DNA of 64,000 nucleotides from Tragulus kanchil (lineage: Eukaryota; Chordata; Mammalia; Artiodactyla; Tragulidae). This document shows positions 1 through 64,000 of the stretch, in pieces. The notes under the pieces were generated by a model. That model was not told where the DNA came from. It saw nothing but the letters and a program-made list of their open reading frames with translations, and ran no database searches. Every line of letters begins with the position of its first letter. Positions within the stretch are counted from its first letter, which is position 1. The position numbers were made by a program, and so were the translations under genes. The stretch lies in contig JAIOJX010000002.1 in NCBI GenBank assembly GCA_022376925.1, positions 41,377,501-41,441,500 of the forward strand. Reading direction: 5' to 3'.

Positions 1-1276
1 AGCTCCCCCATGGCCCCTGCTCAGCCTCCTCCAACCCACGCTTCCACTTGAGGGGAGCCACGCAGCTCCTACACCTGCCCTCTGTCCCCAGCACCCTCTG
101 TAAGAACCAACCCCTCCCTGTGCTGAGGGAGGACCTCACACCTGCGCCAGGTGCAGGACTCCCACTGAAGGCCTCCGCCACCTCTCGAGGGAGGACCCTT
201 CAAACACTGGACATCGGAGTCATCGCTTCACTCTGCTTCACGCCCTCCTCCTCCCACTTGGAGTCACCCTCGCAATTAGCAACACTCTGGGGAGAAGTTT
301 CAAACATAATTTTAGGGATTAACTCTGCTCTTATTCTAAACTCAAGTCTGCATCTATTTCAGGAAGTGCTCAGTGACTCTAAATTCAAAAGTTTCATGTA
401 CCTGGAAACGCCTTGAATGTGATCAAGTGTTGAATGTACTTAAGAAATGTTTGTTTAAAGATGGATGGGTGAATAAATGATTGGGTGGATGGTGGATGGA
501 TAGATGGATGGATGGATGGTGGATGATGGGTGCCCGAAAGGAGGGATGGATGGACCCAACACGGAGCACTGCTGGGAAGACCAGCATCTCCTCACTTTGG
601 GGTACAGTTCCAAGGAGGGAGGTAAGAGATGAGGGGTACGGGGCTGCTCCTGACCCAGGGGCGGGGCATGCTCTCCCTTGAGCTCTCTCGTCATTTCCAG
701 AGGGCCTGCATATAGAGAGCCGCAGGGGCTTGAGCTGACCGCAACTACATAGAGCAGTCATCCCCATAAATAATAGCACCGTGGTGCCCCAGCCACATGT
801 CCAGAGCTCGTGGCCGCCATACTGGCACATGTCATTTTCACATGAATCCTACTGGCCATTGTTGACACAAAAGTCACGGTCTGCAGGACCAGAAAAAGTG
901 AGGAGGCCACTGGCAGCCCCCAAGACCCCAGCCCTGAACAGGGGCTTACCCCCCAGGGCTCTGGCCTCGTTCCTTTTTCCAACATGAGCTGGGAAAGGGA
1001 AGTAGCCTTCATTTGCATGTGTAGTAGGAAACACACGTCTGGTTTCCTTCCAGACTCCCGGCACAGTGCTCCGAGCACGCTTGGAATTTCCTGAGTAATG
1101 CGGGTGTTTCTTCTGTTCACAACAGGGCCCTTCTGAGCAAACCCCAATTCATGTAAATCTGCGGACCCTTGTGGGGCCCTGAGCAGCTTGAGGCTGTGCC
1201 CAGCCAGAAAGATCACATTTGCAGTTGAACAGGCAGAAGTGAGGGGGCCTGGCACCTGAGGTAGGGGACTGGTGAC
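1..1276. other. GC-rich intergenic sequence, no gene recognised
   Basis: Apart from a short GGAT-type tandem repeat near 461-535, I see no recognisable exon, RNA gene or transposon here. Open frames of 60-165 codons occur on both strands and overlap one another. They have low-complexity, proline/serine-rich translations, as expected by chance in GC-rich DNA. Confidence 0.6.
461..535. repeat. (GGAT)n-like simple repeat
   Basis: Imperfect tandem array built on ggat/ggatggtggat units, with interspersed gaat and tgggt variants. It reads as an ordinary degenerate tetranucleotide microsatellite. Confidence 0.85.
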
Positions 1277-3470
1277 CTGAGCCCCTACCTGGGGGTTCTG
1301 CTCTCGCTCCAGGAGTCGAGGTCAGAACTGAATTGTTCACCCAGCCGGTGTTGGAGAATTGGAGAACTGACCACCACGAGGAAAAATCCTCTCCATTAGA
1401 AAAAGAAAATAATCTTCCATTTCTTCTCTGAATTGAGAGTTCTGGTCACCCAGTGCCTGTGAGGTGCTGCCCTTGGGGGCAAGGTGGGTCTCTGTGTGTG
1501 CACTGGCTGCAGGGAGCTTTGCTACCAGCTGCAAGGGAGGCTCTGTGCTCCTGCAGGGCCAGCGGCTGAAGGTGACCTTTCCTCCAGTCGTGTCCACCCT
1601 GATTAGCTGGGCTTAACTCAGTGGCTGGTGGACTGGGCAGACCAGCATGCTTTCACACAGAGGACTTGTGTTCTGACCTGAGAATTGTGAAAGCTATTTT
1701 CAGTTTGAGAGAGGAGGACATTTAAAATGCTTTTGCCAAAAACATGTAGGTTTATGCCCTCTTTTCTTTAAATACGGGTAGAATGAAATCCAGAAATAAA
1801 CATGGAAATAAAACTAAATGTTTTTCCAGAATCTTCCTTTCTGGATTTCCTCTCAAGGCTGAGCCTCCACTCAGATGAGCTGTGAACTGCTGCTTGAGAA
1901 AACTGGGGCTGCTGCCCACTCCACAGAGGGCCAGACCCACGCCATGGCTCAACCCGCCCGGACGTGCTCTCCTGAGACACACCAGGGTCAGCTCGCAGGA
2001 ATCCGCACCTGTCCCCGCCCCGGCTCATCCCCCCAAGAGAAGTGCCTGACCTTCCGTCCTGTGTCCACTCAGATGCCCGACGGGCTGGGCCTTGGGAGCA
2101 CAGGAGCACCGTCATGGAGGCCAGGGTGGGGGTGACGGTCAGCAGCCCAACCACGACCACCCAGAGATACAGGTCCAGCACCCCACCCTCCCCAAGTGTT
2201 GAGTGGAGGCTCCAGGTCCCTCCGTCCTGTTCCTCTCAGCAGGGCGGGCTGTCACCACGCCAGTGTACAAGCCCAAGTCAGTGAGCTCCAACAGGGTCTG
2301 GCTCCAGGCAAGAAAGAGGTGGGCCGCCTGCTGCCTACCAACCCTGGCATCAAGCGGGCACATCCTGAGGGCCCTACCTGGGGGTTCTGCTCTCGCTCCA
2401 GGAGTCGAGGTCAGAACTGAATTGTTCACCCAGCCGGTGTTGGAGAATTGGAGAACTGACCACCACGAGGAAAAATCCTCTCCATTAGAAAAAGAAAATA
2501 ATCTTCCATTTCTTCTCTGAATTGAGAGTTCTGGTCACCCAGTGCCTGTGAGGTGCTGCCCTTGGGGGCAAGGTGGGTCTCTGTGTGTGCACTGGCTGCA
2601 GGGAGCTTTGCTACCAGCTGCAAGGGAGGCTCTGTGCTCCTGCAGGGCCAGCGGCTGAAGGTGACCTTTCCTCCAGTCGTGTCCACCCTGATTAGCTGGG
2701 CTTAACTCAGTGGCTGGTGGACTGGGCAGACCAGCATGCTTTCACACAGAGGACTTGTGTTCTGACCTGAGAATTGTGAAAGCTATTTTCAGTTTGAGAG
2801 AGGAGGACATTTAAAATGCTTTTGCCAAAAACATGTAGGTTTATGCCCTCTTTTCTTTAAATACGGGTAGAATGAAATCCAGAAATAAACATGGAAATAA
2901 AACTAAATGTTTTTCCAGAATCTTCCTTTCTGGATTTCCTCTCAAGGCTGAGCCTCCACTCAGATGAGCTGTGAACTGCTGCTTGAGAAAACTGGGGCTG
3001 CTGCCCACTCCACAGAGGGCCAGACCCACGCCATGGCTCAACCCGCCCGGACGTGCTCTCCTGAGACACACCAGGGTCAGCTCGCAGGAATCCGCACCTG
3101 TCCCCGCCCCGGCTCATCCCCCCAAGAGAAGTGCCTGACCTTCCGTCCTGTGTCCACTCAGATGCCCGACGGGCTGGGCCTTGGGAGCACAGGAGCACCG
3201 TCATGGAGGCCAGGGTGGGGGTGACGGTCAGCAGCCCAACCACGACCACCCAGAGATACAGGTCCAGCACCCCACCCTCCCCAAGTGTTGAGTGGAGGCT
3301 CCAGGTCCCTCCGTCCTGTTCCTCTCAGCAGGGCGGGCTGTCACCACGCCAGTGTACAAGCCCAAGTCAGTGAGCTCCAACAGGGTCTGGCTCCCGCAGG
3401 GCAAGAAAGAGGTGGGCCGCCTGCTGCCCGAATTCCCACACCAGGTACCCTGGCATCAAGCGGGCACATC
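1277..3470. repeat. Tandem duplication 1, unit about 1.09 kb
   Basis: Copy 1 is about 1277-2364 and copy 2 about 2365-3470, in direct head-to-tail order with offset 1089. The copies look identical over most of their length. The right tail of copy 1 is compressed relative to copy 2: copy 2 has extra bases around 3394-3400 and about 3427-3450. The bases 'cctgag' occur before both copy starts, so the junction is ambiguous by a few bases. No gene is seen in the unit. It is probably an unmerged overlap of contig ends. Confidence 0.9.
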
Positions 3471-6400
3471 TCCCCGTCTCCCAGCCCACCCACCCTTTAA
3501 AGAAAGGAGCTCTTCCCCAGCGTCAAGAATATCGAGACCTTCCCAAAACGCTCCCCAAGGGGGACAAGCCCCAGCCCACAGTAGCCGATCCCCACAAAAT
3601 CCTCAGACGGCATTTCCTTCCAAGAGAGTGAGTCAAGACCAGACGGGTATGGCGCCTGGACTCCGGGCTCCTGGCCGGGCTGCCTCCCTGCAGATTTGCA
3701 CCTCTGCACTCCCGTGGGCTGGAACAGCGCCCCTCTTCTCCCCCGCTCCGGTGGCCAGGGCTGTCAGCGCCAGACTGCAGAGTAGGTGAAAGTCCTGGAC
3801 ACCTCACAAAAAATCAGTCCTTGTAAAACGTCCAAGGTGTTTTCGTTAGCCCCACAAGAGGGACCTCAGCTCTGCCCCTGCAAACAGGCAGCGGGACTTT
3901 CCTGATTCTAAAGCAAACTGCCCATGCAGCCTGAGGAGAGCTTAGCCTCAGGGTCCACAGAAACACAGACGGTGTGCTGACAAAACCAGATGCACCAGGA
4001 TCAAATCACAGACAGCGCGGAGTCGCCTCCACTGGGCTGCGTGGGGCCCTGGAGGGTGCTTTCCCAAACGCTGGGGAGCAGAGCAGTCCATCCGCTGGTG
4101 TCCTCAGCAGACGGAGTCGGATGGAGGGAGGGACAGGAGGCCACTAAGAATGTGCGGGGAGGTGCTGTCCGTGCAGGTGCCCTGTGGGACCACACCTGGC
4201 TCCACTGTAGGAAGAACTGTAGCCTGGCTCTCACGCCGGAAAGAGGGCACATGGGCCTGACCAGGGGTTGGATTTTATCCCGACATGAAAGGGATGAGAT
4301 CTCCCTGAATGGGAAGCGTGGTTATCCCATGAAGAATGACCTTCGTCAGCGAAGCCTCCCAACCTGCATGCTCCTCAGTCTCGCCCTGCCCGTGACTGCC
4401 GCTGTGCGGTCCTGGCTGGCCACCTTGCTTCACGCCTGGGCTGCTGCCACAGCCTCTCCGTCAGCCTCCACAGCTTCCTCATCAGCCTCCACCGTCTCGT
4501 CTCCTTGTCTGTTCTCGATTCGACTTTAACATTTTAAAGCCGGAGCAAGAGTCTCACGGCCTTTGGCTGAAGCCTGTCTCACCAGGGACGGTCACGGCCA
4601 GCGAGCCTGAGCCACAGGGAGCCCCTGGCCACGGAGGGAGCCTCCTCACCGCCTCCTGTGGTCTCCCAAGGACACCAGCATGCACCTGCCTCAGCGTCTG
4701 GCCACGTGGTCTCCATGACTGACTCCCTCGGGTCCGTGACCGCTGCGCCCGTGCTGCCCGCCTTCCCGCTTCATCGTCCCCGGCGATTCTCATCATCATC
4801 CCCCGCGCAGCCCCTGGGTCCCTTCCCACTGAAGCCACAGTCCACGGAGGCTCAGTGCTGGCTCTGCTTCAGGCACTGCAGTCTCAGGCACCATCCGGTA
4901 CGTGGACACCGCCCCACACCCACGGACCCTGAGCCCGCTCCCGCTGCTCCCCCGCATGGGGAGCTGCGCTGGCAGCCTTACCAGGGCCCTTTCCTCTGGG
5001 GCACCTTCTGCCCTGGCCGCTGAGACCATCGTAGCCACAGCCCAGACACCGACCGCCCTGTCATGGGACTGACTCCCTCAAGCAGGAAAGGAAAATAAGG
5101 CATCTACCCACATGTGCCCTTGGGAGAAAGAACCCTGGGGAGCCCAGGGGCCAGCTGCTCCCAGCTGGACAGGCAGGAGAAAAGGGTGACCTTCCTTCTA
5201 GCAAAGGCATAGTCACCAGGGAGAGAGTTACGCCCAGTCCCACCAGCCACATTGTGCTGACAGGCTTCTTGCCACCCTCGGGTCCTGAACACTCACCGTT
5301 GGTGGTGAGTGCGTGCAGAGGTGCTGGTTTAATGTCACCGTCCCCTCTGCCCTGCCCCTCGGATCTCCTGAGCCTTCCAACAGGGCTAGACAGAAGTGGA
5401 TGTCTTCTTTCCAACATCCTCCTGCTTCCAGTAGGAACTGCAGCTGTTTGTGTGGACCCAATAGGAACAAATATTCAAACTGCCCTCCTCTACACAGAAA
5501 CATGTAACACTTAGGAAATGCTTTTTAATTATCAGAAAAATTAACTACAGCCCTGGCCCATGCCACTGCCATTACCAGCCTGGGAAACCACAGTCTTTCC
5601 TGGAGGTGTCACCTCTGTCCCAAAGGAACGCATTTCCAAAAGACTGCTCCTTCCGCCTGGCGTCAGGCGTGTCCTGCAGATGCGACGTCGGCTGTGACTT
5701 CTCAGCCTCTCCCCTTCACTGCACCGACCCCCGGACATGCTCACGACCTAAGCGCAGCACCGAGCATGTGGTCCACTGGCTCCAGAGGAAGAACCAGCCC
5801 CATCCTTTCGCTGACTTTGTTCCTGCGTTTTTCCCCCATGTTTCCTTCCGGAAAAGTGGAAGCTGCCGATGGGACTCGAATGCGCAGGTGTGGCCTCTGG
5901 CAGATGTAAGGCGGGGCGCGGGGCAGGTGCGGGGAGATGCGCAGGCAGGGGTGTGGCGAGACGTAGGCAGGTGCATTGTGCAGGGCAGGTGCGCCCCTGA
6001 CGCTCAGTCCACGCGCATCCAGCCGCGAAGCCCGCATGGGAAGCGCTCCAGCCCCGCCCCGCTCGCTTCTCGCCAGCCCTCGGCCGCGCAGCCACTGGAG
6101 GCAGTGACATCTGGTGGCCCCGGGCGGTACCCACCCTGACAAACACGTTTTCTGTAGGAGGCAGCGCGGGGGGAAAAATGTCGGAAACGCTGGCATACAG
6201 GCTGGGCAACCCCCAGCACTTGAAAAGGGGCTGCTGGCGGGCGGTGCTTTGAGTCCCGAGCTGCTGGGCGGGTTTGGCTTTTCCTCCAGATCCTCTGCAG
6301 AAAACTTCACGGCAGGCAGTGAGCCCCAGCTGCAGGCAGGTAAGCAGGAGAGGCGGACCGGCTCCAGCAGAAAGGGTCTGCCCCACAGTCCCACAGCCCA

Positions 6401-7144
6401 GCGCTGCCTCCTCCCCTCAGAGGAGCACCCCTCCCAACAGGGCCCACCATCACCACAACAGCCAGGAATGCCGCAAGATTGAGTAAAGATGAGGAAGTAA
6501 AATCCGAGCCTAGGACACACTCCATGCAGTTTAAATTCGCAAATTGATTTATTACTTGGCATGCTGGGTAGTTTACTTGACTATGCCCAGCTACTCCAGG
6601 GGAATTCTTGATGTGCATACTTCTCCGTGTGAATAAGAATGCTCATCACAAAGTCACAGTTCAAACACACAAAAGTCAAGAAATGTAGAACACTCATTTT
6701 TTAGAACTAATGTTTTAGAAAACTCACTGATGCAACTCATGGACACTCCATGTACAAAAGCCACCGTGAAAACCCTGCAGTGAACTGTCAAGTCCTTGTG
6801 TCCACATACAGCTGGGGATGTCCCAGGAAAGTGGCCATCTGCAGCTGTGAACTGACCTACTTGTGCTTGGATCTGAATGCTGTCCTGGAGTCTTGAGTGT
6901 CCCTGGTCTTAAGGGCTGCTGGTCCATAGGAGAGTCCCTGGGAAGTGTACCCACGGTCCCACATGCACCTGTCATCTGCGGCATCCAGCGTCCAGAGTCC
7001 CCATATTATTTTTCAAGTCACTCAGAGAACTGCTACTGCTGTGTGTCCTAGATACATGCCTAAGAGTAAAGAGCACATCACACTATTACATAATGAGATA
7101 CGAAGAGTATGTCCTTATTTCAGGGAAAGAAAAACACAAGAATA
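3471..7144. other. GC-rich intergenic sequence, no gene recognised
   Basis: No exon with convincing coding character or known protein similarity is seen. The longest open frame in the window (minus strand, 5741-6562, 273 codons) lies here, but its translation is low-complexity and overlaps open frames in other phases. The interval around 5900-6120 is moderately CpG-rich ('ggcggggcgcggggcagg'), not enough to call a promoter. 6480-7140 is AT-richer unique sequence. Confidence 0.55.
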
Positions 7145-7395
7145 GGACTTCCCTGGTGGTCCAGTGGATACGAATCCCCCTGCCAATGCAGGGGACGTGG
7201 GTTCGACCCCTGGTCCAGGAAGATCCCACATGCCATGGGACAACTAAGCCTGTGTGCCACAACTACTGAGCTCACAGATCCTGGAGCCGGTGCTCCACAA
7301 CAAGAGAAGCCACTGCAACAAGAAGCCCATGCATCACAACTAGAGACTAGCCTGCATAGCAACTAAGACCCAGTGCAATCAAAAATAAAATAAAA
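7145..7395 (+). mobile_element. CHR-1-type tRNA-derived SINE
   Basis: Starts 'ggacttccctggtggtccag' with a tRNA-like head. The B-box-like 'gggttcgacccctggtc' is near 7199-7216. It continues through repeated 'cacaact..' and 'gaagccc' motifs typical of the longer CHR elements, to an 'aaaataaaataaaa' tail. 'aaaaacaca' occurs near both ends and is a possible target-site duplication. The length (about 250 bp) and order fit a CHR-1/CHRL SINE of cetartiodactyls. The subfamily is my inference. Confidence 0.85.
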
Positions 7396-7414
7396 ACACA
7401 CAGAGAACATCGAT

Positions 7415-7672
7415 GGAAAAACAGTCATAGAGAACAGACTTAAGGACATTGGGGAGAAGAAAGAGTAGGTGAGAAATATGGAAAAAGTAGCATGGAGCCC
7501 TATACTATCAGATATAAAAGAGATAACTATTGTCAATGCACTGTAGGTCAAGGGATCTTACACGGGGGCTATGCGATGGCCTGGAGGGATGGGATGGGGG
7601 AGCAATGATTTGAAAAAGTAAATAAATAAAATAAAAACAAATAAATACTTTTAAAAAGAAAAAGAAAATGTA
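7415..7672 (+). mobile_element. L1 3'-end fragment with A-rich tail
   Basis: Motifs such as 'catagagaacagactt', 'atactatcagatataaaa' and 'ggcctggagggatgggatgg' resemble the 3' UTR of artiodactyl L1 elements. The block ends in an 'aaataaataaaataaaaac' tail. It is truncated and non-coding. Confidence 0.65.
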
Positions 7673-9898
7673 AAGACATAACTAAGGAAAGCCTAGCTCT
7701 GAAGACAGAACCAATAAGAAGCTTCCTCCCCAGGCCCTCCCCTGAGACAACCAGTGAGTCAAGGAGACAAGTCACCCGTCACCAGCATCTTCGAGAAGGA
7801 GACAGGCTGTGCCCACTCCCCTGTCACCCTGGTGCTGAGCACACCAGAAGCAGGCTGGCCGCACAGAGAGGACCGAACGTCTGGGCAGGGCCACATGGCC
7901 AGCAGACTAGGATGTGTACCAGGTGTGCCTGCTGGCCGGGGGCTGCTTGTCCAGAGCGCAGCCAGGGGCCGCCAAGCCGAGAGGGCGCTCCTGATCAGCT
8001 AGGGTCACTGCCACCCAAGGAATTAGGAAGCACCTTCATCTGAGAGGCGGTGCTTCAGCGAGACACGGAGTTCACAGAGGCAGAAGCAGAACAGGAGAGG
8101 AGCAAGTCACCCACACTGTGAGCAGTAGCCAGGCCCGTCCCCCTCTCCGCCAGGCCGTCCCCCTTCCTGGGGAGCCTGGACCCTTGGCCCAGCACACCCT
8201 CCTGTGGACAGCTGGACACCCTCACTGTGCTCAAGAGAGCTCTGTTTGTCCATCAGCATGGCTGCGCATGACCTTGGCCCCCGAGAGGTATCCGGGGCGG
8301 AGAAGCAGCTGGGTGTGTGTCTCCCCATAGGGTAAAGTCGACCAGCATCACCTCAGGCCATAGGGTCCAGGGAAGCAGGCGACTTCTCCAGAGGGAAACA
8401 GACAGGCAGAGGGAAGCCCTGCGGCCCAGCTCACACCGGAGCATCGTCCACCAGGCCCCTGAGGACGAGAGGGACCCATCCCCTTCTTCTCCCATCCTGC
8501 CTCACAGCCCCATATTGTGTCCTGGAATACTGACTCAGGAATGACTCAGAAAATTTCCCGCTGACTGAATCAGCAGCCTCGGGCCCTGTGTGCGCATCCT
8601 GGGTGCTCCTGGGAGGTCTTCCTTAAATTCCTGGCCAGGCCTGGTCCTGTTTCACTCATGAGATCACAGCCCAGGTCATGGGTCTCTCTCCCCACCTATT
8701 CCTCTATGGAGACCCAGACCCTGCTCGCTGCAGGTCCACAGAGGTGCGGGGGGTGGGCCCCGGTCTCCTCCTGCTGAGCTGGCAGCCGGGAGCTCCCCTC
8801 CTTCTCCCTCCAGTGACCAGGACCCTGCTCCAGGACCCTCCTGCACTGGCACGGCCTGAGTGCTTCCACTGCCATCTGCTTGTCCTCCCCACGGTCCGAG
8901 GGTCTGGGGTTCTCAGAGGCAAGCTGGACACTGGGCCATGTGCCTCTGACTCCAACGCGGGAATGGTTTCCAACAGAGCGGACTGTGGAACTAGCCACCC
9001 AGCCAGTCCTTGCTCCCTTTCCTCCGGAAGAAAAAGGTCAGAGAGGCTGTTTCATTCCCCGTCCCATCACACCACCCTGCCCAGCAAACACCAGGGCCCT
9101 CCTGACGGGAAGGGAACAGGAAGGAAAGCTTCACTCTCTCGAGGCTGCACAACACACCCTCAGTAAATCGAGACAAAGTCGATTTCCTTCAACAACAGGT
9201 TCCTGGACCAGGGTGCGAGCGGCCACACGCAGACTCCATCAACACGTCCCTCCAGCATTGGCGACGCACCCCACTTACACTGCCCCATAATGACGGTCCT
9301 GGGTTGAGGCCAGGCTGCCTCTCGTTGAGCTGCAGCCTCTCTTGCACAAGTCAACAGCCGCCAGCGCTGAATTGCCCCCCACCCATGGGCCTGCAGGTGC
9401 CTGCAAAGGCTCTTTGGCTTCTGAACCAACAGGAGGTGTAAGTATTCCTTCAAGTTTTAGGCATAAGCCATCTTCTAGGGAAATCATCCTTTACTCAAAA
9501 TCATGTCTGTGTGGGAACATCCGGTCTGGTGACATCACGTCCTCTGACACGTCTTCCAAGAAGAGAAGAGTTGCCTCGGAGACCAGTGGTGCTGGCCTCG
9601 GGACCGTCCAAGTCCTGTGGGGGTTTCCAGGCAGGACGGCGGTACCAAACAGTAAGGGGGAGGGCTGGGGATTAAAGCAGGGATGAAATGAAAAGGCACA
9701 CTGACAGAGACCCCTGTGTTACACACGGCTGCTTCAGCACAGAAGCCAGCCAGACGGGGAGGCTGAGTGACCTCTCTCCACAATCTACACAACCCTCAGG
9801 CTTCAGAAGACACACCAAGTGACGAGAGAGGCTGTTGAAATGGTGTCACCATCACCGTCCTTATCCTCAATAATGTCCCACTCGGGTTCCCTCCATAT
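7673..9898. other. GC-rich intergenic sequence, no gene recognised
   Basis: Unique sequence with several chance open frames on both strands (for example 8678-9166 on plus). I recognise no protein family, splice structure or RNA gene. Confidence 0.55.
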
Positions 9899-10137
9899 GG
9901 CAGTATTTTATAAGTTGTATTGGAATACAGCTGCTGTACAAGGTTGTGTTGGTTTCTACCGTACAACACCACGAATCAGCCATATGTATCCATATATCCC
10001 CTCCCTTGAACCTCCCCTCCTCCCCCTCCCGCCCCTCTAGGTCATCACAGAGCACCGAGCTGAGCTCCCTGCGTGAGCAGCTTCCCACCAGCTGTCTATG
10101 TTAATCATGGTCGTGTATCTGTCACAGGGGCACAATT
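9899..10137 (-). mobile_element. L1 3'-UTR fragment, antisense
   Basis: The plus strand reads as the reverse complement of an artiodactyl L1 3' UTR: 'tgtattggaatacagctgct', 'ttgtgttggtttctaccgta', a pyrimidine-rich run near 10000-10040, then 'aggtcatcacagagcaccga'. It is truncated and carries no coding potential. Confidence 0.7.
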
Positions 10138-10260
10138 GAGAAAGTGGCATACGGCAATTTTGAACTACAATTTTTCTGTATTTCAAAGAACATATTTCTT
10201 CTGTGCTTCCACCCAGAGAAGCTTTGTTATGTAAGCAAACAGAGGGTCTTGAGATTGTCG

Positions 10261-12560
10261 CAGACTGATGCCGAGGCTGGTTCCTGGGAAACTGGCCTGG
10301 CCTCAGGTGGACGGTCAGCTCTGGACACTCTGGTCCCCTGAAGAGCCAACGAGTGATGGCACAGACATGGAGCCGTCAGAGCAACGGCACGGGCCCGCCT
10401 GGGCATCCCCTCTGAAGTGTGTTGGCACAGCACACGTCAGATGGTTCCCAGGTTAGGACCTCACTTCTTCACAGCATGCAGGGCGTCACAGGAGAGAAAG
10501 CTCCAGCCTTCCAAAGACAGACATGCTACTGCATTCAGGTCCTCTCCTTCCATGAATCGGGTGCTATCAACTTCAGAATAACCTTTCCTGGACACAACGC
10601 CGTTCTCAGTGGCTCCTGGTTTGTCATGCACACTCCCCGGCTCCCCCTTCCTGGGAGGTAGGTCCCCTTGGAAAATGCGATCTTCTTACCCTGATGCCTT
10701 GAAGCCCGTCCATGAGGCCAGTGTTCAGGCTCAGGCTCACTTAATGGATAACTACGTGAGGTGTGAGGTGCAGCAGGCCTCGCTTGGGAATGCTCGTCCA
10801 TCATGGGGCTCCCTCTGCTGGTGACCAAAACCAGGAGCCCACAGATGCCGACGTAGCTTCTCATGGAAATCAACCACACCACATCTCCGAGAAACTGTCA
10901 AGACTTGAGGAGTTGGGGACCTGCTCTCTCCTCTCTGGAGGTCCCCCTCACACAAATGCTGAGAAGACCTGCGTTCCAGAGCCAGAGATGCTGGCTCTAA
11001 CCCCCGGTGGAGAGCCAGCAGCCCAGCAGCGGCCTCAAGCCCACAGGGCCTCAGCGGGGAGTGGAATGAAGGATGCCCACACACCGCGGGCTGTGTGGTG
11101 GCTGAGAGCCCTGAGCGTGGGGCCCGCCTGCTGCAGCCCCTCTCTGTCCTGAGGAAGGCCCTGCCCCATCACTGGGGTTACTCTCACCGATCCCGCACAG
11201 AGAAGTGGTCCGACCAGAGCCTGGTCCCTGGTGTCCCAGCCAGACCTGCACAAGCATCAAACCCCCGGAGAGCTGTCTCCCCAGCACAGACGGGTCGTGA
11301 CCCTCACTGATAAAGTCCCAGTCTCACCAAAGTCACTGCAGAATTTCCTCTTGTGTTTTGCAGGTGCTTTCTTTTCCAAACACTCTACTCCACTCTTTGT
11401 TAAAACTTTTCAGACTGATGCCGAGGCTGGTTCCTGGGAAACTGGCCTGGCCTCAGGTGGACGGTCAGCTCTGGACACTCTGGTCCCCTGAAGAGCCAAC
11501 GAGTGATGGCACAGACATGGAGCCGTCAGAGCAACGGCACGGGCCCGCCTGGGCATCCCCTCTGAAGTGTGTTGGCACAGCACACGTCAGATGGTTCCCA
11601 GGTTAGGACCTCACTTCTTCACAGCATGCAGGGCGTCACAGGAGAGAAAGCTCCAGCCTTCCAAAGACAGACATGCTACTGCATTCAGGTCCTCTCCTTC
11701 CATGAATCGGGTGCTATCAACTTCAGAATAACCTTTCCTGGACACAACGCCGTTCTCAGTGGCTCCTGGTTTGTCATGCACACTCCCCGGCTCCCCCTTC
11801 CTGGGAGGTAGGTCCCCTTGGAAAATGCGATCTTCTTACCCTGATGCCTTGAAGCCCGTCCATGAGGCCAGTGTTCAGGCTCAGGCTCACTTAATGGATA
11901 ACTACGTGAGGTGTGAGGTGCAGCAGGCCTCGCTTGGGAATGCTCGTCCATCATGGGGCTCCCTCTGCTGGTGACCAAAACCAGGAGCCCACAGATGCCG
12001 ACGTAGCTTCTCATGGAAATCAACCACACCACATCTCCGAGAAACTGTCAAGACTTGAGGAGTTGGGGACCTGCTCTCTCCTCTCTGGAGGTCCCCCTCA
12101 CACAAATGCTGAGAAGACCTGCGTTCCAGAGCCAGAGATGCTGGCTCTAACCCCCGGTGGAGAGCCAGCAGCCCAGCAGCGGCCTCAAGCCCACAGGGCC
12201 TCAGCGGGGAGTGGAATGAAGGATGCCCACACACCGCGGGCTGTGTGGTGGCTGAGAGCCCTGAGCGTGGGGCCCGCCTGCTGCAGCCCCTCTCTGTCCT
12301 GAGGAAGGCCCTGCCCCATCACTGGGGTTACTCTCACCGATCCCGCACAGAGAAGTGGTCCGACCAGAGCCTGGTCCCTGGTGTCCCAGCCAGACCTGCA
12401 CAAGCATCAAACCCCCGGAGAGCTGTCTCCCCAGCACAGACGGGTCGTGACCCTCACTGATAAAGTCCCAGTCTCACCAAAGTCACTGCAGAATTTCCTC
12501 TTGTGTTTTGCAGGTGCTTTCTTTTCCAAACACTCTACTCCACTCTTTGTTAAAACTTTT
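10261..12560. repeat. Tandem duplication 2, unit 1150 bp
   Basis: Copy 1 is 10261-11410 and copy 2 is 11411-12560. The offset is exactly 1150 throughout and I found no difference between the copies. Both start 'cagactgatgccgaggctgg' and end 'cactctttgttaaaactttt'. The left flank ('gagattgtcg') and right flank ('tctttaaaac') share no obvious homology with the junction. No gene is seen within it. Identity over 1150 bp suggests either an artefact or a very recent event. Confidence 0.95.
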
Positions 12561-14563
12561 TCTTTAAAACTTGAAGTAAATACTTTACTACCTTTCATAA
12601 AGTAGTATCTGCTCCATTTGGTTGCTGGTGAGTGACGATTATTATTTTCCAAAGTTTGAAAACTGAAAACATAAAGTAAAATGACCAGAAATGAGGCTCA
12701 TTGTCTCTACATGAATGTTTTCCCGAGAATCATTTGAAATACTTGAGGCTATAGAATTTTCAATAGGCCACAGTATTCCAGGATGGCAGAAACCCCCAGA
12801 TAAGCCCTGACACAGTATCAGAGAATTTAGAGCCTTCAGGTTTGGAAGAAACGAATTCTAACATTTTCACAGCTGGCTTTTATGTCCTTGTTTTAGCATT
12901 AGCCAAAAAATCGTTTACCACTGGCATGACATCAAGAAGTGGTCCAGGCTCTTCTGCCCTGTAGATGTGTCTGCCCCGCGTGCACAGAGCTCTCGCCTGC
13001 TTCTCACGCGTTTCCACACTCTCCTCTGCTCTGTACCTCGCCGTGACCGTGAGGCTGGGTAGCAAAGAGGTGGGCTCCCAGTTCTGTCCTTGAGGCATGA
13101 AGAAGCCGAGGTCAGGCGATGGATGGAGGTCGTGCCAGGAAGCTGGGTGCCGTCTGTGCCTGGTTGCTCTTCAGGTCACTCTGCCCCGCAGTCCATCCGC
13201 AGAGGCGCTCACGGCCAGAATCGGAAAGCCTTACTCAGATTTACTTAAGTGGCAAGGAATTTATAGGCTCTCTGACCTTGTAGCCCAGAGAGGGTTGGTT
13301 CAGTGAGGCCGGGAGAAGGCCACCCAGTCCTGCCTTCTCTATGGGCTCACCCCTCTCAATACAGTAAAGTACCCATGGCACCCACACACCCATCGGTCAT
13401 CCCCTAGCTTCAAAGGGACACCCGGAGTCCTCCACGCCACCAAATCAACTACATTGAGCTCTCTGGCCGGGCGTCAGAGCGCGGGACGGTCCAGCGTCCA
13501 CTCATGGGCACTGTGCAGTATGCACACCATTCAGCACTCACCCCTCGCGGCTCTCATCTACTTCCAGGTGAGGCGTAAGCCTCAGCTTGACCCTGAAACC
13601 TTTCCTCCATAAGTGCTGCAGCCATTCAAGGCCAAGGAAACCAGGGCTCCCATCAAAGAACGCAACTAAAGCCATCCAGCTCGGACAACAGACACCCTAG
13701 GCCTAAACAGACAGACTGATCCAATGCCCACACCCCCATCCCTGATCCATCCCTGCTGGGCACTGAAGATGAGGTGGTGCTATGACAAAAAGAGTCATGC
13801 TAAGCCTTCAGGTCCTGATCTTCCTAAGACACACACAGGAGTTCTCACTGAGCGCTTGGCAAACAGAGAGCCTCGTGCCGGCAGATGGATCTGGGAAAAG
13901 GCGCTGTGGCCTCAGGCAGCTCTGGCCCAGGCCAGGAAGGTGAGCAGTAGGTCCCCGCCCTGGGGTGAGTTCTCACCTGGGGCTCACGGCTCCCTATGGT
14001 CAACCCCTCTACCCCCACCCCCTGCCCCCACGTCCATCCTGGGTGAGACTGATCCACTTCCTCATGCCTGTGAACGTGTCTCATGCACAGGCTCAGCCGC
14101 CAGCCCACCCCTGCCTCCTGGATCACCAGCAGTGTAGGGCGACTCTCAGGCAGCCCTGGCCATTGGATGATAAACTGCTAGACATCCGCACGGAGCCCTC
14201 CTGGACCTGCGGGCCTTGGACGCTTGAGTAAGCCCTGCCAAAACCAGCTGGGCCAGGCCCCCACCCAGAAGATCATGATCAGTGATGAATGCTCCCTGGG
14301 TTAAGCCAGTGCATGTGGAGGCTGTTCGCAAACCACACATAAAGCTTTAAACGGACAGATTTTCAGTGTTCGATACTATTAGCAATTTTTTCCCCATCAT
14401 AGCAGTTTAAAAATAAAGATTCTCATCTAATATACAAATATGAAACTGGCAAAAGCACAATGGCCTTGTCACATGTGTGGCAGACCTCCTGGGCCACCCC
14501 ATCTCATGGGGAAGGCTGGAGATCATGGGCAATGAAAGCAGATGAGAGGGCTGGTGAGCACAG
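12561..14563. other. Intergenic sequence, no gene recognised
   Basis: 12561-12900 is AT-rich and unassigned. 12900-14560 is moderately GC-rich with only chance open frames (for example 13724-14137). No RNA gene or repeat family is confidently recognised. Confidence 0.5.
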
Positions 14564-16784
14564 CAGGCTTTCTCATCACAGAGAAAGCTGGGATTGGATG
14601 GTACCCGCAGGCCTTGGTGATCTGGGACGGGGCACAGGACTCCTTCCTTATAGCTCGCTCCTTTGGGCTCAGACACTCACACACATGGTGTGCAGGAAAG
14701 TGGCAAAGAAGCTGCCGTAAGGAGGGGACGGGGTGAGAATATGGGAAGACAAGAAAACCTTATCGCAGAGACAGGAGCGCCCGACCTGAGTGTGCCTGGA
14801 GAGATCCTCCCCATCCGGGCCCCATGCCCCTGCCCACCCTGAGACAAAGTCATGTCTCTCCAGCTTGGAGTCAGAGGCCCTGAGTATATCAGGACATGTG
14901 TCCTCGCCCGGCTTCCTCCCTCTGCTCTGCAGCGTTGAGGGCAGTGGGTTCTGTTTCTCTCTCTCATACCCCTAGACCTCTTTTTCAACCTGATGTTGAC
15001 ATACAACTGTGCAAACCAGCTTGTGTTTCCAGCCTGGCTGATCAGAAGGGCAAATTCAGAGATGTCCCACCTGGGCCCCTACACAGAAGGACACTGAGAA
15101 GCTGCAAGAAAAATCCAGAACTGAGTGTAGATGGCAAAACAATGCACACCGTCCGCCTAAAGTCCTTCTCTTTGTTTTTTATCAACATAATCCCATTTCA
15201 CTGGGGACAGCAACATGCCCAGATGCAGACCCTCCCTGCCCCCAGCCGCTATGACAGCAGGTGCCGCTGTGAGATACAAACCCTCTGTGTGGTCCCCTCG
15301 TTCCCAGGGGAACCTACAATGAGGACTGCTCCCTTCACACACACCACCACCACGTAAACCAGAAGGCAGGTGATACAGGGAGATGCTTAACAGGACTTAA
15401 TACAGTCTCTCGCATGCCACGGCCAACAGTGACACACACATGGCCGAGAAGGAGCAGCCATTCTACAAACACTGGGGGTCTCACATTCCCCTAAGACCAA
15501 GCCATAACATCACCTAATGCAAGGTCATTTCCAAACTCAGATCTTATTTGCAAAGTAAACCTAGAATCTTGACCTGGAATAAATGGCTTTGCTCATCTGA
15601 AAGCCAACCCAAGTTCAAGAGCCAAAGAGAAACAGACTCCAACCTTCCTATTGATTCAGGATGGGGGTGCAAAGAGCTGGAGCCAGGCTTTCTCATCACA
15701 GAGAAAGCTGGGATTGGATGGTACCCGCAGGCCTTGGTGATCTGGGACAGGGCACAGGACTCCTTCCTTATAGCTCGCCCTTTGGGCTCAGACACTCACA
15801 CACATGGTGTGCAGGAAAGTGGCAAAGAAGCTGCCGTAAGGAGGGGACGGGGTGAGAATATGGGAAGACAAGAAAACCTTATCGCAGAGACAGGAGCGCC
15901 CGACCTGAGTGTGCCTGGAGAGATCCTCCCCATCCGGGCCCCATGCCCCTGCCCACCCTGAGACAAAGTCATGTCTCTCCAGCTTGGAGTCAGAGGCCCT
16001 GAGTATATCAGGACATGTGTCCTCGCCCGGCTTCCTCCCTCTGCTCTGCAGCGTTGAGGGCAGTGGGTTCTGTTTCTCTCTCTCATACCCCTAGACCTCT
16101 TTTTCAACCTGATGTTGACATACAACTGTGCAAACCAGCTTGTGTTTCCAGCCTGGCTGATCAGAAGGGCAAATTCAGAGATGTCCCACCTGGGCCCCTA
16201 CACAGAAGGACACTGAGAAGCTGCAAGAAAAATCCAGAACTGAGTGTAGATGGCAAAACAATGCACACCGTCCGCCTAAAGTCCTTCTCTTTGTTTTTTA
16301 TCAACATAATCCCATTTCACTGGGGACAGCAACATGCCCAGATGCAGACCCTCCCTGCCCCCAGCCGCTATGACAGCAGGTGCCGCTGTGAGATACAAAC
16401 CCTCTGTGTGGTCCCCTCGTTCCCAGGGGAACCTACAATGAGGACTGCTCCCTTCACACACACCACCACCACGTAAACCAGAAGGCAGGTGATACAGGGA
16501 GATGCTTAACAGGACTTAATACAGTCTCTCGCATGCCACGGCCAACAGTGACACACACATGGCCGCCGAGAAGGGAGCAGCCATTCTACAAACACTGGGG
16601 GTCTCACATTCCCCTAAGACCAAGCCATAACATCACCTAATGCAAGGTCATTTCCAAACTCAGATCTTATTTGCAAAGTAAACCTAGAATCTTGACCTGG
16701 AATAAATGGCTTTGCTCATCTGAAAGCCAACCCAAGTTCAAGAGCCAAAGAGAAACAGACTCCAACCTTCCTATTGATTCAGGA
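14564..16784. repeat. Tandem duplication 3, unit about 1.12 kb
   Basis: Copy 1 aligns from 14564 to 15661 and is followed by about 22 bases that do not align (15662-15683). Copy 2 is 15684-16784. Offset is 1119-1123. Copy 1 lacks bases present in copy 2 near its right end: copy 2 has 'ggccgccgagaagggag' where copy 1 has 'ggccgagaaggag'. The last 120 bases of copy 2 are also the start of duplication 4, so that segment occurs three times (about 15548, 16669 and 17754). Confidence 0.9.
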
Positions 16785-18875
16785 GTGTGTAGCAAAGGTG
16801 CTCAGTGCAGCCAATTCACTCCATAAACATGGCTGAGCAGCAACTCTGGGCCAGGCCCTGGCCAGGCCCTGGAAGGGAGAGGAGCCTGTGACTCCAGAAG
16901 GCCTTACTCCATGTCCCCGGTGAGCAGAGCCAGCCTGGATGGGGGCCTTCAGATGTCTGTCTGCCAAGTGTGAGTCTTCTGGCTGATGAAGAGTCCTGGC
17001 AGAGGAGGTGGTAGTTTGAAGCAGTGTTTGTTGTGGGGCGGAGGGATCCATGACTTTCAAAATAATCTGTGTTTCTAACGTTATTTTAACCAGCTCTCAG
17101 TCCTCCTTTTATGAATCTGAACTCCTAAAGGCGTCCAGGGTTTGGATCCAAACATAGTTTCCATTTCTACCCTTCGTCAGAAATAACACACGAATGGAAA
17201 AGTCAGGTCTGAGGGCTCTTTACGAGAGACGTCAGTAGGTGCCCTGTCTTCAGTCTACTTCCTGTCTCTTGGGACCTTTGGCGACACTTCGCCATCCTCT
17301 GGCAAGCGCTGCCCGCTTTCCTCTGTGTACTTCACAGCAGCGTTTGTCTCTATAGCGATTCCCTGAGCACAGAGCCAGCCGCCCGCCCGCCCACCCGCCT
17401 GCCAGGACCCACGCTCCTCCGAGAGGCTCGAGTTCACTGCTCATTACGAGGTGCCGCAGGAAATCCACTAATGCGTCTCTTCCAGCAACAGCCACTTAAG
17501 CCCATCTCTGCTTGATGATGTGAACTGTGAAATCTCTGTGCTCAGAAGTTAGGCCCTGCCCTTCCTGGAGCCGGCCAGCCTGGGCTCCCCGCCCCAGAAA
17601 GTCAGCGCCCTGTGCAGCGGCTTTTATGTTCACTTCTGTCCACCTTGGCTGTTCTGACGAAATTCAATGCGACGGACCCAGAATAACCCAACGAAATCAG
17701 GTCTTTGCAAACTAAGTGCCTCCAAAAAAACAGGAATCCGGTTCTGCTGGCGAATTTGCAAAGTAAACCTAGAATCTTGACCTGGAATAAATGGCTTTGC
17801 TCATCTGAAAGCCAACCCAAGTTCAAGAGCCAAAGAGAAACAGACTCCAACCTTCCTATTGATTCAGGAGTGTGTAGCAAAGGTGCTCAGTGCAGCCAAT
17901 TCACTCCATAAACATGGCTGAGCAGCAACTCTGGGCCAGGCCCTGGCCAGGCCCTGGAAGGGAGAGGAGCCTGTGACTCCAGAAGGCCTTACTCCATGTC
18001 CCCGGTGAGCAGAGCCAGCCTGGATGGGGGCCTTCAGATGTCTGTCTGCCAAGTGTGAGTCTTCTGGCTGATGAAGAGTCCTGGCAGAGGAGGTGGTAGT
18101 TTGAAGCAGTGTTTGTTGTGGGGCGGAGGGATCCATGACTTTCAAAATAATCTGTGTTTCTAACGTTATTTTAACCAGCTCTCAGTCCTCCTTTTATGAA
18201 TCTGAACTCCTAAAGGCGTCCAGGGTTTGGATCCAAACATAGTTTCCATTTCTACCCTTCGTCAGAAATAACACACGAATGGAAAAGTCAGGTCTGAGGG
18301 CTCTTTACGAGAGACGTCAGTAGGTGCCCTGTCTTCAGTCTACTTCCTGTCTCTTGGGACCTTTGGCGACACTTCGCCATCCTCTGGCAAGCGCTGCCCG
18401 CTTTCCTCTGTGTACTTCACAGCAGCGTTTGTCTCTATAGCGATTCCCTGAGCACAGAGCCAGCCGCCCGCCCACCCCGCCTGCCAGGACCCACGCTCCT
18501 CCGAGAGGCTCGAGTTCACTGCTCATTACGAGGTGCCGCAGGAAATCCACTAATGCGTCTCTTCCAGCAACAGCCACTTAAGCCCATCTCTGCTTGATGA
18601 TGTGAACTGTGAAATCTCTGTGCTCAGAAGTTAGGCCCTGCCCTTCCTGGAGCCGGCCAGCCTGGGCTCCCCGCCCCAGAAAGTCAGCGCCCTGTGCAGC
18701 GGCTTTTATGTTCACTTCTGTCCACCTTGGCTGTTCTGACGAAATTCAATGCGACGGACCCAGAATAACCCAACGCAAATCAGGTCTTTGCAAACTAAGT
18801 GCCTCCAGCAAGAGGCCAGCAGCCAGAAGGGAATCCAGCCCTCTCAGAGGGAATCTCATCCGGTTCTGCTGGCGA
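16669..18875. repeat. Tandem duplication 4, unit about 1.09-1.12 kb
   Basis: Copy 1 is 16669-17753 and copy 2 is 17754-18875. The tail of copy 1 (after about 17726) has lost roughly 37 bases that are present in copy 2, where 'gcaagaggccagcagccag' and following bases are intact. The junction lies at the 7-base microhomology 'atttgca', shared by the start of copy 1 and the right flank of copy 2. No gene is seen in the unit. Confidence 0.9.
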
Positions 18876-18949
18876 ATTTGCATTCAAAGGCTGGGACGCC
18901 CTGCCTTCCACTTGCAGACTATACTATTTGGCAAAGACACTTAAACGTG

Positions 18950-20440
18950 AATGAGAGGACTTCTGCTTCTGAGAAGGCGGAATAAGTGTATTTTCCTCTT
19001 CTGCCCCCACGAACTACAATGGAAACACTGGGCGTGAAACCCCTAGAGTTGAGAGGAGAGGACAGACTGGCTGGCGATCTCAGGACCTGAGGGACGGCCA
19101 CACCTCATCCTTGGGTTTCTTTCTGCCTCGAACGTCACAGACTTGAAGTTGAAGAAGGCGGGAACCTGGAAACACTGGTAGGCACAGACACAGAAGCCCC
19201 AGCAGAAGCTTCTCTTTCTGGGCAAAGGACCAAGAAAAGGGCCGTCCATCCAGAAAGAAAACTCTAAGGAAACAGCCGCTGTGCTCCAGCTGAACACCAC
19301 AGGCAAAGCAAGGGTCTCTCCCCAACACTGGGCCAGCGAAGGCCTAGTCAGGAGCCTATGCGCCCCCTTCCAGGCCCCAGGCCCCCACCCCCAGGCTGGT
19401 GTCAGTGGAGACCACATGGAAGCCTGGACACCCACCCCGACATCTATAGCCTTAGACTGTTGCAAAAAATCTAACATTTGTGTCATGGGAGTCTCACAAG
19501 CAGAGCAGAAAGTGGGAGAGGGCTGAAAATGCCCAAAGAAATGGACTGAAAACAACTTAAATTTTGCAGAAGATATAGGCTGCAGATTCAAGAATTAAGG
19601 GAATCTCGGGATTCCCTGGTGGTCCAGTGGGTAAGGACACCGCCCTGCAGTGCAAGGGGCGCCGGTTCGTTCCCTGGCCTGGGAAGATCCCACGTGCCGT
19701 GGAGCAGCTGGACCGATGTGTCCAATGACCGGGCCAGAGCTCTGATGCGCATGCGCCCAGAGCCGGTGCTCTGTGACAACAGAGGCCACCGCGATGGGAG
19801 GCCCACACGGGCCAAAAGAACAAAGATGGATGAAAATAGATAAATGAAAGACCAATAGAAGTGGCCTGCCTGCCCTCTCGCTCCACCCCCCACCCGGGCC
19901 CCGCCCTCAAAAAAAAAGATGTAAAAAAAGAATTAAGGGAATCTCAAACAAGATAACCCCAAAGAAATCAACACCAAGACATCTCATAATTAAACTTCTG
20001 AAAACTAAGGCCAAGAAAACCCTTGAAAGAAGTGAAAACCAAGACAAACAAGAAAAAACACTTCACCAACACTGAGAAGGAACTCAGATGTAGATAGATT
20101 TCTCCTCAAAAGCCTGGGGAACCAGAGGAAGTAGCTCAACATGATTCAAAAGCCGAAAAAAAATAACAAACAAAAGAACAAACTGGAATTCCATATCAGG
20201 TGAAATGTCCTCGAGGAATGAAAGGGAAACCAAAGACCTTCAGACGAAGGAACACTAAGCAGGTTGTCATCCACAGACCTGCCCTGAAAGACTGGCTAAA
20301 GGAATTCCTCTAAACAGAAAGGAAATCATAAAAGAAGGAACCTCGGAATGTTGCGAAGGAAGAAAGAACACATTAAGCCCAATGTGGGAACATACAGCAA
20401 ACTTTTCTTCTCTTGAGTGTATTATATTATATTATACTAT
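18950..20440 (+). mobile_element. Old L1-derived block, interrupted by a SINE
   Basis: The segment runs from 'tgagaaggcggaataagtg' (about 18970) to the A-rich 'gaaggaacctcggaatgttg' region. Motifs such as 'cctgccctgaaagactggct', 'aaaggaattcctctaaacag' and 'tgtcctcgaggaatgaaagg' resemble the 5' portion of older mammalian L1M elements. A CHR-like SINE is inserted at 19608-19927. No open L1 frame remains. The family assignment is from memory of L1 sequence, so confidence is moderate. Confidence 0.55.
19608..19927 (+). mobile_element. CHR-like tRNA-derived SINE with long tail
   Basis: Begins 'gggattccctggtggtccag', has a B-box-like 'ggttcgttccctggcc' and 'gggaagatcccacgtgcc', and continues into a tail with 'gatggatgaaaatagataaa' and 'tgaaagaccaatagaagtgg'. 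It ends in an A-rich tract. It is flanked by a perfect 18-bp target-site duplication (19590-19607 and 19928-19945, 'aagaattaagggaatctc'), which fixes its boundaries. It is inserted into the L1-derived block and is therefore younger than that block. Confidence 0.93.
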
Positions 20441-23400
20441 GCAGTTGAGGTAAAAATTACAACAGTCTGCTGTGGTTCTAAATGTACGCAGAGGAAATGT
20501 TTAAGATAATTGTGTTATAAAAATGGGAAAATGAAGGGCTTGGAAGTCAACTCCTACAAGTCATTCCACTGGCCAAACAACAGGGCGGCCCTTGACTGGG
20601 TGGTCTGCCGCCTCCAGGGGCCACCAATCCCGGCCCTCTGGGTCCCGAGGTTCCCCCAGCTCATACCAAGGCCTCCTGCTCTGAATTCCAATGCTCATTT
20701 CAAGGGAAAGGTGAAATACCCCACTCCACTCCTCTCCAGGACCCACAGTACAGAGGCTCGCTCTCCATGTCCTAGCGGCCCGCCCAGTGCCGCCCAGAGA
20801 CGAGTGAGCCCCTGCGGCTCCTTCAGGTCTGACTGGAGCAAACCAACGGCGGGATTTGCCAACACCCTTTGGGAGCTATTCTCTGGTGGCCAACAGAAAG
20901 CATGAGGAATTGATCAAATCCTTGTTTACTCTCTGCAACTGCAGCCCCCGGACGAACACCCCCGACACTCAGAACCACATCATGGGAAAGTTACAAATTC
21001 CCCGTTCAGCCCACTGGGGCCAGACTACGTTCACTGCCGTGGCCCAGAAGAAGGAGGCAGAGGGCCTCCCGGGCAGGTGAGGATCCGTGTCGTCAGCCTG
21101 GGCAGGGCCAGGAGGGCGGCCACCCCACAGCAGTCACTCAGGACGCAGGACGTGCAGATACACCTCTGAACAGGTGAGGCTGGTTCCCTGCAGACATGCT
21201 GCTCTCACCCGGGGCGTTCACAGTCTGGGAGCTGCAAAAGACTGCGTCAGGTTTGCCTTATGGTCTCTCGGCGCCAAATATGACATTGAAATGATCCATT
21301 CCACTAGTATCGTAACATTGTGTCAATCTGGAACACATTTTAATCAAAAGCACCCTCGAAACGGTCTCCTTTGCTGTATTTTCTTGTTGGCTCGTTCCAT
21401 CCACATCTGCTCTGTTTAGACAGTAAGAGTCTGGGGGGCGGATGCTGTCGGTTCTCAGCGGCTCACGGGGAGGTGGAGGGCGCCCACCCCAGCCTGGCAG
21501 TGTTTACGTAAATCAGTGTGGCTGACACAAGCTTCATAAACACATGGGGGAATGTAACAAACACGCGGTCCGTGCAGGAAATGCTTGCCTGAGAGCTGGC
21601 TTTGGTCTCAGCCAACTGATGAAGAGCCACTGACACGGCAGATCTGGGTTCCCTGTGCACAGGCCTCTCCGCTCGCTGCGGCACAGGACCGGCGACCTGG
21701 CCCACCAAGGGGTCTCGGAGATTCTCCAGGTAGGACCACTAGGACACGACAGTGCAGAGATGTGCAGCTAGAAGTGAACTCAGAAGACACCTCAAGGCCC
21801 TCACTTCACGAAAGAGGGAACAGACCCCCATTACAGGCCGCTGAATGTCCGGGAAGGTCGAGCCCACGTGCCCTGGGCACTCTCCCCACCCTACACGCCT
21901 GCTTGTCTGGGACCAGAACACATGAGTCACCTGACGTCACAGACCTGCCTGGAGCCAAGGGACCACCGAGGGCACTCTGACCACGGCCCCACGGGCCAGA
22001 CCCAGAGGGGCAGGCGGAGGGCCATGCCAGGGGGATCCACCAGCACAGAACTTCCTCCCGCTCAGGGGCCATCACTTCACAATCAAGATGAGCCGCAGCC
22101 CCAGAGGATGAATTACTCACCAGCTTGCCATCTGGGAAACGTCCATCGGCTCTATCTCTTCCTGGGTGAGGAGTTCCAGATGTCCAGATGTGGGGGCGGT
22201 CGGCTACCATGGCGACCAGACCGGCACAGAGCAGCCTCTCCATACCGCCCTCTGGGGAGGCGGCCTAACTTGAATTCTCTCTCCTGCCACCAGAGCCAGA
22301 CTTCCCCACTTGAGTGGAAGCAAGTCCCTAAGGTCTCATATGCCCCGTGTCTATGGTGCCCACCCAAAGCCCAGCTTGGGGCCCAAGGGAACACCACGCA
22401 GCCAGGAAGCTTCCAGAAGGTGGAAGACAAGCTTCATCCACTGTCGTGATGGAGGGCGCGGGGGAAGCACAAGGTAGGGGCTGCTGCTCACAGACACTGT
22501 CGTCTTCGTGGGAAGCGCATGATCCCGCACACTCCAGTGCGGTCTTAGGCCAAGCAGAGCCCCTGGCATGGAGCCCTGACAGCAGGCTCCCCAACTTCAG
22601 AAGCCCCAGCCGTCTCTCGTGAAGACAGAGCCAGGAGGGAGCGAAGCCCTTTCGCTACAGCTGGCCTTATTTCTTGGCCCCAAGTAAGAACTTCAGAAAA
22701 TGTTTTCAACCTTATTTAAACAGAAAATGAACACTAAAAACACCTCCATGCCCCCACCAGTTCCTGCCAAGAGGAGCCACTTGGATAACACTGAGTAGTT
22801 ATAAAATATTTATCTAAGACAGTTTACTTATAATTACACTATACTCTGTGATCTATTTCTGATCACAGGCTCCCCAGTGCCAACTGACCAGACTGTTCAC
22901 AGAAGTCAGCGCTTCTCAGAGGTGGGCCTGGAAAGAGCCCGTCGGTTCTCAGGAGCCTGGCTCCTGTCTAATAAGAGTCCACACAGTAACTGGCTGCACC
23001 CCCGCCCCTCCACGGGCCTGTTTGCTGATCTGTGACCCGAGAGGCCGAGCCACGGGAGAGGCTGAGCCACAGCAGAGGAGGAGCCACAGGCAAGGCCGGC
23101 TCTTCCAACACGGGAGGCCACGAGCACCCGGTCCCTCAGCCCAGGGGCCACGGTCATTCCTGAGGGCAAACGCAGGCCCCACGGTATCCGCACGACCGCA
23201 TGTGCTGTGGCCTTTGACTTTGGCCTGGGCACCAGACGGTGCAGCAGACGGGGCCCCTCACCCACTTTCTTCTCCCGAGCAAACCCCTCATGGGTGCAGA
23301 GGGCACCCGGCAAGGCTCAGGGAACCCCCTCTGGGAACGCGTCTTCTCGAGAAGCACATGTGAGCTGCTCCCCAGCCTGCGACCTGGAGCTGGACCCCTG

Positions 23401-24894
23401 GCCGGACCCCGAGGAGGCTGAGGGGCACCAGCAGCACCCACAGTGGCACCGGCCAGACATCACAGGCCAGGCTTAGGTTCCGTGGGGTCAGAATCTCAGG
23501 CAGGTGGGGGCCCTTTGTCAGGAAAAATAACACACAGCTACGAAATGACACTGAGACTTTCCCAGAATGCAAAAAAGAAACCTCACAAATTCAGTGAGCT
23601 CCAGGGACTGAGACCCTTTCTTCCAAAAGCCCTTCATCAAAAACGGTCACATACCAGGGCCTCCTCCCCACCCAGAACTCCGCCCTTGTCCCACCCGCCC
23701 AGACCAGGGCCCTGAGTCCCAGACCCTACCCTTCTGCCGGGGGAGGGAGGAAGCTTCTCGCCCTCCCGCACCTGCTTTGGCCTCTGCGACCCTCTGTGAC
23801 CCTGTGCCACTGCGCTGTCTGAGCGGCTTTTCCGCCCACAGGAAACACAAGGACGCAGCAAGTGACCATGTGGGGTCCAGAGCTGCACAGGTGGCACTGA
23901 CATCAGCCTGAAACACACGCTGAACGGAAGCAGACGCGTGAAAACGGGCTCTCGGGGCCAGCGGCGTCCCCCACACCTGTCAGCTGAGTTCTGTCCCCAC
24001 AGCAGTGCCCGGGGCCCCCGAGCCTGGCCCCCACCCTGAGTCAGACTCAGGAGGACTCTAAACCGTAAACGGCCGTGGAAATGTATACACATGTCCTCGT
24101 CCCAGCGCCTTCTTCTAAGGGCTATTTTTGTGTGATCCAGCTTTAGGTTTTCAACTCTGTCATATTTTCTAAACTCCGATTTCTTGCATTTACTTTAGGG
24201 CTGCGGCACCGCCCTCCCTAGAGGAAAAGCTAAACAGAGCGGTCAGGACTCGATGTTCCCACGAGGCCTGTGAAAACCCCCATCCTCACTGGGTCAACTG
24301 CACTGCTAACAGCTGCACTGGCCGCTGCCCCACCGTGGTCCACCCCTCACTGCCCAGCGGATGGAGGGCACGTGGGTCCACATCCAGGCACCTGGACAGA
24401 TGTGTGGGAACTTGACCATGCATCAGGCAGCTCGACTCCCGACCACCAGAAACTAAAGAAGCAGAGCGGGCTCTTTGGAAGTCCAAGCCACATCACTGCA
24501 TGAAAAACTCGGAAACAAGACCTAATACAATATTGCCCTATTTGGGTAATATACCCATCTGCCTGTATTTGCATATTTTATATGCAGAGGAAAATTCTAG
24601 ACTAGTGTTCTCTTGACAAGTTGACAGAGTGATTATTTCTCAACAATGGAATCCTGTCTACCTCTGACTCCTTTATCTGACCTTCTCACCAGATAAATCC
24701 CAAAGATATGCACAACATCCAAAATACAAGTTTTACAGCGAATATTTTTTTTCAAAAGGAGCAAAGCAGGTGAAGATGAAGGTGGTGGGCCTGGGGGCAC
24801 AGAGGGAAGCACATGGAGGGACCCTGGGGCAGGGGGTGGGCACCAGCCTCAGGGCCCCCCATAGGGAGGCAACCCTCAAGGTACCAAACCCTTT
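20441..24894. other. Mostly GC-rich intergenic sequence, no gene recognised
   Basis: Unique-looking sequence with many chance open frames, none resembling a known protein. AT-rich stretches lie at 20410-20520 and about 22680-22870. I see no tRNA, rRNA, CRISPR-like array or duplication in this interval. Confidence 0.5.
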
Positions 24895-25162
24895 TTAATT
24901 TTTTGGCCACTTTTATTGGTCTTTCCTTTGTCTATTTTCATCCATCTTTGTTCTTTGGCCCGTGTGGGCCTCCCATTGCGGTGGCCTCTGTTGTCGCAGA
25001 GCACCGGCTCTGGGCTCATGTGCTCCAGAGCTCTGGCTCAGTAATTGGACACAGCGGTCCAGCCGCTCCGCGGCACGTGGGATCTTCCCAGGCCAGGGAT
25101 CGAACTTGCGCCCTTAGCACTGCAAGGCAGACTCTTTACCCACTGGACCACCAGGGAAGCCC
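24895..25162 (-). mobile_element. CHR-like SINE of the same family, antisense
   Basis: The reverse complement matches the 19608 element: 'gggcttccctggtggtccag' at the right end, and 'gatggatgaaaatagacaaa' plus 'gaccaataaaagtggcc' at the left end. Imperfect flanks ('accaaacccttttt' left, 'cccaaaacccttctttttg' right) may be a target-site duplication. Confidence 0.9.
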
Positions 25163-26235
25163 CACCCAAAACCCTTCTTTTTGTCACTGTTTTTACACTA
25201 AAATGTTTCAGTTGGGGTGTAGCTCGTTAACAATTCTGTGATAGTTTCAGAGGAACCGTCCGTTTCTCTCAACATTGCTCCAGATTCCCAGTCCTACAGG
25301 ATTAAGTGGAGACAGAGGACTAGAGGGGCTGGATAAAGCGGGTGGTGCCAGGGATAAACGCGGGGCCTGAGCTAAGGATCCAGAGGCCTGGGTCCAGACG
25401 CGGTCTGGCTGCTGGCTGACCGGCAGCGACAGAGTCGAGGACACTTCCCAAGCCTCCGCCTGCCTGTCCAGACACACACTCAGCCGGAAACCGCAGGGCC
25501 ACGCGTTTACCCATGTCGTCTCCCTCTCCAGCTTGTGCTACACAGAACACCAAATAATTTCACGGCTGTATTTCGTGTGTTTAGAGCCTCGGGAGTCGAC
25601 AGAGGCCTCGGAAGCCGTGCCCACCTCCCCCGCTCATGGTCACGGGGGGCCTCTGTCTCCCCACCTCCTCCTTCCATCCCCCTTTCCTGGTCCACGAGTT
25701 GGACTGGGTTGCAGGTCTGTCCTGGGTTGGAAGACCACGAAGAACGAAGACGCATGCTAGCACCAGTGCAGCCTCTTGGTCTCACCCTTGAACCAGGCAC
25801 GCACTCCCAGTGGGGTTCATGCTGTGAGAATGGAGGGGCTGCAATGCCCCAGCAGCTCCACAATCCTGGGACCTGACCTCTGCTGGGGAAGCCACGCCCC
25901 CAGGCACACCAGCTCCCGTAGGGATCCCTGACCCTTTATTCAGGCTCCAGCAGCACCCGGACATAACACGGTGCTTCTCTGGGAGGCTTGCGTGCATTTA
26001 ATTCAGAGTCCTTCCTTCGATCTCCTCTGTCTCTCTCTCCTCCACTGCCAGCTTTCTTCCCATACACAAGTCTATTCTGTCTGACAGAAGGCTCGTAACC
26101 TTGCTTTCTTTTGGTTTCTAATTACATGGACTCTCTCCTTCCACCCGTCACTCTGAGCTTACGGGTACCTTTAAACTGAAAATGTGTTTGCAGCTGGCAG
26201 CATGCAGGGGATCTTCATTCTTCACCCCCCAGCAC
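25163..26235. other. Intergenic sequence, no gene recognised
   Basis: 25190-25260 resembles a short antisense L1 3'-UTR piece ('gggtgtagctcgttaacaat'). The rest is GC-rich unique sequence without a recognised gene. Confidence 0.45.
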
Positions 26236-28135
26236 TCCACACCTTCCTACTGGTGTGTTCGATCCATTTACATTTAGAGGGTTTACTGATGTGTAGAGAT
26301 TTATGCCTGCTGTCTTATTCTTTGCCTTCTGCTTGTTTATATTTTCTTTTTCTTTGTTTCTTCTTCTGTTTCTGCCTACCTTTCCTAGGTGGTACGCTCT
26401 GTCTTACCCCACCCTTGGTTTTATGTTTCATGATTTATGCTGGGTTCACGCTCTGTGGTTACCATGGGGCTTACATGGAATGTCTCATAGGTAAAGCTGT
26501 CAATCTGTGCAGATAAAGGTTTATCTTCACTCACCTCCAGCCTTTTGTTCCTCCCGCTGTGTATTTCTGATGCAGCAACTTACATTTTTAATGTTGTGAA
26601 TTCATTAACAAATTTTAGTAGCTATAGTTACTTTTTATTCTATTTTTGTATACAATGTATACAATAGTTACATCTGTATACAATAGTTACAAAGTTAACA
26701 CTCCATTCTAGTATAGAATTCCAGTCTTCTACCTCTGACGGCCTATTTTCACCAACACAGCGCCTGGGTACTTCGTGTGTTGTGTGTCACTGATCAGTGC
26801 TTTTTCATTTCACCTTAAAGAACTTCTTTCAGCCTTTCAGGGCATGTCTTTTGGTGGTGAACCCCTCTATTTTGTCTGTCTGGAGAAAACCTTAGTTTCT
26901 CCTTCATATCTGAAAAATAGCACTGCCTGATAAAGTAGTCTTGGCTAGCAATTTCTATCTTCCAAGTCTCTGAACAAGTCATTCCACTCTCCTGGCCTGT
27001 ATGGTTTCTGCTGAGAAAACTGCGGGTAGCCTGACAGGTGCTTGTTGTAGGTTATTTCCTTTCTGACTGCCTGCCTTTAACATTCTTTCTTTATCATTGA
27101 CTTTTGACAGTTTCGTTAGACTGTGTCCTGGAAAAAGTCTTTTTGTATTGAGATAATAAGATGTTCTAGTAGCTTAATAGACTTGTACATCTAATTCCTT
27201 CCCAGGTTTGGGAAGCTCTTGGCTATTACCTCTTTAAATAAACTTTTAAATAAACTCTGTCTCCTCCCCTTCTCCTCTCCTCTGGTGCACCAGTTACTAT
27301 TATATCTGTTTTTCTGAGTGAACCTGATAGTTCTCATAAGGCTTTTCCACTTTTTAAAGTCTACATTCGGGCTTCCCTGGTGGCCCAGTGGGTAAGGACA
27401 CCACCTTGCAGTGCAAGGGGCGCCGGTTCGATCCCTGGCCTGGGAAGATCCCACGTGCCACGGAGCGGCTGGACCGATGTATCCAATTACCGAGCCGGAG
27501 CTCTGGAGTGCACGCGCCCAGAGCTGGTGCTCTGCGACAACAGAGGCCACTGTGATGGGAGGCCCACAAGGCCGAAGAACAAAAAAGATGGATGAAAATG
27601 GACGAATGAAAGACCAACAGAAGTGGCCCGCCTGCTTCCCTCCCTCCCCACCCCACCCACCTCCAAAATAAATAAATAAATAAATAAAGTCTACATTCTC
27701 TATTCTAACTGACTTATTTCTCTAATCCTATCCCAAGTCAATGATTCTTTCTTTTATCTGGTTTGTTCTTTTACCAGTACTCTCTATTGCATTCTTTATC
27801 TCATTCATATAATTCTTCAGCTCCAGAATTTGGTGGGTTTTGGGGTTTTTTTTGTTTTTGTAATTTCAACATTTTTGGTAAAGAAATTCTCAGTCAATTT
27901 TATTCCTGAGTTCATCAAATTGTCTTTCTGATATTTTTTACAACTAACTGTGTTTCTTCACAACAGTTATTTTAAATTATTTATCAGTTAGATTGCAATA
28001 TTCTGTGTCCTTGAGTTCAGCTGCTGAAGAATTATTATTCCCTTTTTCTGATTCCATATTTTCTTGATTTTTCAAAGTGTTTGACAACCTGGACTTCTAC
28101 TTTCACATTTGAATAAGCAGACATCTTCCTTAGCT
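26236..28135 (-). mobile_element. Old L1-derived block, antisense
   Basis: T-rich plus strand with phrases characteristic of antisense L1M sequence: 'cctttcctaggtggtacgct', 'tggttaccatggggcttaca', 'cattccactctcctggcctg', 'tttctgctgagaaaactgcg'. It is interrupted by the SINE at 27369-27685. The open frame 26184-26516, with a hydrophobic leucine/phenylalanine-rich translation, is an antisense by-product and not a gene. Confidence 0.6.
27369..27685 (+). mobile_element. CHR-like SINE with long tail and clear TSD
   Basis: Same head and tail as the 19608 element, ending in an (aaat)n tail. A perfect 13-bp target-site duplication 'aaagtctacattc' flanks it at 27356-27368 and 27686-27698. It differs from the 31011 copy at only about one base in ten by eye, so the family looks comparatively young. 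Confidence 0.93.
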
Positions 28136-28165
28136 GATAATCTATCTTTACTCGGTTTCTCACAA

Positions 28166-28470
28166 TTCAGTTCAGTCCAGTCGCTCAGTGGCATCTAACT
28201 CTTTGCGACCCCATGGACTGCAGCACGCCAGGCTTCCCTGTCCTTCACCATCTCCCTGAGCTTGTTGAAACTCATGTCCATGGAGTCAGTGATGCCATCC
28301 AACCATCTCCTCCTCTTCTGTCCCCTTCTCCTTTTGCCTTCCACTTTCCCCAGCATCAGGCTGTTTTCCAATGAGCTGTCTGTTCACATCAGGTGGCCAA
28401 AGCATTGGCGCTTCAGCTTCAGCATCAGTCTTTCCAATGACTTCTCACAGTTGGATCGGCTGGCCGTTAG
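28166..28470 (+). mobile_element. BovB-derived SINE (Bov-A/ART2 type)
   Basis: Begins 'ttcagttcagtccagtcgct' and contains 'ctctttgcgaccccatggac', 'gcagcacgccaggcttccct' and 'gagtcagtgatgccatccaa'. These are hallmarks of BovB-derived repeats that in mammals are restricted to ruminants. The right end is diverged. This is one of the best taxonomic markers in the window. Confidence 0.9.
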
Positions 28471-29362
28471 AAGCCTTCCTCCAGAGCCCCAGGAGGTGGC
28501 GCTACAGCTAAGCCTTGCGGCTTCTCCTGAAGGCGCTCTGGCGGACACACCCAGGCTTGCGCACAGGAGCTGCCCCAACTGGGCGTGGGCCAGGCCTTGG
28601 CGCTGGGGTCCAGGTCCCCGCATACGAAGTAGGATGACCCCCCGGCAGGGCCCTCCCTGGGCCCCTGGGGAGGACTCCCGAGCAGCAGCAAGAGACACGC
28701 TCCCCCAGTCAGCCCTCCCGCCCCAGGAGCCCAGGTGCAGCTGGACGGAAACGGGTCCCTGCAGACACAACCCTTGCCGCTGGGTCAGCATCCGGCTCGA
28801 CCTCCCACCTTCTTGGCCAGAGAAGTCCCCTTGGGGAGGGGAGTTGATTGCGTGAGTCCCTCCTCCGCCTCTCCCTCAAAATCCACCTCCGCCTGCCCGG
28901 ATGGAGCACCGGATTCCCCACGGGCAGGCTGGGCCCCACCGATGCTCAGGCAGCCACAGACATCTGCCGCGTTTGCACCCGAGGCTGCCTTCCCATCACG
29001 GCTCGTGGGGTGGGTAGAGCACCACTGGGCTCACATTAACCCCGACTGGACCTTCATCACAGCACCTTTCAGGTGATCCTGTCAGCGTTCTATCTGTACC
29101 AGCTTCCTGTCATCCACAATTCTCTGTTTAAAAAGTTTTAAAAGAAGAGCATGCTCAGCCACCATGTTCTCCCAGTCTTCTGTCCCATCCTCATAATGTT
29201 CTCATCAGCATCTACCCCATAATCAGAACCCTGCATTAGAGCTAGTCTGGCTTTTAATGAATCGTAAACTAAGGTTCCCAAGCCATGAAATCGCCTTGGG
29301 GAAAACAGCCAAATAGATGTCAACAGCCTAGTGGGTGCCAGAAGCAGTAAGACACAAAATGA

Positions 29363-29480
29363 TGATAAAGATAGACTCTTGGCAACCCCATGGACTGCAG
29401 CCCATCAGACTCCTCTGTCCATCGAGTCTCCAGGCAAGAGGGCTGGAGCCGGTTGCCATTTCCTTCTCCAGGATAGACAG
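29363..29480 (-). mobile_element. Bov-A/Bov-tA SINE fragment
   Basis: The plus strand carries 'ggcaaccccatggactgcag', 'tccaggcaagagggctggag' and 'ggttgccatttccttctcca', the reverse complement of the Bov-tA/Bov-A body. The start is truncated. Confidence 0.85.
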
Positions 29481-29584
29481 AGTCGCCCATTTCCCAAATT
29501 TCATCATAAGAAATTTTGGTCCCCTTTTTAAAAATTTTTTAAATAGGATTTTATTTGCAGCAGTGAAAACCAGGAGGCAGTTTA

Positions 29585-29775
29585 TTACAAAAACAAAGGC
29601 TTTGACATCAGAGACCAATATTCAGATATGGATGTTGGACTGACTGATAGCAAGTTACTTGATTTCTGTAAAACTCTGTTTTTCATCTGAAAAAGAAAAA
29701 AGGAGAAAACAACTATCTTGCAGGGATGACAAGAAAATTAAAGTAACAGATACAAAGTCATAATACTGAATTTAA
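29585..29775 (+). mobile_element. MIR-like SINE
   Basis: The order 'tttgacatcagagaccaata', 'agcaagttacttgatttctg', 'actctgtttttcatctgaaa' matches the core and 3' part of MIR. It is old and diverged. Confidence 0.6.
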
Positions 29776-30509
29776 AGTTCCCTTCACCAGGCAGAGGCCC
29801 TCCCTGGGCCCCTGGGGAGGACTCCCGAGCAGCAGCAAGAGACACGCTCCCCCAGTCAGCCCTCCCGCCCCAGGAGCCCAGGTGCAGCTGGACGGAAACG
29901 GGTCCCTGCAGACACAACCCTTGCCGCTGGGTCAGCATCCGGCTCGACCTCCCACCTTCTTGGCCAGAGAAGTCCCCTTGGGGAGGGGAGTTGATTGCGT
30001 GAGTCCCTCCTCCGCCTCTCCCTCAAAATCCACCTCCGCCTGCCCGGATGGAGCACCGGATTCCCCACGGGCAGGCTGGGCCCCACCGATGCTCAGGCAG
30101 CCACAGACATCTGCCGCGTTTGCACCCGAGGCTGCCTTCCCATCACGGCTCGTGGGGTGGGTAGAGCACCACTGGGCTCACATTAACCCCGACTGGACCT
30201 TCATCACAGCACCTTTCAGGTGATCCTGTCAGCGTTCTATCTGTACCAGCTTCCTGTCATCCACAATTCTCTGTTTAAAAAGTTTTAAAAGAAGAGCATG
30301 CTCAGCCACCATGTTCTCCCAGTCTTCTGTCCCATCCTCATAATGTTCTCATCAGCATCTACCCCATAATCAGAACCCTGCATTAGAGCTAGTCTGGCTT
30401 TTAATGAATCGTAAACTAAGGTTCCCAAGCCATGAAATCGCCTTGGGGAAAACAGCCAAATAGATGTCAACAGCCTAGTGGGTGCCAGAAGCAGTAAGAC
30501 ACAAAATGA

Positions 30510-30627
30510 TGATAAAGATAGACTCTTGGCAACCCCATGGACTGCAGCCCATCAGACTCCTCTGTCCATCGAGTCTCCAGGCAAGAGGGCTGGAGCCGGT
30601 TGCCATTTCCTTCTCCAGGATAGACAG
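30510..30627 (-). mobile_element. Second copy of the Bov-A fragment (duplication 5)
   Basis: Identical by eye to 29363-29480 at offset 1147. It is carried by the tandem duplication and is not an independent insertion. Confidence 0.85.
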
Positions 30628-30728
30628 AGTCGCCCATTTCCCAAATTTCATCATAAGAAATTTTGGTCCCCTTTTAAAATTTTTAAGTAGGATTTTATTT
30701 GCAGCAGTGAAAACCAGGAGGCAGTTTA

Positions 30729-30919
30729 TTACAAAAACAAAGGCTTTGACATCAGAGACCAATATTCAGATATGGATGTTGGACTGACTGATAGCAAGTT
30801 ACTTGATTTCTGTAAAACTCTGTTTTTCATCTGAAAAAGAAAAAAGGAGAAAACAACTATCTTGCAGGGATGACAAGAAAATTAAAGTAACAGATACAAA
30901 GTCATAATACTGAATTTAA
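30729..30919 (+). mobile_element. Second copy of the MIR-like SINE (duplication 5)
   Basis: Offset is about 1144 from 29585-29775. The change from 1147 reflects AT-run length differences just upstream. It is not an independent insertion. Confidence 0.6.
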
Positions 30920-31010
30920 AGTTCCCTTCACTAGGAAAAAAAAAAGAAAGACAATGAAAATTTCCCCAAAGCTATGAATCCTAACAAACTTTATTAAAGA
31001 GATACTACGT

Positions 31011-31298
31011 GGGCTTCCCTGGTGGTCCAGTGGGTAAGGACACTGCCTTGCAATGCAAGGGGCGCCGGTTCCATCCCTGGCCTGGGAAGATCCCACGTGC
31101 CGCGGAGTGGCTGGACTGATGTGTCCAATTACCAAGCTGGAGCTCTGGGGCGCATGTGCCCAGAGCCGACGCTCTGTGATAACAGAGACCACTGTGATGG
31201 GAGGCCCACACGGGCCAAAGAGCAAAAGATGGATGAAAATAGATAAATGAAAGACCAATAGAAGTGGCCCGCCCGCCCCCCCCCCCAACTCTCCAAAA
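31011..31298 (+). mobile_element. CHR-like SINE with long tail and TSD
   Basis: Same family as 19608 and 27369: 'gggcttccctggtggtccag', 'gatggatgaaaatagataaa', 'gaccaatagaagtggcccgc', then a poly(C) run and an A-rich end. The 12-bp target-site duplication 'aaagagatacta' lies at 30996-31007 and 31299-31310. Confidence 0.92.
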
Positions 31299-31310
31299 AA
31301 AGAGATACTA

Positions 31311-32828
31311 AGTGGACGCCTGTCTGTTGGCTTATGTGCTTTCTTGTTTCTACAGGCTGTAACAGCATATAAATGTGATGCAGTGTATCAGGAAGGTCCA
31401 GGGTGAAAGTCTAGGGTTTTCCTGGAAAACAGGTGGAGGGGCGTATAGAGCGGATACCTGAACGAGGGGTCGAGACTCCTAAGAAAGATTTCTTGTAAGA
31501 GAGGAGAGAGCCAAGGTCCACAGATGTGGCTCAGATCCAGCGAGTGCAAGTCCAGGTGAGGTTTTCCTGAGTGCTGCTGGCACAGCGATGTCTAACCCCT
31601 CTGTAGCTCAGCACACCTTCTGCCCTCCCAGCTCAGGCCTGACTCCCACAAAGAGGTGTGAAACACGGACCAGGCAGAAACAAGAGCTGCTTCCTCAGTC
31701 TCCTTGGGACATCGGGGCACTTGTCCACTCTGGTTTACAAATGCATGAAACGACGAGTCCGGGAGAGAAATCCACCCCCACCTTGGCACAGCCTCAGACC
31801 AACCGGCAAGAGGCAGACCAGGCAAGAAGGGACCAGCTCGGATTCTGCTCATTGTAAACACACACAGCAAACTGAAGGAGGATGCTGTGCCCGGGGCACG
31901 GCCTTCATGGGCGGTCGGCCTGGTGCCTCCCCAGGAAGGTGGCACCACCCAGCCGCCTTCCCGCCTCCAGCCCACTGCCCTTGGCAAGGGCGGCCATGTC
32001 TGGATACGATACAGGTCTGTGTGCCACTGATCACTGCCCTCAGCTGGGACCAACGCTGCCCTTGCATACAGGGGGACGCCTGAGTGTAAGAATGGACACA
32101 CAACTTACACACGTGTGGAAAGTTAACCTACCTTCTCAATCACCCCACAGCACAAGCAAAGCAGACCCTGCACAATGGAGTGGCACCCAGGACACTTGAA
32201 AGCACTTCTCTTGCTTCACTTGTGGTTCTGTCCACGGGACCTGAGGAGCCCCAAGGTCAGTACAGGCCCCAGCAGGGCTGTGGAGACCCACAGGGTCCCT
32301 GAGAAACAGCGGGCAGACTCTAACCATCTGGGTCGCTCTTATACCTGTGTGTTGGGTCTAGTCACAGCATGCACAAAGCACCTAAGATGCTTGTCACTGG
32401 CAGTGAGATGGACATTTAATGCTAGAAATACAGATTGCTATGTGCTCGTAAAAATACAAATAAAGGTAACATATTATCAGACTTCAAAACACATTTAAAT
32501 TTTCAGCTTTCAATAATTTTTTTAAAATGCATATTCATTTATGTTTTATTTTTATTTTAATATTTTAAAAGAAAAATAGTGTTTCAAAAATACGGATTTT
32601 TAGTAATTTTTCACTTGTTTTAATTTGTATTTCTATAAAACATTTCCATTTTAACCACTTAGAGCACTACTGTCAAATGACCAGAAATCATGTAAAACTC
32701 TTTATTACCTCTGTATGATTCATGATGTAGCTGAAATAAGGCCAAAGAAAATAAATTCCATATGACAAACATATTAATTATGCATATTTTATTATTTATT
32801 CAAATGTCTACAGAAAACCCATATATGT
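31311..32828. other. Intergenic sequence, GC-rich then AT-rich
   Basis: 31311-32400 is unique GC-rich sequence with chance open frames. 32400-32820 is very AT-rich and contains no recognised feature. Confidence 0.5.
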
Positions 32829-33012
32829 GGAATCTGGCTCAGCTGGAAAAGAACCTGCCTGCAATGTAGACCTGGGTTCAATCCCTGGGTAAGGAAGATG
32901 CCCTGGAGAAGGGAATGGACATTCACTCCAGTATTCTTGTCTGAAAAATTCCCTGGACATACCACAGGGTTGCAAAGAGTCCGATTCAACTGAGCGATTT
33001 TCACTTTCACTT
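32829..33012 (+). mobile_element. Bov-tA SINE
   Basis: A diverged but full-order Bov-tA: tRNA-like head 'tggctcagctggaaaagaac', 'gggttcaatccctgggtaag', 'gaagatgccctggagaaggg', 'cactccagtattcttgtctg', 'gttgcaaagagtccgattca' and an 'actgagcgattttcac' end. Bov-tA is ruminant-specific. Confidence 0.92.
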
Positions 33013-34089
33013 TGACATTTTGCTTTTAGTTATACAAAAATTGTGGTTTTACCTATATTTGTCATTATGAAAACATTCATCAGGATAAAGCAACAGAACA
33101 TGTACCCTTGGCACCTGTCCATTGGTTTGAGTGATTACCTTAATATTACACCTACATTAGGTCCGGCTGGGTGGCCGGGCCCGGAGATGCCCGCGGCCGG
33201 AGCCCTCGGGGCCCGCACGGCTCCAGCAGCCATGGAGGAACCTTCAGAAGCCCTCGGCTGGGAGAGGACACACCTGTCCCCAAGGCAAAGCCAGCTCCAC
33301 TGGGGCAGCAAGGGACAGTGGAGAACGCCGGGAGGCTGTGTCCTCATGGGGCCACGCCCACCCAAGGGGCAGCCTGGACAGCCTCGAAACCCGTCCAGGA
33401 CCGCCAGGCAGTGGACACTTTGTTTCAGGCCAGGAACACCTCAGCTGACTTCCGACGTGCGGAAGTGGGAGAGAATCTAGGGCATCTGAAGCCACTACAT
33501 TCATAATAATCGGTTACAACAATGGGAAACCAATATGCTGTGGAGCAAAAATAAACTCTTTTGGAGTAAAATAAACACTTTGAGAAATACTTTTTAAATA
33601 GTTTTTCAACTTCTGTCCTGGTTTTCCTGATTATTAATAAAACTTCTCAATAGAATAAGCTGGAAAAATATGGAAGTTATTATTCTCGATTTTTCACCTT
33701 CCCTTCCCTCTAGCCATCTCTTGCTCTAGTTTCCATGTTGTTCTGAGCTGTAATTTAAGATGAAGCTAAAAGACCACAAAATGGAAAACCGTCATTAAGT
33801 GGTTCGCTCAAGTTTCCTGGACCTTGGGACCAGAACCACACTGACTGATTTTTTGGTTTGACCCAGTTAATTCACTGCTCATTGGTAGCCTCTGGATTCT
33901 CTGTTATGAACATACAACATAATAACCACTTTCTATTTTAAAAATAGTTAACAGATCTTGGCATCAAAGCAAAACGCAAATTCATCTATTAAAACTTCTC
34001 TTATAATGAAAAGAATTTTTTCAAGCCTGCTTTCTTTTCTTATAGTCAAAAGTCAAGCTTTATTTTATATTTCTTTAAGCCCATTTTTT
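33013..34089. other. Intergenic sequence, no gene recognised
   Basis: A GC-rich island of about 350 bp (33160-33510, including 'gccgggcccggagatgcccg') sits within AT-rich DNA. Its open frames on both strands are not recognisable proteins. 33510-34080 is AT-rich and unassigned. Confidence 0.5.
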
Positions 34090-34352
34090 GGCATTTTATT
34101 TTTGGTTGCATGGGGCCTCCATTGCTGAATGTGGGCTTCCTGTAGCTGCAGCAAGGGCTACGCTGCGCTGCAGTGCACAGGCGTCTCATTGCGGTGGCTT
34201 CTCTTGTTGCAAAGCACAGATTCTAGGGTGTGTGCACTTCAGTGGCTCTGCTCTGTGACACGTGCCATCTTCCCAGACCCAAGATGTCTGGGTGCAGGGT
34301 GTGCCCGGCACTGGGAGGCGGATTCTTATCCACTGCACCACCAGGGAGGTCC
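34090..34352 (-). mobile_element. CHR-type SINE (older, longer type), antisense
   Basis: The plus strand shows 'tttttggttgcatggggcct', 'cattgcggtggcttctcttg', 'ttgcaaagcacagattctag' and ends 'ccactgcaccaccagggagg', the reverse complement of a CHR-2/CHRL SINE. It is more diverged than the 19608-type copies. Confidence 0.85.
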
Positions 34353-34430
34353 AATTTTATTTAATTTTTATGGGCTTCTAGTTTTTATAATATTGTGTTG
34401 ACTTCTGCTGTACAGCGCAGGAATCAGAGA
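34353..34430 (-). mobile_element. L1 3'-UTR fragment, antisense
   Basis: 'aatattgtgttgacttctgc' followed by 'tgtacagcgcaggaatcaga' matches the antisense L1 3' UTR of artiodactyls. It is a short relic interrupted by the adjacent SINE. Confidence 0.6.
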
Positions 34431-34987
34431 CATCCTGGTTCCCTGCGATCCTTCTCGGGGCTCTTACTAGCTCTGTGAGAGGAGGAGCCGGAGGCTTCAG
34501 GAACTGCAGCTGCCCTGCTTCTGGCCTCTGCCCTGGGGGAGCCTGAGCCCCAGTCATTCAAGGGGAGACCTGCAGCCCAGGGCCAGCAGGAGGCCACCCC
34601 TCAGCCATCACCCCTTCCCTGCAAGATGGTGAGCTCAGGTCCTGACCTCGGTCCCTTGCATTTCCTGCAGGGCACACACAGCACGCTGAGGTCTCCCGGT
34701 CATGGCGGGACAGGGCCGCAGAAGCCTCAGTGGCGCTGCTGGGTTCTCGCTCTCCTGCATCTGACGAGAGCCTCCCAGGTGGCTCCTCCTCCGATGCCTC
34801 TGAGGAAATGCCCATGCTTGGCACTCAGCCCGGGTGCCACAGACAAGGAGGGCGCTCGGAAACCTGGGTCCCTCTCACAGCCAAATTCCAGACAAAAAGA
34901 AGGTGGCAGGTGCTCAAGTGGAACCCGAGATGCTATCAAGTTTCTGTGCCTCATGGAAGAGGCGGCAGCAGCATGAAACTCAGGCTG
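34431..34987. other. GC-rich intergenic sequence, no gene recognised
   Basis: Overlapping open frames on both strands, none recognisable. Confidence 0.5.
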
Positions 34988-35094
34988 ATCTTTCTTGTCC
35001 TCTGCATATGACGCCTTCAAGAAGTAAACAGACTAGCCCAAAATAAAAGATGTATAATTACCAGAAATAAAAACACTACATAATCTACCATCAG

Positions 35095-35275
35095 GTATGT
35101 GTCTGATACTGTACTGAGAGACTTACAGACACTTTATTTTTCACAACAGCTCATGAGGCAGGTACTATTAATATTATTACTTTTACTGATGAGAAAACCC
35201 ACGCTCAGAAAGACGAGCAACTCACCCATTATCACACAGTTCGAAGTCAGAGGAAAAAGCATGATTCAGGAGGGA
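35095..35275 (-). mobile_element. MIR-like SINE, antisense
   Basis: 'gatactgtactgagagactt', 'aacagctcatgaggcaggta', 'actgatgagaaaacccacgc' and 'tatcacacagttcgaagtca' follow the reverse-complement order of MIR. It is old and diverged. Confidence 0.75.
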
Positions 35276-36183
35276 GGAGGGCACCTCCGTGCTGTTCCCC
35301 AGACCCACCGTGGTCCCCGCAGCCCACTCCTAAAGGCAGCCTCGTCCATCACCAACGAGCCCGCCTGCAGCCCCACCTGCTGCAAGACGCACAGGAGGCC
35401 AAAGGATAGATAGCATGGATGGATCTGACCACAGTGCTCAGAACACCTGCTCCTTTCCCTCTGTCCAATGGCCCTGTTTGTGCAAGTCCACACACCCAGC
35501 CTCGTGGACAGCACGCCCGCATGGACGCCGCCCAGAGGGGTGCTGCCCTGACCCAGTGCTGCTCACGCCACTGGGTGCTGGGTTTAGGGCTCCAGGCACG
35601 TGACGAAACTCGGCTGTCTAACTACAGCCTTCAGCATAATTTCAGAACCTAGTACTTCACGAGCACGGGCCCGGCTATTAAGGCCAAGTCACTCGGAACC
35701 TCTGTTTCCATGTGGAGCTTGGACAGGGACAGTCAGTCGGGAACAGAGACCCTGAACTTCCGTCCAGAGGAAATTATGCTCCCCTGAAAAGTGAGGGCAA
35801 ACTACTTGGCTGCTTAAAAGCTAAAAATAACAACCTACTGCTTCCAAACACTGTTGGCTGTAGTTCAGCTCCAAGATCATGGCAGTTTGGAAAAATGTTT
35901 GTCAAACAATTAGGCCACAAAGTTATAACTGCTTTTTCTATTTTAAATAATATTTAAAAAAACTTTTGATTAAAAATGACCAGTTGTACAGTAAATTCTC
36001 ATGTTTTCTATGGTTAGGGCCTCAGAGATGACCCTTCAGCAGAGAAACGTGCTCAACCAACCACGGCATTTCACCCATCTTTCTTGTCCTGTGCAGATGA
36101 CGCCTTCAAGAAGTAAACAGACTAGCCCAAAATAAAAGATGTATAATTACCAGAAATAAAAACACTACATAATCTACCATCAG

Positions 36184-36364
36184 GTATGTGTCTGATACTG
36201 TACTGAGAGACTTACAGACACTTTATTTTTCACAACAGCTCATGAGGCAGGTACTATTAATATTATTACTTTTACTGATGAGAAAACCCACGCTCAGAAA
36301 GACGAGCAACTCACCCATTATCACACAGTTCGAAGTCAGAGGAAAAAGCATGATTCAGGAGGGA
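36184..36364 (-). mobile_element. Second copy of the MIR-like SINE (duplication 6)
   Basis: Same as 35095-35275 at offset 1089. It is carried by the tandem duplication. Confidence 0.75.
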
Positions 36365-37085
36365 GGAGGGCACCTCCGTGCTGTTCCCCAGACCCACCGT
36401 GGTCCCCGCAGCCCACTCCTAAAGGCAGCCTCGTCCATCACCAACGAGCCCGCCTGCAGCCCCACCTGCTGCAAGACGCACAGGAGGCCAAAGGATAGAT
36501 AGCATGGATGGATCTGACCACAGTGCTCAGAACACCTGCTCCTTTCCCTCTGTCCAATGGCCCTGTTTGTGCAAGTCCACACACCCAGCCTCGTGGACAG
36601 CACGCCCGCATGGACGCCGCCCAGAGGGGTGCTGCCCTGACCCAGTGCTGCTCACGCCACTGGGTGCTGGGTTTAGGGCTCCAGGCACGTGATTTAAACT
36701 CGGCGGTCTAGCTACAGCCTTCAGCATAATTTCAGAACCTAGTACTTCACGAGCACGGGCCCGGCTATTAAGGCCAAGTCACTCGGAACCTCTGTTTCCA
36801 TGTGGAGCTTGGACAGGGACAGTCAGTCGGGAACAGAGACCCTGAACTTCCGTCCAGAGGAAATTATGCTCCCCTGAAAAGTGAGGGCAAACTACTTGGC
36901 TGCTTAAAAGCTAAAAATAACAACCTACTGCTTCCAAACACTGTTGGCTGTAGTTCAGCTCCAAGATCATGGCAGTTTGGAAAAATGTTTGTCAAACAAT
37001 TAGGCCACAAAGTTATAACTGCTTTTTCTATTTTAAATAATATTTAAAAAAAAAAACTTTTTGATTAAAAAATGACCAGTTGTAC

Positions 37086-39360
37086 AGTAAATTCTCATGC
37101 ATTTTCATAAGAATATCAGGGACCTAGAGATAGGGCCTCAGAGATGACCCCTTCAGCAGAGAAACGTGCTCAACCAACCACGGCATTTCACCCGAGGTGC
37201 ACAAGTGAGGCTCATTCACTCAGGATAAAAATTAGGCTGCGCCCTGCACAGGCCCTCTATTCACGCCGCAGGACTGAACAAATGGTTTCTGTCTGTTTGA
37301 AGCGCTCCACAAGAAAGTAGGAGATTTAGAACCAGGATTAGCAAATGTAAATTCAATGGTTAGGCAATGGGCAGTTAACGCGCGTTTTCATAATGGGGCC
37401 TCTAAGTGGACTCCAGCCTCCGCGCCCAAACACACGACCTGGGCTGCGCTGCCCCTTCCCCTCTGCTCCTTCCCTCTGTCCCGTGAACCCTCCAACCCTG
37501 GCCTCACGCCCACAGGCTGCCACCTCGGGCCTGTCTTGCCGCCCCGACAGACCCTGCCCCCCACACCTTCCCCCACCTGCCTCCTGGTGAACTGAGCAGC
37601 AGAGACGAAACCAGGGGACCAGCTCCTCCCCCAGGTGGGGTCCTGCCATGAGCCTCGTTCCTGATCCCCAGACACTGGGCATCTTCCCTGGGCCACCCTG
37701 CGCTCGAGGGGTGAGGGGTGCACCTGGCTCTGCATGGTAGTTAGTGAGGCAGTGAGAGTCACCTCAGCTCTCTGCTAGGCCGCCAGGGCCAGGCAGCAGA
37801 GGCACGTGTGTCCATCGGTGGAGACCCTTCTGGGAACGAACCCAGAACATGAGCCTCTAGGCACCAGAGTTAGGGACAGGACTGTGTCCACAACACCACA
37901 CACACACAACCTCCCCTCCTACCCTACGCCACCCAGCTCAATACTCTCCTGCCAGCCCTAAATCCCCGAGCCAGGCCGAGGTCCCTGCGGGCCGGCTCTG
38001 AACCCAGCTCCCATGGCAGCCCCACTCCACACACTGCAAGTGCTCCCTGCAGGCTGCAAGGGGGAGACACGCGACCACACCCAGGAGCCCGGCTCCAGAG
38101 CCCTCTGGGCAAAACTGAAGGATCACGTCCCATTTCTCCGAATGATGAGAAAGCCAAAACTGAGCGTGCCCTCTGACTGGTACACTTCCTGACACACTCT
38201 TTGAAAGTGGAGAACCAAAAGTAAATTCTCATGCATTTTCATAAGAATATCAGGGACCTAGAGATAGGGCCTCAGAGATGACCCCTTCAGCAGAGAAACG
38301 TGCTCAACCAACCACGGCATTTCACCCGAGGTGCACAAGTGAGGCTCATTCACTCAGGATAAAAATTAGGCTGCGCCCTGCACAGGCCCTCTATTCACGC
38401 CGCAGGACTGAACAAATGGTTTCTGTCTGTTTGAAGCGCTCCACAAGAAAGTAGGAGATTTAGAACCAGGATTAGCAAATGTAAATTCAATGGTTAGGCA
38501 ATGGGCAGTTAACGCGCGTTTTCATAATGGGGCCTCTAAGTGGACTCCAGCCTCCGCGCCCCAAACACACGACCTGGGCTGCGCTGCCCCTTCCCCTCTG
38601 CTCCTTCCCTCTGTCCCGTGAACCCTCCAACCCTGGCCTCACGCCCACAGGCTGCCACCTCGGGCCTGTCTTGCCGCCCCGACAGACCCTGCCCCCCACA
38701 CCTTCCCCCACCTGCCTCCTGGTGAACTGAGCAGCAGAGACGAAACCAGGGGACCAGCTCCTCCCCCAGGTGGGGTCCTGCCATGAGCCTCGTTCCTGAT
38801 CCCCAGACACTGGGCATCTTCCCTGGGCCACCCTGCGCTCGAGGGGTGAGGGGTGCACCTGGCTCTGCATGGTAGTTAGTGAGGCAGTGAGAGTCACCTC
38901 AGCTCTCTGCTAGGCCGCCAGGGCCAGGCAGCAGAGGCACGTGTGTCCATCGGTGGAGACCCTTCTGGGAACGAACCCAGAACATGAGCCTCTAGGCACC
39001 AGAGTTAGGGACAGGACTGTGTCCACAACACCACACACACACAACCTCCCCTCCTACCCTACGCCACCCAGCTCAATACTCTCCTGCCAGCCCTAAATCC
39101 CCGAGCCAGGCCGAGGTCCCTGCGGGCCGGCTCTGAACCCAGCTCCCATGGCAGCCCCACTCCACACACTGCAAGTGCTCCCTGCAGGCTGCAAGGGGGA
39201 GACACGCGACCACACCCAGGAGCCCGGCTCCAGAGCCCTCTGGGCAAAACTGAAGGATCACGTCCCATTTCTCCGAATGATGAGAAAGCCAACGCGTCTG
39301 GATTGGAGAACCTGAGCGTGCCCTCTGACTGGTACACTTCCTGACACACTCTTTGAAAGT
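37086..39360. repeat. Tandem duplication 7, unit about 1.134 kb
   Basis: Copy 1 is 37086-38219 and copy 2 is 38220-39360. The tail of copy 1 is damaged relative to copy 2: 'aaagccaaaactgagcgtg' versus a longer stretch with 'ccaacgcgtctggattggag'. It overlaps duplication 6 on the left and duplication 8 on the right, so parts of this sequence occur three times. Confidence 0.92.
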
Positions 39361-41140
39361 AAACCACAGAAAAGGAAACACAGGTGTGAACTGGGGTCTG
39401 CTATTGCAAGCTGGCTGTGCAGTTTATAAAGCACTTTCACACATGGTATCTAAATGGACCCTCACAACCACTCTGTACACAGAACAAGTGTTTAATTTCA
39501 ATCTCTGAGAGTCCCGCGGAGGCTGGGAGTGCAAGCTCAGATCAAGGCTGGTCCCACTGTTTGTAGCTTTCCTGTTGTGCTTTCTGTGAAACGTGCAGGA
39601 AAAATCCCGCAAGAGCTCGAGGCTGAGTTCCCTGTTTATCTAGCTCACAGCGACTATGGATTTCCCCCACATAAAAACGGACGACTTGAATGAGAACTGC
39701 AGGATGGAGTCATTCATCTAATTCATTAAACAACGGCGAGAGCTGGTTACGGAAGTGCTTCAGTGTGAGGAGGGGGCGGCCTTGGAGCGTCCTCGGCCCC
39801 AGCCCCATCCCTCAGCACTTCTGCTGTGATGTCAGGACGGCACATCTACTGGGTCCTTTGTGTGGGACCACGTCCCTGGCTCTCTTGGTTGGTATCTGGA
39901 CATTAGGAAGAACAGCCTCCTTTCCTGGCCTCTGTGGCCTGACCGCTTCAGAGCACAGAGAGGACCTCCCCACAGCCTAGCCAGAGACTCCGCCAGCCTC
40001 TCAAACTTCCACGCTGACCCAAACCATGGGGGGCCCATGAGACTCCAGCCAGGGGGCCTACCCCGCAGGCACGTTCATGGGACCCACGAACCCAGAACAT
40101 GAGCCTCTAGGCACCAGAGTTAGGGACAGGACTGTGTCCACAACACCACACACACCCCCCCCTCCTACCCTACGCCACCCAGCTCAATACTCTCCTGCCA
40201 GCCCTAAATCCCCGAGCCAGGCCGAGGTCCCTGCGGGCCGGCTCTGAACCCAGCTCCCATGGCAGCCCCACTCCACACACTGCAAGTGCTCCCTGCAGGC
40301 TGCAAGGGGGAGACACGCGACCACACCCAGGAGCCCGGCTCCAGAGCCCTCTGGGCAAAACTGAAGGATCACGTCCCATTTCTCCGAATGATGAGAAAGC
40401 CAACGCGTCTGGATTGGAGAACCTGAGCGTGCCCTCTGACTGGTACACTTCCTGACACACTCTTTGAAAGTAAACCACAGAAAAGGAAACACAGGTGTGA
40501 ACTGGGGTCTGCTATTGCAAGCTGGCTGTGCAGTTTATAAAGCACTTTCACACATGGTATCTAAATGGACCCTCACAACCACTCTGTACACAGAACAAGT
40601 GTTTAATTTCAATCTCTGAGAGTCCCGCGGAGGCTGGGAGTGCAAGCTCAGATCAAGGCTGGTCCCACTGTTTGTAGCTTTCCTGTTGTGCTTTCTGTGA
40701 AACGTGCAGGAAAAATCCCGCAAGAGCTCGAGGCTGAGTTCCCTGTTTATCTAGCTCACAGCGACTATGGATTTCCCCCACATAAAAACGGACGACTTGA
40801 ATGAGAACTGCAGGATGGAGTCATTCATCTAATTCATTAAACAACGGCGAGAGCTGGTTACGGAAGTGCTTCAGTGTGAGGAGGGGGCGGCCTTGGAGCG
40901 TCCTCGGCCCCAGCCCCATCCCTCAGCACTTCTGCTGTGATGTCAGGACGGCACATCTACTGGGTCCTTTGTGTGGGACCACGTCCCTGGCTCTCTTGGT
41001 TGGTATCTGGACATTAGGAAGAACAGCCTCCTTTCCTGGCCTCTGTGGCCTGACCGCTTCAGAGCACAGAGAGGACCTCCCCACAGCCTAGCCAGAGACT
41101 CCGCCAGCCTCTCAAACTTCCACGCTGACCCAAACCATGG
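38971..41140. repeat. Tandem duplication 8, unit about 1.11 kb
   Basis: Copy 1 aligns over 38971-40029 and is followed by about 56 non-aligning bases (40030-40085). Copy 2 is 40086-41140. Near the start of copy 2 the CA/C tract is 4 bases shorter ('cacacccccccctcctac') than in copy 1, which shifts the offset from 1115 to 1111. The rest looks identical. Confidence 0.92.
39420..39495 (-). mobile_element. Possible MIR fragment, antisense (repeated at 40531-40606)
   Basis: 'tttataaagcactttcacac' followed by 'ggaccctcacaaccactctg' resembles the 5' end of antisense MIR. It is short, so the assignment is tentative. The same fragment recurs at 40531-40606 because of duplication 8. Confidence 0.45.
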
Positions 41141-41642
41141 CCTGCTTCTCGCTGGTGCCGGGGCAACCAGGGCGAGCTGGGCCATCAGCACTCCCAGGCC
41201 GGCAGGATGGAAGGCTGGGTGTGTGAACCTATCTTCCCCTGCAGGAAGCAGCTAGGAGCTGGGGGTCCCTTCCTCCTGCAGCCCTGAAGACAGGGGAGGG
41301 TTATGCCCTGAGGAGGTCTCGGAATTTCCTGCCAGTTTTGACAGGCGCATGAACCTGCCAGTGCCAGGCACTGCTGGGCACTTGACCCTATCTCCTTCAC
41401 ACCAGTCCTCAGCACAGATTGGCCACCCACAGCCTCAGGTACTGCAGGGCCTTTTCTGAAGGTCAGCAAATTTCCTTCAGATCGTCACCCCCCCGCCCCT
41501 CATGGGCATCCCAGGTCACACGTGCTTGCACTGGAGCCAGACTGCAGCCAGTCAGTGGGAGCCAGGAGAGGCCCGGTGGGCGTGGCCACGGGTGGGACCA
41601 GCGTCTCCAGGCCTCAGATGCTGGGTTTGGTCTCATGGACCC
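41141..41642. other. GC-rich intergenic sequence, no gene recognised
   Basis: Part of a plus-strand open frame (41419-42129) with no recognised family. No repeat was identified. Confidence 0.5.
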
Positions 41643-43847
41643 TGATATGAAGAAGCAGGAGCCACGGCCCGGGAAGCAGGCAGCTTGGCAGGCCCTTGCT
41701 GGTTTCTCAGAATTGCTGTGTCTTCTTCCAGAAGAACCTCAGGAGAGCCACCATTTAAAACTGACTTCATCCGGGAGAGTCAGATTACCTTGGCAGTTCT
41801 CTGCAAGGGGAAAAATAGACAACGAATTGCTTCCCAATTCCCGACTCCCTCCTGTGGACAAGCAACGTTATGACACAGACTTCTGGGAGCCGGAGACACA
41901 AATGCGGGGGAGACCTGCCGACCCACGTGTGCGGGTTTGGAGAAGCTGTGCTGAGAGAGGCGCCAGGTGCCTGGAAGGGCTGAAGGGCAGAGAGAGGGGA
42001 GGCAGGACAGCATTCAGCCCGGCCCGGGTCGCAGACAGCCCACACCGAACCAGGCCTCTCCTGTTTGACTCTCCAGCCTGGGGAACCTGGGCCGCTGGAA
42101 CCGCCTGTGCAGTTCCTACTCCTAACTAGGTGCCCGAGTTACTTATTCCTAACTGCCTATTTCCAACCTATCTTCCATCCATAATTTACCACCAGTAAAT
42201 TTATACCGTATTTTCTCCATAAAATTAGATTGTAAGCATCCAGAGAGAGCAGAGACCACACATCCACAGCCACTGCAACTAGCGGACTGAAATACTTACC
42301 AGGTGATGGGAACTAAGTAAACTTAACTGAATAAAGTCCTTGGAGGCTTTCTCCAAAAACCTTCTCTATCCTAAGATCACGAACACAGCAGAGTTCACAA
42401 ACCAAGCGTTACAGCTCACAGGACCCTCCCCTGACAAGACAACAGGATCCACACTCCGGTTTCACCTCGTTGGTCTCAGCATAATAGAATCATATCGTAT
42501 GCGAGCTTCTCTCTTTCCTCATCCCCAAGTCTGTAGCTTCAGCCACAGTCTCATGTGCCGAGCAACGTATGGACGCAGGTACCACAGGGTGTCTCCCTCC
42601 AGGCACACCTCCCACACTGTCCCTGGTGGCCATGTGTGGCAGCTGGTTTATACTCAGGAATGAGTGACCTGGGGCAGGTGTGTCCCGCTGAGATGGCCAG
42701 GTTCTGGCAGGACTGTTTATGCTTCCTCCTCAGCTTTATGATATGAAGAAGCAGGAGCCACGGCCCGGGAAGCAGGCAGCTTGGCAGGCCCTTGCTGGTT
42801 TCTCAGAATTGCTGTGTCTTCTTCCAGAAGAACCTCAGGAGAGCCACCATTTAAAACTGACTTCATCCGGGAGAGTCAGATTACCTTGGCAGTTCTCTGC
42901 AAGGGGAAAAATAGACAACGAATTGCTTCCCAATTCCCGACTCCCTCCTGTGGACAAGCAACGTTATGACACAGACTTCTGGGAGCCGGAGACACAAATG
43001 CGGGGGAGACCTGCCGACCCACGTGTGCGGGTTTGGAGAAGCTGTGCTGAGAGAGGCGCCAGGTGCCTGGAAGGGCTGAAGGGCAGAGAGAGGGGAGGCA
43101 GGACAGCATTCAGCCCGGCCCGGGTCGCAGACAGCCCACACCGAACCAGGCCTCTCCTGTTTGACTCTCCAGCCTGGGGAACCTGGGCCGCTGGAACCGC
43201 CTGTGCAGTTCCTACTCCTAACTAGGTGCCCGAGTTACTTATTCCTAACTGCCTATTTCCAACCTATCTTCCATCCATAATTTACCACCAGTAAATTTAT
43301 ACCGTATTTTCTCCATAAAATTAGATTGTAAGCATCCAGAGAGAGGCAGAGACCACACATCCACAGCCACTGCAACTAGCGGACTGAAATACTTACCAGG
43401 TGATGGGAACTAAGTAAACTTAACTGAATAAAGTCCTTGGAGGCTTTCTCCAAAAACCTTCTCTATCCTAAGATCACGAACACAGCAGAGTTCACAAACC
43501 AAGCGTTACAGCTCACAGGACCCTCCCCTGACAAGACAACAGGATCCACACTCCGGTTTCACCTCGTTGGTCTCAGCATAATAGAATCATATCGTATGCG
43601 AGCTTCTCTCTTTCCTCATCCCCAAGTCTGTAGCTTCAGCCACAGTCTCATGTGCCGAGCAACGTATGGACGCAGGTACCACAGGGTGTCTCCCTCCAGG
43701 CACACCTCCCACACTGTCCCCTGGTGGCCATGTGTGGCAGCTGGTTTATACTCAGGAATGAGTGACTGGGCCGTGGGGCAGGTGTGTCCCAGACCTCGGA
43801 AGATGAAGCCAGGTTCTGGCAGGACTGTTTATGCTTCCTCCTCAGCT
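41643..43847. repeat. Tandem duplication 9, unit about 1.10 kb
   Basis: Copy 1 is 41643-42738 and copy 2 is 42739-43847. The tail of copy 1 lacks bases present in copy 2: 'gagtgacctggggcagg' versus 'gagtgactgggccgtggggc', and 'cccgctgagatggccagg' versus a longer form. Copy 2's right part (43530-43847) is also the start of duplication 10. Confidence 0.93.
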
Positions 43848-45686
43848 CGGCATCCTCACCAGCCCTTGCTGCTACCACTCTTTTAACAATGGGGGGGAAT
43901 CAATGACGACACATTGAGCACCTTTCCGTAAGTTACTGGGTCATCTGGGTATCGTCTTTTATGTTTTGCTGATTAGTACCCATTTTTCTACTGGGCTCTT
44001 TTTTGCCAATTATAGGATTTTTAGTCTAGATTTCTTTTTCTATTCGCAATGCAAATATCTGAGCTGGCCCTTTCATTTTATTTTAAATTGAAGTGGACAT
44101 GATTTACAATATTGTGTTAGTTTCCAGTATACAGCAGAGTGATTCAGTTATACACACACACACATATGTATACTTTTCCATTATAGGCTATTAAGTTACT
44201 GAATAGTATGGCTAAGTCCCTTTGCTATTCACCTGAAATTGCAACCCTGCTAATCAGCTCTATTCCAATACAAAATAAAAAGTTCAAAGTGTGAAAGATA
44301 CTGAATATAGTTTCCTGTACTATACAGTAGCGCCTTTTTATCTGTTTTATATGTATTGTAGTGTGTGTTAATCCCAAACTCCTAATTTATCTCTTCCCTG
44401 CCTTCCCCTTTGGTGACCATACATTTGTTTTCTTCATTTGAGTCTGTTCTGTAAACAAACTCATCTGTACTGCTTTTTAGATTTCACATAGAAGTGATGT
44501 CTTTTATTTCACTTAGTATGATAATCTCTAGGTCCACACATGTGGCTGCAAATGGCAATAAAATTCACTTTTATGATTTTTATATTCTATTTATTTATGA
44601 AATTAATCTCATACTTGGACAAGACAACAGGATCCACACTCCGGTTTCACCTCGTTGGTCTCAGCATAATAGAATCATATCGTATGCGAGCTTCTCTCTT
44701 TCCTCATCCCCAAGTCTGTAGCTTCAGCCACAGTCTCATGTGCCGAGCAACGTATGGACGCAGGTACCACAGGGTGTCTCCCTCCAGGCACACCTCCCAC
44801 ACTGTCCCCTGGTGGCCATGTGTGGCAGCTGGTTTATACTCAGGAATGAGTGACTGGGCCGTGGGGCAGGTGTGTCCCAGACCTCGGAAGATGAAGCCAG
44901 GTTCTGGCAGGACTGTTTATGCTTCCTCCTCAGCTCGGCATCCTCACCAGCCCTTGCTGCTACCACTCTTTTAACAATGGGGGGGAATCAATGACGACAC
45001 ATTGAGCACCTTTCCGTAAGTTACTGGGTCATCTGGGTATCGTCTTTTATGTTTTGCTGATTAGTACCCATTTTTCTACTGGGCTCTTTTTTGCCAATTA
45101 TAGGATTTTTAGTCTAGATTTCTTTTTCTATTCGCAATGCAAATATCTGAGCTGGCCCTTTCATTTTATTTTAAATTGAAGTGGACATGATTTACAATAT
45201 TGTGTTAGTTTCCAGTATACAGCAGAGTGATTCAGTTATACACACACACACATATGTATACTTTTCCATTATAGGCTATTAAGTTACTGAATAGTATGGC
45301 TAAGTCCCTTTGCTATTCACCTGAAATTGCAACCCTGCTAATCAGCTCTATTCCAATACAAAATAAAAAGTTCAAAGTGTGAAAGATACTGAATATAGTT
45401 TCCTGTACTATACAGTAGCGCCTTTTTATCTGTTTTATATGTATTGTAGTGTGTGTTAATCCCAAACTCCTAATTTATCTCTTCCCTGCCTTCCCCTTTG
45501 GTGACCATACATTTGTTTTCTTCATTTGAGTCTGTTCTGTAAACAAACTCATCTGTACTGCTTTTTAGATTTCACATAGAAGTGATGTCTTTTATTTCAC
45601 TTAGTATGATAATCTCTAGGTCCACACATGTGGCTGCAAATGGCAATAAAATTCACTTTTATGATTTTTATATTCTATTTATTTAT
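43530..45686. repeat. Tandem duplication 10, unit 1088 bp
   Basis: Copy 1 aligns over 43530-44598 with about 19 non-aligning bases before the junction (44599-44617). Copy 2 is 44618-45686. The offset is 1088 throughout, with no indel seen. The right half of the unit is antisense L1. The segment starting 'gacaagacaacaggatccac' occurs at about 42435, 43530 and 44618. Confidence 0.94.
44082..44598 (-). mobile_element. L1 3'-UTR, antisense (duplicated part)
   Basis: 'gatttacaatattgtgttag', 'tccagtatacagcagagtga', a (CA)n/(TA) stretch at 44151-44170, then 'tactatacagtagcgccttt' and 'ttcacatagaagtgatgtct' give the antisense order of an artiodactyl L1 3' UTR. The element continues only after the second copy. 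Confidence 0.85.
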
Positions 45687-46345
45687 ATGCTATATCTTCT
45701 TCATCCACTCATCTGTCAACAGACACATTGCTTTCATCACTTGGCTATTTAAATAGTGCTGCTATGAACACTGGGGTGCATGTATCTTTTCAAATCAGTG
45801 CTTTTTGTCTTTTCCAGAATATATACCCAGAAATGAGACTGCTGGATCATATGGTAATTCTATTTTTAGCTTTTTAAGAAAACTTCATGATGTTTCCCAC
45901 AGTGGTTGCACAACTTACACGCCCACAAACAGGGTGGGAGGGTTCCCTTTTCTCCACACCCCCTCCAGCATTTATTTGTAGACTTTTTGATGGTGGCCAG
46001 CCTTTTCATTTTCTTAATGGTATCTTGATTCTATTATACATTTTCACATTTATCAATCTCTTACTATCTTTATTTTCTCCCTTCTACGCTGAGTTTAATT
46101 TAGCTTTATCTGACCTCTTAAGATGCTTAGATGATCAACTTTCAGCCTTTCACATTTAATTACATCTGTGTCTATACCTTTTCTTCTATGCAGTAGTTTT
46201 GCTTCATCTCAGTTTTCAATATGCAGTATTTTTGTCATTACTCAATTCAAAACATTTTCAGTTTCCGTTGTGATTTCTCCACTGACCCATAAGTCACTTA
46301 CACACATATTACCTAGTGTCTAATCTCATCATTTACTGGGCATTT
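45170..46345 (-). mobile_element. L1, antisense (continuation of the same element)
   Basis: Repeats 44082-44598 and then continues with 'agtgctgctatgaacactgg', 'ctgctggatcatatggtaat' and 'gatgtttcccacagtggttg', classic antisense L1 3' sequence. From about 46020 to 46345 the match is weaker L1-like sequence. No intact frame is present. That the L1 continues cleanly only from copy 2 fits the overlap reading of duplication 10. Confidence 0.75.
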
Positions 46346-46730
46346 CGTTGAGTCCCACAGTGCTCGGACAGCACACTCAGTGGCAAAGATATGAGTGCTC
46401 CTGCAGTTGGGAGGACACCTCACCACACTTGCCCTTTAGGTCAGGTCTGCTAACTGTGTGTAGAGCCTCCAAAAACCTAATGGCCTATGCTGTATCTCAC
46501 ACAAAGAGGTGTGTCAGTGTGGACGTACGTTAGTATGGGGCTGTCCTTTTCTTAAAAGCCTCTCATTTTCTATCAATCTTTCCTGTACCTATTTCAAGAC
46601 CATGTTTCACTGGTACGCATGTAGGATGTGGATGATCAGCCTGCTTTACACTCCAGCAAGTTGTCTTCATCTAGTGTTTGTATTGTTAACTTGCTCCATC
46701 CTTTTATTTTCAATCTTTCTGTATCCTTAT
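46346..46730. other. AT-rich sequence, unassigned
   Basis: Lies between two antisense L1 blocks and is probably also repeat-derived, but I could not place it. No gene is seen. Confidence 0.4.
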
Positions 46731-47520
46731 TTTTAGCAGCTTTATTGAGGTAGAATAAAATTAAACAGTATACACTTAAATTGTTCAATTTCACATATAC
46801 GTATATATAAACGAAACCACCTCCACAATCAAGACAACATATCCATTACCCCCACACTCACACTCACGTGTGACTTCTCCCCTCCCAACCTCCTGTAACG
46901 AGGCAACCAAAGACCACTATCATGACAGATTAGTACATTTTCTAGAACCTCATAAAATAAAACCACAGTATGTACTTTTTATCCTTTCACTTAGTATAAT
47001 TATTTTGTAAAGGACTCCATTGTATGGATATATCACAGTTATCCATTCACCTGGTGACAGACATTTCTCTACACATGACACTTTTTAACTATTACAAACA
47101 TTCTGAGCATTCATGTCTGTGTATGGACATGTGCTTGGCACGGTCTTGAGCACATACCTGGGGATGGAAACACGAGGTGTTTTTGAAAACTGCCAAGCTG
47201 TGTTGAGAAGTCATGGTACCATTTTACAGACCCACAATCAACATATGAAAACGCGTTTTTCTATATCCGCCCCAACATTCGGTCGGTATGGTCAATCCTT
47301 TGAATTCAGGCATTCATACGTGTGTAAGGCTATCTCATTGTGGTTTCTATTTGCATTTCCCTAATGATCAATGACGTTGACCATGTTATGTGTTTGCCAC
47401 CTGTGTCTTTTTTGTTATTTAAGTGTCTTCACTTCTTGCCTATTTTTTAAATGGGGTTTTCTCATTAGCAAGTTCTGAGAGTTCTATATATTTTCTGAAC
47501 TAAAGTCTTGCATCAGTGTA
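46731..47520 (-). mobile_element. Older L1 3' region, antisense
   Basis: 'ttagcagctttattgaggta' at the start, then 'acaatcaagacaacatatcc', 'ggactccattgtatggatat', 'gtggtttctatttgcatttc' and 'gttctatatattttctgaac'. This is the antisense order of the 3' end of an older L1M/L1ME element. It is diverged and non-coding. Confidence 0.8.
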
Positions 47521-47735
47521 TTAGTTTCCAATCTGTTGTTGAAGCAAACAACCACACACTTAAGGGCTTAAAATTTATTACCCGACAGTTCTGTAGGTTA
47601 GAAGCCTGAAGCGTCTCAGTGGCTAAGACACTGCGGCTCCCTGCAAGCTTGAAGAGAGAGTGGCTCACTCTCTCCAGCTACTAGAGGCTGCTCGCTCCTC
47701 TTGGAGCCTCAGTTCCATCCTCAGCTTCTCCCGTC
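47521..47735. repeat. Interspersed-repeat-like sequence, family not assigned
   Basis: 'ttagtttccaatctgttgtt', 'aagggcttaaaatttattac' and 'acagttctgtaggttagaag' resemble a common mammalian repeat with the phrase order 'ttagtttcctagggctgctg ... acagttctggaggccagaag'. I do not name the family because I cannot check it. Confidence 0.5.
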
Positions 47736-49953
47736 ACAGCACCCTGACCCTGAGCCTCGTCCACAATTAAGTGGCCCTGTGATCACTCTGGGCTCACCTG
47801 GACAGCCTCTTCTCAAGACCATCTGACCTTGATACTGTCCACAGCCTGACTCCATTCTGCACTGTGACATAATGTTTGCACAAGTTTGTGGAATGAGGAC
47901 ACAGATGTCTCCAGGGGACCACAGTTACATGTGTGAGTTGCAAATATTTCCTTCCATTCATGCCTGGTCTTATTATCCTCTAACAGACTCTTATAAGGAG
48001 TAGAAATTACTCATTTCAGTAACGGTCAGTTTTTGAAATTTTGTTCTATGGATCCTGCTTTTGGTTTGTTATCTAAGAAAGCTTTCCCTAGTTGCCCCCA
48101 AAGTTAACATTTTCCTTTTTTTTTTTTCCTCTAAAAGTTGGATAAGTTTTACATTTCTATGATCCATTCTGAATTAATTTTTTTATATGGTATGAGGTAT
48201 GGGTTTGGTTTTGCATAGTGATCCCAACTGTTTCCCAATCATTTCTTAAAAAGATTATGGGAAGTGACAAAGGGTTCCACCAATCAGCACTGAGCCTGGC
48301 AGCAGCACAGCTGGGAGGTCACAGGCACGAGGGCTGGAGAGAGCAGCGTGTGGATGGACCGCTGGGGGCTGGCACCAAGTGCTCATGCCCAGCAGGAACA
48401 CCACACCAACATTCCAGCAGACAGAATGGTCGGCTGGCCTGCCATCCCCTTGGCGCAGTGGGTACGTAAGGAGAGCATCTGGGATGGGGGTGGGGGGTGC
48501 TGCAGATGTGCTTCTGCCCGGCAAGGCCAGCCTCCAGTTGCACCACCACCCGAGATGGTCAACCTGACACTTCGGGGCAAGGGGGGCCATGGGACTCAGT
48601 CCACCCTGGGGAAGGCTGGCTTCATCCTCCACGTGCCTACCGGCTTCCCCGCTGACACCACTTTGGACCTTCCACCAGCGAACTCAGAGGGGAGCCGGTT
48701 CCAGGTACCTGGGCTGGTACCGACGTGCCTTGAGACTCCAAAAGGAATGCATCTGAATGTTCTCAGGACATGAATCTGGCCTCCTACTGGCCTTTCAGTA
48801 GCAGCCACACGCTTTGGCCAGTCTGGACTCCCTCCACGCATAATGACAGCACCCTGACCTCCTCACAAGTAAGTGGCCCTGTGATCACTCTGGGCTCACC
48901 TGGACAGCCTCTTCTCAAGACCATCTGACCTTGATACTGTCCACAGCCTGACTCCATTCTGCACTGTGACATAATGTTTGCACAAGTTTGTGGAATGAGG
49001 ACACAGATGTCTCCAGGGGACCACAGTTACATGTGTGAGTTGCAAATATTTCCTTCCATTCATGCCTGGTCTTATTATCCTCTAACAGACTCTTATAAGG
49101 AGTAGAAATTACTCATTTCAGTAACGGTCAGTTTTTGAAATTTTGTTCTATGGATCCTGCTTTTGGTTTGTTATCTAAGAAAGCTTTCCCTAGTTGCCCC
49201 CAAAGTTAACATTTTCCTTTTTTTTTTTTCCTCTAAAAGTTGGATAAGTTTTACATTTCTATGATCCATTCTGAATTAATTTTTTTATATGGTATGAGGT
49301 ATGGGTTTGGTTTTGCATAGTGATCCCAACTGTTTCCCAATCATTTCTTAAAAGATTATGGGAAGTGACAAAGGGTTCCACCAATCAGCACTGAGCCTGG
49401 CAGCAGCACAGCTGGGAGGTCACAGGCACGAGGGCTGGAGAGAGCAGCGTGTGGATGGACCGCTGGGGGCTGGCACCAAGTGCTCATGCCCAGCAGGAAC
49501 ACCACACCAACATTCCAGCAGACAGAATGGTCGGCTGGCCTGCCATCCCCTTGGCGCAGTGGGTACGTAAGGAGAGCATCTGGGATGGGGGTGGGGGGTG
49601 CTGCAGATGTGCTTCTGCCCGGCAAGGCCAGCCTCCAGTTGCACCACCACCCGAGATGGTCAACCTGACACTTCGGGGCAAGGGGGGCCATGGGACTCAG
49701 TCCACCCTGGGGAAGGCTGGCTTCATCCTCCACGTGCCTACCGGCTTCCCCGCTGACACCACTTTGGACCTTCCACCAGCGAACTCAGAGGGGAGCCGGT
49801 TCCAGGTACCTGGGCTGGTACCGACGTGCCTTGAGACTCCAAAAGGAATGCATCTGAATGTTCTCAGGACATGAATCTGGCCTCCTACTGGCCTTTCAGT
49901 AGCAGCCACACGCTTTGGCCAGTCTGGACTCCCTCCACGCAGCATAATGACAG
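47736..49953. repeat. Tandem duplication 11, unit about 1.10 kb
   Basis: Copy 1 is 47736-48845 and copy 2 is 48846-49953. Copy 2's first bases ('accctgacctcctcacaagt') look like an error-rich, shortened version of the sequence in copy 1 ('accctgaccctgagcctcgt' and on). Copy 1's end lacks 'gc' relative to copy 2 ('cacgcataatgacag' versus 'cacgcagcataatgacag'). 'acag' is shared at the junction. An 8-A versus 7-A type difference also occurs near 48250/49351. Confidence 0.93.
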
Positions 49954-50328
49954 ACACCTGCAGTAAAACGCGTCTGCACACATCAAGTACCCGATACTGA
50001 ACAACTCTGCTGCCTGCACATGTTCAGTTTTTATTTAGCGAAACCCACAGTAAAACAAATGAACACATGATCTACTTCTCTTAGAAAACTGCCTACTAGC
50101 AAAATTCCTCTGGCCAAGTACAGGAATCTTTGCCCGCAGATGGCAGAGACGGCACATGTGCCTGTGAACAGCAGAGTGGCGTTCCTGGAAAGCAACGCAT
50201 GAAGACAGGCCGCTTCGTCTCTGGGGGCCTTGCGCCAGCCTGCTTCTTCTCCTCGTCGTGCGCTGAACTATCGTAATCTCCACCAGGACTGAGAACACAG
50301 GTCTCCTGCAGAGGTCCTTCATCCTGAG
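49954..50328. other. Intergenic sequence, no gene recognised
   Basis: Unique sequence. A minus-strand open frame (50035-50400) shows no recognised protein. Confidence 0.45.
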
Positions 50329-50639
50329 CGTGGCCAGTTTACACCACTCCCCACTCAGTCGAAGACTGTTGGAAACTGCCCAGGCTCTCACCCACGACAA
50401 AGGAATATAAACTGCTGTCTTATTAAGGCATTCTCACCATCTCTGCCACTTTCCGATGCCAGAACCCATCAGCTCTGATTTCAGCAACAACCCCATACCT
50501 CCCCTCTGACCCCAAGGGGCCAGTTCTTACTGAGGCTCTTGACTTGGGCACAAGGGACACAGATAAAAAGCCTAAATGTAACAGCTGCAAGTATGTGTTT
50601 ATCATAAGAAAACAGATGTAAATTTTCATTACTGTATCA

Positions 50640-50955
50640 GTCAGAGCCAATAGGATATTACAGATAAAGAAAAGAGAGACAGACAGGCATAGAGATAGAT
50701 TTATTTTAAGGAATTGTTCTAAGTGATTGTGGGGCAGGCTGGCAATTCAGGCAGGACTGGACACTCCAGTCTTGAAGCAGAACTTCTCCAGGAAACCTCG
50801 GTTTTCACTCGAGGCCTTCAGTAGACTGAGGGGGCCTCCATCACATTATCAAGGGCAACGCCCTCTACAAAACACCTCCAAAGGACTCAGCTCAGTGTCT
50901 GACTTAGTAACTAGCTACTACAGCCTAGCTGACACACAGAACTAACCATCATAAT
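50640..50955 (+). repeat. Interspersed-repeat-like sequence, family not assigned (repeated at 51733-52048)
   Basis: 'cagagccaataggatattac', 'agatttattttaaggaattg', then 'gcaggctggcaattcaggca' and 'acagaactaaccatcat' follow the order of a common mammalian repeat with 'accaatagg ... tttattataaggaattgg ... attaaccatca'. The name is not assigned. Confidence 0.5.
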
Positions 50956-50964
50956 GACCTTGAA

Positions 50965-51421
50965 CTCTAGGCAACGATTTCTTAAGACATAATATCAAAA
51001 TGACAATCAAAAAAAAGCAGAAAAATTACACTGCATGAAAATTTCGAAATCTGTACATCAAAGAAATAGTATCAAGAACAGTGAAAAAAAAAGAACAATG
51101 AAAAGACAGCTGAGAGGACAGGAGAAAATGTTTGCAAACCATGAATATACAGGTTTAGTAGGCAGAATATCTAAGATCTTTTACAACTCAACAACAAAAT
51201 GACAAACCAATTCTTCATATGGGCAAAGGACTTGAGTACACACTTCTCTAAAGAAAATACACAAATAGCCAGTAATCTTGTACAAAGATGTTCAGCCTCA
51301 TTAGTTACTTAGAAAAAATCGTGACAAAAACTACTTTACACCTACTAGGATGACAAGAATCAAAGACAACAGTAACACTATCACTGAGGCCGCAGAGAGG
51401 CAAGGCAGCCAAGAAGATCCT
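50965..51421 (+). mobile_element. L1 3' part of ORF2, sense (first copy)
   Basis: 'gggcaaaggacttgagtaca', 'atgttcagcctcattagtta', 'actactttacacctactagg' and 'atgacaagaatcaaagacaa' are diverged forms of well-known L1 ORF2 3' sequence. No open frame remains. It is interrupted at the junction of duplication 12. Confidence 0.8.
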
Positions 51422-52057
51422 CGTGGCCAGTTTACACCACTCCCCACTCAGTCGAAGACTGTTGGAAACTGCCCAGGCTCTCACCCACGACAAAGGAATA
51501 TAAACTGCTGTCTTATTAAGGCATTCTCACCATCTCTGCCACTTTCCGATGCCAGAACCCATCAGCTCTGATTTCAGCAACAACCCCATACCTCCCCTCT
51601 GACCCCAAGGGGCCAGTTCTTACTGAGGCTCTTGACTTGGGCACAAGGGACACAGATAAAAAGCCTAAATGTAACAGCTGCAAGTATGTGTTTATCATAA
51701 GAAAACAGATGTAAATTTTCATTACTGTATCAGTCAGAGCCAATAGGATATTACAGATAAAGAAAAGAGAGACAGACAGGCATAGAGATAGATTTATTTT
51801 AAGGAATTGTTCTAAGTGATTGTGGGGCAGGCTGGCAATTCAGGCAGGACTGGACACTCCAGTCTTGAAGCAGAACTTCTCCAGGAAACCTCGGTTTTCA
51901 CTCGAGGCCTTCAGTAGACTGAGGGGGCCTCCATCACATTATCAAGGGCAACGCCCTCTACAAAACACCTCCAAAGGACTCAGCTCAGTGTCTGACTTAG
52001 TAACTAGCTACTACAGCCTAGCTGACACACAGAACTAACCATCATAATGACCTTGAA

Positions 52058-52800
52058 CTCTAGGCAACGATTTCTTAAGACATAATATCAAAATGACAAT
52101 CAAAAAAAAGCAGAAAAATTACACTGCATGAAAATTTCGAAATCTGTACATCAAAGAAATAGTATCAAGAACAGTGAAAAAAAAAGAACAATGAAAAGAC
52201 AGCTGAGAGGACAGGAGAAAATGTTTGCAAACCATGAATATACAGGTTTAGTAGGCAGAATATCTAAGATCTTTTACAACTCAACAACAAAATGACAAAC
52301 CAATTCTTCATATGGGCAAAGGACTTGAGTACACACTTCTCTAAAGAAAATACACAAATAGCCAGTAATCTTGTACAAAGATGTTCAGCCTCATTAGTTA
52401 CTTAGAAAAAATCGTGACAAAAACTACTTTACACCTACTAGGATGACAAGAATCAAAGACAACAGTAACACTATCACTGAGGCCGCAGAGAGGCAAGGCA
52501 GCCAAGAAGATCCTCAAATGCTCAAACATGACTTACCTTATGACTCAAACAATTCCACTTCTAGGTATCCACCCAAGAGAAGTGAAAACGTATGTCCTCA
52601 CAAACACTTGTACACAAATGTAACAACATAACTTAGTACGGCCAAAATACAGCAACCGCCAAAACACCCATCACTCTGGAGTGTTCTGGAATTAGACAGT
52701 GATGTGTTGCACTCTTGTGATATGGTAAGTCACTGGACTCAACAGTTTAAAAGGTGAGTTTTATGGTATGTAATTTACATCTCAACCTAGCAAAAATGGG
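52058..52800 (+). mobile_element. L1 3' end, sense (second copy and continuation)
   Basis: Repeats the 50965 segment and continues without a break through 'ccttatgactcaaacaattc', 'acttctaggtatccacccaa' and 'atttacatctcaacctagc', the L1 3' end. The smooth continuation marks the right-hand copy as the one contiguous with the downstream sequence. Confidence 0.8.
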
Positions 52801-53569
52801 AACACAAAGTTTGACAGCACCTCCTCTCCCTGCTCTCCTGGCCTCGGGCCTGAGCTCCCAAGAAGGGACGGAGTCCCAGGCAGTGCGGCTTCTGCTCCAG
52901 GAGCCTCTCCCTGGGCGCACAAGAGGATCCACCCGAGGTGTCGGTCACCACTCTCCAGTAAGGAGCTTACAGGGCCACACTTCATACCAGCTTATCTCAG
53001 AGGTGGACTGGCTTCCTCTACACGTCCCATGTTGGTCCAACATGTCTAAGAGGGCATGTCCAGCCTTTGCAAGCCTCCTCTAAGATCCGAGTCAGGCTCT
53101 GTGCTCTGGAGGACCAGGGAGGTGTGTATCCCCACTGTGTGAGATGAATGCGTGGATGAACCACACCAACACCTCTCTCTAGGTCCACTTGCAACTTATA
53201 TTGGTAAGAACAATGATACAATTGTAAATGCACTGATAATGCATGCAACATGGGAGGGCAGGAATGGTGTCCCCCCACCAGGGTGGACCCACCAGAGCCA
53301 GTGGACCCAGAGGGGGGCTGGGGAAGGGGTGCCAGGCCTGCCAGGTCTCACTAGCACCCAGAAGCCCACCTGTCTGCCTTCAACCATAAGGAAAAATTAG
53401 CTTTACCCAAACAGCACTAGTGGTTTAATGAAGCCCATATAACCTTATATAGCCTCTTGGAAAGTCAGCCCACTATTTACACAGGAGGACAGACCAGATA
53501 CAAATGCGTATCTTAACGTAATTTAAGTACGTGTTCTTAGGATAGTAACATTTTTTACAACTACCATTT
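52801..53569. other. Intergenic sequence, no gene recognised
   Basis: GC-rich from 52820 to 53390 with chance open frames, then AT-rich. No family recognised. Confidence 0.5.
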
Positions 53570-53740
53570 ATTGGTCAATCATTCTGCATCAGATTGTGAC
53601 AAAGCACTGTTATTATTTTATGAAACCACAACTCTATAAGGTAAGCACGACCTTCTCTAAGGAAGAACTGAAGGACACAGGACTAAGTGGCCCAAAGCCA
53701 TGGGTTAAATGGCCCTAGGATTTGCACCAGTGTCCTCTCT
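53570..53740 (-). mobile_element. MIR-like SINE, antisense
   Basis: 'accatttattggtcaatcat', 'gttattattttatgaaacca', 'aactctataaggtaagcacg' and 'aaatggccctaggatttgca' follow the reverse order of MIR. Diverged. Confidence 0.6.
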
Positions 53741-55677
53741 GCCGCTCTTCACTGAGCGATTTACAGACCCTGTGTGACCTAGAACCTCATGGTTGACAGT
53801 GCTCAGGCTGTGAGTGAGGAGCTCCCAAGGAGGCCTACAGACTTCATCACCCACTCCATCGCCAGGGCAGACTCTAACGGGCACCTGCCTATAACCTCCA
53901 TAGCACTGTCTACCTTTATGTCATGAACAAGCAGCATCTCACGAGGACTTAACACAGGAGGGATGGAACACACATCCCAGCCTGTCTGCTGAACGGAACT
54001 CAGTAAAACCTGCATCACAGAAAAGGCTACCTAGCTTCTGGCCACCATGTCAATTACTGTTAATCCAAATAAATGATTCCAACATTTCTCTGTAGCCAAA
54101 TACATTGTTTTCAAAAATGTATTTCTAATAATGTTAAATATCTCAAGTAAGAAAACACTTTTTGATGCAGTTTCAAAAAATTACTTTAGAGATTTTTATA
54201 CTACAAAGAGTATTAAATTATTAGAATACATTTATAAATATTATTAAAATGTTACTACTGTGATGGGTGGTTTGGACATCAACTCTCAGAGACAAAGTAA
54301 ACACATCCCACGCAGGGACGCTGTGTCAAGGACAACTGTGACAAGTGAGGAGAAAACCTGCAGACCTAGGTGCAAAGGAGGTCGGGAGGAGTCAAGTAAG
54401 GCGGGACAGGACAGACCAAGGGCATCGCAGGAGGGAGCTATGCCTGGAGAAGGTGTGAGCCTCCGCTCTCAAGTTTTCCTCAACTCTGTGCTGAGAGCTG
54501 CCATGTGGGGTGCACATCCAGGACGGTGGCAGAGCAGCTGAGAGAACGCACCACCCACAGGACAGAGCACAGGAACGCACTGACAGAGCGGGATCCGCCA
54601 GAGTGCCCAGCCTCACAGAGGGAGGGCCACGTTCACCCACACTTTACCTTCTAAGCCAATAAATACATTCAGCACCTCGCAGCACCTAGCTGTACAGTAA
54701 AATGGGTTAAGACATGTCACCCAGACTTAAAGTGGCAATGATACTAGTACACCAACTTATCAACCATCCATCACCAACCACAGATCATGTCTGTTGTCTA
54801 CACAGGGCCACAAACACAGCAGACTGAGAGTCATGGTCAATCTTGAGAACCCAAGGTTTAATTAAGACACCTGTGGCCTCAAAGTGGAACCCAAAGACTC
54901 AGGAATTCTAGTTCTCTGGTTAACAGAACAGCACACAGGGGGACTTAATGCAGAAGTGTGCTTATACCAAATGAAGGTCAGATAACACAACAAAGGGTTT
55001 TTGCACCAGTTTGGCAAGAAAAAAAAGGTTTTTTTTAAAAAAAGAAAAAACCTAAGGTCCAGCAGCACACTAATACAGACATGGCAACAACAGCAGCAGC
55101 AGAAAGCCAAACAGAGATAACAATATTTACATTTCAAGCAGAGATTAATAAGACATCTTCAGTATTAAATTTGTTTGCATTTTAATTACTGTATAACTGC
55201 GTTTTATAATTTTATTGGGCTTCATAATTTTATAGGGTTAAAAAGTATATACATTTGCATTAATACAGCTTTATGCATTAAACAATGATAACAAAAATAA
55301 TTCAAGACAATACTGACTCCGAAAGAATTCTTTTTCTCCTTAAAGAAGTCCGTAAGTTTACTAAAGGTTAAGAAACCCAGGCAATTAGATACTGTACTTT
55401 TCTTGTGAACTCAGTTATTTTCACTTGAGCATTTAGATGATTTTTTAAAATTACAGCAATAAAAAGAGAATCTATGATAGTGGATATAATCTGGATGTCT
55501 GACAATCACTACTTATCTGGACATGTGGCTTAAGATGCAGTAAGACAGTACATTTCTCCTTGTCAGTTAACAACTATGGAAAAAATCTACCTTTCTCTCC
55601 CATTACGGACTGACAAACTACACAGGCTAGAAAATCCTGCAGTGTGTAATAAAGCATTCACAATGACCACGCTTGTT
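53741..55677. other. AT-rich intergenic sequence, no gene recognised
   Basis: Contains an A/T homopolymer cluster near 55018-55050 and a GC-richer island at 54260-54650. No exon, RNA gene or transposon is confidently recognised. It may still lie in the far 3' flank of UBE2V2. Confidence 0.5.
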
Positions 55678-57874
55678 GACCAGAAAATGATGAGACTTTG
55701 GACCCAAAAACATGACAGTAAGTATCATATCCAACTTTACATTTTAATGCAGGTGTCTTGTCCAAACCTCACTTTTCATTACATGGTTCATTTTCCAGAT
55801 TACTTGGTAAAGCTATATACTGTTTAAAAAAAAAAAAAAAAAAAAGCTCTTGTATTAGAAAAAGGAAGACTATCCATTCCATAGTTAGCAGTGTTTCCGC
55901 GTAACCTCTGAACAATATCTAATCACTCGTCCACACTGAACAAACAAGGCTGAACAAACACTCTCAATGAATTCAATAGGCAGCTTCTTTACTGCCCACG
56001 GCTTTCTAACTTCTGCTGGGTAGTACTCAGTGTCAGTAATGAGTACTCCTTTGGAGGTGGAACTTCCCTTTTGTATAATCTTTTGGGTGCCAAAGCCTCA
56101 GACAGAAGCCGCTGCTCTTAGTGAACAAAGACAAGACGAATGAATTCACAGCAAATCTACATCTGGAGCCGAGGGGCCAGTGCCCAGCTCTTCACATGCT
56201 GCCTGGCCCATCATCACTAGAAAGAGAACAGTTCCTGCTCCTAGACTCTTTCTAAAAGCGTGAAATACATCTGGCCTTGATCACTGACTTTGTAAATTAA
56301 CTTCCAGATAAAATCTTGCACAGATCTTCAGACTGCATGTGAAAGTGCGACAGAGCAGACTTCCAGAGATTTCTTTAGGTGAGAAGGTCCCACTGAAGAT
56401 GTAAGCTCCATGGTAACTGCTTCAGACCCAGTGATAATTCTTTTTTTCTTTTTAAATCACATATTCATTCCATGAGTTTCTCAAACTCTATTTCACAGGA
56501 TGATGGTTTCAACCTGTCATTTATTTTGTCATCAAATACCTTCAATAATTTTCTCTTTAGAAACTACTTGTGGTGTACCTTTTATTTTCAATACTACACT
56601 GTGTTTTTAAAGTAACCAACATTTCCTATATGATCTATGATAAGATCTCCATCTTCAGTTCAGTAGCCTGAGAGGCATATTAATTTAGCATAACAGACAT
56701 CTTATTTCCATATACTTCTTGCTTTTGATAAAAACAGTACTGGATAGGAATTTACTGCTAATACTCCTATCAATCGGACTGAAAATGCTAGGTTTTCTTG
56801 TTTACCAAAAAACCATGACAGTAAGTATCATATCCAACTTTACATTTTAATGCAGGTGTCTTGTCCAAACCTCACTTTTCATTACATGGTTCATTTTCCA
56901 GATTACTTGGTAAAGCTATATACTGTTTAAAAAAAAAAAAAAAGCTCTTGTATTAGAAAAAGGAAGACTATCCATTCCATAGTTAGCAGTGTTTCCGCGT
57001 AACCTCTGAACAATATCTAATCACTCGTCCACACTGAACAAACAAGGCTGAACAAACACTCTCAATGAATTCAATAGGCAGCTTCTTTACTGCCCACGGC
57101 TTTCTAACTTCTGCTGGGTAGTACTCAGTGTCAGTAATGAGTACTCCTTTGGAGGTGGAACTTCCCTTTTGTATAATCTTTTGGGTGCCAAAGCCTCAGA
57201 CAGAAGCCGCTGCTCTTAGTGAACAAAGACAAGACGAATGAATTCACAGCAAATCTACATCTGGAGCCGAGGGGCCAGTGCCCAGCTCTTCACATGCTGC
57301 CTGGCCCATCATCACTAGAAAGAGAACAGTTCCTGCTCCTAGACTCTTTCTAAAAGCGTGAAATACATCTGGCCTTGATCACTGACTTTGTAAATTAACT
57401 TCCAGATAAAATCTTGCACAGATCTTCAGACTGCATGTGAAAGTGCGACAGAGCAGACTTCCAGAGATTTCTTTAGGTGAGAAGGTCCCACTGAAGATGT
57501 AAGCTCCATGGTAACTGCTTCAGACCCAGTGATAATTCTTTTTTTCTTTTTAAATCACATATTCATTCCATGAGTTTCTCAAACTCTATTTCACAGGATG
57601 ATGGTTTCAACCTGTCATTTATTTTGTCATCAAATACCTTCAATAATTTTCTCTTTAGAAACTACTTGTGGTGTACCTTTTATTTTCAATACTACACTGT
57701 GTTTTTAAAGTAACCAACATTTCCTATATGATCTATGATAAGATCTCCATCTTCAGTTCAGTAGCCTGAGAGGCATATTAATTTAGCATAACAGACATCT
57801 TATTTCCATATACTTCTTGCTTTTTGATAAAAACAGTACTGGATAGGAATTTACTGCTAATACTCCTATCAATC
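55678..57874. repeat. Tandem duplication 13, unit about 1.10 kb
   Basis: Copy 1 is 55678-56775 and copy 2 is 56776-57874. Copy 2's first about 38 bases ('ggactgaaaatgctagg' and on) look like an error-rich reading of the copy 1 start ('gaccagaaaatgatgag' and on). The poly(A) run is 20 A in copy 1 (55826-55845) and 15 A in copy 2 (56929-56943). A T run near 57822 is one longer in copy 2. Confidence 0.94.
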
Positions 57875-58123
57875 CTATAACACACTGCATCTGCTGCTTT
57901 TCATCATGTTTCTATTATACATAGAAAACAGATACACTTTCCAAAATCTTAGGAGTTGCAATCTTTTTGAGAGAATAACCAAAAGCCAATCAAGTTGTTA
58001 CTGAAAGACCACACTGAAACTTGATACTTTTCTTATAGAAAAATGAAGTCATTACCTTTAGATCCTTCCCAGCAATTAATTATACTATAACGATACACAA
58101 ACAAGTCTTAAAAATGTATCAAT

Positions 58124-58385
58124 GGGCTTCCCTGGTGGTCCAGTGGGTAAAGAGTCCGTCTTGCAGTGCAAGGGGCAACAGTTCAATCCCTGGCCCGGGA
58201 AGAATCCACGTGCCGCGGAGCGGCTGGACCGATGCGTCTAATTACAAGTCAGCGCTCTGGAGTGCATGCATCCAGAGCCGGTGCTCTGCAACCAGAGAGG
58301 CCACTGCAATGGGAGGCCCACACATACCAAAGAAAAAAGATAGATGAAAATAAATATAAAAAAAATGGAAGAGGCATGATGGGAA
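58124..58385 (+). mobile_element. CHR-like SINE (first copy)
   Basis: 'gggcttccctggtggtccag', 'ggttcaatcc'-type B box and 'agaatccacgtgccgcggag' give the same head and body as 19608. The tail is altered ('gatagatgaaaataaatata'). 'aaaaatgtat' at 58110-58119 and 58386-58395 is a possible 10-bp target-site duplication. Confidence 0.88.
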
Positions 58386-59215
58386 AAAAATGTATTTATA
58401 AAAGGAAATCTCGGGGCGGGGAGGAACCCCTTAAGTAACTCCCCCAACTCTGTAACTCATGACACAGGATGGGATCAATCAATCGTACTCATACTGTTAA
58501 TGTGTACATGAAAGCACGGCTGTGTGCCCATCACCGATGTGAAAACAGCTCTGAACAAAGCCAGCAATTCACGAGGCACCTTTCAAAGACGCCCGCACCG
58601 CCACACACATCTAGGATGTAAAAAAAAATGATACTTTCTGTGTCTTCCACATTTTCAAACAACTGAATTTCATGTGTTATTTATCAATAACAATATATAT
58701 ATAGTGCAAAGTATTTTGTCATCAAATACCTTCAATAATTTTCTCTTTAGAAACTACTTGTGGTGTACCTTTTATTTTCAATACTACACTGTGTTTTTAA
58801 AGTAACCAACATTTCCTATATGATCTATGATAAGATCTCCATCTTCAGTTCAGTAGCCTGAGAGGCATATTAATTTAGCATAACAGACATCTTATTTCCA
58901 TATACTTCTTGCTTTTTGATAAAAACAGTACTGGATAGGAATTTACTGCTAATACTCCTATCAATCCTATAACACACTGCATCTGCTGCTTTTCATCATG
59001 TTTCTATTATACATAGAAAACAGATACACTTTCCAAAATCTTAGGAGTTGCAATCTTTTTGAGAGAATAACCAAAAGCCAATCAAGTTGTTACTGAAAGA
59101 CCACACTGAAACTTGATACTTTTCTTATAGAAAAATGAAGTCATTACCTTTAGATCCTTCCCAGCAATTAATTATACTATAACGATACACAAACAAGTCT
59201 TAAAAATGTATCAAT

Positions 59216-59477
59216 GGGCTTCCCTGGTGGTCCAGTGGGTAAAGAGTCCGTCTTGCAGTGCAAGGGGCAACAGTTCAATCCCTGGCCCGGGAAGAATCCA
59301 CGTGCCGCGGAGCGGCTGGACCGATGCGTCTAATTACAAGTCAGCGCTCTGGAGTGCATGCATCCAGAGCCGGTGCTCTGCAACCAGAGAGGCCACTGCA
59401 ATGGGAGGCCCACACATACCAAAGAAAAAAGATAGATGAAAATAAATATAAAAAAAATGGAAGAGGCATGATGGGAA
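59216..59477 (+). mobile_element. CHR-like SINE (second copy, duplication 14)
   Basis: Identical by eye to 58124-58385 at offset 1092, flanks included. It is carried by the duplication and is not a second insertion. Confidence 0.88.
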
Positions 59478-59803
59478 AAAAATGTATTTATAAAAGGAAA
59501 TCTCGGGGCGGGGAGGAACCCCTTAAGTAACTCCCCCAACTCTGTAACTCATGACACAGGATGGGATCAATCAATCGTACTCATACTGTTAATGTGTACA
59601 TGAAAGCACGGCTGTGTGCCCATCACCGATGTGAAAACAGCTCTGAACAAAGCCAGCAATTCACGAGGCACCTTTCAAAGACGCCCGCACCGCCACACAC
59701 ATCTAGGATGTAAAAAAAAATGATACTTTCTGTGTCTTCCACATTTTCAAACAACTGAATTTCATGTGTTATTTATCAATAACAATATATATATAGTGCA
59801 AAG

Positions 59804-61278
59804 TATTTAAATCAATGAACTGGTACAAAGTAATCCAGACTATAAACCTTACATAAGTCAAACCAATTCTCTCTCCGAGCACTCAAATTTGAAGTGATAA
59901 AGCCCTTTAAAGAGATGCAAAATAATTTTTTTTTCTATTTTACATCCCAAAGACTCAATCACTACTTCTTACAAGTGTTTATGTTCCAAAATCCTGAAAA
60001 CCACTCATAAACCTGTAACAACTACTGGAAAAAAATTTTTTTATAAATAAGGGATTCTGAAAATTAGTAATTAAAACCATTAAAGAATAACACTCACCTA
60101 ACAGGACAAATATTTAACTTTTATGATTTATTAATATATGATCATCCCCTAGGGCCTCACTCACTAGCCTTTTGAAGGCAACACACGCCTGGGGGTGCGT
60201 TTCACAACCCTGCATGTGGGAAAGGAGAGTGGACAAGAGGTGAAGACGTCCAGATGCTCGGTCCACCCGTGTGGAAACAATGGACCACATTCAGGTGGCC
60301 AGGAGCTCCCATGTAGAACAGGACACACTCTCCCTAGGAACACAGTCACCAGACATTGATCCAGACTATCGGGAACCACTGCTCTCACACAGGCTGTCAG
60401 TGGAATTCCACTTAATCTCAATCACTTAAAACTTTTAAGAATGTATGCCGAGGTACAGTTAATTTCAAACCTATTTTAATAAATTACACATGCACTAATA
60501 TGTATGTATACATTCTCCATGTGTCACTTTAAACATCTCTGATATTTAAAGTCATATTGAAATGAATAAATTGAGATAAACTGCTGCTAACTTTAACGTA
60601 TTCTGGCCAAGAAAGGGTAGCTCAGAGCTTTACTTTTGAATGTACTTGATAAAAAATAAATCACGGGCTGTTTGAGAAATCTGTCCACGTTACCTTTCTA
60701 TTTTCTTTAGAAAACAAAACTCATTGAGAAAAAGAAAAAAAAAAAGAACTCGTAAGAATTTCAACAAAGTAGTATACCCAAATGCAACGAGATGAAAAAC
60801 AGCAACCCAAAGCCTTGAGGCTTGAGCCACTCTGGTCAAAGCAGAGCACAGGTGAACTCTAAATTTCGAATTACACAGCTGCCAAAGCGAAGGGTAGGTG
60901 GACAAAATTAATCCCGTCAGTAGTGAGAGCACTGGGGGCAGATATTATGAAGAAATACTGGAATGTATATTTGGATGATCTGTAATCTACGTTCTGTAAA
61001 AATTGCTAGAATTCAGACATATATTGCTTGTGAAATCAAACTGAAAACATAATATCTAGGATTCTTTCTCCTAACAAAAAATTAAACTTATGAGGAAATC
61101 TGTACTCTGAAATATGCTGCAAATTCCAATTTGCGAGAAGTATACAATGCAGGATAAATAACAAGAGGTATAGAGATGAACAGCTACAAGAATTCCAATT
61201 TCTACGGCCTCAGCAAGTTACCATATACACACATCAATGTAACAGAAATGGCACGCTTTCTGAAGACACATTCCACAT
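59804..61278. other. AT-rich sequence downstream of UBE2V2
   Basis: No transposon or exon recognised. It may include distal 3' UTR of UBE2V2 if a distal polyadenylation site is used. The sequence alone cannot decide this. Confidence 0.4.
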
Positions 61279-61998
61279 TTTATTTACAATTTTAAGACTA
61301 ACTTTAATCTCAAAATCACATATCCATACACCTATTTCCTTTTTGTTGATTTCACTTAAACGTAAATGCACGGTCTGTCCGACAAGACTGTAAACAAATA
61401 TTTACCACATCTGTTACACGGAACACACAGGAACAGCTTGTAACAGAAATTCATTCACATCCCCCACAGCATTTTTTTTTTATTATAAATACAGGTATCA
61501 AAACAATCCTGAACATATTTTTGATACTACTAATAGTCAGCACCCATACCGCCTCAAAAATTAACACAATTTGTGACAATATTCGCTGTACCTGCTACTT
61601 TAGACAATTTCAACTGAAGCTCTTTCACTAAGAAAGATGATGGAGCATGTCATTTGGGTCTTCTCCTCGGCTGTCCCGTCAGAAACACCCCTGCCTGCAC
61701 AGCCAGCGATGCTTCTCGCCGTGCTCCCACCTGCAAGCCTGAGTTCCAGTGAGGACTCCAGGTTCATGCTTAAATGGCGGTGCCTTAACAAAAAAAAACT
61801 GTGCTGAATTTTCCTCCTGTAACCTGAAAACATAATGGGTGTACATATATTAAATATATTCTTACAAATGTCCAGGTCATGTTTACCAGCTGGAATTATC
61901 TTACTTAATGTGTGGGTATTCTGCATTGTGATATTTTACCAAGACATTAACATGAGTAGAAGGTTGCTGATTTAAGACAAGTTTGAGATCCACTAAAA
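61279..61998 (-). other. UBE2V2: Probable UBE2V2 3' UTR (proximal part)
   Basis: Directly follows the UBE2V2 stop codon on the minus strand. The first AATAAA read on this strand is at 61484-61479, inside an A-rich run, and a second is at 61284-61279. Either could mark a polyadenylation site. The true 3' end is not determined, and longer isoforms are possible. Confidence 0.5.
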
Positions 61999-62145
61999 TT
62001 AATTGTTGTACGTTTGTCCTTCTGGTGGCTGTGGAAGCTTCATATTTTCTTTGGACATCATTAGACGCCTTAGCTCTTGAAGTACAACTTTAATGCTATA
62101 AGAATTTTGCCATTTTGCTAACACTGGTATGCTTCGTGCATCCAC
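61999..62145 (-). CDS. UBE2V2: UBE2V2 terminal coding exon, intact copy
   Basis: Minus-strand translation from 62145 gives 48 residues and a TAA stop at 62001-61999. It starts [12 protein letters not shown], continues [20 protein letters not shown] and ends PPEGQTYNN. This is the C-terminal third of UBE2V2 (MMS2, 145 residues in human). VDARSIP and the ending TYNN separate it from UBE2V1, which has VDPRAIS and CYSN. The protein is a ubiquitin-conjugating-enzyme variant without an active-site cysteine. It pairs with UBE2N (UBC13) to build K63-linked ubiquitin chains in DNA-damage tolerance. The exon starts in phase 0 directly after a splice acceptor, so this is the intron-containing gene and not a retrocopy. 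Upstream exons lie beyond 64000. The exon sits in the left copy of duplication 15 and reads without a frameshift. Confidence 0.97.
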
Positions 62146-62172
62146 CTGAAAGGAGGGGAAAAAGTAAAATTA
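62146..62172 (-). promoter_or_regulatory. UBE2V2: 3' splice acceptor of the last UBE2V2 intron
   Basis: Read on the minus strand, a pyrimidine tract 'actttttcccctcctttcag' ends in AG at 62147-62146, immediately before the first exon base (62145). An A/T-rich 'gttaatt' lies upstream and could hold the branch point. In the second copy (from 63309) the tract is two bases shorter. Confidence 0.9.
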
Positions 62173-62414
62173 ACTATCCAGTTGAAAGTACTTGGGCACC
62201 AATTTACTAGATGTACTTTAATAAGAAGGGCTTTAAAAATTCATAGTCTGGCACTATTTTCACAGGAGTGAACATTATGAAAGCACAAGTCCATGTAACA
62301 CTTAGGGGAAATACTCCTTATTTAATAGGGGTTTTCTAAAAATGTATGTCCTTTTTGTTTGGTGCCTTTCTATAAACACGGAGTGAACTATGATCATCAG
62401 AAATAAACATGTTA

Positions 62415-62502
62415 CTACGGCCATACCACCCTGAACGCACCCGATCTCGTCTGATCTCAGAAGTTAAGCAGGGTCGACCCTGGTTAGTACTTGGATGGGA
62501 GA
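62415..62502 (+). pseudogene. 5S rRNA pseudogene, 3'-truncated
   Basis: Reads 'ctacggccataccaccctga', then 'gatctcgtctgatctcagaa' and 'gttagtacttggatgggaga'. This matches about the first 90 of 120 bases of vertebrate 5S rRNA, with several substitutions ('cgcacccg' for cgcgcccg, 'aagttaag' for aagctaag, 'gtcgaccc' for gtcgggcc). The last quarter is missing. 'acatgttac' occurs just before (62407-62415) and after (62508-62516) and is a likely 9-bp target-site duplication. It lies in the last UBE2V2 intron on the opposite strand. The internal promoter region is mostly present but mutated, so I regard it as non-functional. Confidence 0.92.
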
Positions 62503-63164
62503 ACTACACATGTTACACATGGTAACTACTTTGCAAATGTATTTACCAACTCCCTTCTTGATGAGATGCGGTCAGAGGTTCTGCTCCATTTCCAAAGCCA
62601 TGACCCAAGGTTTGGGTAGTTACTTCAACCAGGGTTCAGGAGAGAGCGATGACCCTGACTTCTGCTTTCAGATCCCTCTCCAACACACTTTTCGACTGTG
62701 CTGACCTCGCCTTCCACTAGGGAAGACGGACAGGCTGGAGGTGGAGCACCTTCCAAGCCTCACCTGCAGATACCTGCTATTGCCTGGCCTCTTGACAGCT
62801 CCTGGAAACGGAGCATGTCATTTGGGTCTTCTCCTCGGCTGTCCCGTCAGAAACACCCCTGCCTGCACAGCCAGCGATGCTTCTCGCCGTGCTCCCACCT
62901 GCAAGCCTGAGTTCCAGTGAGGACTCCAGGTTCATGCTTAAATGGCGGTGGCTTAACAAGAAAACTGTGCTGAATTTTCCTCCTGTAACCTGAAAACATA
63001 ATGGGTGTACATATATTAAATATATTCTTACAAATGTCCAGGTCATGTTTACCAGCTGGAATTATCTTACTTAATGTGTGGGTATTCTGCATTGTGATAT
63101 TTTACCAAGACATTAACATGAGTAGAAGGTTGCTGATTTAAGACAAGTTTGAGATCCACTAAAA

Positions 63165-63308
63165 TTAATTGTTGACGTTTGTCCTTCTGGTGGCTGTGGA
63201 AGCTTCATATTTTCTTTGGACATCATTAGCGCCTTAGCTCTTGAAGTACAACTTTAATGCTATAAGAATTTTGCCATTTTGCTAACACTGGTATGCTTGT
63301 GCATCCAC
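63165..63308 (-). pseudogene. UBE2V2: Second copy of UBE2V2 terminal exon with three 1-base deletions
   Basis: Aligns to 61999-62145 but is 144 instead of 147 bases. One base is missing at each of three places: 'gttgacgtttg' for gttgtacgtttg, 'attagcgcc' for attagacgcc, and 'gcttgtgca' for gcttcgtgca. The reading frame is lost soon after the exon start and regained only near the stop. Because of the tandem-duplication context, this is more likely an erroneous second reading of the single real exon than a biological pseudogene. The splice acceptor is kept. Confidence 0.85.
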
Positions 63309-63575
63309 CTGAAAGGAGGGAAAAGTAAAATTAACTATCCAGTTGAAAGTACTTGGGCACCAATTTACTAGATGTACTTTAATAAGAAGGGCTTTAAAAA
63401 TTCATAGTCTGGCACTATTTTCACAGGAGTGAACATTATGAAAGCACAAGTCCATGTAACACTTAGGGGAAATACTCCTTATTTAATAGGGGTTTTCTAA
63501 AAATGTATGTCCTTTTTGTTTGGTGCCTTTCTATAAACACGGAGTGAACTATGATCATCAGAAATAAACATGTTA

Positions 63576-63663
63576 CTACGGCCATACCACCCTGAACGCA
63601 CCCGATCTCGTCTGATCTCAGAAGTTAAGCAGGGTCGACCCTGGTTAGTACTTGGATGGGAGA
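63576..63663 (+). pseudogene. Second copy of the truncated 5S pseudogene
   Basis: Same 88 bases as 62415-62502 at offset 1161, with the same 'acatgttac' flanks. It is carried by duplication 15 and is not an independent insertion. Confidence 0.9.
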
Positions 63664-64000
63664 ACTACACATGTTACACATGGTAACTACTTTGCAAATG
63701 TATTTACCAACTCCCTTCTTGATGAGATGCGGTCAGAGGTTCTGCTCCATTTCCAAAGCCATGACCCAAGGTTTGGGTAGTTACTTCAACCAGGGTTCAG
63801 GAGAGAGCGATGACCCTGACTTCTGCTTTCAGATCCCTCTCCAACACACTTTTCGCACTGTGCTGACCTCGCCTTCCACTAGGGAAGACGGACAGGCTGG
63901 AGGTGGAGCACCTTCCAAGCCTCACCTGCAGATACCTGCTATTGCCTGGCCTCTTCGACAGCTCCCTGGAAACCCACCCACTGAGGACCACCTATGCCCC

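Follow-up and report, generated by a model that had tools for sequence, protein, structure and literature searches.

Recurrent 1.1-kb head-to-tail repeats in a Tragulus kanchil genome assembly as probable unmerged overlaps of assembly pieces

Tandem repeats in the window

The window, which is the whole 64,000-base stretch of Tragulus kanchil DNA analysed here, is N-free throughout. Self-comparison recovered all 15 head-to-tail direct repeats, with units of about 1.09-1.17 kb, that had been described in an earlier sequence-only reading. Their offsets range from 1085 to 1168 bp (mean 1111.4, sd 26.6), and the identity of the copies in local alignment ranges from 96.96 to 100%. The second copies comprise 16,671 of the 64,000 bases (26.0%), in line with the figure of about 26% that the same reading had proposed to be false. 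A chance origin of the repeats is excluded. No Pfam family was found at E 0.01 in the 10 ORFs scanned of the 102 listed in the window, so those ORFs provide no gene anchor for the region. Apart from the tandem pairs, a listing of runs of at least 60 bp and chains of at least 100 bp gave only one direct and one inverted SINE-like match as other long repeats.

The putatively false tandem pairs, none of which is assigned a strand, differ in the extent and location of the mismatches between their copies. The pairs joined at 11411, 44618, and 58712 show no differences along the aligned length: pair 2 (10261..12560; copies 10261-11410 and 11411-12560; offset 1150), pair 10 (43530..45686; copies 43530-44617 and 44618-45686; offset 1088, identical over 1069 bp), and pair 14 (57620..59808; copies 57620-58711 and 58712-59808; offset 1092). 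Lesions toward the end of copy 1 are found in pair 1 (1283..3470; copies 1283-2371 and 2372-3470; offset 1089), with five deletions within the final ~70 bp; in pair 6 (34988..37193; copies 34988-36076 and 36077-37193; offset 1089), with nine deletions 45-121 bp ahead of the junction; in pair 7 (37086..39378; copies 37086-38219 and 38220-39378; offset 1134), with a 16-bp deletion 62 bp short of the copy end; in pair 9 (41643..43847; copies 41643-42738 and 42739-43847; offset 1096), with eight deletions inside the final 118 bp; and in pair 13 (55711..57874; copies 55711-56813 and 56814-57874; offset 1103), in which the final ~38 bp are garbled. Copy 2 carries a 4-bp deletion at ~70 bp from its start in pair 8 (38971..41140; copies 38971-40085 and 40086-41140; offset 1115) and three deletions in its opening ~25 bp in pair 11 (47736..49958; copies 47736-48845 and 48846-49958; offset 1102-1110). 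The others are pair 3 (14564..16797; copies 14564-15683 and 15684-16797; offset 1120), whose tail has a third occurrence at 17754, pair 4 (16669..18807; copies 16669-17753 and 17754-18807; offset 1085), pair 5 (28649..30935; copies 28649-29795 and 29796-30935; offset 1147), pair 12 (50329..52515; copies 50329-51421 and 51422-52515; offset 1093), and pair 15 (61642..63973; copies 61642-62809 and 62810-63973; offset 1168). A 5S rRNA-like sequence is present twice in pair 15.

The refined junction of each pair lies at the first base of its second copy, given as a range of 48838-48846 for pair 11 and as an ambiguous range of 56776-56814 for pair 13. Most junctions of the earlier reading held, two of them shifted (2365 to 2372 and 29790 to 29796), and those at 48846 and 56776 are now ranges.

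Occurrence in the rest of the assembly

An assembly-wide survey, as had been suggested along with the first description of the repeats, was run on a sample of stretches rather than on the complete assembly, and 16 of the 27 stretches outside the window's neighbourhood come from one contig. Tandem pairs of 1.06-1.19 kb occur in 24 of the 27, namely in 15 of 16 from the same contig as the window and in 9 of 11 from other chromosome-scale contigs; no pair was found in the remaining three (L018, L023, and L031). In all, 10 of 12 chromosome-scale sequences of this assembly show the error in the samples. The 308 kb read contain 65 complete pairs, with units of 1057-1184 bp (mean 1113.9, sd 30.6), of which 44 are outside the window's 104-kb neighbourhood; pairs were excluded from this count if a stretch end cut them, if they had fewer than 700 shared seeds, or if they spanned under 85% of the offset. 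About 31% of the testable positions in the sampled stretches outside the window are repeated. When 24-mers occurring exactly twice per stretch were binned by offset over the 308 kb, only the bins at 1050-1199 and 5050-5099 held at least 100 of them. A 5.05-kb repeat in L018, 99.3% identical, belongs to another length class and was left out of the pair count; it has no match in Rfam.

Position of the differences between copies

The differences between copies are strongly concentrated at the joins. In the pooled pairs, 501 of 580 lie within 150 bp of a copy's junction side and 79 in unit middles. The rate per kilobase is 23.1 for positions 31-150 counted back from the end of copy 1, 4.6 for bases 30-150 of copy 2, and 1.5 for the middle. 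Since the boundary is ambiguous within the final 30 bases of copy 1, these were tallied in a row of their own. The window alone, with 122 events, gives 88 in the final 150 bp, 14 in the first 150 bp, and 20 in the middle. Deletions in copy 1 follow the same distribution, with 165 of 185 within 150 bp of the copy end and a fall from eight at 125-149 bp to one at 150-174 bp. The unit middles are identical in 32 of 65 cases, with a mean identity of 99.85%.

These positions bear on the retention of both alleles of a heterozygous segment, a known form of false duplication (Kelley and Salzberg 2010, PMC2864568; Ko et al. 2022, PMC9516828, as described in the portions available). Such haplotypic (heterotype) duplication likewise yields adjacent false copies, but alleles should differ at sites dispersed along the unit, whereas no such scatter was seen in the 65 unit middles, nearly half of which are identical, and it would give no fixed unit length. 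Moreover, the available part of Kelley and Salzberg gives 98.1% as the median identity, with few cases exceeding 99.5% (PMC2864568), compared to 99.85% for the middles here. We therefore consider a haplotypic origin very improbable.

Interlocking units and triplicated stretches

The units had been taken to be unrelated to one another, which holds for most neighbours but not for 4 of the 14 neighbouring pairs, those at 15684/17754, 38220/40086, 42739/44618, and 56814/58712, in which consecutive units share 116-373 bp and the shared stretch consequently occurs three times. The units at 36077/38220 probably overlap too, by ~100 bp of degraded end. Each triple provides an interior copy that can be compared with the end of the left piece and the start of the right piece. 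Seventeen triples were obtained in the pooled data; to qualify, the first pair had to be complete, the second had to have at least 700 seeds, and the expected overlap had to exceed 60 bp. Among their 440 deviant columns, the deviating base belongs to the left-piece end in 424, to the right-piece start in 15, and to the interior copy in one; the interior copy thus matches another copy in 439. The counts become 260, 9, and 0 when L027 and window 36077/38220, the two triples with the poorest alignment, are set aside, and the four clear window triples give 87, 5, and 0. One of the 17 triples is free of any deviation.

Real, recent tandem duplications produced by a genome-wide process with a preference for ~1.1 kb would also place repeats of one length class in the assembled sequence. 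This origin predicts, however, differences that are evenly spread and shared among copies, falling on any copy at any position; the differences instead lie mostly at junction sides, and in the 17 triples the interior copy is almost never the deviant one. It would further require that ~31% of the testable positions sampled outside the window are freshly duplicated. Real duplication, like the haplotypic origin, is rejected because of where the differences lie, and we regard it as hardly conceivable. The junction-side differences and the correct interior copy support an origin in concatenated piece ends, not in duplication of the genome.

Unmerged overlaps as the likely origin

It is nearly certain, judging from the assembled sequence, that the repeats are false and that overlapping assembly pieces were set end to end with the overlap unmerged. 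This is the explanation that the sequence-only reading had put forward, and the sampled survey, the junction-side differences, and the correct interior copies of the triples all support it. An assembler would build a consensus for a chain of pieces, of which neighbours have a ~1.1-kb segment in common; if the common segment went unrecognised, both pieces would be written whole, and the segment would appear twice, head to tail. Separately built consensus pieces concatenated across such an overlap would give rise to the junction-side error pattern. Short polishing reads (~150 bp), derived from the real A-X-B sequence, could presumably not cross the false X-X join, which may be why errors survive within 150 bp of the junctions. 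This 150-bp account does not reach the 79 differences in unit middles, nor the 5% of left-end deviations in the pooled triples that are located over ~246 bp away from the end of the piece.

Two described categories resemble this situation, as far as the available parts of their sources go. In duplicated overlapping contigs (DOCs; Kelley and Salzberg 2010, PMC2864568), neighbours that overlap at their ends are laid side by side unmerged, which creates a false tandem duplication. Adjacent, nearly identical head-to-tail copies of this kind were found at all 15 loci of the window and in the 65 complete pairs in 308 kb, and in both copies consensus errors accumulate toward the junction, more strongly in copy 1. 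DOCs arise between contigs, from haplotype divergence, whereas the repeats here are inside N-free window sequence, with one narrow overlap length, near-identical middles, and a recurrence every few kilobases. Homotype false duplication, defined by the VGP (Ko et al. 2022, PMC9516828), is similar in that same-haplotype sequence is under-collapsed through read or consensus errors. It accounts for at most 2.7% of an assembly in the part of the table available, with total false duplication of at most 15.9%, in contrast to the ~31% repeated share and narrow unit length found here.

The program responsible

We lean slightly toward the view that the unit is a shared graph node of a wtdbg2/Redbean-type assembler, which works with 1024-bp segments, and that the overlap-join of its consensus stage failed. 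In collapsed coordinates, the spacings of unit starts range from 591 to 10,895 bp, with 21 of 51 between 716 and 1072 bp; unit starts are never closer than 591 bp, which may reflect a minimum spacing of graph nodes. An origin of the wtdbg2 type would predict a unit of about one 1024-bp node and nodes that are packed no closer than ~3/4 of a node. The unit length of 1057-1184 bp is ~9% above 1024. The bin size of wtdbg2 is 256 bp. A 256-bp periodicity of the spacings in the window gave p 0.014 for the seven shortest, a subset picked post hoc, and 0.41 for all 14; the pooled spacings gave no significant signal (p 0.09, 0.06, and 0.24 for n = 31, 43, and 51, respectively). Periodicity as proof of wtdbg2 bins was dropped on its failure in the 51 pooled spacings.

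As described in PMC7730629, wtdbg2 splits reads into segments of 1024 bp, each of which serves as a vertex of its fuzzy Bruijn graph. This graph resembles the present case in that a fixed ~1-kb segment common to neighbouring edges would lead to a ~1.1-kb overlap and a minimum node spacing; it differs in the lack of a significant 256-bp periodicity in the pooled data. That lack and the excess of the unit over 1024 bp are in favour of another source, such as overlaps from gap filling, from an overlap-layout assembler of another kind, or from polishing in chunks that were afterwards put back together end to end, in any of which the repeats would still be an artefact. Fixed-size chunks, however, should give regular piece lengths, as opposed to the observed range of spacings, and gap filling every few kilobases of a chromosome-scale contig would not be expected; such a source is possible, if somewhat doubtful. 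Among the top-ranked literature matches listed, there is no account of tandem repeats of ~1 kb arising as an artefact of wtdbg2 or through unmerged overlaps. The available portions of PMC8228171 and PMC9902641, both of which use wtdbg2, describe no such error, and that of PMC11259980 contains no description of a ~1-kb tandem artefact.

Consequences for use of the assembly

The chances are about even that the repeats represent a systematic consensus-joining failure of a segment-graph assembler, which would have left false ~1.1-kb duplications in roughly a third of the assembly and the same signature in other assemblies made alike, where the sequence would suffice to detect it. The repeats would hold no biology, but in practice they would matter a great deal. 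Taken at face value, the ~31% would reduce the 3.17-Gb assembly to ~2.2 Gb, a rough figure from a small sample weighted toward a single contig. Exon duplications, gene-family counts, segmental-duplication surveys, CNV calls, and genome size would be wrong if taken from the assembly. A fixed self-offset, junction-side differences, and the interior copy of triples as a referee together make a read-free screen that could be used on other assemblies.

Tandem pairs in the window

Self-comparison of the whole window recovered all 15 head-to-tail pairs named in the sequence-only reading, and the offsets between their copies (1085-1168, mean 1111.4, sd 26.6, n = 15) bear out the narrow length class that it had claimed. 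Local alignment gave identities of 96.96-100% between copies, three pairs being identical over the aligned length. Second copies amount to 16,671 bases, or 26.0% of the window, which matches the ~26% that would be false on that reading. The units had also been described as unrelated, which needs one correction: units interlock at 4 of the 14 neighbouring pairs, so that 116-373 bp is held in common and present three times.

The sole further repeats listed by the self-comparison are dispersed SINE-like matches, one direct (19612-19866 with 31015-31269) and one inverted (25041-25162 with 31011-31132). SINEs of cetartiodactyl type may be present. A 5S rRNA-like sequence (51.5 bits), possibly a 5S pseudogene, is found at 62413-62534 and 63574-63695, and is twofold because it lies inside a falsely doubled unit. 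The window is CpG-depleted (observed/expected 0.39), as is expected of vertebrate DNA.

Spread through the assembly

The window occupies bases 41,377,501-41,441,500 of a 160.0-Mb contig (C31), in an assembly of 3.167 Gb in 32 contigs. Of all 32, sixteen have lengths above 70 Mb (73-297 Mb), and the largest of the others measures 10.7 Mb; supposing that each of the sixteen is a complete chromosome, this count would be compatible with a karyotype of ~2n=32.

An assembly-wide survey had been proposed, and was carried out by sampling: twenty 10-kb stretches were read on C31, including four next to the window, and eleven 4-kb stretches on 11 other chromosome-scale contigs. The four adjoining stretches, which form a 104-kb neighbourhood with the window, were all positive. 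The pattern was also found in 24 of the 27 stretches outside it (15/16 on C31 and 9/11 on the other contigs), L018, L023, and L031 being those with no ~1.1-kb pair. Positions repeated at this offset make up 21.8% of testable positions in the neighbourhood, ~29.7% elsewhere on C31, and 35.0% on the other contigs. Window and survey together (308 kb) contain 65 complete pairs with units of 1057-1184 bp (mean 1113.9, sd 30.6).

When 24-mers occurring exactly twice per stretch were binned by offset, bins of at least 100 appeared solely at 1050-1199 and 5050-5099. The latter is a 5.05-kb tandem repeat in L018 (G000:C31:10000001-10010000), with 99.3% identity over 4948 aligned columns and no match in an Rfam search; it belongs to a separate length class and is either a real repeat or a further assembly error. 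A diverged direct repeat of ~330 bp at 2477-2811 of L006 (G000:C31:41451501-41461500) has an offset of 1478 and is not of the 1.1-kb class.

Differences between copies

The 65 pairs contain 580 differences, and four pairs have none. Unit middles show 1.5 differences per kb. Errors are much denser where the left piece ends than where the right piece begins: 23.1 per kb at 31-150 bases from the end of copy 1, vs 4.6 per kb at bases 30-150 of copy 2. The last 30 bases of copy 1 show 144 per kb, where the boundary itself is ambiguous, and the first 30 of copy 2 show 2.1. Deletions in copy 1 lie mostly (165/185) within 150 bp of its end and fall from 8 at 125-149 bp to 1 at 150-174 bp. Polishing reads of ~150 bp could not bridge a join that the genome lacks, and would leave errors confined near the junction in this way.

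Triples, in which the shared stretch is present as left-piece end (a), middle-piece interior (b), and right-piece start (c), bear on whether the copies could be real, since each of a, b, and c would then carry its share of differences. Deviant columns number 87 for a, 5 for c, and 0 for b in the four clear window triples, and 424, 15, and 1 in all 17 survey triples, one of which is deviation-free. Poorly aligned ends of two triples, in L027 (93) and at window junctions 36077/38220 (71), supply 164 of the 424; without these triples the counts are 260, 9, and 0. The a-deviations lie at a median of 39 bp from the piece end (95th percentile 246, maximum 383), a minority beyond 150 bp. In essentially all deviant columns the interior copy is the right one, direct evidence of a and c being frayed ends of pieces built separately.

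The tandem pairs are not real biology, and an assembly artefact is almost certain. The earlier interpretation as unmerged overlaps is supported, with small corrections to the observation. The finding cautions users of this assembly and provides a diagnostic that does without reads.

Possible origin of the pairs

The best account is that consensus pieces with a ~1.1-kb segment in common were laid end to end. In wtdbg2/Redbean, reads are split into segments of 1024 bp, which form the vertices of its graph (PMC7730629). Neighbouring edges therefore have about one such segment in common. The wtdbg2 consensus stage joins edges via alignment of this segment, and wtdbg2 bins are 256 bp in size. A failed edge join in a consensus stage of this type would yield the anatomy of the pairs, including the minimum unit spacing (591 bp; 21 of 51 pooled spacings at 716-1072 bp). 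The 256-bp periodicity predicted for such an origin was not significant in the pooled spacings (p 0.06-0.24), and we regard a wtdbg2-type origin as only slightly favoured.

Among the matches listed in our literature searches, no description of a fixed ~1.1-kb tandem artefact was found. Duplicated overlapping contigs are attributed to haplotype divergence in the portion of Kelley and Salzberg (PMC2864568) drawn on here. Ko et al. (PMC9516828), in the sections used, distinguish heterotype from homotype false duplications, and the part of their table examined gives false duplication of up to 15.9% of an assembly. The present pairs are of the homotype, overlapping-end kind, but differ from the cases in those sections in their narrow unit length and far higher load.
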